A stretch of 64,000 nt of DNA. It comes from Asticcacaulis machinosus. GTDB taxonomy: Bacteria; Pseudomonadota; Alphaproteobacteria; Caulobacterales; Caulobacteraceae. Made by a program: the position numbers and the translations under genes. The stretch lies in contig NZ_JAQQKV010000001.1 of the NCBI RefSeq assembly GCF_028550435.1, forward strand, positions 1,736,001-1,800,000, in the 5' to 3' direction. Within the stretch, counting starts at the first letter, position 1. Every line of letters starts with the position of its first letter. Shown here in pieces: positions 1 to 64,000 of the stretch. Under the pieces are notes generated by a model. The model worked only from the letters and a program-made list of their open reading frames with translations. It made no database searches and was not told where the DNA came from.

Positions 1-456
1 AAAACCTGACGCCATCATGGATTTAACGGTAATCAGCAGACCGACGGCCCACGGCTTGAGGTTACGCGCCTGCGTCATCGGCAGGCCATGACGATCCAGC
101 GCGGCATTAAGCTTGGCAATATCGGCCTCACTCATCCCCTCGGTCAGATTGCCCTTGGGGTTGATGGCGTGTTTCAGAAATGCCGAACCGGCGGCCGCCT
201 GATCATCCAGATTGGCAATTTCCAGCCACATCTCCCTGGAGTTCGCCATCGCGGTTTTGATGCGAGCATCCTGCCACTGCATATCGGGCTTTAGAAGATG
301 GATCGACCCCAGCAGATAGACGGTCGAATCCGCATCCTTGACCACCCACATCAGCGGGGCGCCGGCTTTGGCGGTTTGAGCCTGAGCGGTCAGCGGCAAA
401 AGCGCCACCCCGGCCACAACCAGCACTTTGAACATGGCTTTAAAAGATTTCAGCAT
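1..456 (-). CDS. TraB/GumN family protein (N-terminal part, cut by window edge)
   Basis: The gene starts at 456 and runs off the left end of the window; 152 codons are visible. The start follows a good AAGGAAA ribosome site. The first 26 or so residues form a Sec signal peptide (basic start, hydrophobic core, TAQAQ cleavage region), so the product is exported. The mature part opens with WVVKDADSTVYLLGSIHLL, the N-terminal signature of the TraB/GumN family, which has a protease-like fold with a GxxH motif; the substrate of bacterial members is mostly unknown. It stands alone, upstream of the minus-strand pair at 482-1113 but with its own start. Family call is firm, function is not. Confidence 0.8.
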   Translation of the reverse strand, partial: MLKSFKAMFKVLVVAGVALLPLTAQAQTAKAGAPLMWVVKDADSTVYLLGSIHLLKPDMQWQDARIKTAMANSREMWLEIANLDDQAAAGSAFLKHAINPKGNLTEGMSEADIAKLNAALDRHGLPMTQARNLKPWAVGLLITVKSMMASGF

Positions 457-481
457 GATGTTTCCTTGTAATTTTCGTAAA

Positions 482-682
482 CTAAGCGTTTTGATCCGGC
501 ATAAATATGTCTTCGATCCGTTGCTGAAATATGTCAGCAATTTTGAACGCCAGTGGTAATGACGGATCATACTTTTCCGTCTCAATGGCATTGATCGTCT
601 GGCGCGAGACACCCAGCCGATCAGCCAGATCAGCCTGAGACCAGTCGCGCTCGGCCCTCAGAACTTTTATACGGTTTTTCAT
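482..682 (-). CDS. small Xre-family HTH regulator
   Basis: A 66-residue protein that is almost entirely one helix-turn-helix domain (residues 5-59), with the recognition region SRQTINAIETEKYDPS typical of short Xre regulators. Its ATG overlaps the stop codon of the upstream membrane gene (TAATG at 680-684), so the two are translationally coupled. Small HTH regulators paired with a short multi-spanning membrane protein are a common arrangement, and the regulator usually controls its own operon. No effector domain is present. The regulated genes cannot be read from the sequence. Confidence 0.85.
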   Translation of the reverse strand: MKNRIKVLRAERDWSQADLADRLGVSRQTINAIETEKYDPSLPLAFKIADIFQQRIEDIFMPDQNA

Positions 683-1113
683 TATCTATGTCTCAGCCAC
701 CAGATACCCCAGGCAATGACATAACCAACAATCGGCGGGATCAACCCGGTCATGATACCAAATTCAAATGCCGATCCGTGCGCATTGAAGTAGGCCATAA
801 GACTCTCGCCAAATTCCCCCCCGGTCGCAACTGACAGGAAGTAAACCGGCATAACCACCATCAGGCCGCATGACCCGCCCCAGAACCAGGCCCACTTATG
901 CGCCTCCCGCACCGCCTCATCAGAGGCGCGCCACCATAAAATGCTGACCGCCATGGCCAGCACAATCAGCAGGGCGATCATGCCCCACAGCAGAGGCGTC
1001 CCAAGCGATGGAAGTTGATGTCCGGAGGCTTTCAGGAAACCAATAACCCCGCCCAATAGCATCGCAATGACGATATAAATCGTACCCGTAATGTGAAATG
1101 CCCGCTTATCCAT
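682..1113 (-). CDS. small integral membrane protein paired with the Xre regulator
   Basis: A 143-residue protein with four hydrophobic stretches (about residues 10-30, 43-63, 78-102 and 118-138), so an inner-membrane protein. I choose the ATG at 1113 because AAGGGG lies 8 nt before it; an upstream in-frame start would swallow that site. It is the first gene of a two-gene operon and overlaps the HTH gene by one base. I recognise no enzyme motif. It resembles the poorly described membrane partners of small Xre regulators. Function unknown. Confidence 0.75.
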   Translation of the reverse strand: MDKRAFHITGTIYIVIAMLLGGVIGFLKASGHQLPSLGTPLLWGMIALLIVLAMAVSILWWRASDEAVREAHKWAWFWGGSCGLMVVMPVYFLSVATGGEFGESLMAYFNAHGSAFEFGIMTGLIPPIVGYVIAWGIWWLRHR

Positions 1114-1269
1114 ATCAACACCCCTTAACATTTAGACAAGCAAGCTTTACACTCACCATTTGCCACATGTCAAGCATGCCTGTCATAATGACATGCAGAT
1201 TTTACAGATCACAAATTAAACGGCTTTCAAAATAATATTTCTGAACCAACCGAATATTTACAGGTCTGT

Positions 1270-2463
1270 GTGAGTGTGGCCGGGCTTAAGGGTCTGCGCC
1301 CTGTATGTGAGTTACCCGGCCCTATGATGATCTGTGATCTTGTCCGTCCCCATGACCTGAGGCCTTCTGACCTAGGCCTTTGGCGCGATATGATCCGCGC
1401 CACTCCTGATTTTCGTTCGCCTCTTTTGTCACCGGAATTCACTCAGATTGTAGCCAACATAAGGCATGACGTTCGGGTCGCCGTCTATCGCCGTAAGGGT
1501 CAGACGATAGGTTTTCTGCCCCACCATCGCCGCGCCGGCGGCATGGCCCGTCCTGTCGGTGCCCCGTTTTCAGACTATACCGCCTTCATCAGCTTTCCCG
1601 ATCCAGATATAGCCATAGCTGAGGCGCTCAGATTGGCCCACATCGACCGGTTTCAGGTCATCGGCCTGATTGATCCCTACGGCGTGTTTGGCGATATTGG
1701 CGGGCAGACCGACCATGCCTGCGGGATCGACCTGACCCAGCCGCTCGATCACATTCCGCACAAACATGTCAAAAATATCAACCGCCTGCGCCGCCGGCTT
1801 GAGGAACAGCACGGAGAGGTGGCCTTCATTACCCCTGACCGGAATCCTGACCATTTCGAGTTGATGCTACGCCTGAAGCGCGAGCAGGCCCGCACCACCG
1901 GTTTGCATGATTTTCTGGCACCCAAATGGGTCGACACCCTGATGCGGCAACTGTTTGCCGCGACTGTTGAGGGCTTACACGGCCAGATGCTGACCCTGAG
2001 CGTCGGCGGTAAAGGGATTATTTTCCATTATGGTGTAAGACTGGGCGATGTCATGCACCCGTGGATATCCAGCTTTGATCCGGCCTACAGCGCCTTTTCT
2101 CCCGGTCAGGTGTTTCTGGCCGGTTGCGCCGATGTGCTCAAAGCCGACGGCGTCGACTATTACGACCTGTCGACCGGTGAGCAACACTACAAAACCGCCT
2201 TTGGCAATACCCATCGCACCGTGACCCACGGGCACGTCTATGGCGACAGCATGGCAGGCCGATGCGCGGCGCACACATCCGCATGGACGCGAGAGATCAC
2301 ACAATCCCTGTCGCCCCGCATGGCCGAAATCACCGTGCGCCTTAATCGCCGCCTCGATCAGATCTGCGCGCTGGAGCTGGACACGCCTGCCCGCCTCAGG
2401 GGTATTTGGCGGGCCGCGCTTGCCACACCACAGCGCCTGAAATTACCGGAGCCCCGCGGATGA
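1270..2463 (+). CDS. CelD/BcsL-type GNAT acetyltransferase (polysaccharide-related)
   Basis: A protein of about 380-397 residues. The middle (about residues 130-330) fits the Acetyltransf_6/FemAB-like GNAT fold of CelD/BcsL proteins. These act on exopolysaccharide or cell-wall sugars in the cytoplasm; HfsK of the Caulobacter holdfast is a member. The start is uncertain: GTG at 1270, or tandem ATGs at 1324 and 1327, none with a strong ribosome site. It overlaps the glycosyltransferase at 2460 by ATGA, so the two are coupled. The partner gene supports a surface-polysaccharide job. That it is a true HfsK is only a possibility. Confidence 0.75.
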   Translation: MSVAGLKGLRPVCELPGPMMICDLVRPHDLRPSDLGLWRDMIRATPDFRSPLLSPEFTQIVANIRHDVRVAVYRRKGQTIGFLPHHRRAGGMARPVGAPFSDYTAFISFPDPDIAIAEALRLAHIDRFQVIGLIDPYGVFGDIGGQTDHACGIDLTQPLDHIPHKHVKNINRLRRRLEEQHGEVAFITPDRNPDHFELMLRLKREQARTTGLHDFLAPKWVDTLMRQLFAATVEGLHGQMLTLSVGGKGIIFHYGVRLGDVMHPWISSFDPAYSAFSPGQVFLAGCADVLKADGVDYYDLSTGEQHYKTAFGNTHRTVTHGHVYGDSMAGRCAAHTSAWTREITQSLSPRMAEITVRLNRRLDQICALELDTPARLRGIWRAALATPQRLKLPEPRG

Positions 2464-3428
2464 AGCCCATGCCTCAGGACAGTTTTACCGCCGTGCGCCT
2501 TAGCGTGATTATTCCGACCTTCCGTCGCCCCGATGGACTGACCCTCGCCGTGCGCTCTGTACTGGCGCAAACCGGCCTAGAGCACGTTTTGGTGCGCATT
2601 ATCGTCTGTGACAACTCGCCGGAAGCGTCCGCGCGTGAGGTCGTGGCCGCCATCGCAGGCGACATTGAGATCACCTATCTGCATGAACCAGCCACCGGTG
2701 TAGCCAATGCCCGCAATACGGCGCTGGCGGCGACCACCGACGATTTCATCGCTTTTCTGGATGATGACGAAGAAGCGCCCTTTGACTGGCTGTCGAAATT
2801 GCTGGCCACCCAAAACGCCCTTGATGCCGATGTGGTGTTCGGGCCGGTCAGTGCCCGCCTGAAAGCCGCAGATGTGCAATACCCCGCCTATTTTGAAGCC
2901 TTCTTTTCGCGCTTTGGCCCCGATCACACCCAACTGATTGACCACTATTATGGTTGCGGCAACAGCCTGCTGCGCCGGTCCGCCCTGCCCGACATTCACG
3001 AAGTATTTTCCGTCGATCGCAATGACTGCGGCGGTGAGGACGATAAACTGTTCTACGGAATGCGTGAGCAGGGCAAGCGCATGGTCTGGGCGGCAGATGC
3101 GGTCGTGTGGGAAGACGTGCCGGAAAGCCGATCGACCCTGAACTATACCCTGCCGCGCGCCTTTGCCTATGGTCAGGGGCCATCGACTTCGGCCATGACC
3201 CATAATCCGCCCAAACCGTTCACCTGCGCCTACTGGATGGTCAATGGCGCCGTTCAGGCCGTGGTGTTTGGCCTGTGGGGCGGACTGCTGACCCTTGTTC
3301 GTGCCAAAGGGGCCGCAGGGGCGCTGGATAAATGCGCGCGGGGCCTGGGCAAGCTGATCTGGTTCCCGCCGTTCAAGCTTGGCTTTTACGGCACCGCCCT
3401 GCTCAAAACTAACGCCCCCGGAAGATGA
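2460..3428 (+). CDS. family 2 glycosyltransferase
   Basis: A 322-residue GT-A fold enzyme. The nucleotide-binding start (LSVIIPTFRRPDGL, near residue 14) and the metal-binding FLDDDEEA (near residue 100) are typical of GT2. EDDKLFYGMREQG and WEDVPESRST match the later acceptor-side motifs. A hydrophobic segment near residues 255-280 may anchor it to the membrane. The ATG overlaps the stop of the acetyltransferase, and the next gene begins 5 nt after its stop, so the three genes form an operon. It probably adds a sugar to a lipid-linked or surface polysaccharide. The sugar and linkage cannot be read. Confidence 0.88.
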   Translation: MKPMPQDSFTAVRLSVIIPTFRRPDGLTLAVRSVLAQTGLEHVLVRIIVCDNSPEASAREVVAAIAGDIEITYLHEPATGVANARNTALAATTDDFIAFLDDDEEAPFDWLSKLLATQNALDADVVFGPVSARLKAADVQYPAYFEAFFSRFGPDHTQLIDHYYGCGNSLLRRSALPDIHEVFSVDRNDCGGEDDKLFYGMREQGKRMVWAADAVVWEDVPESRSTLNYTLPRAFAYGQGPSTSAMTHNPPKPFTCAYWMVNGAVQAVVFGLWGGLLTLVRAKGAAGALDKCARGLGKLIWFPPFKLGFYGTALLKTNAPGR

Positions 3429-3432
3429 GATT

Positions 3433-4374
3433 ATGACCGGACTGCTCAACTGGTCGGACGACCACCGCCAGAATTTCACGAAAAAGACCCTGCTGTTTTC
3501 GCACAAACTGGCAGGCTCAGACCTGTTCACGGACGAAGCCCTGATCGCCTTAATCGACCGCTATCCGCCGGAAAAGCTTGAAGTGTTCAGCATGGGTTAT
3601 GATCCGTCCAACTGGGGGCAGTGGTATCTGGGCCGCCGCTCTGGCCTTGATGGCCGCGCCCTGATGGAAGGTGTCAGAGCCGGACGTCTGTGGCTTAATC
3701 TGCGTAAGGTTAATCACGCCGATCCGGCTTTTAATGAACTCTGTGGGCGGATGTTTGCCGAACTGGAGTTTGAGACCGACCAAAAGACCCTGAAACCTGA
3801 TCTGGGGCTGCTGATTTCTTCTCCGAACGCCCATGTGTTTTACCACCTTGATATCCCGCTGGTGATGCTGTGGCAGGTGCGCGGTATCAAAAAACTGTAT
3901 GTCTATCCACCCAAGACCCCGTTCGTCACCAACCCGAACCTTGAGGGCATCGCGTTGCGTGAAAGCGACGAGCAACTGCCCTATGAGGCGGCGTGGGATG
4001 AGGCCGCTATGGTGCATGACCTTAAGCCCGGTGAGATGATCACCTGGCCGCAAAACGCACCGCATCGCATCGTCAATCACGGCATGGTCAATGTGTCGAT
4101 GTCGATTGAATTCATGACGCCAGCGGCCATCTGGCGCGCCAATGTGCTATACGCCAATGGCTGTTTGCGCCGTTGGTTTGGCCTCAAGCCGGAGATCGAT
4201 AAGCGCTTTTTGACGTGGGAAGCGGTTAGGATCGCCTATGCCCGCGCCATTAAGGCTTTTGGTGGCTTTAATGGCGCCAAGAGCCCGCTGGTGCCGCGCT
4301 TTTCGCTCGACGCGAACAAGCCCGGCGTACCGCAGTTTGATGATGGTGTGGATGTGCCTAAGAAAGCCGCCTAA
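3433..4374 (+). CDS. JmjC/cupin-like Fe(II)/2OG-type protein
   Basis: A 313-residue protein with a cupin-like C-terminal half. H138-x-D140 in VFYHLDIPLVMLWQ and H211 in QNAPHRIVNHG are spaced as the metal triad of JmjC/cupin_8 dioxygenases, and KLYVYPP follows as in that family. I chose the ATG at 3433 because it begins 5 nt after the glycosyltransferase stop. Family members hydroxylate proteins or small molecules; the substrate here is unknown. The operon position suggests a role linked to polysaccharide assembly. Its stop codon overlaps that of the convergent metC gene by four bases. Confidence 0.7.
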   Translation: MTGLLNWSDDHRQNFTKKTLLFSHKLAGSDLFTDEALIALIDRYPPEKLEVFSMGYDPSNWGQWYLGRRSGLDGRALMEGVRAGRLWLNLRKVNHADPAFNELCGRMFAELEFETDQKTLKPDLGLLISSPNAHVFYHLDIPLVMLWQVRGIKKLYVYPPKTPFVTNPNLEGIALRESDEQLPYEAAWDEAAMVHDLKPGEMITWPQNAPHRIVNHGMVNVSMSIEFMTPAAIWRANVLYANGCLRRWFGLKPEIDKRFLTWEAVRIAYARAIKAFGGFNGAKSPLVPRFSLDANKPGVPQFDDGVDVPKKAA

Positions 4375-5561
4375 CCGATAGCCGCGCGATAAACCTCCAG
4401 CGCCTGCGCGATATCGGCCTTGAGGTCGGCAGGGTCTTCGAGACCGACGTAAAACCGGATCAACGAGCCTTCATAGGCCAAATTCTGTGATTGCCCCAGT
4501 TTAGCGCGGCCCATAAGCTGCGGCTCGAAATGGATAGCCAGACTTTCAAACCCGCCCCAGCTAAAGCCCAGCCCGAACAGCTTAAGCGCATTCAAAAACG
4601 CGCAGGAGGCGGCTATATTGCCGCCTTTCAGTACTACCGAAAACAGACCGTTAGAACCGGTGAAATCGCGCTTGAACAGATCATGCCCCGGAAAGGACTC
4701 CAGCCCCGGATGCAGCACGCGATCCACCAGATCATGACCTTCCAGCCAGCGGGCCAGTTCTAACCCCGACTTGCCGCTTTGCTCCAACCGCAGATGCAGG
4801 GTGCGCAAACCCCGGATGGCCAGATAGCTCTCATCGGCCGAGGTGAAGAACGAAAACGCCCGCGACGTGTCATCCAGACGCTTGGCCAAAGCCTTATCCT
4901 TGACCGCCACCGTACCGATCAGGATATCGGAATGGCCGCCGACATATTTGGTCAGGGCCTGCATCGACATATCGATGCCGTGATCCAGCGGCTTGAAAAG
5001 CACACCGGCGCCATAGGTATTATCGCAAAGCGTCAGTATACCGCGCGCTTTGGCAGCCTTGGCAATGGCCGGAATATCCTGAATATCAAACGTCAGCGAC
5101 CCCGGCGATTCGACGATGATCAGGGCCGTTTTGTCGTTGGTCAGGGCCATGACCTCATCCGCACTGGCACCGGCATCATAATAGCGGGCGGTCACGCCAA
5201 AGCGCGCCATCTGGGTCTGAAGGAACCGGCGGATCGGGCCGTAGCAGCTATTGACACACACCACCTCATCACCGGCCTTAAGGCAGGCTGTGATCGCCAG
5301 CGTCAGGGCCGACAGCCCCGTCGGCAGCAGGAATACGTCGGTCGCCCCTTCCAGTTCGCACATCAGGCGCATCAGTTCACGCTGGGTGCTAAGTCCCTCA
5401 ATGCCGTAGCCCGGCTGAATGCGGTCATCATAAAGATCTTCGGCGCAGGCATAAAGCACGGTCGAACCGCGTTCGACCCCGACATTGACGGCGCGGTGAG
5501 ACGGCGCCAGATCATAGGTGGCACTGGTCAGGCGGGTACGCTCGGAAACAGACTTCGACAT
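4371..5561 (-). CDS. metC: cystathionine beta-lyase (PLP)
   Basis: A 396-residue member of the Cys/Met-metabolism PLP family, of usual length for cystathionine beta-lyase, which splits cystathionine to homocysteine, pyruvate and ammonia in methionine synthesis. The PLP lysine is K205 in QALTKYVGGHSD. The CDNTYGAG segment (D180) would hold the cofactor ring and the Tyr of CYGP (107) stacks on it. I chose the ATG at 5561; an upstream in-frame start would add 19 unconvincing residues. The divergent sulfate importer across 5562-5845 fits shared sulfur-dependent control. Cystathionine gamma-lyase or a related lyase cannot be fully excluded. Confidence 0.85.
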   Translation of the reverse strand: MSKSVSERTRLTSATYDLAPSHRAVNVGVERGSTVLYACAEDLYDDRIQPGYGIEGLSTQRELMRLMCELEGATDVFLLPTGLSALTLAITACLKAGDEVVCVNSCYGPIRRFLQTQMARFGVTARYYDAGASADEVMALTNDKTALIIVESPGSLTFDIQDIPAIAKAAKARGILTLCDNTYGAGVLFKPLDHGIDMSMQALTKYVGGHSDILIGTVAVKDKALAKRLDDTSRAFSFFTSADESYLAIRGLRTLHLRLEQSGKSGLELARWLEGHDLVDRVLHPGLESFPGHDLFKRDFTGSNGLFSVVLKGGNIAASCAFLNALKLFGLGFSWGGFESLAIHFEPQLMGRAKLGQSQNLAYEGSLIRFYVGLEDPADLKADIAQALEVYRAAIG

Positions 5562-5639
5562 TGAAAATTCCGTATACAGTTGCGGCCCCTTACAACCATT
5601 TCGCTTTCTCCTTGGCAACCGATATGTGCAATGACCATT

Positions 5640-5708
5640 GGTTAGAGATGCTAACCGTATCGCTGAAAAATCGTCGCCTGACGTGACGGCCCCAGTTGTT
5701 TAAACAAC
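5640..5708. promoter_or_regulatory. palindromes in the metC / sulfate importer divergent region
   Basis: Two inverted repeats lie in the 284-bp gap between metC and the sulfate operon. One is GGTTAG-5 nt-CTAACC at 5640-5656. The other is the perfect 14-bp palindrome GTTGTTTAAACAAC at 5695-5708. Both are placed where a shared regulator of the two divergent sulfur transcription units could bind. I do not recognise either as a known CysB or SAM-riboswitch element. Confidence 0.4.
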
Positions 5709-5845
5709 CATCAGCAAGTAGGAATTTACAAAACCCTCTGATATCCGGAGTGTTTACGCGATCCTGATTTGCGCTGACCATAAGGCTTTGATAGTCTCCG
5801 CCAACAAACAGGCCGGACACACAGAAGTATAGGGATAGAACCGAT

Positions 5846-6889
5846 ATGACGAAATCCGACGCATCCCGCCGCCAGTTTCTGAAAACCGTCACAGGCGCTG
5901 CCTTGATGACAGGTGCAGCTTCTGCGCTTACGGCCTGCGGTAAGCCGGCTACCCAATCCTTGCTTAACGTGTCGTTTGACCCGACCCGCGAGTTCTATTC
6001 CGCCTACAATTCCCTGTTTGCGAAAAAATACGCAACCGGCGGAAAGGCTGCCCCCACCTTCAACCAAAGCCACGGCGGCTCAGGCAAGCAGGCGCGCGCG
6101 GTCGTCGATGGCCTCAAGGCGGATGTCCTGTCACTGGCTCTGGCCCACGATATTGACGCGGTGGCCGCCACCGGCCTGCTGGCTGCCGATTGGGCGTCGC
6201 GCCTGCCGAACAATTCCGTCGCCTATAATTCGACTATTCTGCTGCTGGTGCGCAAAGGCAATCCCAAGGACATCAAGGACTGGGGCGACCTGGTAAAACC
6301 GGGGGTTCAGGTCATCACACCAAACCCGAAAACATCAGGGGCGGCGCGCTGGAACTATCTGGTCGCCTACGGTTGGGCGCTCAGAACCAACAATGGCGAT
6401 GAAGCGAAGGCGCAAGCTTATCTGGAGGCGCTGTTTAAAAATGTGCCGGTACTCGACACTGGCGCGCGCGGGGCGACCACCACCTTCATTCAGCGCGGTC
6501 AGGGCGATGTCCTGATCAACTGGGAATCCGAAGCCCTGATGAGTGCGGCCAAGGACGGTGCTCAGTTCGACATCGTCTATCCGTCCCTGTCCATTGCGGC
6601 CGATACCCCCGTCGCGTGGGTTGACAAAAACGTCACCGCCAATGGCACCGAAGCGCTGGCCAAGGCCTATCTTGAAGGCCTCTATGATGAGGATGCCCAG
6701 ACCCTGGCGGCACAGCATTTTTACCGCCCGACCAATCCCGATGTTCTGAAATCCTTTGCGGATCGCTTTCCGGCCATTGAGCAACTGAATATCGATAAGG
6801 ATTTTGGGGGCTGGACCACGGCCAATGCGCGCCACTTTGAGCAAGGTGCGCTCTTCGACCAGATTTCCGCCAAGATTTTCAAAGCCTAA
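5846..6889 (+). CDS. sulfate-binding periplasmic protein (Tat-type lipoprotein signal)
   Basis: A 347-residue sulfate-binding protein of the Sbp/CysP family. FNQSHGGSGKQARAVVDGL (near residues 73-91) and the later QRGQGDVLINWESEA match the oxyanion-binding loops. The start has an exact twin-arginine motif, SRRQFLK (residues 8-14), followed by a lipobox-like LTAC near residue 30, so it is probably exported folded and may be lipid-anchored. AGGGA precedes the ATG. It leads a four-gene operon with two permeases and an ATPase. Sbp versus thiosulfate-preferring CysP cannot be told apart here. Confidence 0.9.
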   Translation: MTKSDASRRQFLKTVTGAALMTGAASALTACGKPATQSLLNVSFDPTREFYSAYNSLFAKKYATGGKAAPTFNQSHGGSGKQARAVVDGLKADVLSLALAHDIDAVAATGLLAADWASRLPNNSVAYNSTILLLVRKGNPKDIKDWGDLVKPGVQVITPNPKTSGAARWNYLVAYGWALRTNNGDEAKAQAYLEALFKNVPVLDTGARGATTTFIQRGQGDVLINWESEALMSAAKDGAQFDIVYPSLSIAADTPVAWVDKNVTANGTEALAKAYLEGLYDEDAQTLAAQHFYRPTNPDVLKSFADRFPAIEQLNIDKDFGGWTTANARHFEQGALFDQISAKIFKA

Positions 6890-6914
6890 CCTGATTGCAG
6901 CGTAAACGCCCCTC

Positions 6915-7841
6915 ATGACGACAGACACAAACCTATCTGCCGGAGACGCCCGTTTGGAAACAAACGGGCGTTCGCCGCATCAGATCAAACCCGAAGGCTT
7001 TAAGCCGCCCAAGGCCACCCACAGGACGCAGCACGTCTTGCCGGGCTTTCATGCGTCATTAGGCATTACGCTGACCTATCTGTCGCTGATCGTACTGCTG
7101 CCGCTGGTGGCACTGGTGCTCAGACCGTGGGAAGCCGGGCTTGACGGCTTTATACGCACCGTCACTGACGTGCGCGTGGTCAAGGCGTTGCAGTTAAGCT
7201 TTACCACCGCCTTTTGGGCCGCGGCCGTCAATCTGATTGCCGGTCTGGTGGTGGCGTGGGTGCTGACACGCTATGAGTTTCCGGGCAAAAAGATCATTGA
7301 CGCCATTGTCGACCTGCCGTTTGCCCTGCCGACGGCGGTGGCCGGCGTGTCGCTGTCCAGCCTCTATGCCCCCAATGGCTGGGTAGGATCATTGTTTGAC
7401 CCCTTCGGCATCAAGATCGCCTACACGCCGATTGGGATTTTCATAGCCCTTGTGTTCATCGGCCTGCCGTTTGTGGTGCGCTCGGTTCAGCCCGTTCTGG
7501 CCGAATTTGATGCCGAGGTCGAAGAGGCCGCCCTGACCCTTGGGGCCACACCGATGCAGACGGCGATCAAGGTGATTTTGCCGTCATTGGCCCCCGCCCT
7601 GATCACCGGCTTTTCGCTGGCCTTTGCCCGTGCCGTCGGGGAATATGGATCGGTCATCTTTATTGCCGGCAATATGCCCTATATTTCCGAGATTTCACCG
7701 CTACTGATCGTCATTAAACTCGAAGAGTTTGACTATGCCGGTGCGGCATCGGTGGCCATCGCCATGCTGGCCCTGTCGTTCACCATCCTGCTGGTCACCA
7801 ACTTTGTTCAGGTGCTCCTGTCCCGCCGAGGCCGCGCATGA
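6915..7841 (+). CDS. cysU: sulfate ABC transporter permease CysU (CysT)
   Basis: A 308-residue inner-membrane permease with about six transmembrane segments after a polar N-terminal tail of about 45 residues. The ABC-contact EAA loop is [20 protein letters not shown] (near residues 208-227). The [18 protein letters not shown] segment is typical of sulfate/molybdate permeases. It starts 25 nt after the binding-protein gene and overlaps cysW by ATGA at 7838-7841. With CysW it forms the channel through which the CysA ATPase drives sulfate import. Confidence 0.92.
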
Positions 7842-8683
7842 AAGTCAAAGCCCCCGAAGCGCCCAAATCACCGGCCGCCCTTGGCCTTATGGCCTTTGCC
7901 CTGTTCTGGATCGCGCTGATCATCGTCCTGCCGCTGATCAATGTGTTGTTTGAAGCGTTCCGAACCGGGGTCGCGCCCTATCTTTCGGCCATACTGGAAC
8001 CCGATGCCGTCAGCGCCATCAAACTCACCCTGCTGGTGGCGGCCATCGCCGTGCCGTTGAATGCCATCTTCGGCATTGCTGCCGCCTGGTGCATCACGCG
8101 CTTTGAGTTCAAGGGCAAGGGCCTGTTGCTATCCATCCTTGACCTGCCCTTTACCCTGTCGCCGGTCATTTCCGGCCTGGTGTGGATTCTGCTGTTCGGG
8201 GCCCACGGCTGGTTCGGGTCGTGGCTTGATGCCAACAATATCCGCATCGTCTTTGCCCTGCCAGGTCTGGTCATCGCCACGGTTCTGGTCACCCTGCCGT
8301 TTGTGGCGCGGGAGTTGATTCCGCTGATGCTTGATCAGGGCACGGATGAGGAAATCGCCGCCGTCACCTTAGGGGCGCGCGGCTGGGACGTGTTTTTCCG
8401 CATCACCCTGCCCAACATCAAATGGGCGCTGACGTATGGCGTGCTGCTATGTACCGCCCGTGCGATGGGGGAGTTTGGCGCCGTGTCAATCGTCTCCGGC
8501 CACATTCGCGGCCTGACCAACACCCTGCCGCTACACATCGAAGTGTTGTACAACGAATATAATACGGTTGCGGCTTTTGCTACCGCCTCGATTCTGGCGG
8601 GGCTGGCCGTCGTGACCCTCATCCTTAAGACCCTGCTTGAGTGGCGTTTTGCCGACGAGCTTTCCGCCCATCGCAGGCACTAA
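7838..8683 (+). CDS. cysW: sulfate ABC transporter permease CysW
   Basis: A 281-residue inner-membrane permease, partner of CysU, with about six hydrophobic segments. The EAA-type loop is [21 protein letters not shown] (near residues 173-193). [19 protein letters not shown] is characteristic of CysW. Its ATG sits inside the cysU stop, so the two subunits are made in equal amounts by coupling. cysA follows after 22 nt. CysW is assigned over CysU by sequence character and by its usual second place in the operon. Confidence 0.92.
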
Positions 8684-8705
8684 CTGTTTTCCGAGATTTT
8701 CGCTT

Positions 8706-9746
8706 ATGTCACTGATTGTCAATAACATTACCAAGAGCTTCTCGGATTTTGCCGCGCTCAATCAGGTCTCGTTCGAGACCCATTCCGGTGAGTTTCTGGC
8801 CCTGCTCGGCCCGTCAGGGTCGGGTAAAACGACGCTACTGCGCCTGCTGGCCGGTCTTGATCAGCCCGATTCCGGCACGGTCACCTTTGAGGGCGAAGAC
8901 TATCTGGCGCTCAATGCCCGCGAACGCCGCATCGGCATGGTGTTTCAGTCCTACGCCCTGTTCCGCCACATGACGGTTGAGCAAAACATCGCGTTCGGCC
9001 TCAATGTCCGCCCGGCCAAGGAGCGCCCCTCAAAGGCCGAGATCAAGGCCAAGGTGCAGAGCCTTTTAAAGCTCATTCAACTCGAAGACCTGGGCAAGCG
9101 CTTTCCGTCGCAACTGTCCGGCGGTCAGCGTCAGCGGGTCGCTCTGGCGCGTGCTCTGGCCATTTCGCCGCGTATCCTGTTGCTGGATGAACCGTTCGGC
9201 GCATTGGATGCTCTGGTGCGCAAAGATCTTCGTCGCTGGTTGCGCCGCATCCATGACGAAACCGGTGTGACCACCATTTTTGTGACCCACGATCAGGAAG
9301 AAGCGCTGGATCTGGCCGACCGCGTGGTGGTGCTGAAAGATGGCCAGATCGAGCAGATCGGCAAACCGCTTGAACTTTACCGCAAACCGGCCTCCAGTTT
9401 CGTGTTCGATTTCCTCGGCACTAACAATCAGGTCACGGCGACGGTCAGTGGCGCAGAGGCCGCGTTCGACGGCTTTACGGTTCCAGCCATCATCACCGGC
9501 GACCTGACGGGCGAGCAACTGGTCCGGTTCCGGCCGTTCGATGCCCATGTCTCAAAAGACGGGCCGGGCTTTAAGGGTAAGGTCTTATCGATCCTGCCCG
9601 CCGGCGCCAACCTGCGCCTTGAGGTTCAGGCCGAGGACGGCACGGTGTTCGAGACCCAGCACGCCCACGATTCCGACGCCAGCGACCTTGCACTTAACGA
9701 CACGGTCTATGTGAAGCCGATCAAGGTCTATGTGTTCGGCACGTAA
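8706..9746 (+). CDS. cysA: sulfate ABC transporter ATPase CysA
   Basis: A 346-residue ABC ATPase. The Walker A motif GPSGSGKT is at 35-42, the signature LSGGQ at 137-141, Walker B ILLLDEP at 157-163, and FVTHD supplies the switch histidine. A C-terminal TOBE-like domain (about 240-346) is present, as in CysA and other importer ATPases with regulatory tails. I chose the ATG at 8706 because an upstream start would overlap cysW heavily. It is the last gene of the sulfate operon and powers sulfate uptake for cysteine synthesis. Confidence 0.92.
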   Translation: MSLIVNNITKSFSDFAALNQVSFETHSGEFLALLGPSGSGKTTLLRLLAGLDQPDSGTVTFEGEDYLALNARERRIGMVFQSYALFRHMTVEQNIAFGLNVRPAKERPSKAEIKAKVQSLLKLIQLEDLGKRFPSQLSGGQRQRVALARALAISPRILLLDEPFGALDALVRKDLRRWLRRIHDETGVTTIFVTHDQEEALDLADRVVVLKDGQIEQIGKPLELYRKPASSFVFDFLGTNNQVTATVSGAEAAFDGFTVPAIITGDLTGEQLVRFRPFDAHVSKDGPGFKGKVLSILPAGANLRLEVQAEDGTVFETQHAHDSDASDLALNDTVYVKPIKVYVFGT

Positions 9747-9876
9747 CGCTGTCAGATTTCGTTAAGCACCTGTCCCGCCCATCCGGCACGGACTGTTGTG
9801 TGTTGACTCGGCCTCTTTATTTATCATACAAATACCTCTCGACAGGCGTTATAATAAAGTTTGCAGGGACACCATT

Positions 9877-11274
9877 ATGCCAACAGATCACTCACGCGCT
9901 CTTTTGGTCCGAAGAAAAACCGTTCTTAGCCTGATGTTGCTGGCAGCACTTACGGCAGCATCCGTCCACGCCGAAGAAACTGCCCCTACGCCCGTGCCTC
10001 ACACGGCCCCCATCCGCCAGATGGCCCCAACTATGGGCTGGAACCCGTGGAACGCGTTTCGCACCGAAGTTACTGAAGACAAAATCATCGCGATTGCAGA
10101 AACCCTGAACAGGTCAGGCCTTAAAGCTGCAGGCTATCGTTACATCAATATCGATGACGGCTGGTGGCTTAAGCGCCGTGCCGACGGGCGCATTATCATC
10201 CGCACGACTATGTTCCCCAGCGCGGCCCTGCCCGACGGCGAGACGAGCTTTCGCCCGTTTACAGACCGTCTGCATGCTATGAATTTCAAAGTCGGGATCT
10301 ATACTGATATCGGCCGGAATGTCTGCTCTCAGGCATGGGATGCCAAAAGCCCGAACCTGCCCACAGGCTCTCAGGCCGAACGCGAAGTCGGCTCAATGGG
10401 CCATCAGACCGAAGACATGCGTCTGTTCTTCGGTGAATGGAACTTTGATCTGGTCAAGGTCGATGCCTGCGGTCTGGCTGATTTCGGCCCCGACCGGCCT
10501 TATGTGAAAAACGATACCTATCGTGCGCTGAAGCCGGCGATTATCCGCGGACGCCCAGATCTGTCCGATATCAATGGCGTTGAAAGCCTGTACCGTGACC
10601 TTAAGGCTGCCATTACGCAGGTGCGTCCGAACGATGACGTTATTCTATCAATCTGCACCTGGGGCGAAGCCGATGTCGCCCGCTGGGGCCATAAGTATGG
10701 CCAGCAATGGCGAACCAGCGCCGACATCCGCGCCAACTGGGCATCGATGCTGCACAATTTCGATACCGCTGTCTCTGGCATCACAGCCACACCATCAGGC
10801 CGGGGCAATGATCCGGACATGCTCGAAATCGGCAACGGCGACTTTGATGTCCGCCATCTGACTGAGGCGCGTGCCCATATGTCGATGTGGGCGATTATCG
10901 GAGCACCGCTTATCCTTGGCTCAGACCTCACCAAATGGTCGCAAGACCTGATCGATATCGCTGGCAATCGCAACGTCATTGCCGTCAATCAAGACATAGC
11001 GGGGCGACCGAGGGTTATATCTTCGGATGCGCGCATCCAGATAATTACAAGGCCCCTCAGCACACCCGGTACTCAGGCGGTGGCCCTGATCAATCGCGGC
11101 GCAAACCCGCAGACGGCCTCAGTCAACCGTGCGCAACTGGGGCTGACCGCTACGTCTGAGGTGACCCTGCGCGACCTGTGGCTCGATACGACACAGAAAC
11201 TGGTGGGCGATGTGCTAACAGTTACCCTTGCTCCCCGTGAGACGTTTCTGGTACTGATAACAACGCAGCCTTAA
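9877..11274 (+). CDS. secreted alpha-galactosidase, GH27
   Basis: A 465-residue glycoside hydrolase of family 27. A Sec signal peptide covers about residues 1-32. The barrel begins at MGWNPWNAF (54-62; usually GWNSWN). The nucleophile is D196 in LVKVDACG and the acid/base is D283 in RTSADIRANW, both in the usual family contexts. A C-terminal beta domain starts near residue 385. It would remove terminal alpha-galactose from plant or algal oligosaccharides outside the cytoplasm. AGGGA lies before the ATG at 9877; TTGACT at 9802 with an AT-rich stretch behind it could be its promoter. The stop overlaps the convergent HAD gene. Confidence 0.88.
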   Translation: MPTDHSRALLVRRKTVLSLMLLAALTAASVHAEETAPTPVPHTAPIRQMAPTMGWNPWNAFRTEVTEDKIIAIAETLNRSGLKAAGYRYINIDDGWWLKRRADGRIIIRTTMFPSAALPDGETSFRPFTDRLHAMNFKVGIYTDIGRNVCSQAWDAKSPNLPTGSQAEREVGSMGHQTEDMRLFFGEWNFDLVKVDACGLADFGPDRPYVKNDTYRALKPAIIRGRPDLSDINGVESLYRDLKAAITQVRPNDDVILSICTWGEADVARWGHKYGQQWRTSADIRANWASMLHNFDTAVSGITATPSGRGNDPDMLEIGNGDFDVRHLTEARAHMSMWAIIGAPLILGSDLTKWSQDLIDIAGNRNVIAVNQDIAGRPRVISSDARIQIITRPLSTPGTQAVALINRGANPQTASVNRAQLGLTATSEVTLRDLWLDTTQKLVGDVLTVTLAPRETFLVLITTQP

Positions 11275-12191
11275 TCCCCAAACCCGTAGCTATACCCGCA
11301 CAACACACTTTCGAACGCCACGCACAGGCTGGCGCGGATAGCGTCCGATTGCGCATCGGCAGCCTTAAGCCGAGCCGGACTGTCATGCAGTTCCCCATTA
11401 CGCGGCCAGATTTTCTCATAGCGGAAGACATGAAACCGGATCTTTGAGGTCGTGGTGGCGGCACGCACCATGTCGTCAACATTACGGCGGCTGTCGTCAA
11501 CAAAGACGATATCGGTAAAGGGCTTGGGGGCGATGGACGCGGCCAGAAGTTGCACCATCACGCCCTTATCCTGCCCAGCCGCCAGCATGATCCCGTCTGA
11601 GACGGTGATATCGCGATGCGGCCCGTCCGGCAAAGTCACCTTGAGCTTTTGAGCGGCCTTGCGGATTTCGTCATCGCCCAGACGCCCGCGCCGGGTGCAC
11701 AGCGGTTTGACACATTCGGGTGCGGCACTGAAATCATAGCCCGCGGCGATAAGCGCCCGCTCGGTCGCCCCGCGCAGTTCGCTCCCGCGCGCGCTTAGGG
11801 TATAGACCGGAATCCCCGCCGTTTGCAGGTCGCGCACAAGCTGCGGGCCGTCACCTTGCGTCGGTTTCAGACCCGCCAGCGTCAGCCACAGGGCCTGTTC
11901 ATACAGGATCACGTCGCGCTGTTCACCTTGGGCTCCGTCAAGCTTGCCGCCCAGCCAGCCCTCAGACCCCAGATCGCCCGGCACGGTCAGCAGGGTGTCA
12001 TCAATATCAAACACCACCAGCACGCGCTTTGACCTGTCGGCCTTGAGACTATGAGCCAGATCGGTGGCGACTTTCAGGTCGGTTATGGACGCAAACCCCG
12101 CAGCCTGCGCCACAGCCGTTGAGGCCATCATCCACGCCGCCGCACATATCCCTGCCCAAATTTTCATCACGCATCCTTGCGACCGTTTCAT
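11271..12191 (-). CDS. secreted HAD-superfamily protein (DUF2608-like)
   Basis: A 306-residue HAD-fold protein with a signal peptide of about 30 residues. HAD motif I is FDIDDTL (near 60-66), motif II is in YTLSARG, and motif IV is in FVDDSRRNVDD. A periplasmic location and the DUF2608-like layout suggest a phosphatase of unknown substrate. AGAGGT precedes the ATG at 12191. It overlaps the alpha-galactosidase stop by four bases in convergent orientation, with no terminator between them. The fold is clear, the substrate is not. Confidence 0.75.
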   Translation of the reverse strand: MKRSQGCVMKIWAGICAAAWMMASTAVAQAAGFASITDLKVATDLAHSLKADRSKRVLVVFDIDDTLLTVPGDLGSEGWLGGKLDGAQGEQRDVILYEQALWLTLAGLKPTQGDGPQLVRDLQTAGIPVYTLSARGSELRGATERALIAAGYDFSAAPECVKPLCTRRGRLGDDEIRKAAQKLKVTLPDGPHRDITVSDGIMLAAGQDKGVMVQLLAASIAPKPFTDIVFVDDSRRNVDDMVRAATTTSKIRFHVFRYEKIWPRNGELHDSPARLKAADAQSDAIRASLCVAFESVLCGYSYGFGD

Positions 12192-12299
12192 AAGATACCT
12201 CTGGCAAACCCGAAAACGCTCACACGGTCAAGGTTTAAGCGGCCAAAATCGCACCGAACCCTTGACCCCTGCCCGCAAACGGCCTAATCCCCGCCCCGT

Positions 12300-12456
12300 G
12301 CAAGAGGTGCCGTGAGAACGGCTTAATAGGGAACCGGGTGTAATCCCCGGACTGTCCCCGCAACTGTAAGCGCTAAGTTTTCGGCCATATGCCACTGAAG
12401 ATGACTTCGGGAAGGCGGTCGCAAATGTCTGAGGCGCAAGTCAGGAGACCTGCCCT
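12300..12456 (+). promoter_or_regulatory. cobalamin (B12) riboswitch upstream of btuB
   Basis: A textbook adenosylcobalamin riboswitch. The opening GGTGCCGTGAGAACGGCTTA at 12306, the core ACTGTCCCCGCAACTGTAAGCG at 12351-12372 (shown here by its well-known order), the GCCACTGAAGATGACTTCGG arm from 12391, and the B12 box AAGTCAGGAGACCTGCC at 12438-12454 are all present and in order. It lies about 130 nt before btuB on the same strand. Bound cobalamin is expected to shut off expression of the receptor. Confidence 0.96.
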
Positions 12457-12584
12457 TTGCTGTCGTCCTTTGCGTGATCGGGGTGTGTCACAAGAGCGGG
12501 AGCGTTTCCTGAGCGGCGATATGTTTGACAGCGCGGATCGATGATCCGTGGCTGTTGCTTCGTCTGCGAAAGACTATACGACCC

Positions 12585-14429
12585 ATGCGAACCTACCTTA
12601 TTCCCGCCCTGACCACCGCCTCAGCCCTGGCGCTAATGACCGTGGCCGGTCACGCCAGATCAGAAAATATCACCGAAGTTGTGGTCTCCGTCACCCGTGA
12701 GCCCGTCGCCCTGTCAAAGGTCGGCCAGAGCGTCACCGTGTTTGATGCCACCACCATTGAGGCCCGTCAGGAACTGTTCCTCGGCGACCTGATCGCCCAG
12801 TCCCCGTCCGTCTCGATCGCCCAGACCGGCGGGCCCGGTCAGGTCGGCACCGCCCGTTTCCGCGGCGCGGAAAGCGACCGGAGCCTGTTCATCATCGACG
12901 GCGTAAAGCTGGGCGATCCGTCCCAGATCGGCGGCGGGCTGAACCTCGGCCTTTTGGCGCTCAATGATGCCGAGCGCGTCGAAGTCCTGCGCGGCCCTCT
13001 ATCGACCCTGTGGGGCTCTCAGGCCATCGGCGGCGTGGTCGCCATCACCACCCGCACCCCGAAAAAACCACTGGAAGCGCGCGTCTCTGTCGAAGGACTG
13101 GACGACTATGTCACCGCCCGCGCCTCGATCGGCGGCAAGGCTGATCGCCTGACCTGGGGCCTGTCGGGGGCCTATATAGACGATGAAGGCGTGTCGTCAC
13201 TGCGCACAGGTTCAGAAAAAGATGGCTTTGAGCAAAAGCACCTCAACGGTTATCTGAACTACGCCCTGACCGACACATCTGGCCTGCGCGCCCGCGTGAG
13301 CCATACCGAAAGCGATTACGATTTCGATGGCTATGATGCGTCGTTTGCTCTGGCCGATACCCGCGACTTTGGCACGCAGGATGAAACGGTGGCCAGCGCC
13401 GGTTATTACAATCAAATGCTGGATGGCCGTCTGAAAAACAGCGTCACCGTCTCACAGACCAAGACCGAGCGCGAAACCTCGGATCTGGCCAACGCGACCT
13501 CCTATCCGTTTGAGGGCCGCCAGACCAGCTATGACTATACCGGCGCCTATAAGCTATCGGACGCGACCCAGTTCGTATTCGGCGCGTCATCCGAACGCTC
13601 AAAAATCATCACCGCCGGCCTTGTCAAATCCGTGACCCTGAACGGCCTGTTCGCGCAGGTGCGTCAGGATATCGATGCCCTGACCCTGAACGCCAGCATC
13701 CGCCGCGACGACCACTCGACCTTTGGTGACAATACCATCGGCCAGATCGCGGCCGCCTATACCCTCAGTGACACCGTGGTTCTGCACGCAAGCCTGGGGC
13801 AGGGTTTCAAGGCCCCAAGCCTCTATCAGCTTTATGACGGCTGGTCGGGCAATGTCGCCCTTAAGCCAGAAGAGGCCACCAATATCGACTTCGGAGTCGA
13901 TGTTTACGGTGCCAACAATGGCCGCTATGGCGTGTCGGTATTTGGTCGCAAGACCGAAAACCAGATCGACTATGATATGTCGACCTTCACCTATGGCAAT
14001 ATCGCCCAGACCAAGGCCTACGGCATTGAACTGGAAGCCGCCCGTGATCTGACCGATAACGTGTCCGTTTCCGGTAACTATAGCCACATCATCGCCCGCG
14101 ACAACGCTAAGGACAGCTTCACCTATAAGAACGATCTGGGTCGAGCCCCTAAGCATATGGCCAATGCCCATATCGACTGGCAGGCGACGCAGGCCTTATC
14201 GCTCGGCGCCTCCGCGCGCTATGCCGGTAAGTCGTTTGAAAATATCTATAATGCCCGTGAACTGGGGGCCTACACTCTGGTCGATCTGCGGGCCGCATAC
14301 CGCGTGAACGACACGGTCACCGTCTTTGGCCGCATTGAGAACGCCACCGACGAAGACTATGAAACAGCGGCCAATTACGGCTCCACCGGGCGTCGTCTGT
14401 GGCTCGGCATTCGCGCCAATATGTATTAA
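12585..14429 (+). CDS. btuB: TonB-dependent vitamin B12 receptor BtuB
   Basis: A 614-residue outer-membrane receptor. A signal peptide ends near HARSEN (residue 24). EVVVSVTREP just after it is the TonB box. The plug runs to about residue 150 (QVGTARFRGAESDRSLFIIDG; GVVAITT), followed by a 22-strand-type barrel ending in an aromatic-flanked strand (LGIRANMY). The upstream cobalamin riboswitch makes B12 the substrate rather than a siderophore. Length equals E. coli BtuB. The periplasmic and inner-membrane partners (btuFCD) are not in this window. The ATG at 12585 has only a weak ribosome site, usual behind this riboswitch. Confidence 0.93.
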   Translation: MRTYLIPALTTASALALMTVAGHARSENITEVVVSVTREPVALSKVGQSVTVFDATTIEARQELFLGDLIAQSPSVSIAQTGGPGQVGTARFRGAESDRSLFIIDGVKLGDPSQIGGGLNLGLLALNDAERVEVLRGPLSTLWGSQAIGGVVAITTRTPKKPLEARVSVEGLDDYVTARASIGGKADRLTWGLSGAYIDDEGVSSLRTGSEKDGFEQKHLNGYLNYALTDTSGLRARVSHTESDYDFDGYDASFALADTRDFGTQDETVASAGYYNQMLDGRLKNSVTVSQTKTERETSDLANATSYPFEGRQTSYDYTGAYKLSDATQFVFGASSERSKIITAGLVKSVTLNGLFAQVRQDIDALTLNASIRRDDHSTFGDNTIGQIAAAYTLSDTVVLHASLGQGFKAPSLYQLYDGWSGNVALKPEEATNIDFGVDVYGANNGRYGVSVFGRKTENQIDYDMSTFTYGNIAQTKAYGIELEAARDLTDNVSVSGNYSHIIARDNAKDSFTYKNDLGRAPKHMANAHIDWQATQALSLGASARYAGKSFENIYNARELGAYTLVDLRAAYRVNDTVTVFGRIENATDEDYETAANYGSTGRRLWLGIRANMY

Positions 14430-14453
14430 TAGTGTCACCAAGAAAGGCTAAAA

Positions 14454-14471
14454 GCTTAACGGGAGTTAAGC
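14454..14471. other. hairpin 3' of btuB
   Basis: GCTTAAC-GGGA-GTTAAGC is a perfect 7-bp stem, 24 nt after the btuB stop. A T-rich stretch appears only about 20 nt later (14497-14503), so it is a possible imperfect terminator or an mRNA end-protecting hairpin. Confidence 0.4.
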
Positions 14472-14599
14472 CTGTCGGGAGCGCTTTCCCTATGGCTTTT
14501 TTATTCTCCGCCGGTCTACCCATAGACGTCCCGCCAACCCTATAAAGGCGGAATATATAGCTTTAAGTCTTTCTTTTATTTCTTTTTTGTCCTCCCATT

Positions 14600-14632
14600 A
14601 AAAAGGCCTCATGGTTCCCGTGAGGCCTTTTT
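14600..14632. terminator. bidirectional rho-independent terminator between btuB and moaC
   Basis: AAAAAGGCCTCA and TGAGGCCTTTTT pair around a 9-nt loop. The stem is flanked by A- and T-runs on both sides, so it can stop both btuB (plus) and the moaE-moaC operon (minus), which end on either side of it. Confidence 0.88.
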
Positions 14633-14653
14633 ATTGTTTATGGGAAATTAATT

Positions 14654-15142
14654 TTATACCGCATTCTTATTCGGCCAGTCACCGGATTTTCCGCCCGACT
14701 TAGACGTAACTTCGATGCCCTCCAGGCGCATGGTCTTATCGACGGCTTTGAGCATGTCATAAAGCGCCAGGCCCGCTACGCTGACCGCCGTCAGCGCTTC
14801 CATCTCAACCCCGGTCGGGCCGGTGGTCTTCACCACAGCCTCAATATCAAAACCGGCCCCATCATCCATAGCCGTGATCCGGACCTCGACCTTGGACAGG
14901 GCCAGAGGGTGACATAGGGGAATAAGATCAGCCGTACGCTTGGCGCCCATGATACCCGCCAGCTCGGCGGTGGTGATCACCGCCCCCTTGGGTGCCTTAC
15001 CATCGCGGACGATCGCCACAGTCTCCGCCGCACAGATCAGCCGCCCGCGCGCGGTGGCGACCCGTGCCGTTGCAGCCTTTTCGGACACATCGACCATGTG
15101 CGCGCGGCCATCGCCGCCAATATGGCTCAATTCAGTTGTCAT
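14654..15142 (-). CDS. moaC: cyclic pyranopterin monophosphate synthase MoaC
   Basis: A 162-residue protein of normal MoaC length. It converts the MoaA product into cyclic pyranopterin monophosphate in molybdenum cofactor synthesis. [15 protein letters not shown] (near 74-88), the DMLKAVDK segment with its catalytic lysine-aspartate pair, and the C-terminal KSGGKSG are all present. GGTGGGAAG stands before the ATG at 15142. The start lies inside the end of moaE (11-nt overlap), so the two are coupled. Confidence 0.95.
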
Positions 15143-15596
15143 CTTCCCACCTTTTTCTGTCGGCCTGATCGGCGGCGGTCGGTTCGATCCAGCGCTCCGC
15201 ACCGGCCCCCTGCTCGCGCTTCCAGAACGCGGCCTCTGATTTCAGCCGGTCCATCATGTAATCCGCCGCTTCAAATGCGGCCCGCCGGTGGGCCGAAGCT
15301 GCCGCGACAAAAACAATATCCTCACCCGCCTTCACTTGACCGCAGCGATGCAGCACCATGACCCGCGCCACATCAAAACGCGCGCAGGCAGCTTGTGCTA
15401 CCGCCTCCATACTGGCTTCGGTCATGCCCGGATACCAGTCGAGGTACAGATGATCGACGGCACCGCCCGCCTTATCGACGGGGCGCACCTTGCCGGTAAA
15501 GGTGACGATGGCGCCATCTGCACTTTCAGAAAAGGCCTGAAAGGCAGCTTTGCTGTCCAAAGCCTCCGGCAACAGCCGTACAATCATATGATCCAT
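15132..15596 (-). CDS. moaE: molybdopterin synthase large subunit MoaE
   Basis: A 154-residue MoaE. With MoaD it inserts the two sulfurs that turn cyclic pyranopterin monophosphate into molybdopterin. [22 protein letters not shown] and the active-site segment [21 protein letters not shown] (basic residues lining the precursor site) are typical. It precedes and overlaps moaC. MoaD and MoaA are not in the window. The start is at 15596, with an in-frame ATG three codons later as alternative. Confidence 0.93.
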
Positions 15597-15940
15597 GCGC
15601 TACCATAGCCGAGACCTTTGGTGCAGGCAAAGCGCGGAAATGGTCAAAAAATGCAAACCGGTTTTATAACACCTCAAGAATCGCCCCCTGTGCCCATCAG
15701 GAGACGCAAACGCAATTTATGCTCATTTGCGCGTTTACAACCTGAGATTTTTTACGACTTCCTTATTTTAAACAAGATTGGTGTGCAAGGCGGTCGCATT
15801 ATCAAACACAAAAACCACAGAAAGCTTCGAAATCAGCGAAATCAGGCATTTTATTAGTGTCATTTACACCTGCTATGATAGGCTGATTTTGTTATTTGAG
15901 CGTTGATTGTTTTCGTTAGACTATTTTCGGTTTGGATTAG
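15597..15940. other. 344-bp AT-rich intergenic region before the CapD-like gene
   Basis: This gap separates divergent moaE and the CapD-like gene. It is clearly more AT-rich than its surroundings. Near its right end TTGAGC at 15896 and GACTAT, 17 nt further on, could be a promoter for the plus-strand gene. A 79-codon open frame at 15618-15857 has no ribosome site and no protein-like composition, so I do not call it. No repeat or hairpin stands out. Confidence 0.4.
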
Positions 15941-17149
15941 ATGGGCCCTGTGCATTTCCAGATGTTGCGCCTTTTGGCCTCCACACCTTTTTTTGGAAAA
16001 AAGCCTCAGCGTCTGACTATCCCGTCCGCTGATGACCAAATCGCCTATAAAAACCTCCTCCATCGCCCGCAAGTCAGCCTCGACCTGAGCGAACTTAAAG
16101 AATTCTATAATGGTAAACGCATACTGATCACCGGGGCCGGTGGCTCCATCGGCTCGGAGATCGCCCAGCAGGTCGTTGATATGGGTGCGGCCCATGTCAG
16201 TCTGGTCGAGAACTCCGAGTTAGCGCTCTATTCCATTGATCAGGCGCTGGGGCTTAAAGTCGGGTTTTCTATGACCAAACGCGCTATTCTTTGCGATATT
16301 CGTCGCAAGGATAGATTGATGAGCGTGGTGCGAACTGAACGCCCGGACATCATTTTCCATGCCGCCGCCTTAAAGCATGTGCCGATGGTCGAGCAGAACC
16401 CTTCTGAGGGGGTGTTGACCAATGTGCTGGGTACGCAGAACCTGATCGAAGTGGCCAATACCTGCAAGGTGGCGCAACTGGTCATGATTTCCTCGGATAA
16501 GGCCGTAGCCCCGTCATCGCTTATGGGGGCGACCAAACGGCTGGCGGAACATCTGATCCGTCATAATGGCCTCAAATCCTCGGCCTATACGCAGGCCTGC
16601 GTGGTGCGATTTGGTAATGTGCTGGGCTCGACCGGCTCGGTCGTGCCACTATTCCGGTCTCAGATTGAGCGCGGTGGTCCGATTACCATCACCGACCCCA
16701 AGGCCGAACGCTTTTTCATGACGATCCTTGAGGCGGTTCAGCTTGTGCTGCAGGCCGCGCTTCAGAACACCAAATCCAGCGCCGATATGCCGAATCTCTA
16801 TGTTCTGGAAATGGGCACGCCGGTAAAGATTGTCGATCTGGCCAAGCGTATGATCAGGCTCTATGGCCTCAAGGCCGGACGCGACATCGAGATCAAGTTC
16901 ATCGGCCTGCGTGACGGTGAAAAGCTGACCGAAGACCTGACCGATATTGATGAGACTCAGGCGCCGGTCATGCCCGGTATTTTTGAGGTCGTCAGCCAGA
17001 ACGAAACCCACGTCATTGAACCGGAAGACTTGGAGCGTCTGTTCCAGATTGCCTCTAAGTCCGAGGATGACCTGGTGCGATCCCTGCTGTTTTCATTCGT
17101 CAACAAGATCCACCGGCCGCAGACAAACCTCACCGCCGCCGCTGAATAA
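15941..17149 (+). CDS. soluble CapD-like nucleotide-sugar 4,6-dehydratase/epimerase
   Basis: A 402-residue extended short-chain dehydrogenase of the polysaccharide biosynthesis (CapD/FlaA1/WbpM) family. The NAD-binding motif TGAGGSIGS is at 64-72. SSDKAVAPSSLMGATKR (184-200) carries the variant catalytic triad of inverting 4,6-dehydratases. It lacks the N-terminal membrane domain of WbpM-type proteins, so it corresponds to the catalytic half only. It would modify a UDP-sugar such as UDP-GlcNAc for surface glycan or flagellin modification. A monocistronic unit closed by the terminator at 17153. The exact sugar is not readable. Confidence 0.85.
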   Translation: MGPVHFQMLRLLASTPFFGKKPQRLTIPSADDQIAYKNLLHRPQVSLDLSELKEFYNGKRILITGAGGSIGSEIAQQVVDMGAAHVSLVENSELALYSIDQALGLKVGFSMTKRAILCDIRRKDRLMSVVRTERPDIIFHAAALKHVPMVEQNPSEGVLTNVLGTQNLIEVANTCKVAQLVMISSDKAVAPSSLMGATKRLAEHLIRHNGLKSSAYTQACVVRFGNVLGSTGSVVPLFRSQIERGGPITITDPKAERFFMTILEAVQLVLQAALQNTKSSADMPNLYVLEMGTPVKIVDLAKRMIRLYGLKAGRDIEIKFIGLRDGEKLTEDLTDIDETQAPVMPGIFEVVSQNETHVIEPEDLERLFQIASKSEDDLVRSLLFSFVNKIHRPQTNLTAAAE

Positions 17150-17152
17150 AAC

Positions 17153-17183
17153 AAACCCCGGAAGTTAACTTCCGGGGTTTTTC
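17153..17183. terminator. bidirectional terminator between capD-like gene and cyd operon
   Basis: AAACCCCGGAAG-TTAA-CTTCCGGGGTTT forms a 12-bp stem with a TTAA loop and a T-run behind it on the plus strand. On the minus strand the stem is followed by TTTGTTTT. It can end both the CapD-like transcript and the cydA-cydB-cydX transcript. Confidence 0.9.
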
Positions 17184-17192
17184 GCAAAGTTC

Positions 17193-17315
17193 TTAATCCT
17201 TGAACGGATCTTCGGCATCGGGATCGTCTTCGGTCAGAAACTCAAACCAGATGCCATTTAGGACACCGAAAGTCACGGCCAGTCCCAATCCTAAAATCCA
17301 TGTAAAATACCACAT
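17193..17315 (-). CDS. cydX: cytochrome bd oxidase small subunit CydX
   Basis: A 40-residue protein that matches CydX (YbgT family). MWYFTWILGLGLAVTFGVLN is nearly superimposable on the start of E. coli CydX. It is followed by a charged acidic tail ending in FKD. One transmembrane helix (about residues 4-24) is expected. CydX binds CydA and stabilises the haem groups of cytochrome bd. AAGGA lies 10 nt before the ATG at 17315. It is the last gene of cydA-cydB-cydX, 153 bp after cydB, instead of directly adjacent as usual; the gap holds two hairpins. Confidence 0.92.
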   Translation of the reverse strand: MWYFTWILGLGLAVTFGVLNGIWFEFLTEDDPDAEDPFKD

Positions 17316-17337
17316 CTCATTTTTCCTTACAGAAGCA

Positions 17338-17465
17338 GAAAATTTTCGCAGAGCCGCCTCAAGAAAATTTTCTTCGTTATTGAGGAAGGGAGTTCATGAG
17401 GGAAACCTGGGTTTCCTCATGAAACAAACAAAGGGGGCACATGGGGGAAAGTTATTTCCCCCATG
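17338..17465. repeat. two hairpins and a twice-repeated palindrome between cydB and cydX
   Basis: The gap holds three kinds of structure. CATGGGGGAAA-GTTA-TTTCCCCCATG at 17440-17465 is a perfect 11-bp hairpin starting 4 nt after cydB. A second hairpin with CATGAG/CTCATG ends is at 17395-17421. The palindrome GAAAATTTTC occurs twice, at 17338-17347 and 17363-17372. No U-run follows the hairpins in the minus direction. They may therefore protect the cydAB mRNA end or attenuate read-through into cydX, not fully stop it. Confidence 0.6.
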
Positions 17466-17468
17466 ATA

Positions 17469-18617
17469 TCAATACATATCCGGGTTCGTTCTGATATTTT
17501 GGATACCCACCCGCCCGAACAGAACCTTGTAAACCCACGCCGTATAGGCCAGCACCATCGGCAGCAAGACCACCGTCACCAGAAGCATGACAAACAGGGT
17601 CATGTGTGAACTGGACGCTGTCCAGACCAGAAGGCTTGAGTTCGCATCCAGCGTCGACGGCAGGATAATCGGGAACATGGACGCCCCAACGGAACCAATG
17701 ATACCGAAAATCCCCAGAGATGATCCACCAAAGGCCAGAGCCTCCGACTTAAGCTTAAGCCCGATCAGCGCCAGCACGGGCCCGGCAAAGCCCACAATCG
17801 GTGCAATCCACATCCACGGATAGGTGGCGTAGTTGGTAAGCCACGCCCCCGCTGCGGGCACCACTTCGGCCCGGCGCGGATTGGAGACGCCGCTGGCCGC
17901 CACATCACCTGTCAACTGGTAACCCAAATTGCCAAATTTGAGGAACATGAAGCCAAACGCAAACAGGACGATCAGGGCAATGCCGGCGACAAAGCCATAG
18001 GTCATGGCGCGTTTGTGAACCTCGCCGCGCTCCAGCTTAAGACCGAGCCAGGTCGCTCCTTGCAAAACCACCATAGCCACCGAGGTCAGACCGCACAGTA
18101 CGGTGAACGGCGTAAACAGCCCCAGCAAACCGCCTTCATAGGTAATGCGCAGATCGCTATCGAGACGGAAGGGCGCACCACTCAGCACGTTGCCGATGGC
18201 CACACCAAAAACAAGCGTCGGTACGAATCCACCGATAAACAGCGCCCAGTCCCAGTTCCGGCGCCAGGCCTTGCCCGGCCGCTTAGAGCGGTACTTAAAG
18301 CCCACCGGCCGCAGGATCATAGACATCAGCACCACGAACATCGCCAGATAAAAGCCGGAGAAACTGACGGCATAGACAAACGGCCAGGCGGCGAAAATGG
18401 CCCCGCCACCGAGGATAAACCACACCTGATTGCCTTCCCAGGTGGCCGAGATCGTATTGATAACAGCCCGGCGCTCTTCGTCAGTTTTAGCAACAAACGG
18501 CAGCAGGGTCGCTACGCCCATGTCAAAACCATCCATGATGGCAAAGCCGATCAGCAAAACCCCGATCAATGCCCACCAGATGACCCTTAAGGTCTGATAG
18601 TCCAATGGCAATTCCAT
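17469..18617 (-). CDS. cydB: cytochrome bd ubiquinol oxidase subunit II
   Basis: A 382-residue polytopic subunit of normal CydB length. It begins LPLDYQTLRVIWWALIGVLLIGFAIMDGFDMG, shown here only by its key DGFDMG motif near residues 28-33, where conserved acidic residues lie. ATWEGNQVWFILGGGAIFAAWP (55-76) is another family hallmark. It pairs with CydA in the inner membrane and shapes the proton and quinol environment; cytochrome bd reduces oxygen at low oxygen tension. It follows cydA by 29 nt on the minus strand. Confidence 0.95.
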   Translation of the reverse strand: MELPLDYQTLRVIWWALIGVLLIGFAIMDGFDMGVATLLPFVAKTDEERRAVINTISATWEGNQVWFILGGGAIFAAWPFVYAVSFSGFYLAMFVVLMSMILRPVGFKYRSKRPGKAWRRNWDWALFIGGFVPTLVFGVAIGNVLSGAPFRLDSDLRITYEGGLLGLFTPFTVLCGLTSVAMVVLQGATWLGLKLERGEVHKRAMTYGFVAGIALIVLFAFGFMFLKFGNLGYQLTGDVAASGVSNPRRAEVVPAAGAWLTNYATYPWMWIAPIVGFAGPVLALIGLKLKSEALAFGGSSLGIFGIIGSVGASMFPIILPSTLDANSSLLVWTASSSHMTLFVMLLVTVVLLPMVLAYTAWVYKVLFGRVGIQNIRTNPDMY

Positions 18618-18646
18618 AATTGCACTCCTTAAATTCGTTTCGGGGG

Positions 18647-20239
18647 TTACTCGGCCGGACCGGCCACGCCGCGTCCATCGGCCAGCGGGCTGGCGTCCGG
18701 TTCATCGTGCATGTGGCCCATCTTGGCCGCATAGGGTCCTTTTTTGATCGTCTTGATCATGAGTTTGACTTCAATGACCGCCAGTGTGCCGTACATCAGG
18801 GTAAAGCCGATGATGGTCATCCATATCTGCGACTTGGTGAGAGATGAGGCCCCCATAAAGGTCGGCAGAACCCCTTCGACCGCCCAGGGCTGACGCCCGA
18901 TTTCGGCCAGCATCCACCCCGCTTCGATGGCTATCCACGGCAGCGGCATAGCCAGTACACACAGGCGCAGGAACCAGCGCGTATACTCGGCTTTGCGCAG
19001 CGACACCAAAATGAAAGCCACCGCAAACAGCGCAATCATAGCCACCCCGATCCCCGCCATAATCCGGAACGTCCAGAACATGACCGGCACGTTCGGGATA
19101 ACATCCAGTGAGGCTTTGACGATTTGCTCATTGGTCGCTGTACGCGGATCGCTGACATAAGCCTTCAGCAGATAGCCATAGCCGAGATCGCGCTTATGGG
19201 CTTCGAACTGCGCACGGGCGGCAATATCGGCTTCGTTGACTTTCAGCTTTTCAACCGCATCATAGGCAAGGATGCCGGAACGGATGCGATCTTCAGCATG
19301 ATCGACCAGTTCCAGAATACCGACGACCGGACGATCCAGACTGCGGGTCGAAATCAGACCCAGCACATAGGGAACTTTGATCTCCAGATCAGTATGCTGG
19401 GTCTGCATGTTCGGAATACCAAACAGGGTAAGCCCCGCAGGCGCCGGCTCGGTGTGCCACATGGCCTCTAACGCGGCCAGTTTCATCTTCTGGTTATCGG
19501 TCAGGGCGTAGCCTGACTCATCGCCCAGAACCACCACCGACAGGGAGGACGCCAGACCAAAGGCTGCGGCCACCGCCATAGAACGCTTGGCGACACTCAC
19601 CCACTTACCTTTCAGCAGGTAGATGGCTGAGATACCGAGCACAAAGACCGCAGCGCAGACATAGCCTGCCGACACCGTATGGACGAACTTGGCCTGGGCG
19701 ATCGGGTTGAACAGCACGGCCATGAAGTCGTTGACTTCCATGCGCATGGTCGCCGGATTGAACTCCGCCCCAACTGGATTTTGCATCCAGCCGTTGGCGA
19801 TCAAAATCCATAGAGCCGACAGGTTGGTGCCCAACGCCACCAGAAACGTCACCATAAGGTGCCCGACGCGCGACAGCTTATCCCAGCCAAAGAACATCAG
19901 GCCGACAAAGGTGGCCTCCAGGAAAAAAGCCATCAGCCCTTCGATCGCCAGCGGCGCCCCGAAGATGTCGCCAACAAAGTGCGAAAAATACGACCAGTTG
20001 GTGCCGAACTGAAACTCCATGGTAAGGCCCGTGGCCACACCCAGCACAAAGTTGATCCCGAACAGTGTCCCCCAGAAGCGGGTGACGGTCCGCCATATTT
20101 CACGCCGCGTCAGAACATAGACGCTTTCCATGATGACCAGCATAAAAGACAGGCCGAGCGTCAGCGGCACAAACAAGAAGTGATAAAGCGCAGTCAAAGC
20201 AAATTGCAGACGCGATAACTCAACGGTACTTAAATCCAT
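18647..20239 (-). CDS. cydA: cytochrome bd ubiquinol oxidase subunit I
   Basis: A 530-residue subunit that carries all three haems. H20 in ALTALYHFLFVPLT corresponds to the haem b595 ligand of the E. coli protein. GDESGYALTDNQKMKLAALE begins the quinol-binding Q loop. Total length, near that of E. coli CydA (522), suggests a long Q loop (bd-I type), not the short CIO form. About nine membrane helices are visible. First gene of the operon; the 231-bp divergent gap to cydD must hold both promoters. I could not see a clear FNR/FixK box there. Confidence 0.95.
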   Translation of the reverse strand: MDLSTVELSRLQFALTALYHFLFVPLTLGLSFMLVIMESVYVLTRREIWRTVTRFWGTLFGINFVLGVATGLTMEFQFGTNWSYFSHFVGDIFGAPLAIEGLMAFFLEATFVGLMFFGWDKLSRVGHLMVTFLVALGTNLSALWILIANGWMQNPVGAEFNPATMRMEVNDFMAVLFNPIAQAKFVHTVSAGYVCAAVFVLGISAIYLLKGKWVSVAKRSMAVAAAFGLASSLSVVVLGDESGYALTDNQKMKLAALEAMWHTEPAPAGLTLFGIPNMQTQHTDLEIKVPYVLGLISTRSLDRPVVGILELVDHAEDRIRSGILAYDAVEKLKVNEADIAARAQFEAHKRDLGYGYLLKAYVSDPRTATNEQIVKASLDVIPNVPVMFWTFRIMAGIGVAMIALFAVAFILVSLRKAEYTRWFLRLCVLAMPLPWIAIEAGWMLAEIGRQPWAVEGVLPTFMGASSLTKSQIWMTIIGFTLMYGTLAVIEVKLMIKTIKKGPYAAKMGHMHDEPDASPLADGRGVAGPAE

Positions 20240-20470
20240 AATAATTCCCCGTGCCCGTTCAACATTCCGATAATTATCCTACACAAATTGTATTCCCGTC
20301 ATGCGGCATAGTGTCACGAAGTCTGCATGAAACCTTTATGACAATAGACACGCACGGACAGCTTGACTAATTTCACGACGCTTTTGAGAGCCAAAATCAC
20401 TTAACAGCCCACCCGAAGCGCCCTAATGTCCGCGCTGTAACAGTAAGCTCACGCCAGATACAGGAACCAA
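20240..20470. promoter_or_regulatory. divergent promoter region cydA / cydD
   Basis: 231 bp between the start codons of cydA (minus) and cydD (plus). The half near cydA is AT-rich. No TTGAT-N4-ATCAA (FNR/FixK) palindrome is visible, and I cannot place -10/-35 elements with confidence. Confidence 0.35.
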
Positions 20471-22156
20471 ATGTCGCACCCCACGGGCACCTCAGCTATG
20501 CCCCCGCCGGAACTTACACCCACCCAATGCCTCAGACGGTGGCAAACCCTGGCCGCAGGCCCATCACGTCTGGCAGCGTTATTAAGTCTGTTAGACGTGG
20601 TCGCGGCCATAGGATTTGCAGGCGCCTTAAGCGCCATTCTGGGCGGTTTAAGGCTTGAAGGTGCTGGCGGTTTAAATATGTGGTGGGCGCTGATTCTGGT
20701 GGCGTCCCTCTGCGCCAAAGCAGGTTTAGGTTATGTAATTCAAAAATTTAACCACAAATCGGCACGAACCATTACCCTTAATGTTCGTATGGATATTACC
20801 GGAAGACTTTTGCGCGGCCAAGGCCTTTCCTCAACTCATGCGGTAAAACTTACGTCACTGTTCGAGGATACCGAAGCCCTGGAGGGATACTACGCCCGCT
20901 TTCTGCCCGCACGCACACTCGCGGCGATCACCCCCCTGATCGTGATTGCAGTCGTGGCGGTGATGAGCCCACTGTCGGCCCTGATTTTATTGGCCACGCT
21001 GCTTCCCTTTGTCGCACTGATGGCGCTGTCGGGCCTGACAACTTCGGCCCAGTCCCGCAAACAGCTTGATGCTTTGGCGCGCCTGTCCAACCTGTTTGCC
21101 GACCGGATGCGCGCCCTGCCCCTGATCTTAAGCTTCGACAATGGCCCGGCCCAGACGCGTGCGGTTGATCGCGCCGCCCGTGAGGTATCCGAGCGCACCT
21201 TAAGCGTGCTAAAAATCGCCTTTACGGCGTCGGGGATTCTGGAGTTTTTCAGCGCACTCGGTGTGGCTCTGGTCGCCGTCTATTGCGGCTTTGCCCTGCT
21301 GGGCCTGCTACCATTTCCGGTAGCGGATGTTCTGGATTTCAGAGGCGGAGATGCCTTTACGGCGGCGTTTTTCGCGTTAGCCTTAAGCCCCGAAGTCTAT
21401 GCGCCGATGCGCCGCTTAAGCGCCGCCTATCATGACCAGCAAACAGCGGTGGCCGCGACCGAGCGGCTGATGCAGTTGACCCCGCGCGTGAGTGATGCGG
21501 CCACCGCTCTGGCCGTTCACGCAGCCCCTGCCATTGCTTTTGATAAGGTTATTGCCCGATTCGAGGACGATCCCGATTACCGTATAGGGCCGGTTAGTTT
21601 CGACGCCGCCCCCGGCGAGGTTATAACCATAACCGGCGATACCGGCTCCGGCAAATCGACCCTGCTGCGCCGCCTGCTTAATCCGTCCGAGGCGTTTGAC
21701 GGCCAGATTTTGATCAACGGAGCGGCTTTGACCGCCGGTATGACCATAGCGCCATCGATTTCATGGATGTCCCAGCACACGCCGATGATAGCGGGGACAA
21801 TTAGTGATAATCTGCGGCTGTCGAATACGACCTTAACGGACGCCGATATGCAGGACGTGCTGGATATCACTGGCGTATCGTCCATCATTGCTGCCCGCAA
21901 GGACGGGCTGGATCACATTCTGGATGAACGTGGGTCGGGATTGTCAGGCGGTGAGCGTCGACGGATCGGACTGGCGCGCGCCCTGCTCAAGCCTGCGCCG
22001 ATTTTGATACTGGATGAACCGACCGCCGATCTGGATGCTCAGGCCGAAGCGGATATTTTAAAGGCTCTGGCATGGGGTTTCAAAGGCCGCACCGTCATCA
22101 TGGCGACCCACTCTGAGGCCCTGAAAGCTCTGGCGGATAAGGTGGTGCGGTTATGA
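20471..22156 (+). CDS. cydD: thiol-reductant ABC exporter subunit CydD
   Basis: A 561-residue ABC half-transporter with an N-terminal membrane domain of six helices and a C-terminal ATPase. Walker A is ITGDTGSGKSTLLRRLL (near 390), the signature is GSGLSGGERRRIGLARALL, and Walker B is PILILDEPTADLD. CydDC exports cysteine and glutathione to the periplasm and is required to assemble cytochrome bd, whose genes lie divergently next door. It overlaps cydC by ATGA at 22153-22156, so the two halves are coupled. Confidence 0.92.
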   Translation: MSHPTGTSAMPPPELTPTQCLRRWQTLAAGPSRLAALLSLLDVVAAIGFAGALSAILGGLRLEGAGGLNMWWALILVASLCAKAGLGYVIQKFNHKSARTITLNVRMDITGRLLRGQGLSSTHAVKLTSLFEDTEALEGYYARFLPARTLAAITPLIVIAVVAVMSPLSALILLATLLPFVALMALSGLTTSAQSRKQLDALARLSNLFADRMRALPLILSFDNGPAQTRAVDRAAREVSERTLSVLKIAFTASGILEFFSALGVALVAVYCGFALLGLLPFPVADVLDFRGGDAFTAAFFALALSPEVYAPMRRLSAAYHDQQTAVAATERLMQLTPRVSDAATALAVHAAPAIAFDKVIARFEDDPDYRIGPVSFDAAPGEVITITGDTGSGKSTLLRRLLNPSEAFDGQILINGAALTAGMTIAPSISWMSQHTPMIAGTISDNLRLSNTTLTDADMQDVLDITGVSSIIAARKDGLDHILDERGSGLSGGERRRIGLARALLKPAPILILDEPTADLDAQAEADILKALAWGFKGRTVIMATHSEALKALADKVVRL

Positions 22157-23721
22157 GCGCCTTTAAAATCTATTTCAAACAGGCCACCCGTCCGTTCCGC
22201 AGCGACCTGATGACCGCAGGCTTAAGTGCCGCCGCCGTCAGCATCGCCGCCGTCTGCCTGTTAGGCGTATCGGGCTGGTTTCTGGCCGGGGCTGCCATTG
22301 CTGGTGCCGCTGGCGGGGTGGCGGTGCAGATGTTCAACTATCTGCTGCCCAGTGCCGCCATTCGCTTTTTAGCCATTGCGCGCACCCTGCTGCGCTATGT
22401 CGAACGCTACAGCGGCCACGCCGCCGCATTGCGGGCGCTGGCGGTTGTGCGTCCGCACCTGTTCGCGCGTATTGCCACGGCTGATCCTCAAGCTACCCTA
22501 AAACTCAGCCGCGGGGAGACCTCCGCGCGCTTTGTGCAGGACATCACCGTGTTGGAAAACCGGCTGGTGGCGCAAAGTGCGCCCGCTTCAGCGATGGGCG
22601 GTATCATCGCCGCCATAGCTTTAAGTCTGTTTCTGTCGCCGTGGGCCGCCGTGATTTTCATCGCCGGTCTGGGGGTGACGATTGGCGCCGGAATATGGCT
22701 GGGTCAAAAAACCGCCCGTAATGATCAGACCCAGCGCGAGCAGGCAATTCTGGGCGGTTTGAAACAGCGGTTCTTTGAGATTCTGCCCCTGACGCCGGAT
22801 ATTGCCGCCTATGACCTGAGCGAACGCCTTATGGCCGATATGGCCGCGCGGGAATACGATCTGGTCAGCGCAAAATCCGGTCAGATATCGCGGGATGGCC
22901 TGATCCAGAGTGTGTCGCTGGTGGTCATGGGGGTGACGCTGGCCGTACTGTTTCTAACCCACCGTGGTCATGACCTGCCGCTATTGGCGCTGGCGGTTCT
23001 GGCCATCACAGTCGGGTTTGAGAGTTCCGCGCCCCTGCTTAAGGCCTTCGCCCAAAAGCGTGTTTTTGATGAAGCCGAAACCCGTGTGGCGGACCTCTAT
23101 GATCAGGCCATACCGCACACCACCGATACCTATGCCCCCCTTACCGACGGTTTGCTAACGATCGGCGGTCAAAATTACCGGCTGGGCCACGATACCCGCT
23201 TGCTGATTTCCGGTGCGTCCGGTGCAGGCAAGACGCGGCGGATTGAGATATTGATGGGGCTGCGGCCCGCGGATGCGAACATGGGGCAGTTTAGCCGCAG
23301 CCTGTTCAGCTTAAGTCCACAGGATGCCACGCCGCTCAATGGCACAATCCGCGATAATCTGATGATGGCGTTCTCAGCCGAGGCCCTCAAAACCTGCTCC
23401 AAAACCGAGCTTGACGCCAGAATGGTGGCAGCACTTAGCGATGCGCAACTGACCTCAAAATCGCTCGATATGTGGATTGGGGACGGCGGCGTTACGCTAT
23501 CAGGCGGCGAGAAAAAACGCCTCGGCATTGCCCGCGCCCTGCTGCGGGACGCACCCGTACTGATCCTAGATGAGCCGACCGAAGGGCTGGATGCCGACAC
23601 TGAAAACCGTCTGATTAATGCCCTTGAGACCCGCCTCATCGCTGAACAACGCGGGCTGATCCTGATCAGTCATAAGCCTGCGCCCCGCCGTCTGTGTCGT
23701 GAGGTTTTGAATATGGATTGA
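22153..23721 (+). CDS. cydC: thiol-reductant ABC exporter subunit CydC
   Basis: A 522-residue ABC half-transporter, partner of CydD. Six membrane helices lie in the first 300 residues. The ATPase has Walker A LLISGASGAGKTRRIEILMG (near 350), signature LSGGEKKRLGIARALL and Walker B VLILDEPTEGLD. The ATPase domain is rather short between Walker A and the signature. A small GC-rich hairpin follows the stop (23720-23740), and the next gene starts 57 nt downstream on the same strand. Confidence 0.92.
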   Translation: MSAFKIYFKQATRPFRSDLMTAGLSAAAVSIAAVCLLGVSGWFLAGAAIAGAAGGVAVQMFNYLLPSAAIRFLAIARTLLRYVERYSGHAAALRALAVVRPHLFARIATADPQATLKLSRGETSARFVQDITVLENRLVAQSAPASAMGGIIAAIALSLFLSPWAAVIFIAGLGVTIGAGIWLGQKTARNDQTQREQAILGGLKQRFFEILPLTPDIAAYDLSERLMADMAAREYDLVSAKSGQISRDGLIQSVSLVVMGVTLAVLFLTHRGHDLPLLALAVLAITVGFESSAPLLKAFAQKRVFDEAETRVADLYDQAIPHTTDTYAPLTDGLLTIGGQNYRLGHDTRLLISGASGAGKTRRIEILMGLRPADANMGQFSRSLFSLSPQDATPLNGTIRDNLMMAFSAEALKTCSKTELDARMVAALSDAQLTSKSLDMWIGDGGVTLSGGEKKRLGIARALLRDAPVLILDEPTEGLDADTENRLINALETRLIAEQRGLILISHKPAPRRLCREVLNMD

Positions 23722-23778
23722 CCGCGCCTGGACGCGGGGATAAGGGCAGTTTCACCAGAGACTACCCCGGAGACGAAT

Positions 23779-24642
23779 ATGATCGCTTTTGCCCTTCACG
23801 GCGGTGCCGGTGCCAAAGCAGGCCGCGACTACAGCGCCGAGATTGCCGACATGCGCCGCATTGCCGAGGCGGCACGCACGGCGTTGATGGCTGGCGCGAC
23901 GGCGCTCGATGTGGTGACCGATACGGTGCGCGCGCTTGAAGATTCCGGGCTTTATGTGGCGGGCAAGGGCGCATCGCCCAACCTGAATGGTGAGTTTGAG
24001 CTTGATGCCAGTCTCATGAATGGCTTCGACAAATCATGCGGGGCGGTGGCGGCCTTACAGGGCTATGCCAACCCGATTGACGTCGCCCGCGCCGTGATGG
24101 AACGCACGCCCCATGTCTTTTTAGCCGGAGACGGCGCCCGCCGGTTTGCGCAAAATCAAGGTTTTGAGGCGCTGAGCGATCCCGAAACCTATTTCACTCG
24201 CGCTGGCTTGTTTGAATCCAACCACCCGCCGGGAACCTTGGCGCACGGCACGGTCGGGTGTGTGTGCCTGGACAGTTTCGGCAATCTGGCGGCAGGCACC
24301 TCAACGGCAGGTGTGTTTGGCAAGCTGCCGGGACGGGTCGGGGATACGCCGGTCATTGGCTCCGGCACCTGGGCCGACGCGGATGTTGCCGTGTCCTGTA
24401 CCGGTCAGGGCGAATACTTCATCCGCGCCCAGGTCGCCGCGCAAGTGGCTTATCGCCTCAAGGCAGGTCAGTCTTTGAGCGATGCCACCGCCGCCGCCTT
24501 ACAGGAGGTGGTCGAATTCGGCGGCGAAGGCGGGCTGATCAGCGTCAGTCGAACGGGCGAGGTGCAGGTTCCATTCCGCTCTGCTGGTATGAAACGGGCG
24601 TGGTTTAGCGGCGACACAGAGATCAAATCCGAAGCGTTTTAG
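23779..24642 (+). CDS. isoaspartyl peptidase / L-asparaginase (Ntn hydrolase)
   Basis: A 287-residue plant-type asparaginase. These enzymes are made as a precursor and cut themselves before the nucleophile threonine, here T158 in AHGTVGCVCLD, giving alpha and beta chains. GGAGAK near the start and GTSTAGVFGKLPGRVGDTP in the beta chain match the family. It removes isoaspartyl residues from damaged peptides and may use asparagine. It lies 57 nt after cydC with its own ribosome site (CGGAG), so co-transcription with cydDC is possible but not shown. Confidence 0.9.
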   Translation: MIAFALHGGAGAKAGRDYSAEIADMRRIAEAARTALMAGATALDVVTDTVRALEDSGLYVAGKGASPNLNGEFELDASLMNGFDKSCGAVAALQGYANPIDVARAVMERTPHVFLAGDGARRFAQNQGFEALSDPETYFTRAGLFESNHPPGTLAHGTVGCVCLDSFGNLAAGTSTAGVFGKLPGRVGDTPVIGSGTWADADVAVSCTGQGEYFIRAQVAAQVAYRLKAGQSLSDATAAALQEVVEFGGEGGLISVSRTGEVQVPFRSAGMKRAWFSGDTEIKSEAF

Positions 24643-24656
24643 CGGGTGAGGACGGC

Positions 24657-25049
24657 TCATTCCGGCCTTGTGGCCACATAGATCGCGCAAGCCGCAATCG
24701 CCACCAAAACGCCCGCAGCCAGAAATATATTCGGTCGCGCGCCCCAGTAAAACAGGCCATAGCCCACGGCCATCCCCCCCAGCGCCATAACCTTGGCCGG
24801 ACGGGATATGGCCTTGCGGTCATTCCAGTTGCGCAAGGTCGGCCCAAAGCGCGGATGGTTGAGCAGCCATGCTTCAAGCCTTGGTGAGGACTTCCCAAAA
24901 CACCAGACCGCTACAATCAGGAAAATGGTCGACGGCATCAGCGGCAAAAACGCGCCCACGATACCCAGCCCGACCATGACCAGCCCGGCCACACACCAGA
25001 TCAGGCGCGCAGGCATAGTTGCGCTTTTACGGGGCCCTTCAGCGCTCAT
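24657..25049 (-). CDS. DUF454 (YbaN-like) inner-membrane protein
   Basis: A 130-residue membrane protein with three to four hydrophobic segments. GIVGAFLPLMPSTIFLIVAVWCFGKSSPRLEAWL (starting near residue 29) is the hallmark of the DUF454/YbaN family, and the NHPRFGPTLRNW segment follows it as usual. Function of the family is unknown. It stands alone between the convergent iaaA-like gene and the thioesterase gene. Confidence 0.85.
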   Translation of the reverse strand: MSAEGPRKSATMPARLIWCVAGLVMVGLGIVGAFLPLMPSTIFLIVAVWCFGKSSPRLEAWLLNHPRFGPTLRNWNDRKAISRPAKVMALGGMAVGYGLFYWGARPNIFLAAGVLVAIAACAIYVATRPE

Positions 25050-25152
25050 GGCGGGATTTCGTGCAACTCATTCGCACAGCCTAACAGACCCACCCGTCAA
25101 TGGAAGCCTTAAAGCTTATCTGCGGCACAAGACCACAGCTCAACCCGCCAAA

Positions 25153-25554
25153 TCAGCTCATAAGCGTATCGAAAAACGCGCCGCGCGTGAGCTTGCCCTT
25201 AATCTTGCAGATCACATCGACATGGGCTTTGAGACAGACCGTCCCCTCCGGCAGGCGCCTGATGACCTGATCGAATCGCGCGCGCGGACCATGCCGAGTG
25301 ACGCTTGAGACCACTTCAAAGCGATCTCCGCCCGTCAGCGGCGACAGAAACGTCAGGTCCATGTGCGCGACCATCAGGAAAATTTCCTGCGCCACCAGAT
25401 CCTTAAAATGCACGCCGCGCGCCTCTAGGAATTCATGGCGGGCGTGTTCGCAATAGACCAGATAATTGGCATTGTTAACGACCCCTTGCGCGTCACATTC
25501 GGAATCACGCACCTTCATTTCAACACTGAAACTGTCTGTTTCCGCTGCGCTCAT
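25153..25554 (-). CDS. acyl-CoA thioesterase, YbgC/FadM type
   Basis: A 133-residue hot-dog thioesterase. The active-site segment VRDSECDAQGVVNNANYLVYCEHARHEFL is recognisable by D20 and the VNNANY motif. Family members hydrolyse acyl-CoA or 4-hydroxybenzoyl-CoA; substrate not readable. GGAGG lies 9 nt before the ATG at 25554, which decides the start over a longer frame beginning at 25608. Monocistronic. Confidence 0.85.
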   Translation of the reverse strand: MSAAETDSFSVEMKVRDSECDAQGVVNNANYLVYCEHARHEFLEARGVHFKDLVAQEIFLMVAHMDLTFLSPLTGGDRFEVVSSVTRHGPRARFDQVIRRLPEGTVCLKAHVDVICKIKGKLTRGAFFDTLMS

Positions 25555-25848
25555 AAGGGCCTCCAGCATAGGTAATCGGCATTTAAGGCTTAAGCGCCGC
25601 AAAAGCAATTGCCGTGAATTCTAAACTCTGCCTCTGTCCCGTAACTACGGGACATGACGTTCACGGACAATTCCCTCATAAAGCGAACATCCGGTATAGG
25701 GCATTCGAGTGCATGTCCTAAGGAACAAAGGGCGTTTTTCTTTGTTCCTGTGCGGGGTCGATGTGCCGCTCCCCCCCTGAGCACATGGCCCCGTGCAACG
25801 GCCAAACCGTTAGTGCGCGTATCTTTTTATATCCCAAGGATAGCCGCC
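25555..25848. other. 294-bp divergent gap with two perfect hairpins
   Basis: Two inverted repeats are clear. GTCCCGT-AACT-ACGGGAC lies at 25636-25653, and GGAACAAAG-9 nt-CTTTGTTCC at 25722-25748, the latter about 100 nt before the receiver gene. Either could be an operator or part of a structured leader. I see no open frame with a convincing start in the gap. Confidence 0.45.
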
Positions 25849-26256
25849 ATGAACACTTCGTCCGCCCCGTCAAAACTTCTGGTCATCGATGATTGCGACG
25901 CCAATCTGGTGTTTGTGCGCTATATGCTCACGGCGCTCGGTGCCGATTTTGATATCGCCCGTTCTGAGGCCGATGCCGAGGCGTTGATGGATGCACAAGA
26001 CTACGGCGCCGTGATGATTGATCATCAGGCTATGCGTGTCAATGCGCTGGATATCCTGGCCCGCATCAGGGCCCGCAGTGCCCACCAACCCGTCACGATT
26101 GTCACCACGGCTGATCCGTCGCGCCAGACGATCGTGCGCTTCTTTGAGGCTGGCTGTGATCACTTTGTCCATCGCCCATTAACGGCAAAAGCCTTATGCC
26201 GGGTCATTCCCAACATGCTGTTTACCAGCGACGAAGCGTTTGCGATGGCCAGTTGA
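25849..26256 (+). CDS. single-domain response regulator with degenerate active site
   Basis: A 135-residue protein made of one receiver domain. The acidic pocket D14/D15 and the phosphoacceptor D58 (VMIDHQ) are present, as is T86. The usual conserved lysine before the cis-proline is replaced by R109 in FVHRPL. There is no output domain. AAGGA precedes the ATG at 25849. The neighbour downstream is a LuxR solo 135 bp away on the same strand. It could act as an unconventional receiver or adaptor; the loss of the lysine suggests weak or atypical phosphorylation. Confidence 0.8.
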   Translation: MNTSSAPSKLLVIDDCDANLVFVRYMLTALGADFDIARSEADAEALMDAQDYGAVMIDHQAMRVNALDILARIRARSAHQPVTIVTTADPSRQTIVRFFEAGCDHFVHRPLTAKALCRVIPNMLFTSDEAFAMAS

Positions 26257-26272
26257 GGTAAATTCTTCCCCA

Positions 26273-26369
26273 CACCACACTGATAGCGCTGTCCTGAGGC
26301 GTTCTTTATTTTTTAGTGTGGTGCGACATGGGTATGTGCGTTATGTAGGGCTCGATGCTGATCGAGCCC
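26273..26369. promoter_or_regulatory. inverted repeats upstream of the luxR-type gene
   Basis: CACCACACT at 26273-26281 is repeated inverted as AGTGTGGTG at 26315-26323. Closer to the gene, GGGCTCGA-TGCTGA-TCGAGCCC at 26348-26369 is a perfect 8-bp hairpin ending 22 nt before the luxR start. The second could be an operator of about lux-box length, or an RNA hairpin in the leader. It does not match the classical lux-box sequence. Confidence 0.45.
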
Positions 26370-26391
26370 CGATGCCGCATGGACAGACGAC

Positions 26392-27132
26392 ATGGCGCAA
26401 GTACCCGCGTTTCAGACCTATCTCGAAGAGATTCATCGGGGCGAAAGCTTTGACGAAATATGGTCGCTGCTCAATCATTATCGGGCCGATCGGGGCTTCC
26501 TGAGCCTGACCTACATTCATTTTCCGCCTCTGGGCGCGCTGGATCAGGAAAGACCGCTGGTCGCCGCCGAAGGGTTCCCGGATGACTGGGTAGCGCATTA
26601 TGTTGCCAACGATTTTGCCGATATTGATCCGGTTCTGGAATTTGCCAAGACGGCCATCATACCTTTCTACTGGTCGAACATCCTGAACGCAGATTATCGC
26701 GATGCCGCCCAGTCCTTAGAGGTCAAACGTTTCATTACCGATTTTCTGGAATTCAATGTGGGCGAAGGGCTTGGGTTTCCGCTCTATGGCCCGATGGGGC
26801 GAAGGGCTCTGTGTTCAGTGGGGCTACCCATGTTAAAAATGGACGTTGCCCCGGCCCTGCGGCAGGAACTGCAAATTCTGTTTCAGGCCGCACATTTGCG
26901 ATACTGCGACCTGATCCAGCAAAATCAATCACGTCAGGCCGACCTGTCACCGCGTGAGGTCGAAATCCTGAGTTGGGTTGCGCGCGGCAAATCCAACAGC
27001 GTGATTGCCAATATTCTGGATGTGTCCGCCCATACGGTCGACACCCACATGCGACGCATCTACGCCAAGCTGAATGTCACCGACCGGGTTGCGGCGGCTA
27101 TTTACGGCGTCGGCGCCGGCATACTCAGATAG
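26392..27132 (+). CDS. LuxR-family quorum-sensing regulator (solo)
   Basis: A 246-residue regulator with an autoinducer-binding domain (about 15-165) and a GerE-type HTH (183-246; LSPREVEILSWVARGKSN). The residues that hold acyl-homoserine lactones in TraR-type proteins are kept: W66, Y70, D79-P80 and W94. So it probably binds an acyl-homoserine lactone or a close analogue. No luxI synthase is in the window, which makes it a LuxR solo as far as can be seen. Its 3' end overlaps alkB by 8 bp, convergently. Confidence 0.85.
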   Translation: MAQVPAFQTYLEEIHRGESFDEIWSLLNHYRADRGFLSLTYIHFPPLGALDQERPLVAAEGFPDDWVAHYVANDFADIDPVLEFAKTAIIPFYWSNILNADYRDAAQSLEVKRFITDFLEFNVGEGLGFPLYGPMGRRALCSVGLPMLKMDVAPALRQELQILFQAAHLRYCDLIQQNQSRQADLSPREVEILSWVARGKSNSVIANILDVSAHTVDTHMRRIYAKLNVTDRVAAAIYGVGAGILR

Positions 27133-27769
27133 GCGCGACTCGCCTGAACGTCAGGTTCAAACGCCTTTGTCCGACGCCGGGAAAATCCCCGGCTTTTAGG
27201 GGCGCAATGCCGTGAAAATATAGCCGCGACCGCCCTCCGAAGACAAACACATCGCCGTGCCTTAAGATGATCTTGCGCACGTTTGATGACCGTTCCGTCC
27301 CGCCCCATAGGAAGACCGCCTCAAGCCCCAGCGATACCGACACGATCGGCTGCGACTGATCCGGTTCATCGCGATCCTGATGCAGCGACATCTTAGCCCC
27401 CGGTTCATAGCGGTTGATCAGGCAGACATCAGGATCAAAGCCATTATAACCTGTGGCCTGCGCAGCGCGTACGGCCAATGCGTGAAAGGTTGGCGGCATG
27501 GCGGGCCAGAACTTGCCGGTCGCAGGATCACTGGCTTCATAGCGATATCCACGCCGGTCTGATACCCAGCCCTGCGCGCCGCAATTGGTCATGGCCGCCG
27601 ACATGGCCTTGCCGCCCGGTGTCATCAGATGACGAAAAGGGGCCACCTCAGCCAGAACATCAATCGCCTCCACCAGATCGGTCGCTTGCGCCTGTGCAAA
27701 GGCCCGTAATAAAACGGCGCCATCGCCCATGCTCTCCGGGCGACCATCCTCAAATAAATCAAACGTCAT
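27125..27769 (-). CDS. alkB: alkylated DNA repair dioxygenase AlkB
   Basis: A 214-residue Fe(II)/2-oxoglutarate dioxygenase. H130-x-D132 and H186 bind iron, and R203-L-N-L-T-F-R209 is the RxNxTxR 2-oxoglutarate motif. CLINRYEPGAKMSLHQDRDE is typical of bacterial AlkB. It removes methyl groups from 1-methyladenine and 3-methylcytosine. It is the third gene of ogt-oxygenase-alkB and overlaps the oxygenase gene by ATGA. Expected induction by alkylation follows from the operon, see the motif at 29059. Confidence 0.95.
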   Translation of the reverse strand: MTFDLFEDGRPESMGDGAVLLRAFAQAQATDLVEAIDVLAEVAPFRHLMTPGGKAMSAAMTNCGAQGWVSDRRGYRYEASDPATGKFWPAMPPTFHALAVRAAQATGYNGFDPDVCLINRYEPGAKMSLHQDRDEPDQSQPIVSVSLGLEAVFLWGGTERSSNVRKIILRHGDVFVFGGRSRLYFHGIAPLKAGDFPGVGQRRLNLTFRRVAPI

Positions 27770-28491
27770 GCCGCATCATGGAAAATGATGCCGGCGGAAA
27801 AGCGCTCACCGGTGCGAATTGGGCTTACCCCGTGACGCATGGTTACGCGGTAATTCCCGCGTACGCCCCTGACCGGACGGTGGTGAACGGCGATGACCGC
27901 CGCATCGCCCCGGTGAAGTGGCACGACCTCGGCCCGCGACTGCATTCGCGGTCGCTGCTCAGTCAGCACCAGTTCCCCACCGGTGAAATCCTCATTCGGT
28001 TCCGACAACAGCATAACTACCTGCAACGGAAAGACATGCTCCCCGTATAAGTCCTGATGCAGGCAATTGTAATCGCCCTCATGATAGCGCAAAAGCAGTG
28101 GCGTCGGCCGAACCTGCCCGGCCTCATGACAGCGCGCCAGAAAGTCATCGTGATGCAAAGGATAGCGCGTGGCGATATCCATATAGGCGTTCCAGCGGTT
28201 AGCGATCGGGGCCAAAATTTCATAGAGATCACGCCGCAGCGCCTGAATTAAGGGCGGCAGCGGATAGCTGAAATACTTATATTCGCCCCGCCCGAAACCA
28301 TGACGGGCCATGTGGATATGGTTTCTGAATTCCTGATCGTTCGGCCACAGAGCCTTCAACGCGGCACAGTCTTCGGCGCTGATCAGCCCCGGCAACAATC
28401 CCCACCCTTGCGCATCCAGTTCGCGCATCAGGCGCGGGGTGTCCGCGCATCTTGAGTCATCATGTACCGGCGAAAACAGCGTGTCCATCAC
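27766..28491 (-). CDS. 2OG-Fe(II) oxygenase, Oxygenase-NA (DUF2086) type
   Basis: A 241-residue dioxygenase distinct from AlkB. H145-x-D147 in NCLHQDLYGEH and the HHRPVRGVRGNYR segment (H203/H204, R211) supply the metal and 2-oxoglutarate ligands. GEYKYFSYPLP and LTEQRPRMQSRAE are hallmarks of the family annotated as acting on damaged DNA. It lies between ogt and alkB with ATGA overlaps on both sides, so it is almost surely part of the alkylation response. Its exact lesion is not established. Confidence 0.82.
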   Translation of the reverse strand: MMDTLFSPVHDDSRCADTPRLMRELDAQGWGLLPGLISAEDCAALKALWPNDQEFRNHIHMARHGFGRGEYKYFSYPLPPLIQALRRDLYEILAPIANRWNAYMDIATRYPLHHDDFLARCHEAGQVRPTPLLLRYHEGDYNCLHQDLYGEHVFPLQVVMLLSEPNEDFTGGELVLTEQRPRMQSRAEVVPLHRGDAAVIAVHHRPVRGVRGNYRVTMRHGVSPIRTGERFSAGIIFHDAA

Positions 28492-28994
28492 AGAACCGCC
28501 TCCCGTTGCAACAGTGCGGCTTTGCGCTCCACACCCCAGCGATACCCGGTCAGAGAGCCATTTTTGCCGACAATTCGATGACAGGGTACGATGACCGCGA
28601 CATGATTGGCTCCGCAGGCGGCGGCGACCGCGCGCACCGCCTTGGGTTTGCCGACACGCTGCGCCAATTCGCTATAGGTCAGGGTTTCGCCGGCCCGCAC
28701 AGTCATCAGCGCCTGCCACACGCTGCGCTGAAAGGCTGTGCCGCGCAGATCAAGCGCCCCACCCCAGGCCGTATCCGGCGCATCGATGAGTTGCACAACA
28801 GACGAAACCATTGCCGCTAAACCGTCTGCATCTTCTGTTAAGTCGGCCTTTGGAAACCGCGACTGAAGCTCGGCGCGTAAAGCGTCCTCATCGTCATCGA
28901 TCATCAGGCTGCACAGCCCGTCTTCGCTGCGGGCGACCAGCACCCACCCCAAAGACGATGGCCCGATGGCGTAATGGAGAACTTCGGTGAACAT
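28488..28994 (-). CDS. ogt: methylated-DNA-protein cysteine methyltransferase
   Basis: A 168-residue suicide repair protein. It accepts the methyl group of O6-methylguanine on C138 in the invariant PCHRI (137-141). R121 in AVRAVAAACGANH is the arginine finger and the HTH lies around residues 105-125. First gene of the alkylation-repair operon ogt-oxygenase-alkB. In E. coli this activity is the C-terminal half of Ada; here it is a separate protein. Start at 28994. Confidence 0.92.
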   Translation of the reverse strand: MFTEVLHYAIGPSSLGWVLVARSEDGLCSLMIDDDEDALRAELQSRFPKADLTEDADGLAAMVSSVVQLIDAPDTAWGGALDLRGTAFQRSVWQALMTVRAGETLTYSELAQRVGKPKAVRAVAAACGANHVAVIVPCHRIVGKNGSLTGYRWGVERKAALLQREAVL

Positions 28995-29058
28995 AACATA
29001 AACTCCGGTTTCAATTATAGCAGAGCCTGACTATGCAGAATAATTAATTCCATCACCG

Positions 29059-29073
29059 GCCATTTTCGGACAT
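29059..29073 (-). promoter_or_regulatory. candidate Ada operator of the ogt operon
   Basis: Read toward ogt the sequence is ATGTCCGAAAATGGC, ending 65 nt before the ogt start. The identical 15-mer stands in front of the divergent ada-alkA gene at 29387-29401, also pointing at its gene. Identity over 15 bases in a 440-bp gap is far beyond chance. Ada as the binder is inferred from the genes it serves. Confidence 0.7.
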
Positions 29074-29134
29074 TTAATCTGGACGTATACCCCCTTTACT
29101 AACTGGTCTGTTCCCTTCAGGAGGGTGTAGCCTT

Positions 29135-29290
29135 AAGAACTCCCCCTGCTTCAGGGGGAGCTTCTGTTTAAGCGACAGCTTAAACAGAAGAGGGGGTTAT
29201 ATGCCTCCGACTTCTGCCTCTAACCCGCCTTCATTTACCCACCTCCGGCCTAACGGCCTCCGCCTCCCCTCCAAGAGGGGAGGTTCTAAG
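29135..29290. repeat. composite palindromic repeat, copy 1 (module A minus, module B plus)
   Basis: Module A (29135-29199, minus orientation) has hairpin CTCCCCCT-GCTTC-AGGGGGAG, then stem CTTCTGTTTAAGC/GCTTAAACAGAAG, then AGGGGGTTA. Module B (29234-29290, plus) starts TTTACCCACC, holds the variable stem CCGGCC...GGCC, and ends with hairpin CCTCCCCT-CCAAG-AGGGGAGG-TTCT. Further A/B copies lie at 47096-47330 and 53681-53840. It lies between the two candidate Ada operators. Confidence 0.75.
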
Positions 29291-29386
29291 AAAACGAATC
29301 CATATTCGATAGCCTCGGTGCGCCGGGAGAGCGGTGGCGGCCGTGCCGTGGCGACCTGAAGAGGCAGCGGAAGGGGGCCTCTTTAC

Positions 29387-29401
29387 ATGTCCGAAAATGG
29401 C
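29387..29401 (+). promoter_or_regulatory. candidate Ada operator of ada-alkA
   Basis: ATGTCCGAAAATGGC, identical to the site at 29059-29073 in the opposite orientation, 34 nt before the ada-alkA start. TATGCT about 20 nt downstream could be the -10 element, so the motif sits at or just upstream of the -35, the usual place for an Ada-activated promoter. Confidence 0.7.
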
Positions 29402-29435
29402 GAGTCGATTCAACGGGACGTGTTATGCTGGCCTT

Positions 29436-30893
29436 ATGAACGATACATCAGACCTCTATTACAACGCCTCCCTTGCCCGTGACACCCGCTTTGACGGCGT
29501 ATTTTTCATGGGCGTGACTTCGACCGGGATCTACTGCCGTCCGATCTGTCCGGCCAAAAAACCAAGGCCTGATAACTGCCGCTTTTTCGACAGCGCCGAA
29601 GCGGCCGAAAAAGCTGCCTTTCGACCCTGCCTGCGTTGCCGGCCTGAACTGGCCCCCGGCCTTGCCCCTATTGATGATGCCGGACGTATCGCCAGCCTGA
29701 TCGCCCATCGTCTGGAAGAAGGTGTGATTGCCGGCGACAGCAGTTTGGAGGACATCGCTGACCAGTTCGCCCTAAGCGCCCGCCAGATCCGGCGTATTGT
29801 GCACAGCGAACTGGGCGTGTCCCCCATTGAACTGATCCAGACGCGCCGTCTACTGCTGGCCAAGCAATTGCTAACCGAAACCCGCCTGCCCGTGACCGAA
29901 ATCGCCTTTGCCAGCGGTTTTGCAAGCCTGCGCCGATTTAATGATGCCTTTCAGAAGCACTATAAACTGACACCCTCTGGTTTACGCAAAAATACGGACC
30001 AGCCCCCCGCCGATACGCTGGAGTTGCGCCTGAGCTACCGCCCGCCCTATGACTGGGACGGTATACTGGCGTTTTTGAAAGGCCGGATCATGACCGGCGT
30101 CGATGTCGTTGAGGGCGATACCTACGCCCGCACGGTTGAGATAGGCCCACATAAAGGCTGGATCAGGGTGCGGCATGCGCCCGAAAAATACGCCCTGATC
30201 GCCGAAATAGCCCCCGGTCTTTTGCCGGTCTTGCCCGCGCTTTTTGGGCGACTGAAAAACCTGTTCGACCTTCAGGCCCGGCCCGACATCATCAATGCCT
30301 GCCTGTCCGAGGATGCCCTATTGCGCCCGTGGGTGGAGCTTAATCCGGGCCAACGCGTGCCCGGCGCTTTTGACGGATTTGAGATGACCATGCGCGCCAT
30401 TCTGGGTCAGCAGGTCACGGTCAAGGCCGCCACCACCTTATCATGCCGCTTTGCCGATGCGTTTGGGGAGAGCGTGCAGACGCCCATTTCCGGCCTCACA
30501 CGCTTAAGCCCCAGACCGGAACAGATTGCCGCTGCAACTGTGGATGACATCGCGTCACTGGGCATCATAAGCCGGCGCGCCCAGTGCATGATCGCGGTGG
30601 CGGAGGCAGTGTGCGCGGGCACCTTAAGTCTTGAGGCCGGGATCAAACCCGATAAGGTTATCGCGCAACTGACGACCATTCCCGGTATCGGGCCGTGGAC
30701 CGCGCATTATATCGCCATGCGGGCATTGCGCTGGCCGGATGCGTTCCCAAAGGAAGACATTGCCGTGCTCAATAATCTCAGCCACGGCTTGCCCCAGCGC
30801 ATCACGCCGAAACAAGCTGAAGCCGCCTCCCAAAACTGGCGGCCGTGGCGCGCCTATGCCGTCATGCACATCTGGAACCGGCCAGCGGATTGA
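29436..30893 (+). CDS. Ada-AlkA fusion: methylphosphotriester sensor, AraC HTH, 3-methyladenine glycosylase
   Basis: A 485-residue protein. Residues 5-75 are the Ada zinc domain with C34, C38, C65 and C68; C34 is the expected methyl acceptor from DNA phosphotriesters. Residues 85-185 are two AraC-type HTH units. Residues 195-300 match AlkA_N. Residues 310-485 are the HhH-GPD glycosylase, with hairpin IPGIGPWTAHY (415-425) and catalytic D441. So one protein senses methylation, activates transcription and excises 3-methyladenine. I chose the ATG at 29436; a longer frame from 29334 crosses the operator. It faces the ogt operon. Confidence 0.92.
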   Translation: MNDTSDLYYNASLARDTRFDGVFFMGVTSTGIYCRPICPAKKPRPDNCRFFDSAEAAEKAAFRPCLRCRPELAPGLAPIDDAGRIASLIAHRLEEGVIAGDSSLEDIADQFALSARQIRRIVHSELGVSPIELIQTRRLLLAKQLLTETRLPVTEIAFASGFASLRRFNDAFQKHYKLTPSGLRKNTDQPPADTLELRLSYRPPYDWDGILAFLKGRIMTGVDVVEGDTYARTVEIGPHKGWIRVRHAPEKYALIAEIAPGLLPVLPALFGRLKNLFDLQARPDIINACLSEDALLRPWVELNPGQRVPGAFDGFEMTMRAILGQQVTVKAATTLSCRFADAFGESVQTPISGLTRLSPRPEQIAAATVDDIASLGIISRRAQCMIAVAEAVCAGTLSLEAGIKPDKVIAQLTTIPGIGPWTAHYIAMRALRWPDAFPKEDIAVLNNLSHGLPQRITPKQAEAASQNWRPWRAYAVMHIWNRPAD

Positions 30894-31005
30894 CACCACC
30901 CTTGCCAAGACCGCGTTAAGTCCGGTATCAGCATAAGCGCTTTCCAAAAAGTGTATGCGGTTTTTGGATCCAAAAGCGCGACAAAACATAAGCATGGAGG
31001 TGAGG

Positions 31006-31698
31006 ATGAGACGTCATTTTCTAATGGGTACGCTGGCTCTGGCCGCCACTCACCTGACCGCCTGTTTTCAGCCGCCGCAAGCCGCGAAAAAACCGGAACC
31101 TAAAAAACCGGCAGTCATGCCGACACCCCCGCCTCCGCCCCCACCGCCGGTCTTGCCTGATATTACCACCGTGGCGCTTGAGACTTCAAAAGGCGAGATC
31201 GTCGTTGAGCTTTATGGCAAGAAAGCCCCGATCACGGTTGCTAATTTCCTGCGTTATGTCGATACAGGTAAGTTCGAGGGCGCCAATTTCTGGCGGGCCA
31301 TGAAGTCCTATAAGGGCGGCTTTGTGCAGGCTACCGCCAACGGCCACAAATTCGCACCCATTACTCATGAATCGACCAAGATGACCGGCCTCTCCCACAC
31401 TGACGGCACCATTTCTATGGCGCGTTATGATGTCGGTACGGCCTCCAACGGCTTTACGATCTCGGTCGGCGACATGACCTATATGGATGCGGGTCAGGAT
31501 GATCCGGATGGTTTCGCAGCCTTCGGTAAAGTCACCAAGGGCATGGATGTGGTCAAAAAAATCCTGAACGGCAAGATCACCAAGGAAAAATTCGAAAGCG
31601 GCTGGGACGGGCAAATGCTGGCCGAACCGGTCACCATCCTGTCGGCCAAACGCATAGACGGATCAAAACCACCGGCACCGGTGACGACGCCGGATTAA
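31006..31698 (+). CDS. cyclophilin-type peptidyl-prolyl isomerase lipoprotein
   Basis: A 230-residue exported cyclophilin. The signal ends in a lipobox (LTAC, cysteine at residue 20). A proline-rich linker with eight prolines in a row (about 42-53) precedes the isomerase domain. VALETSKGEIVVELYGKKAP, ITVANFLRYV and GTISMARY follow the family pattern, with R in FWRAM as the catalytic arginine. It would help fold envelope proteins. GGAGGTGAGG directly before the ATG at 31006 decides the start. It is convergent with the phosphoesterase gene, three bases away. Confidence 0.87.
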   Translation: MRRHFLMGTLALAATHLTACFQPPQAAKKPEPKKPAVMPTPPPPPPPPVLPDITTVALETSKGEIVVELYGKKAPITVANFLRYVDTGKFEGANFWRAMKSYKGGFVQATANGHKFAPITHESTKMTGLSHTDGTISMARYDVGTASNGFTISVGDMTYMDAGQDDPDGFAAFGKVTKGMDVVKKILNGKITKEKFESGWDGQMLAEPVTILSAKRIDGSKPPAPVTTPD

Positions 31699-31700
31699 AC

Positions 31701-32471
31701 CTATTTCGTGTGCGTCAGGGCCTCGAAGGTTGTGAATGCGCCCTTATCGTACCTGAGCATATCAATACGCACGCTGGTGGGGGCGAAATTAAGGATATTA
31801 AATCCGTGCGGCTGTCTGCGGATGCGGTGCGACATGCCGGTCGAGGCATTGAGAAACAGGGTCGTATGCCCGGACGTAACGCGTGGTTCGATATAGGCAT
31901 GATGCTGATGCCCGGCCAGTACGACATCGACCTTAGCCTCATCGACCGCCTCTAAAAACCGCCGCACATTAAACAGGCTGACATCGAGCGGGAAATCCTT
32001 GGAATTCATGGCCGGATGATGAACCGCAACCACCCGCCACGGAGGGGTTGAGGCCGCAAAGGTGCGTTTGATATCACGACACTGGCCACGACTTATGGAG
32101 CCATTGGCCCAGTTCCAGTGGGGCAGGATCATGCGGGCCGAATTTATGCCCTTAACCTGCACCAACGCCGACTGAAACTGCGGGTTCAGTTCCTGAGCGA
32201 TGAAGCGCTTGTAGCGGCCAAACGGGCTGATGAAGCGCTCCAGGTCCATACCGGGCAGGTCGTGATTACCAGGTATGCACAGTAACGGACAGGTCAGCTT
32301 GGAAAAGAAGGCTTGCGCCTGTTCAAATTCATCAACGGTCGCCGACTGAGTGATATCGCCGCTGGCAATGATCAGATCAAGCTCGGCCCCGTTCAGATGC
32401 ACCAGCAAGGCATCGCGCACCTCATCTTCGTGGGCGCCGAAATGCAGGTCGGAAATGTGGGCTATCCTCAT
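31701..32471 (-). CDS. metallophosphoesterase (calcineurin-like)
   Basis: A 256-residue phosphoesterase. The metal ligands read D8-x-H10 (ISDLHFG), D39 (SGDIT), N69-H70 (PGNHD), then AVHHP and AGHQHH. No signal peptide is seen, so it is cytoplasmic. Related proteins hydrolyse cyclic nucleotides or phospholipid head groups. It overlaps the lipid kinase-like gene by ATGA at 32468-32471, and a lipid-linked substrate is a reasonable guess. Confidence 0.87.
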   Translation of the reverse strand: MRIAHISDLHFGAHEDEVRDALLVHLNGAELDLIIASGDITQSATVDEFEQAQAFFSKLTCPLLCIPGNHDLPGMDLERFISPFGRYKRFIAQELNPQFQSALVQVKGINSARMILPHWNWANGSISRGQCRDIKRTFAASTPPWRVVAVHHPAMNSKDFPLDVSLFNVRRFLEAVDEAKVDVVLAGHQHHAYIEPRVTSGHTTLFLNASTGMSHRIRRQPHGFNILNFAPTSVRIDMLRYDKGAFTTFEALTHTK

Positions 32472-33388
32472 ACCGCCTCCGCCGCTTTTGGCTGCGGAAC
32501 CAACATCTGGATATGATGTGGCTTAATCGTAAACACCAATGGCGTCATCAGTTCAGCCACCTCGCCGTCGATTGACACCAGTTCTTTTTTACGGTGGGTG
32601 TTAAGCGACATGCGCTTACCGACCTGTTCAGACATGTCGGGATCTTTCAGCCAGTTCCCGACCATCAGCCGCAGCAATAACCGTAAATGTGACCAGCGCG
32701 ATTTAGTGGTCGAGGCATAGATCGCCAGTTCCCCGCCCTGCAAGCTCTCGCGCTTAAAATTACTCTCAGTCCAGCTTGTGGTTTCGGCAAAGCGATTGTT
32801 CGAGATCACTACCGCTGCGGCCCGGAACTTTAGACGCGCCCCGTCGATCTGAAGCCTGATGCGCTGGCGCTTGTTCTTATCCAGATGATCAACCACAAAC
32901 AAAAACAGGCGCGGAATCAGCAGGAAATTATAGCGGGTGCGGTTTTCTTCGCGAAAGACCGACGCCTGCGGCATGGTGCCAATGCTGGCGCAGCACAGGA
33001 ATAGCTCACCATTGACGAAACCTGCATCAACATCCTGAATGTCATGGCCTTCGGCATAGGCCGTGAGTGCGGCCTGAAGCGAGTTGAGGTTAAGATCCTT
33101 GGCCATCAGGTTCATGGTGCCGAACGGCAAAACACCAAAGGCTTTTTTCTTGCCCACTAAAGCCGCAGCCATTTCGCGGATGGTGCCATCACCCCCGCCG
33201 ATCAGCAACGGCGCATCTGATTTGGCAAATCGCATAAGGGTTTGCGCCATATCGTCGGGTTCGCAGAAACACAGCTCCGCAACCGCGATGCCGCTGGCCT
33301 CGATCGCGCTCTCAATGGCCGGCTGGCCCATATTCAGCACCGTGCCGGAACGGTTATTAATCAGTATATTAAAGCCCGTATCCGCCAT
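32468..33388 (-). CDS. diacylglycerol kinase-family lipid kinase
   Basis: A 306-residue member of the DAGK catalytic family (YegS/BmrU-like). GGGDGT (64-69) is the nucleotide-binding signature and PFGTMNLMAKDL (88-99) the second conserved block. The C-terminal half is the beta-sandwich of this family. It would phosphorylate a lipid such as diacylglycerol at the membrane. It is the first gene of a coupled pair with the metallophosphoesterase, which makes a kinase/phosphatase duo. Confidence 0.85.
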   Translation of the reverse strand: MADTGFNILINNRSGTVLNMGQPAIESAIEASGIAVAELCFCEPDDMAQTLMRFAKSDAPLLIGGGDGTIREMAAALVGKKKAFGVLPFGTMNLMAKDLNLNSLQAALTAYAEGHDIQDVDAGFVNGELFLCCASIGTMPQASVFREENRTRYNFLLIPRLFLFVVDHLDKNKRQRIRLQIDGARLKFRAAAVVISNNRFAETTSWTESNFKRESLQGGELAIYASTTKSRWSHLRLLLRLMVGNWLKDPDMSEQVGKRMSLNTHRKKELVSIDGEVAELMTPLVFTIKPHHIQMLVPQPKAAEAV

Positions 33389-33468
33389 GTCGCCTCTCAG
33401 ATCATTGACCTTGAGAATGGCATATCTATTTGTAAATATTCAATAATGCCTGTGACTTTAGAGGCAGT

Positions 33469-33897
33469 TCAGCCTCTGGGCATCAGCCGTAACAGGGCCA
33501 GCATTTCGCCCAGCACATCGAAATTGACCGGCTTGACGAGGTGCAGGTCAAAGCCCGCTTCAGCGGTTTTACGGCGCATAGCGTCATCGCCCCAGCCGGT
33601 TTGGGCAATAATTTTCACGCTGCGGGTCTCATGCGCCGCGCGTAAGGCCTGACAGACAGCAATGCCATCCATGCCAGGCATACCGATATCGAGCAAGATG
33701 ACTTCGGGTTTGAACTCACGCGCGATCTGGAGGGCGGTCGGGCCGTCATAGCAGGCCAGAACTTCATCGCCCCAGCCTTCGATTGCCCATTTCAGCGTCA
33801 TGGCCGACTGACGATTATCATCAACCACCAGAACCCGCAGCCCGTTCTCAGACAGACCTTCTGGCCATGCCGCATCATCCGCTACACTTACGTTCAT
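33469..33897 (-). CDS. single-domain response regulator (CheY-like)
   Basis: A 142-residue protein with a short N-terminal tail and one receiver. D26/D27 form the acidic pocket, D70 (LLDIGMPGMDG) is the phosphoacceptor, T100 and K122 (LVKPVNFD) complete the active site, so it looks fully competent, unlike the receiver at 25849. No output domain. AGGG before the ATG at 33897 favours this start over one 18 codons upstream. No kinase is adjacent. Its partner is not readable. Confidence 0.87.
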   Translation of the reverse strand: MNVSVADDAAWPEGLSENGLRVLVVDDNRQSAMTLKWAIEGWGDEVLACYDGPTALQIAREFKPEVILLDIGMPGMDGIAVCQALRAAHETRSVKIIAQTGWGDDAMRRKTAEAGFDLHLVKPVNFDVLGEMLALLRLMPRG

Positions 33898-34106
33898 CAC
33901 CCTAACCAAAGCCTTATCTGTCGCGACCCTGCCGTAGCGACACGAGATCACTTAGACGCCTGTCTATAAAAAATCAGTAGGGTAGCCCTGCTTTGGCCGA
34001 AATTTCGTCTTACGAGCATTTTTCTTCGCTGCTTATAAGTTTTAACGTCCCGGAAATGACGTTTTGATAAGCTGTGATAGCGTTCATTTAACCGTGGTTT
34101 AGCCTA

Positions 34107-34310
34107 ATGTCGTTTTTGTCTCGCCTCTATATGCCCAAGAAACTGATGATCGCCGCCTGGGTCATGATCGCGACCCTGTGTCTGGCCATGACGGCTCAGT
34201 ACATCTGGCATGTGGACACGATCCGCTACGTCATGACGGTGGTTTACTATCTATTGCTCGATTATGCCTGGGCCAATATCCGCCGTGAGTGGCAAAGACT
34301 CGAGGATTAG
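34107..34310 (+). CDS. small membrane protein, unknown
   Basis: A 67-residue protein with two hydrophobic segments (about 10-30 and 38-55) and basic ends, so probably an inner-membrane protein. The ribosome site is weak. The frame ends just before a strong terminator that belongs to the opposite strand. I do not recognise the family. The hydrophobic pattern and good codon use make it likelier real than chance, but it is a moderate call. Confidence 0.5.
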   Translation: MSFLSRLYMPKKLMIAAWVMIATLCLAMTAQYIWHVDTIRYVMTVVYYLLLDYAWANIRREWQRLED

Positions 34311-34318
34311 TTTCTCGC

Positions 34319-34345
34319 AAAAAAAACGAGCCGTTCTGGCTCGTT
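34319..34345 (-). terminator. rho-independent terminator of the EF-hand gene
   Basis: On the minus strand AACGAGCC-AGAAC-GGCTCGTT is followed by a run of eight or more T. It lies 12 nt after the stop of the EF-hand gene at 34357 and is a classical intrinsic terminator. Confidence 0.9.
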
Positions 34346-34356
34346 CTCGTAGCGGT

Positions 34357-35130
34357 TTACGCCGCCACCGATGTGGTCGAGGTCTGTTTCGTGCCTTCCG
34401 ACAGGGCCTGATAGACCGAGGTCATCCACTGGGCGGTCAGGCTGGCGATTTTCGCGGCAGTGTCTTCGCTGACGGTCGCATCGCTTGTGGCGGCTTCGGT
34501 CGATGTGGTCTCAGACATCATTGGGGGTGGCGGCCCCTTCGGCGGGCCATTAGCCTTCATGGTTTCGTCAAATGCCGCCTTTTCCTCCTCAGTTACCGAA
34601 CCATCACCGTCGGCATCCATGTGGCTGAACAATTCCTCGATCATGGACGCATCCGCACTGTCCTCAGATTCTGATGAGGCCAGCATTTCATCAAGACTGA
34701 CCGTACCGTCCTGATTGGTATCAAGTTCATCAAAAGTTTGGGGGGCCTGACCACCACCACCACCACCGGCAGGTGGCGGGCCGGACGGACGTGATCCGGC
34801 GCCTTGGCCTTCTTCCTGAGCCTGCAACATGCTGCCCATAGTCGCAGATGACATGGAACTTGTGAAAAACGCCAGACCTTCTTCTTCGGTGACCGAACCG
34901 TCACCATCGGTATCCATGACCGAGAACCGATCCGCCGCCGAAGACGTTGCGGAAGACGATGCCGTAGCACCGGATTGCGTCTTTCCGGATTTACTAGTGG
35001 CCTGCGAAGACTCCAGTTCTTCCAGGGTCATTTTGCCATCCCCGTCGGCATCAATGCTGCTGAACAGCTTTGAGTGCATCTGCGACAGAGAGACGCTGGA
35101 ATAGGCAGATGTCGTACTACCGATCTGCAT
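34357..35130 (-). CDS. four-EF-hand calcium-binding protein
   Basis: A 257-residue protein with four canonical EF-hand loops: D27-E38, D73-E84, D137-E148 and D172-E183, each of the DxDxDG form with glutamate at position 12. Between loops 2 and 3 is a flexible Pro/Gly-rich stretch, and a Thr/Ser-rich tail follows. There is no Sec signal, although the N-terminus is Ser/Thr-rich. Perfect AAGGAGG at 35130. Calcium binding is well supported, the role is not. It is divergent from a second, secreted EF-hand protein. Confidence 0.85.
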   Translation of the reverse strand: MQIGSTTSAYSSVSLSQMHSKLFSSIDADGDGKMTLEELESSQATSKSGKTQSGATASSSATSSAADRFSVMDTDGDGSVTEEEGLAFFTSSMSSATMGSMLQAQEEGQGAGSRPSGPPPAGGGGGGQAPQTFDELDTNQDGTVSLDEMLASSESEDSADASMIEELFSHMDADGDGSVTEEEKAAFDETMKANGPPKGPPPPMMSETTSTEAATSDATVSEDTAAKIASLTAQWMTSVYQALSEGTKQTSTTSVAA

Positions 35131-35445
35131 ATTTACCTCCTTTTTTGAGTTTCGGCCCAATCGCCAAAACAAATAAAAAAGGCCATCACTTACTTAACAA
35201 CATGTTGAATTAACAACAATTTCATCAATTACACAAAATCATGTCCATACATATCAACATACAGCCAACAAGCACTCATTTATGTCATCGAATACACAAA
35301 AATATGCAGATACTATCCGGCACAATTTACCGGTCTGCATATTTTTCGCGCTCAGTCTTATTATTTCCTTACGGACATGAAATCACCATGAAATCCCCGC
35401 ACAGCTCAGCTTAGTTTGATGCGTTTACTGACAACGGAATAACCC
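35131..35445. other. 315-bp AT-rich divergent gap between two EF-hand genes
   Basis: The gap is notably AT-rich. It holds a 13-bp perfect inverted repeat (35298-35310 with 35334-35346; arm AAAAATATGCAGA) and the palindrome CAACATGTTG near 35203. AAATATGCAGAT in the left arm is identical to 12 bases that cover the translation start of the minus-strand EF-hand gene (35125-35136). Confidence 0.6.
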
Positions 35446-36102
35446 ATGACCCGCTTTTTTCTGTTCCTGCCTTTGCTGGTGCTGACGGCTCCCGCTGTCG
35501 CGCAAATGCCATCCGAAGGTGGCCCCGACCGCCCCGCCATCAACCAGATTTTCTTCAGCCCGTCAGGTGAAGTGTTTCGTGCCAAAACCCCGGCGCCCTA
35601 TCCGGTCGCTGACTGGTTCAAAAAAGCCGATGCCGACAGTGATGGCAAATTGACGCGGGCCGAGTTCGTGGCCGATGCCAAACGCTATTTCGCCGTCATC
35701 GATAAGGACGAAAACGGTGTGATTTCCTCACCGGAGAACACCCGCTACGAAGAAGAACTGGCCCCCGAAATTCTGTCGCGCGTGCCCATGATCACCCAGC
35801 CGCCAAAGGGACGCACCACAGATGCCGAGGGTAAACCCTTATCCAATCAGCCCTATCAGCGCCAGATCACCGGCGCCGCCCAGTTCAGCCTGATCAATGA
35901 GCCACAACCCGTGCGCGGGGCCGATGCCAATTTCGATTTCAAGATCACCTCTGCCGAATGGGAATCAGCCTCTCTGGCGCGGTTCCGCCTGCTGGATAAA
36001 GATAGCGACGGCGCCCTCACCCTCGACACCCTTTCCAAAACCCCCATGCAGCAAGCCCTTGAGGCTCCCCGCGATGGCAAGGACAAAAAACGACGCCGAT
36101 AA
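35446..36102 (+). CDS. secreted EF-hand protein
   Basis: A 218-residue protein with a Sec signal (residues 1-19, cut after AVAQ or AVA). EF-hand loops are at D62-E73 and D86-E97. Two degenerate ones follow near 159-172 and 183-195; the last lacks the glutamate at position 12. The C-terminus is very basic (KDKKRRR). It would bind calcium in the periplasm. A long hairpin lies 12 nt after the stop. Function unknown; divergent neighbour of another EF-hand protein. Confidence 0.82.
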   Translation: MTRFFLFLPLLVLTAPAVAQMPSEGGPDRPAINQIFFSPSGEVFRAKTPAPYPVADWFKKADADSDGKLTRAEFVADAKRYFAVIDKDENGVISSPENTRYEEELAPEILSRVPMITQPPKGRTTDAEGKPLSNQPYQRQITGAAQFSLINEPQPVRGADANFDFKITSAEWESASLARFRLLDKDSDGALTLDTLSKTPMQQALEAPRDGKDKKRRR

Positions 36103-36414
36103 CATGGCTAATCTGGCGGCAAGTAGTATTAAATGATACAACTTGCCGCCAGGCAGTATTGATTGCGGTCACTATTGTTGCATTCGCAACAAATAAGCAA
36201 AATCAAAAATTCAAGGCGCTTTTTTGCACTTAAAAGCCAGATTTAAGGCTGCTTTTTTCCATTTAATACCAGCGTTTGGTATAAGTTTTTATGCAACCCC
36301 GCGCCTTTCGTATAAAAGCTTACGCTTTCGTAAGATTTACGACCCTTTCATCTCGCCTCAACTTTGGCGATGTGTTACCAAGGCAACCCCTTAAATCATT
36401 GACGGCGGCGTTGC
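36103..36414. other. 312-bp gap with strong hairpin and imperfect direct repeat
   Basis: GGCGGCAAGT and ACTTGCCGCC (36115-36150) pair around GTAT/ATAC, a very stable hairpin just after the EF-hand stop but without a T-run. Further on, two similar blocks, AAGGCGCTTTTTTGCA near 36213 and AAGGCTGCTTTTTTCCA near 36245, form an imperfect direct repeat, and ATACC...GGTAT lies at about 36266-36282. The rest is AT-rich, with no convincing frame. Confidence 0.5.
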
Positions 36415-37167
36415 GTGCCTAAAAAAGTTCATAAGCTCGGTTTGTTTGGTCTTGGCGCGTTTGGCCGCCTGATTGTGCGCCACCTGTCGCCCTATTTCGA
36501 CATTCTGGCCTATGACCCCTCCCCCGAAGCGAAAGCCTACGCCAAACGCCACAATGTCGAGCTGGTATCGCTGGAAGAAGCCGCCGCCAATAAGATCGTT
36601 ATACTGGCCACGCCAATCCGCACGCTAAAAGCCCTGGCCGAACAGATCGCCCCCCATGTGCCGCTCAACGGTCTGGTGATCGATGTCGGCTCGGTTAAGG
36701 TCAATCCGGCCCAGTGGCTGACCGACGCCCTGCCCAAATCGGTGTGCGTCCTGTGCACCCATCCGCTGTTCGGACCACAATCGGCGCGTTACGGCATTCA
36801 TAATATGGAAATTGTCGTCTGCCCGGTGCGGGTGCGCCACCTGCCGCCGATCGTGAAATTCCTTGAGAAAACACTGGATCTTAAGGTGTCGGTGACGACC
36901 CCCGAAGTTCATGACCGCGCTCTGGCCGCCGTGCAGGGCCTGACCCACCTGATCGCCAAGGTGCTCAACGGCATGGGCTCCCTGCCGACCGAACACACCA
37001 CCCGTTCCTATGACCTTTTGATGCAGGGCGTCGGTTTGGTCTCCGGCGACAGTGATGAGTTGTTTATGTCGATTGAGCGCGACAACCCGTTCGCCGCCGA
37101 AATCCGCAAGCGTTTTTTCCATGAAATCGACAGTCTGCGTACTCGCCTGGAAAATGGGCATAAGTAG
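36415..37167 (+). CDS. prephenate/arogenate dehydrogenase family protein
   Basis: A 250-residue NAD(P)-binding protein. The Rossmann motif GLFGLGAFGRLIV (residues 9-21) opens it. ILATPIRTLKALAEQI, DVGSVKVNPAQWL and THPLFGPQSAR match the TyrA family, and H116 in the last motif is the expected catalytic histidine. It would oxidatively decarboxylate prephenate or arogenate in tyrosine synthesis. It is short, lacking the extended C-terminal domain of many TyrA proteins. The start is a GTG with a weak ribosome site. Monocistronic. Confidence 0.82.
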   Translation: MPKKVHKLGLFGLGAFGRLIVRHLSPYFDILAYDPSPEAKAYAKRHNVELVSLEEAAANKIVILATPIRTLKALAEQIAPHVPLNGLVIDVGSVKVNPAQWLTDALPKSVCVLCTHPLFGPQSARYGIHNMEIVVCPVRVRHLPPIVKFLEKTLDLKVSVTTPEVHDRALAAVQGLTHLIAKVLNGMGSLPTEHTTRSYDLLMQGVGLVSGDSDELFMSIERDNPFAAEIRKRFFHEIDSLRTRLENGHK

Positions 37168-37284
37168 TCAAGCGCTCATGCGCCGCGCAGGCTCGCCGCA
37201 CACCTCAGCGTACTAACGCTACGCTCCTTGAGCACAATTGCCGGCGCACGGTCGTGCTTGCCAACAGCTTCGCAGTTGGAGAGC

Positions 37285-39144
37285 CTAAACCGCCTTTTCC
37301 GTGGGCTTAGGCTCACGTTTGGTTGTCCGCAGCACCCGTGTGCCGCGGCCTTCAGGGGCATGGATCGCCAGACGGGCGCGGAACTCATCGCGCTTGTCAT
37401 GGATCGAGGCCAGCACCAGCCCCATCGGCACGCCCAGATCCACCAGCGTGTTTTCCGCCAGTTGCAGTGACGCCTCAATCGTTTCCGGCACCGCGTCCGT
37501 CACGCCCAGCTCATACAGCCGCTCAGCATGATGCGCATCCCGTGCCCGCGCGATCAGGCAAATATCGTCGCGCAATGACCGCACGGCCTTGACGACATTA
37601 TCGGTAAAGGCGGCATTTGAGACCGTCACCACCACGGCTTTGCGGTGCTCAAGGCCTAAGCGCGCCAGAAACTCGACATTGGACGCATCGCCATACCAGG
37701 TTTCAAGGTGTTGCGACCGCGCCCGTGAGGTCACCTTCGGATTCACATCCACGATCGTAAAGCTGATATTGTGCCGCCCCAGCATGTCAACCACCAGTTC
37801 ACCCACGCGGCCATAGCCGACCACCAGAACCTCATTAGGAACCTCAGTGACCATATCCGGGGCCGCCGATGGTTCGGCTTCCTTTTGCGGGCTGAAACGT
37901 TTGGTAAAACGGGTCACGGCCGTGCCGATCACAGGCAAAAGAAACAGGCTGATGATGGCAGCGAGAATAACCGCCTGACCGATCTGCGGATCAATTAGTT
38001 TGCGCCCCATGCCCTCATCAATAATGACGAACGCAAACTCGCCCGCCGGCCCCAAAAGGGCCGCCACTTCAAGTGCTGCGGCCCGCGGCAGGCCATAAAG
38101 CCGCGCCAGAGGGTAAACGACCACAACCTTAAGCGCGATCAGTCCACCCGCCAGCGCCAGCACCAGTACCGGAGAAGCCATGACGGCGTCGATATCCAGC
38201 CGCGCCCCGACAGTGACGAAAAACAACCCCAGCAGCAGCCCCTTGAACGGCTCGATCATAAGCTCGATTTCGCGCCGGTACTCCGTCTCGGCCAGCAGCA
38301 GGCCGCCGACAAACGCCCCCATAGCCATAGACAGGCCCGCCATCACCGCCGCCTGCCCCGAAATCAGCACGACCAAGAGACACGCCGCCATAAAAATTTC
38401 CGGGCTTTTGGTCAGGGCTGCCGATTTAAACAATGGCCGCAGCAGCATCCGACCGCCTAAAACCAAAAGCGCCATGACCACAATCGTAGGGATGATCGCC
38501 AGAACGCCCTGAACGCCAGTGGGGCCACCTTCGCCGCCGGCCAGCACAATGACGGCAATCAGGATCGGCGCCACCGCCAGATCCTGCGCCAGCAGAACCG
38601 AAAACACGCTGCGGCCGGTGGCGGTGTTGAGCTTTTTCAGTTCCGCCAGCACCGGCATGACCATGGCCGTCGACGACAGGGCCAGCGCCATAGCCAGCGC
38701 GATCGCACTTTCCGGTGGGCGCTTCATCATCAGGAACAGACCAAACAGCACCAGCGTACACAGGATGATCTGAAGCATCCCAAGCCCGAACACCATCCGC
38801 CGCATGGCCTTGAGGCGCTCCCACGTCAGTTCCAGTCCAATGGCAAACAACAGGAACACCACGCCCAGTTCAGCCAGATTGTGGATGTCTTCGGATTGGG
38901 TAACCGTAAACTTGGCCAGCACCGGCCACATATCCGCCAGCCGCCCCAGCCCGTCCGGCCCCAGAATGACGCCGACCATCAGGAACCCCAGAACCGGCGA
39001 AATCCTGAAGCGGTTAAACAGCGGTACAAACACCGCCGCCGCCGTCAGAAACACGATTCCCACGGCATATTGACCGCTGATGGCCGCGGCATGTCCAACC
39101 ACCGGTGCGGCCTGCACCGTGTGGGCAAGGATATCCGAGGCCAT
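37285..39144 (-). CDS. Kef-type cation/proton antiporter with TrkA-N domain
   Basis: A 619-residue CPA2-family antiporter. About twelve membrane helices fill residues 20-400, with LGFLMVGVILGPDGLG near 50 and the family QDLAVAPIL segment. The C-terminal cytoplasmic part holds a TrkA-N NAD-binding domain (VLVVGYGRVGELVVDML, near 445). It would exchange potassium or another cation for protons, gated by a nucleotide or glutathione-type ligand. I chose the ATG at 39144 after AAGGATGG. KefB-like is the nearest well-known group. Confidence 0.88.
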   Translation of the reverse strand: MASDILAHTVQAAPVVGHAAAISGQYAVGIVFLTAAAVFVPLFNRFRISPVLGFLMVGVILGPDGLGRLADMWPVLAKFTVTQSEDIHNLAELGVVFLLFAIGLELTWERLKAMRRMVFGLGMLQIILCTLVLFGLFLMMKRPPESAIALAMALALSSTAMVMPVLAELKKLNTATGRSVFSVLLAQDLAVAPILIAVIVLAGGEGGPTGVQGVLAIIPTIVVMALLVLGGRMLLRPLFKSAALTKSPEIFMAACLLVVLISGQAAVMAGLSMAMGAFVGGLLLAETEYRREIELMIEPFKGLLLGLFFVTVGARLDIDAVMASPVLVLALAGGLIALKVVVVYPLARLYGLPRAAALEVAALLGPAGEFAFVIIDEGMGRKLIDPQIGQAVILAAIISLFLLPVIGTAVTRFTKRFSPQKEAEPSAAPDMVTEVPNEVLVVGYGRVGELVVDMLGRHNISFTIVDVNPKVTSRARSQHLETWYGDASNVEFLARLGLEHRKAVVVTVSNAAFTDNVVKAVRSLRDDICLIARARDAHHAERLYELGVTDAVPETIEASLQLAENTLVDLGVPMGLVLASIHDKRDEFRARLAIHAPEGRGTRVLRTTKREPKPTEKAV

Positions 39145-39335
39145 TACGCAACCATCCTTTTCGTCATGGGGTTGAAAATCACATTCCTGTCCCCAAAAAG
39201 AAAGCCCCAAAGCTGATCAGGGCTCAAAAAAATCTGAAAAAATACCGCCTGATACAGAGAAAATTCATGACAAATCCGTCGCAAAGTGCTCATTTCCAAA
39301 ACTGGTTTCAAATGTGCTTAATTTCGAGGTATTTC

Positions 39336-41444
39336 ATGATCCGCCTGCGTCTTTTATCTACTCTGGCGTCCGCCGCCCTGATTGCCGGTTCTGCGCAGGC
39401 CGACACCCGTCAGTGTATTGATCAGGACTGCCGCTTTGAGACTCTGCATGGTCTGGAAAGCCTGACCGCCGCCGATGAAGCGGGATCGACAGTGGCCGAG
39501 ACGTTTGGCACCTGGGGCTTTGATGTGGCGGGCATGGACACCTCGGTTAAGCCGGGCGATGACTTCAGCACCTATGCGGGCGGCAAGGCGATCGCGACCA
39601 TTGAAATCCCCGCCGATCGCACCAATTACGGCAGCTTTTATGCCCTGCGCACCCTGTCGGAAAATCGCCTCAAGGCCTTAATTGACAAGCTGGCCGCAGC
39701 CGAAGGGCTGAGCGGCGACGACCTGAAGGTTGCCGATTTCTATAAGTCTATGATGGATCAGGCGCGCAAAGAGCAACTCGATATTGCCCCGGTCTATCCT
39801 CTGCTGGCCGACATCCGAAAGATAAAAAGCCACCGCGAGATGGCCGCCTTTATGGGCCGCACTCAGGGCACCTTTGGGTCATCCGTGTTCGGCGCAAGTA
39901 TTTATGACGACGCCAAGAACCCGCAGATTAATACGCTCTATATGAGCACCAGCGGCCTTAGCCTGCCCGACCGGGATTATTACCTCAAGCCTGAATTCGC
40001 CGACAAGAAAGCCAAATACGAGGCCTATATCACCGACATGCTGCGTATGGCGGGCGTACCTGATGCCGCCAGAACAGCCGCAGACGTGGTGGCGTTTGAG
40101 ACAAAACTGGCCGACGCAAGCTGGACACGGGTTGAGAGCCGTAACCGTGACAAGACCTATAACCCGATCACCCCGGCGGAGTTAAAAACCTTTGCCCCCG
40201 GTTTTGACTGGGCCGCCTTTATGGCCAGCGCGGACCTAAAGAGCGCCCAAACCATCGTCATGCGCCAGAACACGGCCTTTCCGAACTTCGCCAAAATCTA
40301 TGCCGATACGCCGATCGAAACGCTCAAGGCCTGGCAGACCTTTAAGGTGTTAAACCAATCAGCGCCTTACCTTTCGACACGGTTTTCACAGCGCGCATGG
40401 GAATTCAATTCCCGCGACCTGTCAGGCGCGCTTGAACAACGTGCCCTGTGGAAGCGTTCAATCAGCGTGACCGAATCTTATCTGGGCGAAGCCTTGGGAC
40501 GGGCCTATGTTGCCGAATATTTCCCGGCCGAGTCCAAGACCAAAATGGAAACTCTGGTCGCTGACCTGCGATCCGCGCTGAAAATCCGCATCGATAATCT
40601 GGCGTGGATGTCGCCGCAAACCAAGGTCAAGGCGCAGGAAAAACTGTCGAAATTCCACGTCAAGATCGGTTACCCGGACACATGGAAAGACTATTCCAAA
40701 CTCAGCATCAGACAGGATGACTTGATCGGCAATATTGCCCACGCGCAAAATCATGAATGGGCTGAAGATGTCGCCAAGCTGGGTAAGCCCGTCGACCCTG
40801 AGGAATGGGGTATGACCCCGCAGACGGTCAACGCCTATTATAACTCAGTGAAGAACGAGATTGTGTTTCCTGCCGCTATTTTGCAAGCCCCGTTCTTTGA
40901 CCCCAACGCCGATCCAGCCGTCAATTACGGTGCGATTGGCGGCGTGATTGGTCACGAGATCATCCACGGTTTTGACGATCAGGGCCGCAAATCCGATGGT
41001 GACGGGGTCTTGCGCGATTGGTGGACCGCGGAGGATGCCGCCAAATTTGAGGCGCAGGCCGCAAAGCTTGGCGCGCAGTACGATAGCTATGAGCCCCTGC
41101 CCGGCGCCAGGGTGCAGGGTAAGCTGACTATGGGCGAAAACATTGCCGATCTGGGCGGCATTGTGCTGGGGCTGGATGCCTATCGCCTGTCCCTAAAAGG
41201 CGCGCCCGCGCCGGCTCTTGATGGGTTCACGGGTGATCAGCGGGTCATGCTGGGCTGGTCGCAGGTCTGGCGCTCCAAATACCGTGACGACGCCCTGCGC
41301 CAGCAGGTCGTCTCCGACCCGCACGCCCCGGCCAGCTTCCGCATCATTGGCCCGCTGCGCAATGTCGATGACTGGTATAAGGCCTTTGGCGTCGCTGATG
41401 GCAAATATTATCTGACGCCTGAAGAGCGCGTGCGTCTTTGGTAG
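39336..41444 (+). CDS. M13-family (neprilysin/PepO) zinc metallopeptidase
   Basis: A 702-residue secreted endopeptidase. The signal peptide ends near AQADT (residue 21). The zinc site is H540-E-x-x-H544 (GHEIIHGFDDQG) and E601 of GENIADLGG is the third ligand, with D605 supporting. The N-terminal half is the family's capping domain. It would cut peptides up to a few kilodaltons in the periplasm or outside. GAGGT before the ATG at 39336 supports the start. It ends in a bidirectional terminator. Confidence 0.92.
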   Translation: MIRLRLLSTLASAALIAGSAQADTRQCIDQDCRFETLHGLESLTAADEAGSTVAETFGTWGFDVAGMDTSVKPGDDFSTYAGGKAIATIEIPADRTNYGSFYALRTLSENRLKALIDKLAAAEGLSGDDLKVADFYKSMMDQARKEQLDIAPVYPLLADIRKIKSHREMAAFMGRTQGTFGSSVFGASIYDDAKNPQINTLYMSTSGLSLPDRDYYLKPEFADKKAKYEAYITDMLRMAGVPDAARTAADVVAFETKLADASWTRVESRNRDKTYNPITPAELKTFAPGFDWAAFMASADLKSAQTIVMRQNTAFPNFAKIYADTPIETLKAWQTFKVLNQSAPYLSTRFSQRAWEFNSRDLSGALEQRALWKRSISVTESYLGEALGRAYVAEYFPAESKTKMETLVADLRSALKIRIDNLAWMSPQTKVKAQEKLSKFHVKIGYPDTWKDYSKLSIRQDDLIGNIAHAQNHEWAEDVAKLGKPVDPEEWGMTPQTVNAYYNSVKNEIVFPAAILQAPFFDPNADPAVNYGAIGGVIGHEIIHGFDDQGRKSDGDGVLRDWWTAEDAAKFEAQAAKLGAQYDSYEPLPGARVQGKLTMGENIADLGGIVLGLDAYRLSLKGAPAPALDGFTGDQRVMLGWSQVWRSKYRDDALRQQVVSDPHAPASFRIIGPLRNVDDWYKAFGVADGKYYLTPEERVRLW

Positions 41445-41447
41445 GAC

Positions 41448-41478
41448 AAAAACGGGCTCCGGCGGAGCCCGTTTTTTT
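41448..41478. terminator. bidirectional terminator after the M13 peptidase
   Basis: AAAAACGGGCTCC-GG-CGGAGCCCGTTTTT with T-runs in both directions. It ends the plus-strand peptidase; the stem overlaps the stop codon of the convergent small membrane gene, so it also serves that gene. Confidence 0.92.
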
Positions 41479-41719
41479 AGCCTTGAGCCCGGTCTGACCA
41501 CATGAGGCCAAACAGTCGCAGCAGCAAACCTGCGAACAGGACGCCCGCACCGATTTGGGCCTGCATCTCATAGCGCCCGAAGTGGCCCGACATATCATAA
41601 GTGGTCGACGGCAGTTGTCCGACGCTCACATATACCGCCAGCAATATGCCAATCGGCGCAATCATCAGGGCAGACCCCAGAATCATAGTGGTACGGGCCG
41701 AAAATTTGAAACGAGCCAT
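41477..41719 (-). CDS. small two-helix membrane protein
   Basis: An 80-residue protein with two hydrophobic segments (about 9-31 and 53-73) joined by a polar loop. I chose the ATG at 41719 because AGAG precedes it and a longer frame would add a non-conserved extension. Not recognised as a known family. It is divergent from the tetR gene across a gap that holds three operators, so it may be a target of that regulator. Confidence 0.65.
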   Translation of the reverse strand: MARFKFSARTTMILGSALMIAPIGILLAVYVSVGQLPSTTYDMSGHFGRYEMQAQIGAGVLFAGLLLRLFGLMWSDRAQG

Positions 41720-41836
41720 GTGCGACTCTTTAATCCTAACATCCCCTCGCGAAACCGCGCGCCGGTAAGCCAACGCTTTCTGCGTTTACGGCAGAAGCAT
41801 GAAACCAGCGCTTTAACACGGGGACAGAATGTGCTA

Positions 41837-41907
41837 TGAACGCCGTTCACTGTTTCTGTATAAATAATTTCTGAACATTGTTCAATAAATATTTTGAACG
41901 ACGTTCA
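41837..41907. promoter_or_regulatory. three TetR-type operators
   Basis: The 13-bp palindrome TGAAC-N3-GTTCA occurs three times: 41837-41849 (middle GCC), 41872-41884 (middle ATT) and 41895-41907 (middle GAC). Centres are 35 and 23 bp apart. The third ends 16 nt before the tetR start. This is the usual form of TetR autoregulation and may also cover the divergent gene at 41719. Confidence 0.85.
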
Positions 41908-41923
41908 TATTTTTGAGTGCATC

Positions 41924-42529
41924 ATGTCATCACCCACCATGTCCGCCCGCCGTCAGGCCCAGCTTGAAGCCCTGCTCGATGCTGCCGAGGCCCGCATCAG
42001 CACCGATGGTATAGACAATCTCAAAGCCCGCGATCTGGCGGCGGACATTGGGATTGCGCTGGGTGGGCTTTATAATCTGGTCGCGGATATGGAAATGCTG
42101 TCTTTGCTGGTTGCACAACGCACCATGACCCGTCTGGATAAGGCGTTTACTGAGGCCGCCCAAGCCCCCTTGACGGATAACGCCAGTGCCGTGGCCCGCC
42201 TGGAAGGCATAGCTCATACCTATTATCGCTTTGCGCGGGAAAATCTGCTGCTATGGCGGGCGATGTTTGAAATGAGGCTGAAAAACACGCCCCTACCCGA
42301 ATGGAACAAAAACGCCCAGTTCGGCCTGTTCGCCCATGTCGCGGCACCGCTGAAAGTACTGATGCCAGAGGCCGATGATATGGCCGTTACCGTCACCGCC
42401 CGCACCCTGTTTTCCGCCGTGCATGGCATAGTGGTCATCGCGTTAGAGGAACGCATCATCGCGATCCCGAATGAGTCGGTTGAACACCAGATAAGCTGGC
42501 TGATCCGCGCTGCCTGCGATAGTCTTTAA
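41924..42529 (+). CDS. TetR/AcrR-family transcriptional regulator
   Basis: A 201-residue regulator. Residues 5-55 form the TetR HTH (ARDLAADIGIALGGLYNLVADME), with a helical ligand-binding domain behind (TetR_C-like, WRAMFEMRL). I use the ATG at 41924; an upstream TTG lies inside the third operator and would be wrong. The three palindromes in front suggest tight self-repression released by a small ligand. The ligand is not readable. Confidence 0.87.
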   Translation: MSSPTMSARRQAQLEALLDAAEARISTDGIDNLKARDLAADIGIALGGLYNLVADMEMLSLLVAQRTMTRLDKAFTEAAQAPLTDNASAVARLEGIAHTYYRFARENLLLWRAMFEMRLKNTPLPEWNKNAQFGLFAHVAAPLKVLMPEADDMAVTVTARTLFSAVHGIVVIALEERIIAIPNESVEHQISWLIRAACDSL

Positions 42530-42568
42530 ATTTAAGGATGACAATTTGCCGAAAGACAATGTGGCCGG

Positions 42569-42616
42569 TCATGGACGCACAAAATCATGGACGCACAAAA
42601 TCATGGACGCACAAAA
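42569..42616. repeat. 16-bp tandem repeat, three perfect copies
   Basis: The unit TCATGGACGCACAAAA is repeated three times without change at 42569-42584, 42585-42600 and 42601-42616. It is 40 nt after the tetR stop. Copy number may vary between strains. Confidence 0.95.
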
Positions 42617-42620
42617 TTAT

Positions 42621-42644
42621 AATTTTGACAAAATTGTCAAAATT
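42621..42644. promoter_or_regulatory. inverted repeat AATTTTGACA-N4-TGTCAAAATT
   Basis: A perfect 10-bp inverted repeat with a 4-bp spacer. Its core TTTGACA-N4-TGTCAAA recurs at 42956-42973. Two equal cores in one gap suggest a protein-binding site or paired hairpins. Confidence 0.6.
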
Positions 42645-42707
42645 TCTTCTTTACTTATGCAATTGTGAATTTACTACGAAAAGCAGATAGGCATTTGGAC
42701 ATAAAGT

Positions 42708-42845
42708 AAGGGCCTGTCTGAGGGGGATAATCTCTGACAGGCCCTTCTTTGTTATGCAGGCGTTTCCTCCCCGAAACGCCGGGAACCGACTTTCCTCTTC
42801 GGGGGAAAGTTCCGTTCTCTTGAGACCGACAAAACAGTTTTTCGG
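42708..42845. ncRNA. hairpin cluster, candidate small RNA (strand unknown)
   Basis: Four hairpins follow one another: AAGGGCCTGTC/GACAGGCCCTT (42708-42746), GGCGTTTC/GAAACGCC (42759-42780), ACTTTCC/GGAAAGT with a C-UUCG-G tip on the plus strand (about 42783-42817), and CCGA/TCGG (42826-42845). A TTGACA on the minus strand at 42852-42857 could be a -35 element for a minus-strand RNA that ends after the first-listed hairpin. The UUCG tip argues for plus. I do not recognise the RNA family. Confidence 0.4.
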
Positions 42846-42955
42846 CAGCGGTGTCAATAGATTTTATAACATTATGTCAAAAATAAAGTGACCTTTTAGA
42901 CCTTGCGACATAATTGCCACGCGTAACATTGTTACGCAATAAATACTGCGCAGCA

Positions 42956-42973
42956 TTTGACAACGCTGTCAAA
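42956..42973. other. hairpin TTTGACA-ACGC-TGTCAAA after hisS
   Basis: A perfect 7-bp stem ending 4 nt past the hisS stop on the minus strand. No T-run follows, so it is a weak terminator at best. It shares its core with 42621-42644. Confidence 0.5.
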
Positions 42974-42977
42974 GAAT

Positions 42978-44462
42978 TTACGAAGATTTAATAATAGTTT
43001 TCAGATGGTTAATAGCATCTTGACGCGGCAAGGTCACCTGCCCCGGACGCCCCTCACGCCAGGCTTTGTTATCTGAAATTTCCGCAGCCATTTCGCGCCC
43101 AAGATCGAGATCTTTGATGGTAACCGTACCATTAGCCAGCTCATCGCCGCCAATCATGGCCACCGCCGGCGACAGACGCCGGTCGGCATATTTCATCTGA
43201 GCCTTCATGCCCGAACGGCCAAGGTAAACCTCTGCCGGAATGCCCGCGGCACGGATTTCTGACGCCAGTTTGAAATATTCGCCCATATCCGAATCAGAAA
43301 AGGCGATAATGACCACCGGCCCGCGCACAGGGGCAGCTTTCCCGCCTTCCGTAAGCGCCAGAGCCGCCGCCAGACGCGACACACCGAACGAAAATCCGGT
43401 GGCTGGCACGCGCTCACCGGTAAAGCGCGCCACCAGATCATCATAGCGCCCCCCGCCACCGACCGAACCGAACTTGACCAACTCGCCCTTTTCGTCGCGG
43501 GTTTCCAGCAGAAGCTCGGCCTCAAACACCGCGCCGGTGTAATATTCCAGACCGCGCACAATCGACGGATCAAAAATGGCATCCGCCTCACCGACGCCCA
43601 GCCCGTTCAGAGTTGCACCAATGCGACTGAGATCCTCAAGGCCGCTCATGCCCTCCGGTGAGTTGGCCAGAACCGCGGCCAGACGATCGAGAACCACTGA
43701 ACGTTCGGCATTACCCGCCGCTACGAACGCCAGCACGGCGGCAATAGCCGCGTCGTTCAGATTGGCCCCCTTGGTGAAGTCGCCGGACTCATCCTTACGC
43801 CCGCCCCCCAACAACAGCTCAACACCGGTGAGCCCCAGCCGGTCGAGTTTATCGATGGCGCGTAGCACGCCCATCTGCTGTCCGGCATCAACCACGCCCA
43901 GACTGTTCAGCAGTCCGTTCAGCAGCTTACGATTATTGATCTTAAGCACGGTCGAACCGGCCGGCAGACCGGCGGCCTTAAAACCAGCTACGGCCAGAGC
44001 GATGATTTCAGCATCGGCTTCGGGACGATCGGTGCCGACCGTATCGGCATCACACTGCATAAACTCACGCAGACGACCCGGCCCTGGCTTTTCATTGCGC
44101 CACACCGGCCCAAAGGCATAACGGCGGAAAGGCTTAGGAAGACCGTCCCAGTTCTGGGCCGCAAACCGCGCCAGCGGGGCTGTGTGGTCGTAACGCAGCG
44201 CCATCCACTGATCATCGTCGTCTTCGACCGCGAACACGCCGACATTCGGACGGTCGGCATCAGGCAGAAATTTGCCGAGCGCGTCGGCATATTCAAAAGC
44301 CGAGGTTTGCAGGGCCTCAAAACCAAAATCCTCATAGACCTTAGACACCGCCGTGATCAGGCGGCGCTCCGCCGCGATCTGGGATGCGCGTTTATCGGCA
44401 AAACCACGCGGGGCGCGGGCTTCGGGGCGGAAATCTTTGGGATCGGGAGTGCTGTCGGTCAT
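42978..44462 (-). CDS. hisS: histidyl-tRNA synthetase
   Basis: A 494-residue class II synthetase that charges tRNA-His. Motif 2 (GPVWRNEKPGPGRLREFMQCDAD, near 130) and motif 3 (GFSFGVSRLAAAL) are clear. The histidine-specific segments RGLEYYTGAVFE and the glycine-rich SVGGGGRYDDL, with its GGRYD core, lie between them. The HGTP anticodon-binding domain fills the last 90 residues. I chose the ATG at 44462; one 12 codons upstream is possible. Long inserts are typical of the alphaproteobacterial form. Confidence 0.94.
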   Translation of the reverse strand: MTDSTPDPKDFRPEARAPRGFADKRASQIAAERRLITAVSKVYEDFGFEALQTSAFEYADALGKFLPDADRPNVGVFAVEDDDDQWMALRYDHTAPLARFAAQNWDGLPKPFRRYAFGPVWRNEKPGPGRLREFMQCDADTVGTDRPEADAEIIALAVAGFKAAGLPAGSTVLKINNRKLLNGLLNSLGVVDAGQQMGVLRAIDKLDRLGLTGVELLLGGGRKDESGDFTKGANLNDAAIAAVLAFVAAGNAERSVVLDRLAAVLANSPEGMSGLEDLSRIGATLNGLGVGEADAIFDPSIVRGLEYYTGAVFEAELLLETRDEKGELVKFGSVGGGGRYDDLVARFTGERVPATGFSFGVSRLAAALALTEGGKAAPVRGPVVIIAFSDSDMGEYFKLASEIRAAGIPAEVYLGRSGMKAQMKYADRRLSPAVAMIGGDELANGTVTIKDLDLGREMAAEISDNKAWREGRPGQVTLPRQDAINHLKTIIKSS

Positions 44463-44564
44463 GGCCGTGGCGATAGAACATCCAGCCTCAAGTGACAAGT
44501 TTTTTCACGGCGGCCCACCCCTTGCGTTAACCCCTTATTGGGCGGATTGCGGCATATCAAAGCT

Positions 44565-45050
44565 ATGAAATATGCCCTACTTGCTATGACACTGATGGTA
44601 GCGCCGTTGAGCGCCTGCGCGACCACGCCAGCGTCCGTGAATGCCATTGCCAAAGAACAGCCCTATGCAGGGATCGTCAAGCAGTCGGGCGCGCTCAAGG
44701 CCCGTAGCGATACATATAACAAGGCGCCGTCCCTGACACTTCTGAACAACGCAAAATTTCAGGCCTTTGTGGCCGACGTGGGCAACCTGTCCGAACAGAA
44801 CCTGAAAGCTCATTTCGACATGAAGGCGCGCGGTACGGACAATGACCTGAAATGTGTACTCAAGGGCGTGTCGATTGATTTGAAGCTCAAACACGATGCC
44901 CTGCTGGCCGCGAAAACCGATGCAGAGTTAAAACACACCCTGACCGAATTATCGGCGCTGCTGAGTGACAATATAGATGTGATCACCACGCCGGCCACGG
45001 TTCAGTCCGGCATGGACTGCGTACTGGAATTTGGGGCTTCAGGCACCTGA
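44565..45050 (+). CDS. putative lipoprotein, unknown
   Basis: A 161-residue protein with a lipoprotein signal (MKYALLAMTLMVAPLSAC, cysteine at 18). The mature part is helical and charged, with no motif I recognise; two cysteines (near residues 104 and 154) could pair in the periplasm. It is divergent from hisS, and its last 12 bases overlap the end of the dsbD-like gene in convergent orientation. Anchored in the envelope, function unknown. Confidence 0.7.
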   Translation: MKYALLAMTLMVAPLSACATTPASVNAIAKEQPYAGIVKQSGALKARSDTYNKAPSLTLLNNAKFQAFVADVGNLSEQNLKAHFDMKARGTDNDLKCVLKGVSIDLKLKHDALLAAKTDAELKHTLTELSALLSDNIDVITTPATVQSGMDCVLEFGASGT

Positions 45051-47195
45051 CTTCATCATTTTAATGACGTCATCCTTATTCAGCAGTTGCGGCAGGATAA
45101 CCGGCTCGGCGCCATTCGGGCCATACCAGACATAGAGCGGCACACCCGAGCGGCCATAGCGGCTGAGATAAGCCGAGATACGCGCATCCTGATTGGTCCA
45201 GTCCCCTACCATATAGACCGTATTGGTGGCCTTCAGCACCCTGGCGAAATCTTCGGTATGGAACACCAGCCGCTCATTGACCTTGCACGACACGCACCAG
45301 GCCGCCGTCAGATCGACCATGACATTCTTACCCTCAGCCCGCAGTTGGGCGATGCGCTCGACCGAAAAGGCTTCATAGGGTACATCGGCCTTTATTGCGG
45401 CGGGTGTGGTCACCGCGCGGGTTTGAGCCGCCGAGGCCACCGCCAATACAATCCCCAACCCCAGCAAAACCGGACGCGTGACGGCGGGTATGAGTGTGCG
45501 CACGACACCAAATACAATCAGCCCAAGGGCTATGATCAACGCAAACAGGCCAAAGCCGGAGACCTGCTGGGCAAACACCCACACCATCCAAAGGGCTGCC
45601 AGATACATCGGCACGGCCAGAATATGCTTGAATTTATCCATCCACGGGCCGGGCTTAGGCAGGCGTTTGGCCAGTCCGGGCAGATAGGTAATGGCGTAGG
45701 TCAGGCCTACGATCGGCAGGGCAAACCCGATGCCCAACGCCAAAAAGATCACAAAGCTGATGAACCCGCCCTGGGCCAGAGCGACGCCGATGGCGGTGGC
45801 CATAAATGGCGCTGTGCAGGGGGCGGCGACCACGACCGCCAGCACGCCAGTCAGGAACGCACCGATGTAGGGGTTCTTTCCAACCGTACCGCCACCCAGA
45901 TTTTGTAGTCCCGAACCGATATTAAACAGGCCTGACAGATTAAGCGCGACCAGCAGCATGACAATGCTAAGGGCTGCCGTCACAAACGGCGACTGCAACT
46001 GAAAGCCCCAGCCAAGCGCCGCACCCAAGGCTTGCGCCACGCTGATCATCACCGCCAGCGCCACAAAGCTTATGATCACGCCCGCCCCGTACAGCAGGGC
46101 CTCATGGCGGGCCAGACGATGATCATGCCCCGCCCGCGATACCGCCAGTATCTTCATGGACAGGATGGGAAAGACGCACGGCATCAGGTTGAGAATAATC
46201 CCGCCGACAAAGGCCAGCCCCGCGGCGATAATCACCCCCACGACGGACACCTCACCCGTTGCCGCGCTTAAGCCCCCAAGCCCTCGTAAACTCAGCGGGA
46301 TATCGCCTTCATTGAGCGTGACCTGATAGCTGTCACCGTTCGGAAAGGCGACTACACCGGAGATGGGCCCCGACACAGGCTTATCGTCTGCTGTCGTGGC
46401 CCTGAGTGTAAAGCCGTCCGCCCCAGTGTCGAGCGCCTGAGCCGCAGCGGGCGGGACGGCGCCGGCGGTAATCGGAAAGAAATAGGCGCCATTTGGCTTT
46501 TCGAAAATTTCGGAACTATCAGGCGCCGGAAAGCCTAATTCGAGAACATTACCAGTTTTACGGAAATATCCAGCCGGGGCCGATTTCGGCAGGGCCTCAA
46601 ACGCCTTCTGAAAGGCCCGATCTTCGCCCCCGGAAGGCCCGACCGGCAGATTAAGACTGACAGTGACCGTTTCCGGTACGCAAACTTTTTCACAAACCAG
46701 AAAATCAACACGCGCCTTGAGCGGCAGTATATCGCCGTCAGTAAGCGCCGTGCCATTGGTCAGTTGGTAAAAGAGGTAGGTTTCCCCGCTATAGCCGTAA
46801 TTGACCAGCCCCATATAGGGCTGACGCTCCGGCGTTTGCCACTGCGGCTCCCCCACCGTCACCTTATCCGGCAGCGACCAGGTGACCACAGGTGCCAGCC
46901 CCGTATCGCCAGGATTTTGCCAGTAGGTATGCCAGCCCTTAAGCGGCTCATGGCGGATGGCGATCCAGATGTCGCCGCCTTTGGAGACCGCTTTGCGTTC
47001 AGACACCAGTTCGGTCGTCAAGTGCGAGGTCTTGACGGGCTGAGCCTGAGCGGGCGCAAATAACACCGCAATAAACAACAAAAACCACTGAACTAAAGAA
47101 CTCCCCCTCTTGGAGGGGGAGCTTGAGTTTGATGATAGATCAAAATCAAGAGGGGGTAAAAACGGCCCGCACACTATCCCGTCACTCTGCTTCAT
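45039..47195 (-). CDS. DsbD/ScsB-type protein-disulfide reductase; 5' end runs through a repeat
   Basis: Up to 718 residues. The periplasmic N-terminal part (to about 300) carries a cysteine pair (LVCEKVCVPE). Then come about eight membrane helices with two transfer cysteines (NLMPCVFP; AAPCTAP), and a C-terminal thioredoxin domain with AAWCVSCK. It passes electrons from cytoplasmic thioredoxin to periplasmic proteins, as DsbD or ScsB does. The start is doubtful: an ATG at 47195 adds about 36 residues encoded by repeat module A (47096-47162). The likely signal peptide, LVQWFLLFIAVLFAPAQA, begins right after the repeat, and its basic KRG lead comes from repeat sequence. Confidence 0.88.
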   Translation of the reverse strand: MKQSDGIVCGPFLPPLDFDLSSNSSSPSKRGSSLVQWFLLFIAVLFAPAQAQPVKTSHLTTELVSERKAVSKGGDIWIAIRHEPLKGWHTYWQNPGDTGLAPVVTWSLPDKVTVGEPQWQTPERQPYMGLVNYGYSGETYLFYQLTNGTALTDGDILPLKARVDFLVCEKVCVPETVTVSLNLPVGPSGGEDRAFQKAFEALPKSAPAGYFRKTGNVLELGFPAPDSSEIFEKPNGAYFFPITAGAVPPAAAQALDTGADGFTLRATTADDKPVSGPISGVVAFPNGDSYQVTLNEGDIPLSLRGLGGLSAATGEVSVVGVIIAAGLAFVGGIILNLMPCVFPILSMKILAVSRAGHDHRLARHEALLYGAGVIISFVALAVMISVAQALGAALGWGFQLQSPFVTAALSIVMLLVALNLSGLFNIGSGLQNLGGGTVGKNPYIGAFLTGVLAVVVAAPCTAPFMATAIGVALAQGGFISFVIFLALGIGFALPIVGLTYAITYLPGLAKRLPKPGPWMDKFKHILAVPMYLAALWMVWVFAQQVSGFGLFALIIALGLIVFGVVRTLIPAVTRPVLLGLGIVLAVASAAQTRAVTTPAAIKADVPYEAFSVERIAQLRAEGKNVMVDLTAAWCVSCKVNERLVFHTEDFARVLKATNTVYMVGDWTNQDARISAYLSRYGRSGVPLYVWYGPNGAEPVILPQLLNKDDVIKMMKSGA

Positions 47196-47330
47196 TACCC
47201 CAACTGCCCTTTTAGCAGGGCTATCGCGTACTACTTATACGCACAAAACCCGAGTTTTAACCCCACCCGTCATCCGGTCCTAGAGGATCGTCTGCCACCC
47301 TACCCTGAAATCAGGGGAGGGTCTTTTTAT
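47096..47330. repeat. composite palindromic repeat, copy 2 (A minus, B plus)
   Basis: Module A (47096-47162, minus) has hairpin CTCCCCCT-CTTGG-AGGGGGAG, variable stem CTTGAGTTTGAT/ATCAAAATCAAG and end AGAGGGGGTAAA. Module B (47255-47330, plus) has TTTTAACCCCACCCGTCA, variable stem ATCC/GGAT, and final hairpin ACCCTACCCTG...CAGGGGAGGGT with a TCTTTTTAT tail. B abuts the ispG stop and could act as a terminator. Spacer between modules is 92 bp and holds the putative dsbD-like ATG. Confidence 0.75.
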
Positions 47331-48473
47331 TTACTCTGCGGCGGCAACCGGCATCAGGGCATCCTGCTGCGCCTTCAGTTCCTCAGCCTTACGTTCTACG
47401 AGTTCGACAATATGTTCGATCATATCGGCATTGGCTAATTTATGATCAGGCTTACCGGCCATATAGACCATGCCCGCCCCCGCCCCGCCGCCGGTGAAGC
47501 CGACATCGGTAAACAGAGCCTCACCCGGCCCGTTTACAACGCAACCGATGATCGACAGCGACATCGGCGTTGAGATATGCGCCAGTCGTTCTTCGAGCTT
47601 CGCGACCGTATCAATGACGTTGAATCCCTGCCGCGCGCACGATGGACAGGCGATGATATTGACGCCGCGGTGACGCAGGCCCAGAGATTTCAGTATGTCG
47701 AACCCGACCTTGATTTCTTCGACCGGATCCGCGGCCAAAGATACACGGATGGTGTCGCCAATCCCGGCCCACAACAGATTACCCAGGCCGATCGCAGATT
47801 TAATCGTGCCGGTACGTAAAGGCCCGGCCTCAGTCACCCCGATATGCAGCGGGCAGTCAATGGCATCGGCCAGAGCCTGATAAGCGGCCACAGTCAGGAA
47901 CACGTCCGACGCCTTGACCGAAATCTTGAACTCATGGAAATCGTGGTCACGCAGAATATTGGCGTGGAACAAAGCGCTTTCGACCATGGCTTCGGGACAG
48001 GGCTCACCATAGCGTTCCAGCAGTTCCTTCTCCAGCGATCCGGCATTGACGCCGATGCGCATGGAGCAGCCATAGTCTTTGGCCGCCTGAACCACCTCAC
48101 GCACCCGGTCGGCTGAGCCGATATTGCCGGGATTTATACGCAGACAGGCCGCACCGGCCTTGGCGGCCTCAATGGCTCGCTTATAGTGGAAATGGATATC
48201 GGCCACAATCGGGATGGCTGTATTGTCAACAATCGTCCTGAGCGCCTGTGTCGACTCTACGTCCGGGCACGACACCCGCACGATATCGGCCCCCGCCTCT
48301 TCAAGCGCCGCGATCTGGCGCAGGGTGGCCTGCGCGTCCGACGTCAGGGTATTGGTCATGGACTGCACCGTGATCGGGGCATCACCACCGACTTCGACGG
48401 AGCCCACGCGGATTTTACGGCTTTTGCGACGTTCGATCATGCGCCAGGGGCGCACATGCTGGTGCGAACTCAT
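47331..48473 (-). CDS. ispG: 4-hydroxy-3-methylbut-2-enyl diphosphate synthase IspG
   Basis: A 380-residue enzyme of the MEP isoprenoid pathway; it reductively opens the cyclic diphosphate MEcPP. C276, C279 and C311 hold the 4Fe-4S cluster, and E318 in NGPGEA completes it. The N-terminal barrel contains [16 protein letters not shown] and [18 protein letters not shown] precedes the ATG. It lies 64 nt after rodZ on the same strand, the rodZ-ispG order known from many proteobacteria, which supports an operon. Confidence 0.96.
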
Positions 48474-48537
48474 AGACCACCTCTGTTACCTGCCCCCTAC
48501 TTAAGGCCTTTTGGCCCGTAATAAAAGAGGCAGAGAC

Positions 48538-49815
48538 CTAATAAGGTATGGTCTGATCGGCTGGTGGTTGGGCCGGTTGCGTCTGGACAGGTTGAGCCGG
48601 CTGATAGGGGATTGGCTCCGTCGGCATGGGCCGCGCTTTCGGCTTTTCGATTTTGGGCCGCGGTGTGGCTACCGGGCGGGCCTCGACCTGCTGGGCATCC
48701 ATTAGCTTGGCCGTCTGCTGGGCGCGGGCATTGATGCGGGCGGTCGGCGTAGTGTTGCCTTCTAACCCACCTGCATATTCGCCGTCGTAATAGACTTCAA
48801 ACGCCGTGGCGTCCGATACGTCGACCAACATCGGCACCGCCGTCGCATTGGGGACACGATAAGATTCCCCGGCCCCTAACTGACGGGCAAAATAGACCTG
48901 TCCCTCATTGGAGCGCAGCACCAGATTGACACTGCGCCTGGCCTGAATGACCACGCTGGATTGCTCCGGCGGGGCCCCAAAGACGGCTCCCTTTGGGTTA
49001 AAGGCCTTACGCATCTGAAGGCTGTCCGATGGTGACGCCGCCCCCGTCCCGTTACGAACTTTCTCGGCCTCAATCTCAGCAAATCCGGCCTCAAGGCCCG
49101 GTGTGACATACGGCACAGGCACATCCTGATCCAGTGGCGGCGCACCGGGTTTGGACACATAAACCACCCCATCGCGCACGATAGGCACCCCCTGCGACCA
49201 GCCCTGTGTAGTCACAGTCGGCGCTTCGGGTTTGGACTTAAACAGCTCCGGTTGCCGCTGGACGACGTTCCACACAATAATGGCCCCGACCAGCGCCACC
49301 GCACCGGCAATATAGCGGCCATAGGACGGTTTTACTTCATCCATCGCGGCACCTGTGGGCGCACGCAAGGCCGGGCCGGGATCGGCCAGATCACGTTTCA
49401 GCAAATCGGCCATGGTTTCTTCATCCAGCCCCAGCGCCTTGGCATAGGCCTTTACGTAACCAATGGCAAACGGGCGGGCCGGCATGAGATCAAGCGCGCC
49501 GGTTTCAAATGCTTCAAGGTAACTGCGGCGAACACGGGTAATATCGGCCACATGATCAAGGCTGAGATTTGAGGCTTCGCGCGCCGAACGCAAAATGTCA
49601 CCAAGAATGACACCGTGATGCGGATCGTCATAGGCTGAGCGTGGATTAAGATCAGACGCCAGCGGCTCACCCGCCAGCGTCACCGCCGCAGCCGCCGCCT
49701 CAACAGCGTCATACTCCTGATACTGATCCTGCGTCATCTTACCCTGATACTCACTTTCGGTATTGAAGGTGCCCATGCCCAAAGACTGGGTATTCTTCAA
49801 AGACTGGGCACTCAT
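48538..49815 (-). CDS. RodZ-like cytoskeletal/HTH membrane protein
   Basis: A 425-residue protein. A polar N-terminal extension of about 70 residues precedes an HTH of the RodZ type (ILRSAREASNLSLDHVADITRV, about 73-95; ARPFAIGYVKAYAKALG). One membrane helix follows (IAGAVALVGAIIVW, near 170), then a periplasmic part with a DUF4115 domain (VVIQARRSVNLVLRSN...) and a Pro/Gln-rich tail. RodZ links MreB to the wall machinery and keeps cell shape. The ispG neighbour supports the call. The N-terminal extension and long proline-rich tail are more than E. coli RodZ has. Confidence 0.85.
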   Translation of the reverse strand: MSAQSLKNTQSLGMGTFNTESEYQGKMTQDQYQEYDAVEAAAAAVTLAGEPLASDLNPRSAYDDPHHGVILGDILRSAREASNLSLDHVADITRVRRSYLEAFETGALDLMPARPFAIGYVKAYAKALGLDEETMADLLKRDLADPGPALRAPTGAAMDEVKPSYGRYIAGAVALVGAIIVWNVVQRQPELFKSKPEAPTVTTQGWSQGVPIVRDGVVYVSKPGAPPLDQDVPVPYVTPGLEAGFAEIEAEKVRNGTGAASPSDSLQMRKAFNPKGAVFGAPPEQSSVVIQARRSVNLVLRSNEGQVYFARQLGAGESYRVPNATAVPMLVDVSDATAFEVYYDGEYAGGLEGNTTPTARINARAQQTAKLMDAQQVEARPVATPRPKIEKPKARPMPTEPIPYQPAQPVQTQPAQPPADQTIPY

Positions 49816-50084
49816 TTTCCGATACTCCCGACAAGAACACAGGCTGTTTTCAGAATCAATACAACCTCACTGACGATGACATGATTGCACCGCTTTGAAA
49901 CAGGTTTTTTGAGCGGGTCCAACCTGAAGTGACACGCTTCAAAACCCGCGCCAAGGTTTAGCGCACCTTTGTGACGAATATTGCTCCGCCACACTGTCCG
50001 CCTGTGCATAACAGCCATTGCCGCCGGGCTAAACTCAGCTTAAAGACAATCAAAAGCCTTATATAGCTACACGGAGTTTTACCC
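49816..50084. other. 269-bp divergent gap, nothing distinct
   Basis: The region between rodZ (minus) and the 139-residue gene (plus) must hold two promoters. I see no clear palindrome, repeat or small gene. Confidence 0.3.
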
Positions 50085-50504
50085 ATGCCCGCTGCCTTTG
50101 ATGACTTATGGATCGGTCAGGTCGCCTCAATCGGCGCCGGCGTCATCAGTCAGGAGGACCTGGAGGCATTTTGTAAGACCTACGCGCCGACCTGGGACTT
50201 GAAAGAAGGCATACCCGACGCCCTGATCTTTACCCTGTGGTCGCGACTGGAAACCGAAGCCTCGCAAAGCTGGCCGCAAACCAAGCGCCTGGCGGTCGAT
50301 GCCCTGCGCTGGTCGCGCAATCCGCCGCCGGGCGAACTGCTGCGCGGACGCCTGACCGTGATGGGCAAGGATGCGGTTGGAGACACCAAGGGCGTGGTTA
50401 TTGCCCAACACGACCTGTTGGATGAGGCCGGACGGCTGGTGTTTTCATGCCTGACGCGTTCGGTGTTTCAGCGACTGCCGGTGGCCAAGCCGCCACTGGA
50501 TTAG
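50085..50504 (+). CDS. conserved-looking hypothetical protein
   Basis: A 139-residue soluble protein; GGAG lies before the ATG. The course of the sequence (an early AFCKTYAP segment, then PGELLRGRLTVMG and GVVIAQHDLLDEAGRLVFSCLTRSVF) recalls hot-dog MaoC-like proteins, but the catalytic motif is not evident, so that is a weak guess. Monocistronic; followed by a palindromic repeat at 50599. Confidence 0.65.
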   Translation: MPAAFDDLWIGQVASIGAGVISQEDLEAFCKTYAPTWDLKEGIPDALIFTLWSRLETEASQSWPQTKRLAVDALRWSRNPPPGELLRGRLTVMGKDAVGDTKGVVIAQHDLLDEAGRLVFSCLTRSVFQRLPVAKPPLD

Positions 50505-50598
50505 ACTCACCCATAAGTTTTTCGCTGCTCGAAAATACTGATGGGTGGATACTCTATGAGAAATTTTTCTTGAGGCGGCTCTGCGAAAAACTCCACAC

Positions 50599-50674
50599 TT
50601 TTACCTCCCCGGCACGCCGGGGAGGGGGACCGCACGAAATCGCAAAGCGATGAGATGTGGTGGTGGGGGCTCTT
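50599..50674. repeat. solo palindromic repeat related to module B
   Basis: TTTTACCTCCCCGG-CAC-GCCGGGGAGG forms the outer hairpin. A small variable stem (ATCGC/GCGAT) and GTGGTGGTGGGGGCTC follow. The order matches module B in minus orientation, but the ends differ more, and no module A is next to it. It lies just after the stop codon side of the aminotransferase gene. Confidence 0.5.
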
Positions 50675-50680
50675 AAACGC

Positions 50681-52072
50681 TTACAACGCCCGCAGTTTCG
50701 GCTCAGCCTCATTGAGCGACTGTTCGATAATGTCGACGATTCGGTCGATTTCTTCATGGGTGATGATTAGCGGCGGACACATGACGATGCTGTCGCGGAT
50801 ACCGCGCACCATCAGGCCGTTCTTGATGCACAGGTCGCGCACCAACGGGCCAGCGGTGCCCTCCTTGCCACCAAAGCGATGGTTAGTGCCTTTTTCAGCG
50901 ACGATTTCAACTGCCCCAATCAGGCCGAGCGAGCGCGCTTCACCGACTAATGGATGCGCATCCAATCGCTTCAACGCCTTGGCCAGATAAGGGCCGGTGT
51001 CGTTACGGGTGCGCTCGACCAAGCCTTCGCGTTCGATAATCTCGATATTGGCCAAAGCCACCGCCGCCGCCGCCGGATGGCCGGAATAGGTGTAACCGTG
51101 GACGAAATCACCGCCGGTTTTCAGGACATCGACGATCTTTGACGACACCCCGACCGCCGAAATGGGTAGGTAACCCGACGACAACCCCTTAGCCATCGCA
51201 ATCACATCCGGTTTTATGCCATAATGCTGATGGCCGAACCATTGGCCCAAGCGCCCAAAACCGCAGATGACCTCATCACAGATCAGCAGGATACCATATT
51301 TACGGCACAGGGCCTCAACCTTGGGCCAGTAGCCTTCCGGCGGAATGATTACCCCGCCCGCACCTTGCACCGGCTCACCAATAAAGGCGGCAACCTTATC
51401 CGGCCCCACGGACAGAATACGGGCTTCGATATCATCAACGCAGGCTTGCGTGAACGTCGCCGGGTCTTCGCCAAAGCCTTCGTTGAACGCATAGGGTTGG
51501 CGGACATGCTCAATGCCCGGCACCATCGGCCCGCCCTGAGCGTGCATAAAAGTCATGCCGCCAAGGCTCATCCCCGCGACCGTCGAGCCGTGATAGGCGT
51601 TGCGACGGCTGATGATGATATTGCGGTCCGGCTCGGCCTTAAGCTGCCAGTAATAGCGCACCAGCCGCAGCACTGTGTCATTAGCCTCTGACCCGGATGA
51701 GTTGAAAAACACATGCTGAAGGTCAGGATTACCGACCGACATCTTCTCCGCGATCTTGGTGGCCAGCCTGACCGGCGGCGGGGTCACGGTCTTGAAAAAC
51801 GTATTGTAATAGGGCAGTTCCAGCATCTGCTCATAGGCGGCGCGCGCCAGTTCATCGCGCCCGTAACCGACATTGACGCACCACAGACCCGCCATACCGT
51901 CCAGCAGACTGTGCCCTTCGCCGTCATAGATGGTGGAACCTTCGGCGCGGGTAATGATGCGCGACCCGCCGATATCTTCCAGCAGCTTATAGTCCGCCTG
52001 CGCCGGCAGATGATGCGCCAGATCAAGGCGTTTCAGTTCGGCAATATCGTAGTTTTTAAGCGGCCGGTTCAT
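50681..52072 (-). CDS. class III aminotransferase, putrescine/polyamine type (SpuC-like)
   Basis: A 463-residue PLP enzyme. PLP lysine K295 (AMAKGLSSGYLP), D266 (CDEVICGFGR) and the phosphate-binding NSSGSEAND (124-132) are in place. Its closest look is the omega-aminotransferase group with putrescine-pyruvate or beta-alanine-pyruvate activity (SpuC-like). It sits at the end of the polyamine region, 57 nt behind a 32-bp palindrome with the TGTGATCACA core. It could deaminate putrescine or GABA; which one is not readable. Confidence 0.85.
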   Translation of the reverse strand: MNRPLKNYDIAELKRLDLAHHLPAQADYKLLEDIGGSRIITRAEGSTIYDGEGHSLLDGMAGLWCVNVGYGRDELARAAYEQMLELPYYNTFFKTVTPPPVRLATKIAEKMSVGNPDLQHVFFNSSGSEANDTVLRLVRYYWQLKAEPDRNIIISRRNAYHGSTVAGMSLGGMTFMHAQGGPMVPGIEHVRQPYAFNEGFGEDPATFTQACVDDIEARILSVGPDKVAAFIGEPVQGAGGVIIPPEGYWPKVEALCRKYGILLICDEVICGFGRLGQWFGHQHYGIKPDVIAMAKGLSSGYLPISAVGVSSKIVDVLKTGGDFVHGYTYSGHPAAAAVALANIEIIEREGLVERTRNDTGPYLAKALKRLDAHPLVGEARSLGLIGAVEIVAEKGTNHRFGGKEGTAGPLVRDLCIKNGLMVRGIRDSIVMCPPLIITHEEIDRIVDIIEQSLNEAEPKLRAL

Positions 52073-52128
52073 GGGGCAAACTCCCGTAAGATTAATTGCA
52101 AACAGGTCTGCCAGAAATTTACGCCCAC

Positions 52129-52160
52129 GCCAATAAAATTGTGATCACAATTTTATTGGC
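52129..52160. promoter_or_regulatory. perfect 32-bp palindrome with TGTGATCACA core
   Basis: Every base from 52129 to 52160 mirrors, with the centre at GATC (52143-52146). The core TGTGATCACA (52140-52149) recurs at 58145-58154 and 59672-59681, each ahead of another polyamine gene. The outer arms GCCAATAAAAT/ATTTTATTGGC could also form an RNA hairpin. The stop codon of the DUF1835 gene lies inside the palindrome. Confidence 0.75.
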
Positions 52161-52953
52161 TGAGATTTCGAGGCCACCGCAGCCAAGTCTGCATCGAGAT
52201 ATTAGCAACACGTTTTGTCTCGACAACGCCAACATCTACCAAGTCTTGAAGTCGACAGCGCAGCACCAAATCACTCGTTTGAAAAACACCATCGTTACGC
52301 AACATGTCGGCCATTACATTCCCGACCACGCGGCGCGCCTGCACCCATCGGGTGTTAATGTGACTCAAAAGTTCGTCATCAAAATAATCAAGCGAAGCGG
52401 ACATCAGACCTTCAGCAGCAACAACCCGCATCGGGGCATTTTCCTCACGTAGCCTGCCCCACAAACTCAACCACGTGTTCAGTTCCTCCTTAGTCGCTGG
52501 CCGTGCCTGATCCCAAAAAGCTTCTGATACAAATTCGCTGGCTCTGACCAAGGATACGCACCCAACCCGTGCCCTTCGCCCCGAAGCTATGGTCACATAA
52601 CTCTCAGTCAGATCGACAAACTCAAAAGACTGGTCGCCGTTTCGGCGCAGCCATTCCAGAAAATTACAATATTCCCTAGGTTGACGGCGTGAGAACCAAA
52701 CGACCCGACGATGATCAGGCTTTAGTGATCTTTCCCAAAAACCTTTGATCTGGTCATCCCAGTCTTGATCGGCATAGCCCCACGCAGCCTCAACATAAAC
52801 CCTACGCAATTCTGCGTCAGCAGGCGGCCCAAATGACCAGTCATCATCTAAACCAATAACATCTTCATCCTTACCCACAGTTTGCAGGGCGCGGCGCAAA
52901 TCAACGGTCGCAGATAAACTGAACACGATATGCAATGTGCGGCGATCAATCAT
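52153..52953 (-). CDS. DUF1835/DUF3658-like protein in the polyamine cluster
   Basis: A 266-residue protein. LHIVFSLSATVDLRRALQTV and DDDWSFGPP match the start of DUF1835 domain proteins; the C-terminal third fits the DUF3658 partner domain with a helical end. No enzymatic motif is known to me. Its ATG overlaps the puuD stop (TAATG at 52951-52955), so it belongs to the operon, and its stop lies in the 32-bp palindrome. Why such a protein is coupled to puuD is unclear; codon use looks like its neighbours. Confidence 0.7.
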   Translation of the reverse strand: MIDRRTLHIVFSLSATVDLRRALQTVGKDEDVIGLDDDWSFGPPADAELRRVYVEAAWGYADQDWDDQIKGFWERSLKPDHRRVVWFSRRQPREYCNFLEWLRRNGDQSFEFVDLTESYVTIASGRRARVGCVSLVRASEFVSEAFWDQARPATKEELNTWLSLWGRLREENAPMRVVAAEGLMSASLDYFDDELLSHINTRWVQARRVVGNVMADMLRNDGVFQTSDLVLRCRLQDLVDVGVVETKRVANISMQTWLRWPRNLSQ

Positions 52954-53678
52954 TAAACTACCGACTCACCGCGCGCCGCCTGACCCAACCACTGGAAAAA
53001 AGCCTGCCGGTCGGGGTAATCTTTGGGCCGCCATTCCGGGTGCCACTGCACGGCCACGACCTGCGATCCGCCGAGGTTGGCGCTAAACGCCTCAACAATG
53101 CCGTCAGGCGCCACGGCCTCCATCGTCAGGCCATCGGCCAGTCGCGCCACCCCCTGAAAATGCACCGAATTGACCCACAGGTTGCCACCTAGTTTTTCCT
53201 CAAAAAAACCGCCGTCGATCAGGGTCACATCATGGCCAAACTCAAACATGTCGTTGAAAGTGGCAGTGTCCGGCGCGTGATGCCTTGGCCCCAGATCACG
53301 CCGGAGCGTGCCCCCCAAGGCGACATTGATCTCCTGAAAGCCTCGGCAGATACCAAAAACCGGCTTTTGAGCGTCGATCATGGCCTCGATCATCGCAAAG
53401 GAGATGCTGTCCCTGTCCACATCAAACGGGCCTTCGCCCGCCGCCGTATCAGGGTCATAAAACCGCGTGTCGATGTTGGAGGTCGATCCGGTCAGCATCA
53501 GGCCATCCAGCTTCCCCGCCAGCGTTTTGGCTTCAAACCCTGTGGTGATCGCTGGGATCAGCACCGCCAGACAGTCGGCATATTCGATGACGCCTTTGAC
53601 ATAGCGATCCTTGACGGTCTGAGCGTTTTCACCGCCGACATCACGGTTACAACAGGAAATACCGATCAGGGGTTTCAT
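52953..53678 (-). CDS. puuD: gamma-glutamyl-GABA hydrolase PuuD
   Basis: A 241-residue class I glutamine amidotransferase-like hydrolase (peptidase C26). C111 (GICRGFQEINVA), H213 and E215 (QWHPEW) form the triad. It splits gamma-glutamyl-GABA into glutamate and GABA, the last step of the Puu putrescine pathway whose first enzyme is PuuA at 58174. It overlaps the DUF1835 gene. The composite repeat lies between it and the upstream ATPase gene. Confidence 0.9.
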   Translation of the reverse strand: MKPLIGISCCNRDVGGENAQTVKDRYVKGVIEYADCLAVLIPAITTGFEAKTLAGKLDGLMLTGSTSNIDTRFYDPDTAAGEGPFDVDRDSISFAMIEAMIDAQKPVFGICRGFQEINVALGGTLRRDLGPRHHAPDTATFNDMFEFGHDVTLIDGGFFEEKLGGNLWVNSVHFQGVARLADGLTMEAVAPDGIVEAFSANLGGSQVVAVQWHPEWRPKDYPDRQAFFQWLGQAARGESVV

Positions 53679-53680
53679 AA

Positions 53681-53840
53681 GAAAGAACCTCCCTTGTTGC
53701 AGGGGAGGGTAGCAGGCGGATTTATCCGGCTGACGGGTGGGGTAAAAAGCGGCGGCGTGATAAGTTTAAACAAGCAATTTACCCCCTCTTTGCGTGCATT
53801 TGCCCGCAAAGCTCCCCCTGCAACAGGGGGAGTTCTTTCT
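53681..53840. repeat. composite palindromic repeat, copy 3 (B minus, A plus)
   Basis: Module B (53681-53748, minus) has hairpin CCTCCCT...AGGGGAGG, variable stem GCGGAT/ATCCGG and GTGGGGTAAAA. Module A (53778-53840, plus) has TTTACCCCCTC, variable stem CTTTGCG/CGCAAAG and end hairpin CTCCCCCTG-CAA-CAGGGGGAG-TTCTT. This is the reverse complement order of copies 1 and 2. It fills the gap between the Pot ATPase and puuD; the ATPase stop touches its right end. Confidence 0.75.
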
Positions 53841-54984
53841 AGGACAAAAGTGCCGCCGGGGCGCAGGCATTAAACGACAGCCACACTTTTTCGTCCCAGG
53901 TGAAGTCTTCCTGATCCCAGCGCGTCAGGTTTGAGCGTAACACCTTGACCATGCGCCCGCCCGCGACCTCAACCTCATAGACGGTCTCTGATCCCAGATA
54001 GACCAGATGCTTAATCTCACCGGCGATGATGTTGTAGCCTTCGGGCGCATCTTCCATTTTAAGCGGTTTGGAATCCCATTTATCAATCTCAATCTTTTCC
54101 GGCCGCACCGCCGCCCAGACTGTGGTGCCGGTCGCCCCCGTCACACCGTGATCAAGATAGATCGGCCCGATATCGGTCGTGTTGATGATGGCGTGATCGG
54201 GCTCATCGACATCAAGCGTGCCTTCGAACAGGTTCACGCTACCGATAAAGTCGGCCACAAAGCGCGAATTGGGAAACTCATACAGGTCAAACGGGGTCGC
54301 CACCTGTTGCAACAGGCCGCGGTTCATGACCGCACAGCGCGTCGCCATAGCCAGGGCCTCATCCTGATCGTGGGTGACCATGATAAAGGTGATGCCGACC
54401 TTTTCCTGAAGCAGGGTAAGCTCCGTGCGCATAGCATCGCGCAGCTTGGCATCAAGCGCCGATAACGGCTCATCCAGCAGCAGCACACGCGGTTTTTTGA
54501 CCAGCGCGCGCGCCAGCGCTACCCGCTGACGTTGGCCACCCGACATCTGATCCGGTTTGCGTTCGCCAAACCCGCCGAGCTTGACCAATTCCAGCGCTTC
54601 CTGGGCGCGTGCCAAGCGCTCACCCTTTGGCACCCCGTCCATTTTCAGCCCGTAAGCGACATTATCGAGCACGGTCATGTGCGGAAAAACAGCATAGGAC
54701 TGAAACACCATATTCACCGGCCGCTTATTGGGCGAGACCTGCGAGACATCATTGCCATCGATGAGGATCTGTCCATCCGACGGCATCTCAAACCCGGCCA
54801 GCATACGCAGCAAGGTCGTCTTGCCACAGCCCGACGGCCCCAGCAGCGAGAAGAACTCGCCCTCCTTGATGTCGAGCGAGACATTATCGACCGCCACGTT
54901 CTTGCCAAAGCGCTTGGAGACGTTTTTGAAGCTGATGATGGTCTTGCCCAGAGCGTCAGCCGGTTTTGGATCTTGATCAAACAT
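53839..54984 (-). CDS. polyamine ABC transporter ATPase (PotA/PotG type)
   Basis: A 381-residue importer ATPase. Walker A GPSGCGKTT (near 47), signature MSGGQRQRVALARAL, Walker B VLLLDEPLSALD and MVTHDQDEA are complete, and a C-terminal TOBE domain follows. I chose the ATG at 54984 because GAGG lies 8 nt before it; a GTG at 54996 would overlap the permease stop. With the two permeases and PotF-like binding protein it imports putrescine or spermidine. PotG-like by context with PotF-like. Confidence 0.9.
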   Translation of the reverse strand: MFDQDPKPADALGKTIISFKNVSKRFGKNVAVDNVSLDIKEGEFFSLLGPSGCGKTTLLRMLAGFEMPSDGQILIDGNDVSQVSPNKRPVNMVFQSYAVFPHMTVLDNVAYGLKMDGVPKGERLARAQEALELVKLGGFGERKPDQMSGGQRQRVALARALVKKPRVLLLDEPLSALDAKLRDAMRTELTLLQEKVGITFIMVTHDQDEALAMATRCAVMNRGLLQQVATPFDLYEFPNSRFVADFIGSVNLFEGTLDVDEPDHAIINTTDIGPIYLDHGVTGATGTTVWAAVRPEKIEIDKWDSKPLKMEDAPEGYNIIAGEIKHLVYLGSETVYEVEVAGGRMVKVLRSNLTRWDQEDFTWDEKVWLSFNACAPAALLS

Positions 54985-54992
54985 ATTCAGCC

Positions 54993-55868
54993 TCACTTTT
55001 TCTCAGGAGCACCATGACCGGCGGTCAGGGCGTCAGAACCTTGGAACTTCAGCGCAAAGAAGGTCAGGATCACCGTCACCACAATCAGTATGGTCGAGGC
55101 GGCGTTGACTTCGGGGGTGACCGAAAAGCGGACCATCGAATAGACCTTGACCGGGAAGGTGACCGTATCGGGCCCGGCGGTGAAGAAGGTAATCACAAAA
55201 TCATCCAACGACAGGGTAAAGGCCAGAAGCCCGCCCGCCAGCAGCGACGGTTTGATATGCGGCACCAACACATCCAGAAGCGTTCGGATTTCCGAGGCGC
55301 CCAGATCCTTGGCGGCTTCTTCCAGTTCGCGGTTAAATGACGCCAGTCGTGCGCGCACCACCACCGCCACAAACGGGAAGGAGAACGAGACGTGTGCGAT
55401 GATGATGGCCCCGAGATTAAGCGGCCAGGGCAAGCCCTGCGGCCACGGAAAGACCTTGGCGAAGAAGACCAGCATGCCGACGCCCATGCAGATTTCCGGC
55501 ACCACGATTGGGATCGACATGGCGCCGTCCAGCGCCGTCTTGCCCGGAAAGCGGAACCGCCACAACAGGATGGCCGCCATAGCGCCCACAACCACGCTGA
55601 TGATCGTTGAGAAAAACGCAATCACCAGCGAATTGGTAAAAGCCTGAATGAGGCTGTCGTTGGTCAGAGCCTTGACGTAATATTTCAGGGTGAAGCCCTG
55701 CCAGACGATGTTGCGCTTACTGTCGTTAAACGAAAAGATCATCAGGGTGATCAGCGGCGCATACAGAAACACCGTCACCCCGACCAACCAGGCCTGCATC
55801 GGCCAGCGACGCATATATTCCAATGGGCCGGGTGGTGTCTTTTTAACCTTGGCAACAGATCCCGTCAT
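54993..55868 (-). CDS. polyamine ABC transporter permease (PotC/PotI type)
   Basis: A 291-residue permease with six membrane helices. The EAA loop is LEEAAKDLGASEIRTLLDVLVP (near 178-200). VPEICMGVGMLVFF and the SLDDFVITFFTAGP segment are typical of the PotC/PotI branch. It overlaps the other permease gene by one base (TGATG at 55866-55870). Half of the membrane channel of the polyamine importer. Confidence 0.92.
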   Translation of the reverse strand: MTGSVAKVKKTPPGPLEYMRRWPMQAWLVGVTVFLYAPLITLMIFSFNDSKRNIVWQGFTLKYYVKALTNDSLIQAFTNSLVIAFFSTIISVVVGAMAAILLWRFRFPGKTALDGAMSIPIVVPEICMGVGMLVFFAKVFPWPQGLPWPLNLGAIIIAHVSFSFPFVAVVVRARLASFNRELEEAAKDLGASEIRTLLDVLVPHIKPSLLAGGLLAFTLSLDDFVITFFTAGPDTVTFPVKVYSMVRFSVTPEVNAASTILIVVTVILTFFALKFQGSDALTAGHGAPEKK

Positions 55869-56776
55869 CAGGCCGCCCTCCCCCGGTTTTGTTTGTCAAG
55901 CATGCCCTGAATGGCGATGCCGATGAAGGTCAGGTACACCAGAAGGAACGACAGCGCCGCCCCGAATGGCCAGTCATTGGCGCGCTTGAACTGACGCTCA
56001 ATGACATTGGCGATCATCTGCGATTCCGGCCCGCCCAGCAGATCTGGCGTCAGATAGGCGCCTAGTGCGGGAATGAAGGTGATCAGAATACCCGATGCGA
56101 TCCCCGCCGCCGACATTGGCACCACGATCGACCACAGGGTGCGTAAGTGCCCCGCCCCCAGATCAAGCGACGCCTCCAAAAGCGATCGATCCATCCGGTC
56201 CAGCGTCGAATAAAGCGGCAGGATCATGAACGGCAGGTGGACGTAAACGAGGCCAAAAATCACCGCGAAATTGTTATGCAGCAGATCGAGCGGCTGAAAC
56301 TCGCCCAGTGGCGCCAAGCCCACCAGGGTCATCAGCCCGCCGGCATTATTCCATAAGAATTCATAGGTTTGATTGACATAGCCTTCGGTTCTGAGCACGG
56401 CAATCAACGCATAGGTGCGGATCAGAAGATTGGTCCAGAACGGCAGCATGATCAGCAAAAGCAGCCACGGCTTCCACTTATCGGCGGCAAATGTGATGGC
56501 CAGCGCCACCGGAAAACCGACGACAAGACACAAAAACGTCGTGAGTGCGGCGACATAAAGCGATTTTACAAAGATGCCGAGGTACAGCGGCTCTAATGCC
56601 CGCGCGTAGTTTTTCCATGTGCCGGTAAAGGCGATATCGACCAGCCCGCGGTTTTCCCCGAACGAATAGAGCCAGACAATGCCCATTGGCACAATAAAGA
56701 AAAAGGCCAGCCAGAACAGGGGCGCACTGAGGAGCAGCCCGAAAATTGACTTCGCCTGCCGCCAGCTTTGTTCCAT
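55868..56776 (-). CDS. polyamine ABC transporter permease (PotB/PotH type)
   Basis: A 302-residue permease with about six membrane helices. The EAA-like loop is LLEASLDLGAGHLRTLWSIVVP (near 198-219), and LPFWTNLLIRTYALIAVLR (near 115) is typical of PotB/PotH. I chose the ATG at 56776, preceded by AGGGG; a TTG at 56794 inside a short tandem repeat is less likely. It follows the binding protein gene by about 170 bp and overlaps the second permease. Confidence 0.92.
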   Translation of the reverse strand: MEQSWRQAKSIFGLLLSAPLFWLAFFFIVPMGIVWLYSFGENRGLVDIAFTGTWKNYARALEPLYLGIFVKSLYVAALTTFLCLVVGFPVALAITFAADKWKPWLLLLIMLPFWTNLLIRTYALIAVLRTEGYVNQTYEFLWNNAGGLMTLVGLAPLGEFQPLDLLHNNFAVIFGLVYVHLPFMILPLYSTLDRMDRSLLEASLDLGAGHLRTLWSIVVPMSAAGIASGILITFIPALGAYLTPDLLGGPESQMIANVIERQFKRANDWPFGAALSFLLVYLTFIGIAIQGMLDKQNRGRAA

Positions 56777-56783
56777 CGCCTTG

Positions 56784-56812
56784 CCCCTACTCAAAAACCC
56801 CTACTCAAAAAA
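56784..56812. repeat. 14-bp tandem duplication before the PotH-like start
   Basis: CCCCTACTCAAAAA occurs twice in a row, at 56784-56797 and 56798-56812 (the second with one extra A). It lies directly upstream of the permease ribosome site on the minus strand and contains its AGGGG. Confidence 0.85.
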
Positions 56813-56859
56813 CCCGAAGCGCATAACCCGCTGTGAGGCGGCGAAAAGGTTTAGCTTGG

Positions 56860-56920
56860 GAGCACCGAAGCGGAGTGTACTTAAGTACATGAGCATCGGA
56901 GCGCATCAAGATGAGCCTTT
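56860..56920. repeat. extragenic palindrome around TGTACTTAAGTACA
   Basis: TGTACTTAAGTACA at 56876-56889 is a perfect 14-bp palindrome. CACCGAAGC on the left and GCATCGG on the right extend it imperfectly. It lies between the binding-protein and permease genes of one operon. It looks like a small intergenic repeat; a looser relative may be at about 37196-37240. Confidence 0.5.
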
Positions 56921-56946
56921 GCAGCCCCTCACAGGTAGGGTTAGGC

Positions 56947-58041
56947 TTAGGAAGCGCGAACGCGAGTAATAATTTCCTCAAACTGCGAGGCTTTTTCGGC
57001 ACCTTCAAAGTTGCCATATTCGCACTTGGCCAGAATATCCGCCGGAGGGAAGATGACCGGATTATTCTTATAATCATCAGGCATCAGGGCCTTGGCGGCA
57101 GCGTTTGGCGACGGATAGAGGATCGTCTTATAGATTTCAGCCCCTACCTGCGCATCGAGAATATAGTTGATGAAGGCGTGGGCGTTGTTTGGACGCGGCG
57201 CATCCGCTGGGATGCACAGGGTATCGGAATTGAGCAGGCTGCCTTCTTTCGGCACCACAAAGCCGATGTCGTCGTCTTCGGCCATGACCTGCGCAATATC
57301 GCCATTGTATTCGATCACGATATCGACATCACCGCCTTGCAACATGTCCTGACCGTTATCTTCGTGGAAGGCGCGTATATTGGGCTTTTGCTTGACCAGC
57401 ATCTGCTCGATCTGGGTCAGCATTTCTGGCGATATATTATTGAGGCTGACGCCCTTATATTTCGCGGCCAGACGGATCAGGTCGGCCGATTCCGACAGAA
57501 GGGCGATCTTGCCCTTATATTCGGCGCTGTCGAAGACGTATTTCCAGCTATCCGGCACGGCCTTGAACTTGGATTTACGGTAGCCCAGCCCCAGCACCAG
57601 CCAGGTATAGGGCACGGAGAACTTATTGCCCGGATCGAAGCTGGGGTTAAGATACTGCGGGTCGATGTTCTTCATGTTGGGGATCTTAGCGTGATCCAGT
57701 GCCTTCAGCAGACCGGCCTGCCCCATGCGGGTGACAAATTCGTTCGACGGCACGATCACGTCAAAGCCGGAATTGCCGGCCTTAAGCTTGGCAAACAGTT
57801 CGTCATTGGTGGCAAAGAGCTGCATATTGACGTCGATGCCCGTGGCGGTCTTGAAATCCGCCAGCGTCGTCTCACCGATGTAGGTATCCCAGTTGTAGAA
57901 GTTCAGCTTAGGCTCTTCGGCACCGTCAGCGGCTGGTTTTTCGGCGGGCTTGGAACAGGCAGAGAAACTAATACCGACGGCCGCAGCCCCCAAGCCCGCG
58001 AGTAAGGAACGACGATTAGCCATATGGCGAGGTGAACTCAT
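56947..58041 (-). CDS. polyamine-binding periplasmic protein (PotD/PotF type)
   Basis: A 364-residue binding protein. The signal has a twin arginine (ANRRSLLAG) and a lipobox-like FSAC near residue 28, so it may be Tat-exported and lipid-anchored. LNFYNWDTYIGETTLADF opens the mature protein as in PotF/SpuD. W, D and E residues of the ligand pocket (NWDTY; FDVIVPSNEF; DIVIEYNGD) are kept. GGAGATCAGGA precedes the ATG. First of the four transporter genes. The TGTGATCACA site lies 104 nt upstream. Confidence 0.92.
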   Translation of the reverse strand: MSSPRHMANRRSLLAGLGAAAVGISFSACSKPAEKPAADGAEEPKLNFYNWDTYIGETTLADFKTATGIDVNMQLFATNDELFAKLKAGNSGFDVIVPSNEFVTRMGQAGLLKALDHAKIPNMKNIDPQYLNPSFDPGNKFSVPYTWLVLGLGYRKSKFKAVPDSWKYVFDSAEYKGKIALLSESADLIRLAAKYKGVSLNNISPEMLTQIEQMLVKQKPNIRAFHEDNGQDMLQGGDVDIVIEYNGDIAQVMAEDDDIGFVVPKEGSLLNSDTLCIPADAPRPNNAHAFINYILDAQVGAEIYKTILYPSPNAAAKALMPDDYKNNPVIFPPADILAKCEYGNFEGAEKASQFEEIITRVRAS

Positions 58042-58144
58042 GTCCTGATCTCCGTGATATTCGCGGGCCTCATCATGAAACCCCCTTCATGAAACCGTAA
58101 TATTAGTAACAGAATACGGGATTAACCCTCTGTCAATATCTAAT

Positions 58145-58154
58145 TGTGATCACA
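58145..58154. promoter_or_regulatory. TGTGATCACA site before the polyamine-binding protein gene
   Basis: TGTGATCACA, preceded by AAT, lies between puuA (stop at 58174) and the PotF-like start (58041). It is the second of three equal sites in the polyamine region, and may give the transporter genes their own regulated promoter. Confidence 0.7.
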
Positions 58155-58173
58155 GAGGGCGCATTGCACAAAC

Positions 58174-59577
58174 TTATGCGTTCCTGAGATACCAGTCGTA
58201 ATCGAGCGACGTGACTTCCTCATAAAAACGCGCCTGTTCGGTACGTTTAACCTTCACATACATGTCGACAAACCGCTCCCCCAGATAGTCGCGCAAGGTT
58301 GCGGATTTGTCGAGATAATCAACCGCCGCGTACCAGTTGGTCGGCAGGTTAGCGCCGGTCTTCGCCGCCACCTCATAGCCATTGCCGACCACTGCGGGGC
58401 CCGGATCAGTCTTATGGGTCAGGCCGTGGTGGGCACAGGCCAGAATAGCGGCCATCACCAGATAAGGGTTGGCATCGGCACCCGCGACACGGTGCTCAAC
58501 ATGGCGCGTATGAGACGGCCCCGCCGTGACCCGCAGCGACACAGTGCGATTATTCACCCCCCAGGTCAGGCCAACCGGCGCATAGGAATTGGCCTTAAAA
58601 CGCTTAAAGCTGTTGGCGCCGGGAGCGAGGATACCCATGCAGTCAGCCAGATGATCCTTCATGCCGCCGATCATGGTCTTGAGCAGATCAGACCCTTGCG
58701 GATCATCGGACGCACACAGGTTTTTGCCATCTTTGTCCGCCACCGAGATATGGACATGGAAGCCCGAACCAGCGCGATCGGCCCACGGCTTGGCCATAAA
58801 GGTCGCTTCAACCCCCAGCGACAGGGCCACGCCCTTAGCCATGCGCTTATAGAGCACGGCATCATCACAGGCGCGCAAGGCATCGGGCTTATGCTTAAGC
58901 GTTAGTTCGACCTGCCCCGGTGCAAACTCTGAAATCGCGCCTTCCAGCGGAATATTCATGACATCGGCAGTTTCCCACAGGGTGCGGAAAAACTCACCGT
59001 GGGCCTCAACTTCGGGCAGGCCGTAAACCTGAATGCCGCGCGGGGTCTCACCGGTGTTAAAGCCCTTGGCCGGCATAAGCTGGCCGTCGTGGCCGCGCTC
59101 GATGTCCACCAGATAGTATTCCAGTTCACACGCCACCACCGGCGTCAGACCATCGGCTTTATAGCGCTCCAGCACCCTTTGCAGCACATGGCGAGGATCA
59201 AGGTCATTGGGCGTACCATCAAGCTCATAGAGCGACAGCATGACCTGACCGACATCATCGCCCAGCCACGGCGCCTCCGTCAGCGTCCCCGGCACAGGCC
59301 GTGCGATCCGGTCAGCATCGCCATCTTCCCACACAAGGCCCGTCTCTTCGCAGTCGGCCCCCAGCGTATCGACCACCAGAATCGAACCCGGCAGAAAACG
59401 GCCATATTCAAAGATCGGCAGCAGTTCGTGACGACGCAGACGCTTACCCCTCGGCACACCGGTCATCGAGGTAAACAGGATCTCGAAATAGTTTATATGC
59501 GGATGGGCCTCAAGAAAGGCCTTGGCCTCATCAGGCGTGGCGACCATCGGATGTGGCGGCAGATAGGGTTCGGTCAT
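58174..59577 (-). CDS. puuA: gamma-glutamylputrescine synthetase (glutamine synthetase family)
   Basis: A 467-residue glutamine synthetase-like enzyme. NYFEILFTSMTGVPRGKRL in the N-terminal beta-grasp domain is typical of PuuA. GFHVHISVADKDGKN, AVGLTWGVNNRT (here APVGLTWGVNNRTVSLR) and the EHRVAGADANPYLVMAAIL block belong to the catalytic domain. It joins glutamate to putrescine with ATP, the first Puu step. Neighbouring PuuC, PuuD, GabD and a polyamine importer make putrescine the likely substrate. A TGTGATCACA site lies 95 nt upstream. Confidence 0.9.
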   Translation of the reverse strand: MTEPYLPPHPMVATPDEAKAFLEAHPHINYFEILFTSMTGVPRGKRLRRHELLPIFEYGRFLPGSILVVDTLGADCEETGLVWEDGDADRIARPVPGTLTEAPWLGDDVGQVMLSLYELDGTPNDLDPRHVLQRVLERYKADGLTPVVACELEYYLVDIERGHDGQLMPAKGFNTGETPRGIQVYGLPEVEAHGEFFRTLWETADVMNIPLEGAISEFAPGQVELTLKHKPDALRACDDAVLYKRMAKGVALSLGVEATFMAKPWADRAGSGFHVHISVADKDGKNLCASDDPQGSDLLKTMIGGMKDHLADCMGILAPGANSFKRFKANSYAPVGLTWGVNNRTVSLRVTAGPSHTRHVEHRVAGADANPYLVMAAILACAHHGLTHKTDPGPAVVGNGYEVAAKTGANLPTNWYAAVDYLDKSATLRDYLGERFVDMYVKVKRTEQARFYEEVTSLDYDWYLRNA

Positions 59578-59671
59578 GGTGCGCTCATCTATTCGGTCAG
59601 CACCTTAGCTGACACGGTTGCAAGCCTCACCTTAAGAGCGAACCCGCCCGTCCGTCACGCGATATTCGCAA

Positions 59672-59681
59672 TGTGATCACA
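59672..59681. promoter_or_regulatory. TGTGATCACA site before puuA
   Basis: AATGTGATCACATT at 59670-59683 is a perfect 14-bp palindrome with the shared TGTGATCACA core. It is 95 nt before puuA and covers the stop codon (TGA, 59677-59679) of the upstream acyltransferase gene. Confidence 0.75.
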
Positions 59682-60819
59682 TTTTTTTATTAGCATAGGG
59701 CACAGCCCGGATCGGCACGCGTTGCGGCCGCGACAATACACCGAACAGGCTTCGCCACTGCTGCGGCGTTGGGATACGCCCCCCGCCCAGCCAGCGCATT
59801 ATCACTGGCCAGATTTGCGTCCCTACCCATACCATCGGGATAATAATTGCCAGCACAATCAGAGGGCCGCAAACGAAATAGGCTGTGACCGCCAACGGGC
59901 TTTGATCAAGCCCTGACCGTACAAACAGACGCCAGATCGTGTCGATTATCAGTGGGTGCAGACAAAATACGAAAAAGATAACGGGCTCGATTCTGATGAG
60001 CCTTTGCCCGGCACGGAGCCGGGCAAAAAAAACCGCCACCCCCCAGAACACGACAGTCCCCGCAAACCGGATCAATAATATTCGTACATTGTTGCCCGTC
60101 AGCGGTGACAGGCCGGAATGTGTGACAGCCAGTACAATCGGCATAACTGATAGCGATACAATCACGACGGCAGCCAGGGCGACATAGGATTTGTATCCAC
60201 GCACCGCATTCAAGGGCGTGAATTTGCCTGAGTAAACCAAAAGACCCGAAAAAAAGAAGATCGGGATCATGTCATTGATAAATAAAGGCCCATCAATGCC
60301 AGTCAGCGCCACACCAACCAGCCCGACAGCGGTTGGCCACGGCGACTTTTGCCCCAGCCAGACCAGCAATGGGCTAAGCAGACTGCATACGAACATATCC
60401 CGCAGAAAATACAGGGCCCAGGACACCGGAGGCGCCGTCAATGCCAGAATATCGTTCGGCAGGGAGGCAAGACTAAAACTTCTGTGGGCATCGTCTGCAG
60501 CCAGCGCCACAATCAGATAGATCAGGTTCCATAAAATTAATGGCAGCAGCAGTGTTCCGGCTTTTTTAGCTATCATAGCTCCCCACGACCGGCTGGATAA
60601 GCTCTGTGCGACGAAATAACCGGAAATGATACTGAGCAAGGGCACACTCGAGCGCCCGATGGCATCGCGAACGACCCACAAATAGTCGTTAAAAACGACC
60701 GCCGATTGTGAGAAAAACGGATCATGGGGCGGCATGTGCATATAGACGACACCCAATATACACAGCACACGGGCGATTTTAATCGCCTCAGACTCAGGGT
60801 GGGTTAAGCTACGCGACAT
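59677..60819 (-). CDS. acyltransferase 3 family membrane protein
   Basis: A 380-residue polytopic protein with about ten membrane helices. RVLCILGVVYMHMPP (near 17-31), with its conserved histidine, is the acyltransferase_3 opening. These proteins put acetyl or other acyl groups on surface sugars or small molecules. I chose the ATG at 60819 (GGAG 10 nt ahead) over a GTG two codons earlier. It lies in the middle of the polyamine genes, with 42 bp to the aminotransferase upstream. Acylation of a polyamine is only speculation. Confidence 0.82.
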   Translation of the reverse strand: MSRSLTHPESEAIKIARVLCILGVVYMHMPPHDPFFSQSAVVFNDYLWVVRDAIGRSSVPLLSIISGYFVAQSLSSRSWGAMIAKKAGTLLLPLILWNLIYLIVALAADDAHRSFSLASLPNDILALTAPPVSWALYFLRDMFVCSLLSPLLVWLGQKSPWPTAVGLVGVALTGIDGPLFINDMIPIFFFSGLLVYSGKFTPLNAVRGYKSYVALAAVVIVSLSVMPIVLAVTHSGLSPLTGNNVRILLIRFAGTVVFWGVAVFFARLRAGQRLIRIEPVIFFVFCLHPLIIDTIWRLFVRSGLDQSPLAVTAYFVCGPLIVLAIIIPMVWVGTQIWPVIMRWLGGGRIPTPQQWRSLFGVLSRPQRVPIRAVPYANKKM

Positions 60820-60861
60820 AGGCACAACGCTCCGCGATGCGCCATGTCTCTCATGGACGCA

Positions 60862-62247
60862 TCAGGTTAATCCATACCGGGTTACGCGCTCACCAAAGGC
60901 AGATATGGCCGCCCCCAGACGCGTACACGCGTCGGGCGACGTAAATGGCGAAACCAGCATCATGTTATGAAAGGGTGCAATCAGTACGCCCTCATTGATG
61001 AGAAACAGATGAAGGGCTTTCAGCCATAAAGGATCAATAAGCTTTCGCATTTGCGAAGCATTTTTTGGTGCTAAATTACCAAACACCAGTTCCACCCGTG
61101 CACCGACATGAACGACGCTCCAGTTCAGGCCCTGCTCAGCGATAACCGCCCGCAATTGCGTCACAAGGTTTTCAGCGCCTTTGGTCATATCCGCGAACGT
61201 CGCCTCCGTCATCACTTCGGTCAGCATGACTTTCATCGCGGACATGGCCAGGGCATTGCCGGACAGGGTCGTACCGATCCCGCTGGAACCCGAACCAATA
61301 GCCGCCTGCGCCTGATCCATGCGGGCGGCGATCTCTTCGGTCACACCCCAGACGGCCGCGGGCACACCACCGGCAATGGCTTTGCCGACCACAAACATAT
61401 CGGGTTCAAGTCCGTGGCTGCGCGTATAGCCGCCATAGCCAGACGACAGGGTATGGGTCTCATCGATGGCCAGCAGGGTGCCGTATTTGCGGGTTAGAGT
61501 GCGCAAAGCCTCATGGAACCCATCAATAGGGGCGATCATGCCGCAGTTGGTCATCACCGGCTCGCACAACACGCAGGCGATATCGCAATATTTCAGGGCA
61601 TCTTCGAGCGCATCAAGATCATTAAACGGGATGACCGTCGTGGTATCGGTAAAATCTGCCACCTGCCCGATCAGGCCTTTTTTCATGACGGGTGTGCCGT
61701 CATTCAGAACCACAAAAGCATCATCGACCATGCCATGATAGCAGCCGTCGAAAATCAGGATCTTTGGCCGCCTGGTTATGGCGCGCGCCCAGCGGATGGC
61801 GGCGCGATTGGCATCAGAGGCTGTGGTGGCCATCTGCCATTTCGTCAGGCCAAAGCGCTCAGTCAGCAATTCCCCCACTTCGACGGCGGTTTCCGTCGGC
61901 AACATAAAACCCATGCCATTTTGGGCTTGCTTGGCTATGGCGCGGGCGATTTCCGGGCGAGCATGGCCAAACATCGATGGGGTGTCGCCCAGACAGAAAT
62001 CGTCATATTCAAAGCCGTCAACATCCCACAGTTTCGCCCCTTCGGCGCGGGCCGCATAGATGGGAATGGGCGTGGCCCAGTCGGTCATCCAGTGCATAGG
62101 CGCGCCACCCCGCCATACATGGCCCGATCTTTCAGCCAAGGCTTTGGTCTTGGGCCGGGCATCGAGAAACCGCGCGGTCTCGGAGAGGATGAAATCCATC
62201 AATGGCGTGTTCAGAGTGGATCCTCCAGCCGGAAACGGCATCATCAC
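60862..62247 (-). CDS. class III aminotransferase, glutamate-1-semialdehyde aminomutase-like
   Basis: A PLP enzyme of about 460 residues. K289 (VVGKAIAGGVP) is the PLP lysine, D262 (IDETHTLSSGYGG) holds the ring nitrogen, and FDGCYHGMVDD (near 167-177) stacks on it. It is closest in style to GSA-aminomutase-like transaminases of unknown substrate, not HemL itself. The start is GTG-ATG-ATG at 62247-62241, overlapping the gabD stop, so the exact first codon is open. By context it could move the amino group from GABA, making succinate semialdehyde for GabD. Confidence 0.82.
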   Translation of the reverse strand: MMMPFPAGGSTLNTPLMDFILSETARFLDARPKTKALAERSGHVWRGGAPMHWMTDWATPIPIYAARAEGAKLWDVDGFEYDDFCLGDTPSMFGHARPEIARAIAKQAQNGMGFMLPTETAVEVGELLTERFGLTKWQMATTASDANRAAIRWARAITRRPKILIFDGCYHGMVDDAFVVLNDGTPVMKKGLIGQVADFTDTTTVIPFNDLDALEDALKYCDIACVLCEPVMTNCGMIAPIDGFHEALRTLTRKYGTLLAIDETHTLSSGYGGYTRSHGLEPDMFVVGKAIAGGVPAAVWGVTEEIAARMDQAQAAIGSGSSGIGTTLSGNALAMSAMKVMLTEVMTEATFADMTKGAENLVTQLRAVIAEQGLNWSVVHVGARVELVFGNLAPKNASQMRKLIDPLWLKALHLFLINEGVLIAPFHNMMLVSPFTSPDACTRLGAAISAFGERVTRYGLT

Positions 62248-63689
62248 AGCGCCCCAAAGCTCAGGAATTTGGTTTCCAGATATTCCTCAAGGCCCTCAAT
62301 CGCCCCTTCACGGCCAATGCCGGATTCCTTGACGCCGCCAAACGGGGCCACCTCGGTCGACATTACACCGTCATTAAGACCGACCATGCCATAATCCAGC
62401 GCCTTTCCTACCCGCCAGGCCCGCGACACATCCTTAGTGAAGGCATAGGCCGCCAGCCCAAACGGCGTCTCATTGGCCAGTTTGATCCCTTCGGCCTCAT
62501 CCTTGAACTTGATCAGAGACGCCACCGGCCCGAAGATTTCCTCATTAAAGATGCGCATGTCGTGGGTCACACCGGTCAGGACAGAGGGCTTATAAAACAA
62601 CGCCCCTACATCCTTATCGACCCCGCCGCCGACCGTCAGCTTCGCACCTTTACCTGTGGCGTCATCGACGAGGGCCTGCACCTTATCGACGGCTTTTTGA
62701 TTAATCAGCGGCCCGATTTGCGTCGCCTCATCCATGCCGTCGGCCAGTTTCAGCGCCCGCACAGCCTCAGCCAGCTTGGCGGCAAAGGCCTCATAAATTC
62801 CGGCCTGAACCAGTATTCGGTTCGCGCACACGCAGGTCTGACCGGCATTGCGGTATTTCGATAGCATGGCGCCCGCCACCGCGACCTCAAGATCCGCATC
62901 GTCAAACACCAGCACCGGCGCATTGCCACCCAGTTCGAGCGATATCTTTTTGATGGTCGACGCGCATTGGGCATAAAGCTTTTTGCCAACCGGCGTCGAT
63001 CCGGTGAAAGAGAATTTCTTGACCAGCGGATCAGACGTCAGGATTTCGCCGACCTCGGCCGCCTTGGTGGTGCAAATAATGTGCAGCACGCCATCCGGCA
63101 AACCGGCCTGTTTGGCCAGTTCGATCAGAGCCAATGCTGACAACGGCGTTTCCTCTGACGGCTTCAGCACTACGGTGCACCCTGCGGCCAAAGCCGGCGC
63201 GACCTTGCGCGTAATCATCGAAATCGGGAAATTCCACGGCGTGATGGCCGCAACGACCCCAACCGGCTGCTGGATGGTCACCAGTTGCTTACCCGGCACA
63301 TTGGCCGGGATGGTGCGGCCATAAGACCTGCGGCCCTCTTCGGCAAACCATTCGACAAAGCCTGCCCCATATACCACTTCGCTACGGGTTTCCCTGATCG
63401 CACGCCCCTGCTCAAGCGTCACGATCTGCGCCAGATCTTCGGTGTGCTCAAGGATCAGGGCGAACCATTTTTTCAGAATATCCGAGCGCACCTTTTGCGG
63501 TTGCTGGCCCCAGTCGGCAAAGGCGGCATGGGCGGCATCAATAGCTTCCAGCGTTTCTTTTGAACCGGCATTATGGACATGACACAACACCTGCCCGTTG
63601 GCCGGATTGGTGACCGGAAAACTATCGTGATTGGCGTGGCTCAGAATACGCTTGCCCAGCAGGGCCTTGTGCGCGGCGGTTAGGGACAT
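62244..63689 (-). CDS. gabD: NAD(P)-dependent succinate-semialdehyde dehydrogenase
   Basis: A 481-residue aldehyde dehydrogenase, the length of E. coli GabD. E252 (LELGGNAP) and C286 (NAGQTCVCANR) are the catalytic pair, and PWNFPISMITRKVAPALAAG the cofactor region. It oxidises succinate semialdehyde, the product of GABA transamination, to succinate. GGGAG lies 9 nt before the ATG at 63689, which decides against a TTG three codons upstream. It follows puuC by 15 nt and overlaps the aminotransferase. Confidence 0.9.
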   Translation of the reverse strand: MSLTAAHKALLGKRILSHANHDSFPVTNPANGQVLCHVHNAGSKETLEAIDAAHAAFADWGQQPQKVRSDILKKWFALILEHTEDLAQIVTLEQGRAIRETRSEVVYGAGFVEWFAEEGRRSYGRTIPANVPGKQLVTIQQPVGVVAAITPWNFPISMITRKVAPALAAGCTVVLKPSEETPLSALALIELAKQAGLPDGVLHIICTTKAAEVGEILTSDPLVKKFSFTGSTPVGKKLYAQCASTIKKISLELGGNAPVLVFDDADLEVAVAGAMLSKYRNAGQTCVCANRILVQAGIYEAFAAKLAEAVRALKLADGMDEATQIGPLINQKAVDKVQALVDDATGKGAKLTVGGGVDKDVGALFYKPSVLTGVTHDMRIFNEEIFGPVASLIKFKDEAEGIKLANETPFGLAAYAFTKDVSRAWRVGKALDYGMVGLNDGVMSTEVAPFGGVKESGIGREGAIEGLEEYLETKFLSFGAL

Positions 63690-63704
63690 GGTACGCAACT
63701 CCCT

Positions 63705-64000
63705 TTAAAAACTGATCGAGACTGACTTGAAATCGGCATACTTATAGAGCGCATGAAGGCTGCGATCGCGGCCAAAGCCCGACTGCTTAAAGCCCCCGAA
63801 CGGCAGGGCGATATCGCAGGCATCCCAACCATTGATCCACACCAGACCAGCCTTCAACACCTTGGCCGACCGCATGGCCCGGCCGATATCGGCCGTCCAT
63901 ACCCCGGAGGCCAGCCCATAGATAGTGTCATTGGCAATGCGGAAGGCGTCCGCCTCATCCTTAAAGGTCAGTACCGACAGGACGGGCCCGAACACTTCCT
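63705..64000 (-). CDS. puuC: gamma-glutamyl-gamma-aminobutyraldehyde dehydrogenase PuuC (C-terminal part)
   Basis: The last 98 codons of an aldehyde dehydrogenase, cut by the right window edge. FGPVLSVLTF, the LPFGGFKQSGFGRDRSLHAL block and the ending match E. coli PuuC closely; GRDxSLHALxK is specific to the PuuC group. It oxidises gamma-glutamyl-aminobutyraldehyde in the Puu pathway. The catalytic cysteine lies outside the window. It is the most upstream gene of the polyamine region seen here. Confidence 0.85.
   Translation of the reverse strand, partial: EVFGPVLSVLTFKDEADAFRIANDTIYGLASGVWTADIGRAMRSAKVLKAGLVWINGWDACDIALPFGGFKQSGFGRDRSLHALYKYADFKSVSISF

Follow-up and report, generated by a model that had tools for sequence, protein, structure and literature searches.

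Our results suggest that the paired palindromic repeats of this Asticcacaulis genome probably belong to a small mobile element, of which they are non-autonomous copies; in the autonomous form a DUF559 nuclease gene would lie between one module and a second, inverted module. Taken together, the architecture of the modules, the covariation of their stem, the mirror rule, the linkage to DUF559, the insertion polymorphism and the lack of a Y1 transposase are best read in this way. The window, that is, the whole 64-kb stretch of DNA that was analysed, carries three such loci, each of them composed of two modules placed foot-to-foot:

29135..29198, plus strand: module A of pair 1, with the AGAA end, hairpin 1 at 29140-29160, then stem 2 and the foot GAGGGGGT; mirror rule 8/8
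29235..29288, minus strand: module B of pair 1, its foot shorter by one G; mirror rule over 6 positions
47096..47158, plus strand: module A of pair 2; mirror rule 8/8; three relatives are without the stretch
47258..47325, minus strand: module B of pair 2, decayed, with mismatches in the hairpin, fold z -0.7 and the strict triplex motif absent
53683..53745, plus strand: module B of pair 3; mirror rule over 6 positions
53780..53837, minus strand: module A of pair 3; mirror rule 8/8
53679..53848, no strand: the whole insertion that makes up pair 3, 170 bp in this genome versus 10 bp (TTAACTTAGG) in G060, G089 and G121

The positions and orientations that the first-pass annotation had given for the three A/B pairs, including the reversal of the third, were all confirmed, while its spacers of 34, 92 and 29 bp became 36, 99 and 34 bp with the refined module boundaries. 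The string TTTACCCCACCCG, which it had listed as part of the repeat, is exact at locus 3, but locus 2 reads TTTAACCCCACCCG and locus 1 reads TTTACCCACCTCCG. When the DNA folding was compared with that of shuffles, five of the six window modules gave z values from -3.5 to -7.7, the exception being the B module at 47258-47325. At the gathering threshold no Rfam family covered the modules; the two Rfam matches in the window were a cobalamin riboswitch and CrfA. Note that the window contains no DUF559 gene, so the link to DUF559 is invisible from the window alone.

Across the host genome we counted 142 modules, 96 of which make 48 foot-to-foot pairs (30 AB, 11 AA and 7 BB). The unit is therefore any two modules and not a fixed A plus B. 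The proposal that A and B behave as one unit was thus right in that the pair acts as a single mobile unit, as seen from the empty sites in relatives, and wrong in that the A/B combination is not obligate: 18 of the 48 pairs are AA or BB, and 46 of the 142 modules are outside any foot-to-foot pair, some of them because a DUF559 gene sits between two modules. The A hairpin pattern is present at 54 sites in the 3.77-Mb genome and its backwards control pattern at none, a frequency that is not due to chance. The module consensus (47 A and 16 B modules) ends in AGAAC, and in both A and B the bases just outside hairpin 1 are AGAA/TTCT. In module A, loop 1 is short and the second spacer is a stem of about 30 nt. 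Among the 47 A modules, both sides of this stem 2 had changed in 206 cells, compared to 54 in shuffles, with 97.6% of the cells paired. Just 12 of the 573 paired cells were G-U, which disfavours an RNA-level reading of stem 2.

The module pairs are mobile. Relatives showed empty sites opposite pairs of 140-170 bp: at the site of pair 3 (53679-53848), three relatives have 10 bp instead, and a fourth carries a pair of another family. The stretch holding pair 2 is missing in three relatives. Moreover, a DUF559 element is present, inverted or cut down to a lone palindrome among relatives, two of which hold a lone palindrome where others hold the DUF559 element. No target-site duplication was visible at four junctions (our own 53679, our own pair upstream of L059, G068 and G060), although the divergence of 8-17% limits this result.

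In most families the inner foot mirrors the G-arm of the hairpin, as is characteristic of a purine-motif intrastrand triplex. A perfect mirror foot was found in 140 of 187 flank modules, compared to 32 with a direct repeat, 5 with a copy of the C-arm and 3 with a mirror in shuffled tails; the direct-repeat and C-arm descriptions of the foot were rejected since the mirror fits better. Within the window, the order pyrimidine arm, purine arm and third-strand block, with the G.GC and A(T).AT rules, holds at 8/8 positions in the A modules and over 6 positions in the B modules of pairs 1 and 3, and fails in the B module of pair 2. These patterns suggest that the modules could fold as triplexes. For the E. 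coli motif, a stable triplex was not observed in vivo (PMC4666352).

The host genome encodes ten DUF559 nuclease genes, eight of which are enclosed by inverted modules of this architecture, two of these eight being flanked by two A modules. Using as threshold the 99th percentile of 628 shifted control positions (15.5), flanking inverted repeats exceeded the control at 101 of 115 DUF559 loci (8/10 of our own, and 66/76 and 27/29 in two further sets), the sampled loci being best protein matches and not random DUF559 genes; the 14 loci below the threshold include our own L058 and L064. Outside the family, 20 of 28 DUF559 loci from the phylum were above 15.5, and 18 were above 17.5, the 99th percentile of their own control. 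The left and right flanks of one DUF559 gene belong to one repeat family, with an observed median of 34.0 against a swapped-flank median of 11 and 99th percentile of 34, the control coming from an earlier run of the flank test in which some coordinates were wrong. The strict triplex motif reached 2.26/kb at up to 400 bp from DUF559 versus 0.08/kb more than 1 kb away, and 209 feet face the gene while 88 face away; at 36 of 166 DUF559 loci the strict motif is missing from these 400 bp. In 119 family genomes the number of hairpins tracks that of DUF559 genes (rho 0.61, within-genus permutation p 0.0005). No such trend was seen in genus g7, and some genomes without DUF559 are rich in hairpins (G084, 212; G088, 166; G075, 105). 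DUF559 proteins that are at least 70% alike have a common repeat (median similarity 0.83), and below 70% protein identity protein and repeat agree only weakly (rho 0.14, Mantel p 0.007), so that no argument is built on this range. A literature search that had most subscription papers outside its reach and did not combine BoxC/PIT with DUF559 found no DUF559-repeat link, which may be in print elsewhere; the accessible part of the RepRanger paper (PMC12306157) does not mention RAYT, nuclease or transposase.

DUF559 is here a single domain of about 120 aa, encoded between the hairpins. Its predicted structure (pLDDT 92) has I-Bth0305I and 3hrl among its best structural matches. The fold comparison gave E 5e-4 for the homing endonuclease I-Bth0305I and 0.1 for Vsr, and the remote sequence similarity to I-Bth0305I had an E of 2e-4. 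Residues E20, D49, E60, H66 and D75 are invariant in 45 DUF559 sequences. As modelled, DUF559 has a nuclease fold together with the kept acidic and histidine residues of the EDxHD/Vsr-like nucleases.

Could the DUF559 genes instead be passengers, or repair nucleases kept by the host, caught between repeats that spread or change because triplex-prone DNA undergoes replication slippage and illegitimate recombination? We consider this unlikely, although it has some points in its favour: such motifs have been tied to genomic instability, with stalling and slippage suggested (PMC4666352), the DUF559 protein VsrA of C. crescentus has been interpreted as a mismatch-repair nuclease (PMC12907096), and some DUF559-free genomes are rich in hairpins. 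However, slippage deletes or alters repeats and would hardly create pairs of 140-170 bp at sites that are empty in relatives. Nor does it fit with the two flanks of one DUF559 gene being a single family (34.0 against the swapped median of 11) with feet mostly facing the gene.

Much less probable is that the modules are REP doublets of the REPIN/RAYT kind, whose Y1 (HUH) transposase has since been lost here or acts elsewhere. The doublet layout is that of BIMEs and REPINs, and 14 of 28 Y1 loci in the family have flanking inverted repeats above the threshold, so inverted-repeat flanks are not unique to DUF559. However, the PF01797 (Y1_Tnp) profile had no match in the host genome, while control genomes were positive, and a RAYT partner in this genome was rejected. 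Y1_Tnp is present in only 20 of the 119 family genomes; across all 119, the number of hairpins does not track that of Y1 genes (rho 0.11, p 0.22), and the module consensus has no GTAG tag beside the palindrome.

The modules were also judged to be more than the ordinary lone terminators that the first-pass annotation had named as its alternative. That they are plain bidirectional terminators or mRNA-stabilising hairpins under selection is the poorest of the explanations and very improbable: hairpin 1 plus TTCTTT does look terminator-like at 47099-47123 and 53813-53830, but such sites are barely more numerous than in shuffles (11 versus 7.1, sd 2.9), the ORFs on either side of pair 1 diverge, and the new insertions are left unexplained. 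Furthermore, according to PMC4666352, purine-motif triplexes are impossible in RNA and PIT elements showed no terminator activity, which with the few G-U pairs points to a constraint on DNA.

If the pairs are indeed non-autonomous copies of DUF559-nuclease elements, DUF559 would recognise, cut and mobilise the modules. Each module would be a DNA fold made of a C/G hairpin, a second stem in which sequence is free and pairing is kept, and an inner G-rich foot, which, mirroring the hairpin's G-arm, would lie there as the third strand of a purine-motif triplex. The substrate would be the folded single strand or an extruded duplex, plus the AGAA/TTCT outside hairpin 1, on which the Vsr/EDxHD-like nuclease encoded between two modules would act, cutting the element ends and the target. 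Host repair or replication would then copy the entire foot-to-foot unit into a new intergenic site, with no target duplication; alternatively, the copy could land in a resident hairpin through homing-like repair. For the gene-less pairs, the nuclease would be supplied in trans.

What spreads the triplex-type (TM/BoxC) repeats was left open in PMC4666352, and what moves the CGTC REPs, seemingly without a dedicated transposase, in PMC3733652. The DUF559 nuclease may be the missing partner spreading this common kind of bacterial repeat, and the DUF559 link makes it possible to test directly how triplex-type repeats spread, using a single small protein and short oligonucleotides. The DUF559 link, if true, would assign a function to many proteins of a domain so far without one, account for the inverted and often unlike pairing of such repeats, and provide bacterial palindromes with a mobilising enzyme unrelated to RAYTs. 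On a wider claim we are evenly divided. By this claim, DUF559 nucleases would form a new class of mobile elements reduced to the minimum, in which a pair of triplex-forming hairpins encloses a nuclease of about 120 aa and the folded strand serves as substrate for transposition, and they would be the dedicated enzymes responsible for a large part of the G/C-rich palindromic repeats (BoxC/PIT/TM and kin) that bacteria carry, in lineages ranging from Caulobacteraceae to Deinococcus and cyanobacteria.

Finally, the statement that no described family has this A/B layout did not hold, since the BoxC/PIT/TM repeats and the REP doublets (BIMEs) are close relatives. In E. coli K-12, BoxC/PIT/TM forms five close inverted pairs, each of a type A and a type B motif, and PMC4666352 reports no mobility genes and no transposase or integrase remnants near the motifs. 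As in our modules, these repeats are intergenic and multicopy, occur as close inverted pairs of two types and vary in presence by strain, and their class II has a 5' pyrimidine arm, a purine arm and a purine third-strand block on the 3' side. They differ in that their close pairs join unlike types, whereas here 30 of 48 are AB and AA and BB pairs exist too; their second loop, as searched in ITxF, has 1-6 nt and ours is a long covarying stem; the arm sequences are not the same (CTCCCCCT, CCTCCCCT in our modules); and the pair described here is flanked by AGAA/TTCT and has a DUF559-coding form (PMC4666352).

MITEs are likewise short and non-coding, with inverted ends and insertion polymorphism (PMC10969869). 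No target-site duplication was seen at the four junctions read here, where a divergence of 8-17% limits the comparison. The CGTC REPs are mostly alphaproteobacterial and mainly head-to-head dimers, frequently heterodimers, with no dedicated transposase found (PMC3733652); they carry a CGTC tag and one stem of 8-9 bp whose first pairs are A-T, and the module consensus has neither. The REP doublets, BIMEs and REPINs with their RAYT (TnpAREP) also join two inverse palindromic units into one mobile non-autonomous unit, rarer copies of which flank the enzyme gene (PMC8266576, PMC3733652). In contrast, each of our modules combines two stems with a mirror foot and lacks the GTAG tag, the genome has no Y1 transposase, and the linked DUF559 nuclease is of another fold. 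Although DUF559 is found here outside introns and without extra DNA-binding domains, and its nuclease activity is predicted, it has a common fold and remote sequence similarity with the EDxHD homing endonucleases (I-Bth0305I) and Vsr (PMC3943268).

Base-by-base reading resolved each of the three repeat loci of the window into two modules set foot-to-foot, the foot being the inner G-rich end. An A module runs AGAA, hairpin CTCCCCCT-loop-AGGGGGAG, a variable second stem and the foot GAGGGGGT; a B module runs AGAA, hairpin CCTCCCCT-loop-AGGGGAGG, a second stem and the foot GGTGGGGT. Certain loops of hairpin 1 are common to both types, and the A hairpin pattern was found at 54 sites in the genome, compared to 0 for the backwards pattern. 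The three pairs and other features of the window are listed here (G060, G068, G089: genomes of relatives).

12288-12471, + strand: cobalamin riboswitch (Rfam match, 122.5 bits)
29135 (start): pair 1
42699-42819, - strand: Caulobacter sRNA CrfA (Rfam match, 47.7 bits; gathering 38)
44508: about 4.75 kb extra in G060, G068 and G089
47096-47325: pair 2
50604-50624: one more strict triplex-type motif, with hairpin CTCCCCGGCACGCCGGGGAG, where neither an A nor a B module was recognised
52159-52952: 794 bp in the window, 7 in G089
53679-53848: unit with pair 3
59692-60892: 1201 bp in the window, 16 bp in G060, G068 and G089

Inspection of 50 hairpin copies was followed by a stricter pattern, which yielded 47 A modules plus 17 B modules adjoining them, and two covariance models were built from alignments of 47/47 A and 16/17 B modules. 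Searches of the A. machinosus genome scored the best 150 of 1081 and the best 150 of 1966 candidates, so weak copies may be absent from the count; they returned at least 89 and at least 93 matches, merged into at least 142 modules. By the better score, the 142 listed are 73 A and 69 B. Foot-to-foot pairs (48) hold 96 of these 142, and 80 of the 109 listed modules of at least 45 bits, while three neighbouring pairs among the listed modules lie hairpin-to-hairpin. The first-pass annotation had suggested that the two parts of a composite A/B repeat move or are kept as one unit. The scan did not find A and B mostly apart; nor did it find a fixed A/B unit, the 48 pairs being 30 AB, 11 AA and 7 BB. 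Note that six 'unpaired' modules flank DUF559 (small nuclease domain) genes face to face (C1:1509207/1509644, C3:85188/85622, C2:424539/424986).

With the structure imposed, 97.6% of the cells of stem 2 are paired, and 206 are altered on both sides, compared to 54 in shuffles. Its covariation score is 0.525 against 0.10 in shuffles and at most 0.103 when the partner is slid by 1-3 columns, although the structure was derived from the same sequences, which favours it over the slid versions. G-U pairs make up 12 of 573 paired cells by manual count.

The 53679-53848 unit is absent from G060, G089 and G121, where 10 bp stand in its place, and in G068 a pair of another family occupies the site. Similarly, the stretch holding the 47096-47325 pair is absent from G060, G068 and G089, this site being less clean because the intergenic region has otherwise diverged. 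Upstream of the L059 locus lies a 148-bp pair, from a third family, that four relatives lack, and G060 has one further pair that is absent from G068, G089 and the host genome. The DUF559 element of L059 is present in G089 and inverted in G121; at its place G060 and G068 have a single palindrome, possibly what is left of an element or possibly a target site. In the case of L056, homology of four relatives stops at the left element edge, and the right flanks are unlike or rearranged. No target duplication was seen at the four insertion junctions inspected, as far as 8-17% divergence allows. The window up to 41490, including pair 1, did not chain with the G060 and G089 stretches. The place of the 53679-53848 unit looks like an insertion hot spot: there and at the same place in L209, pairs of different families lie just before a start codon in two species. 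Hairpin-like sequence is also present near this place in four more distant relatives (L211-L214).

Two A-A pairs each enclose a 121-aa ORF that proved to be DUF559 (PF04480, E 1e-25). There are ten DUF559 genes in the host genome, where a search found no Y1_Tnp, the transposase domain of RAYT (REPIN) systems and the rival partner for such repeats. By reading, the flanks of these genes carry modules of one build in differing sequence families; at L058 the module pair is on one flank only, and at L064 the left and right modules are unlike each other.

We then aligned locally the 400 bp upstream of each gene with the reverse complement of the 400 bp downstream, at 121 loci: 10 from the host, 1 viral contig and two sets of best protein matches (best 80 of 474; best 30 of a longer list), leaving out 6 with too short a flank. 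The threshold, 15.5, was the 99th percentile of 628 shifted positions from the same loci (maximum 17.5). It was exceeded at 101/115 DUF559 loci (host 8/10, the two sets 66/76 and 27/29). The true flanks had a median score of 34; flanks swapped between loci, run with a few coordinates off, had a median of 11 and a 99th percentile of 34. Flanking inverted repeats are expected at RAYT loci, and 14/28 Y1_Tnp loci of the family exceeded 15.5 in the same test; thus, DUF559 is not the only kind of gene with flanks of this sort. In a phylum sample of 150 genomes, 22/30 DUF559 loci scored above 15.5, or 20/28 after removing two of the host family, and 18/28 outside the family exceeded 17.5, the 99th percentile of that sample's own control (144 positions, maximum 34.5). 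A plasmid collection had 37 records with a DUF559 match; among 15 loci examined, 10 exceeded 15.5 and 8 exceeded 17.5. Those above threshold include two Deinococcus, two Sinorhizobium and one Pseudanabaena; scores fell below it in Azospirillum brasilense, Methylobacterium, Synechocystis, E. coli and Photobacterium, and were marginal in N. gonorrhoeae (16.0) and Picosynechococcus (17.0). A DUF559 gene splits a transhydrogenase cluster in S. parapaucimobilis and catabolic clusters on two Deinococcus plasmids. On a Pseudanabaena galeata plasmid (L270 1388-5300), the DUF559 part and its flanking repeats lie within a long annotated CDS next to brxC, as an element seated in frame in a gene would. 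In Photobacterium sp. GJ3 (L272 2887-4436), dense triplex-type motifs adjoin a DUF559 gene without a flanking inverted repeat by score. Repeat-flanked DUF559 genes also occur in MAGs labelled, perhaps wrongly, Parcubacteria, Phycisphaerales, Chitinophagaceae and Chloroflexi (L130, L138, L140, L143).

Across 119 family genomes, DUF559 is present in 90 and Y1_Tnp in 20. The number of hairpins (CTCCCCN{3,14}GGGGAG) followed that of DUF559 genes (rho 0.61; within-genus permutation p 0.0005) and showed no relation to that of Y1 (rho 0.11, p 0.22). The median was 75.5 hairpins in the 90 genomes with DUF559 and 8 in the 29 without, although hairpin-rich genomes without DUF559 also exist; genus g7 has no trend (rho 0.00), and that of genus g2 is negative and not significant (rho -0.48). 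Among 74 loci, DUF559 proteins at least 70% alike have their repeat in common (41 pairs, median similarity 0.83, part of them the same site in sister species), and those less alike agree weakly with it (rho 0.14, Mantel p 0.007). At L059 and L060, different sites of one genome, the proteins are 77% alike and the A module is common to both (0.97).

In most modules the foot mirrors the G-arm of its hairpin. Among 214 pyrimidine-first flank modules, 187 had an arm that is not self-mirror and a long enough tail; with A and T interchangeable, the mirror was perfect in 140 of these, compared to 32 for a direct copy and 3 for shuffled tails. By distinct arm, the mirror was favoured in 24/28 and the direct copy in 1, with 3 ties (Wilcoxon p 5e-5), and perfect mirrors occurred with 78% of own tails against 6.6% of tails from other-arm modules. 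Arm G stood opposite G at 1157/1170 positions and arm A opposite A or T at 309/320, counts taken from mirror matches of at least 0.85 alone and so biased in favour of the rule. In the window, the three A modules obey it over 8 positions and two B modules over 6, and the B module at 47258 does not fit at all. This is the pattern that governs a purine-motif triplex whose third strand is antiparallel. At 166 loci, 297 strict triplex motifs lie within 400 bp of DUF559 (2.26/kb), compared to 33 at more than 1 kb (0.08/kb). Motifs stand on both flanks at 83 loci, on one at 47 and on neither at 36, and 209 feet face the gene against 88 facing away.

An AlphaFold2 model of the DUF559 protein, from 45 sequences, had a mean pLDDT of 92. 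Its top Foldseek match was 3hrl, an uncharacterised Neisseria protein, and the second the catalytic domain of the homing endonuclease I-Bth0305I; several mitoribosomal proteins, PvuRts1I and, weakly, Vsr came lower. Sequence profiles matched 3hrl, PvuRts1I and I-Bth0305I.

In summary, the repeat pairs are real and lead to a system. That the module pairs are mobile, and that coding versions of them carry DUF559 genes, is well supported. Linkage, co-occurrence and fold suggest, as the likeliest reading and a reasonably probable one, that DUF559 moves the pairs.

Among known DUF559 proteins, CCNA_02930 (VsrA) of C. crescentus is reported to cause an SOS response on loss of the methylase ScmA (PMC12907096). 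The mirror rule was noted from the flank modules before we met PMC4666352, where such motifs are called BoxC/PIT/TM. According to that paper, purine-motif triplexes are impossible in RNA, the E. coli form makes a triplex in vitro and no stable one in vivo, transposase/integrase remnants were not found near the motifs, and close inverted pairs join type A with type B in 5/5.
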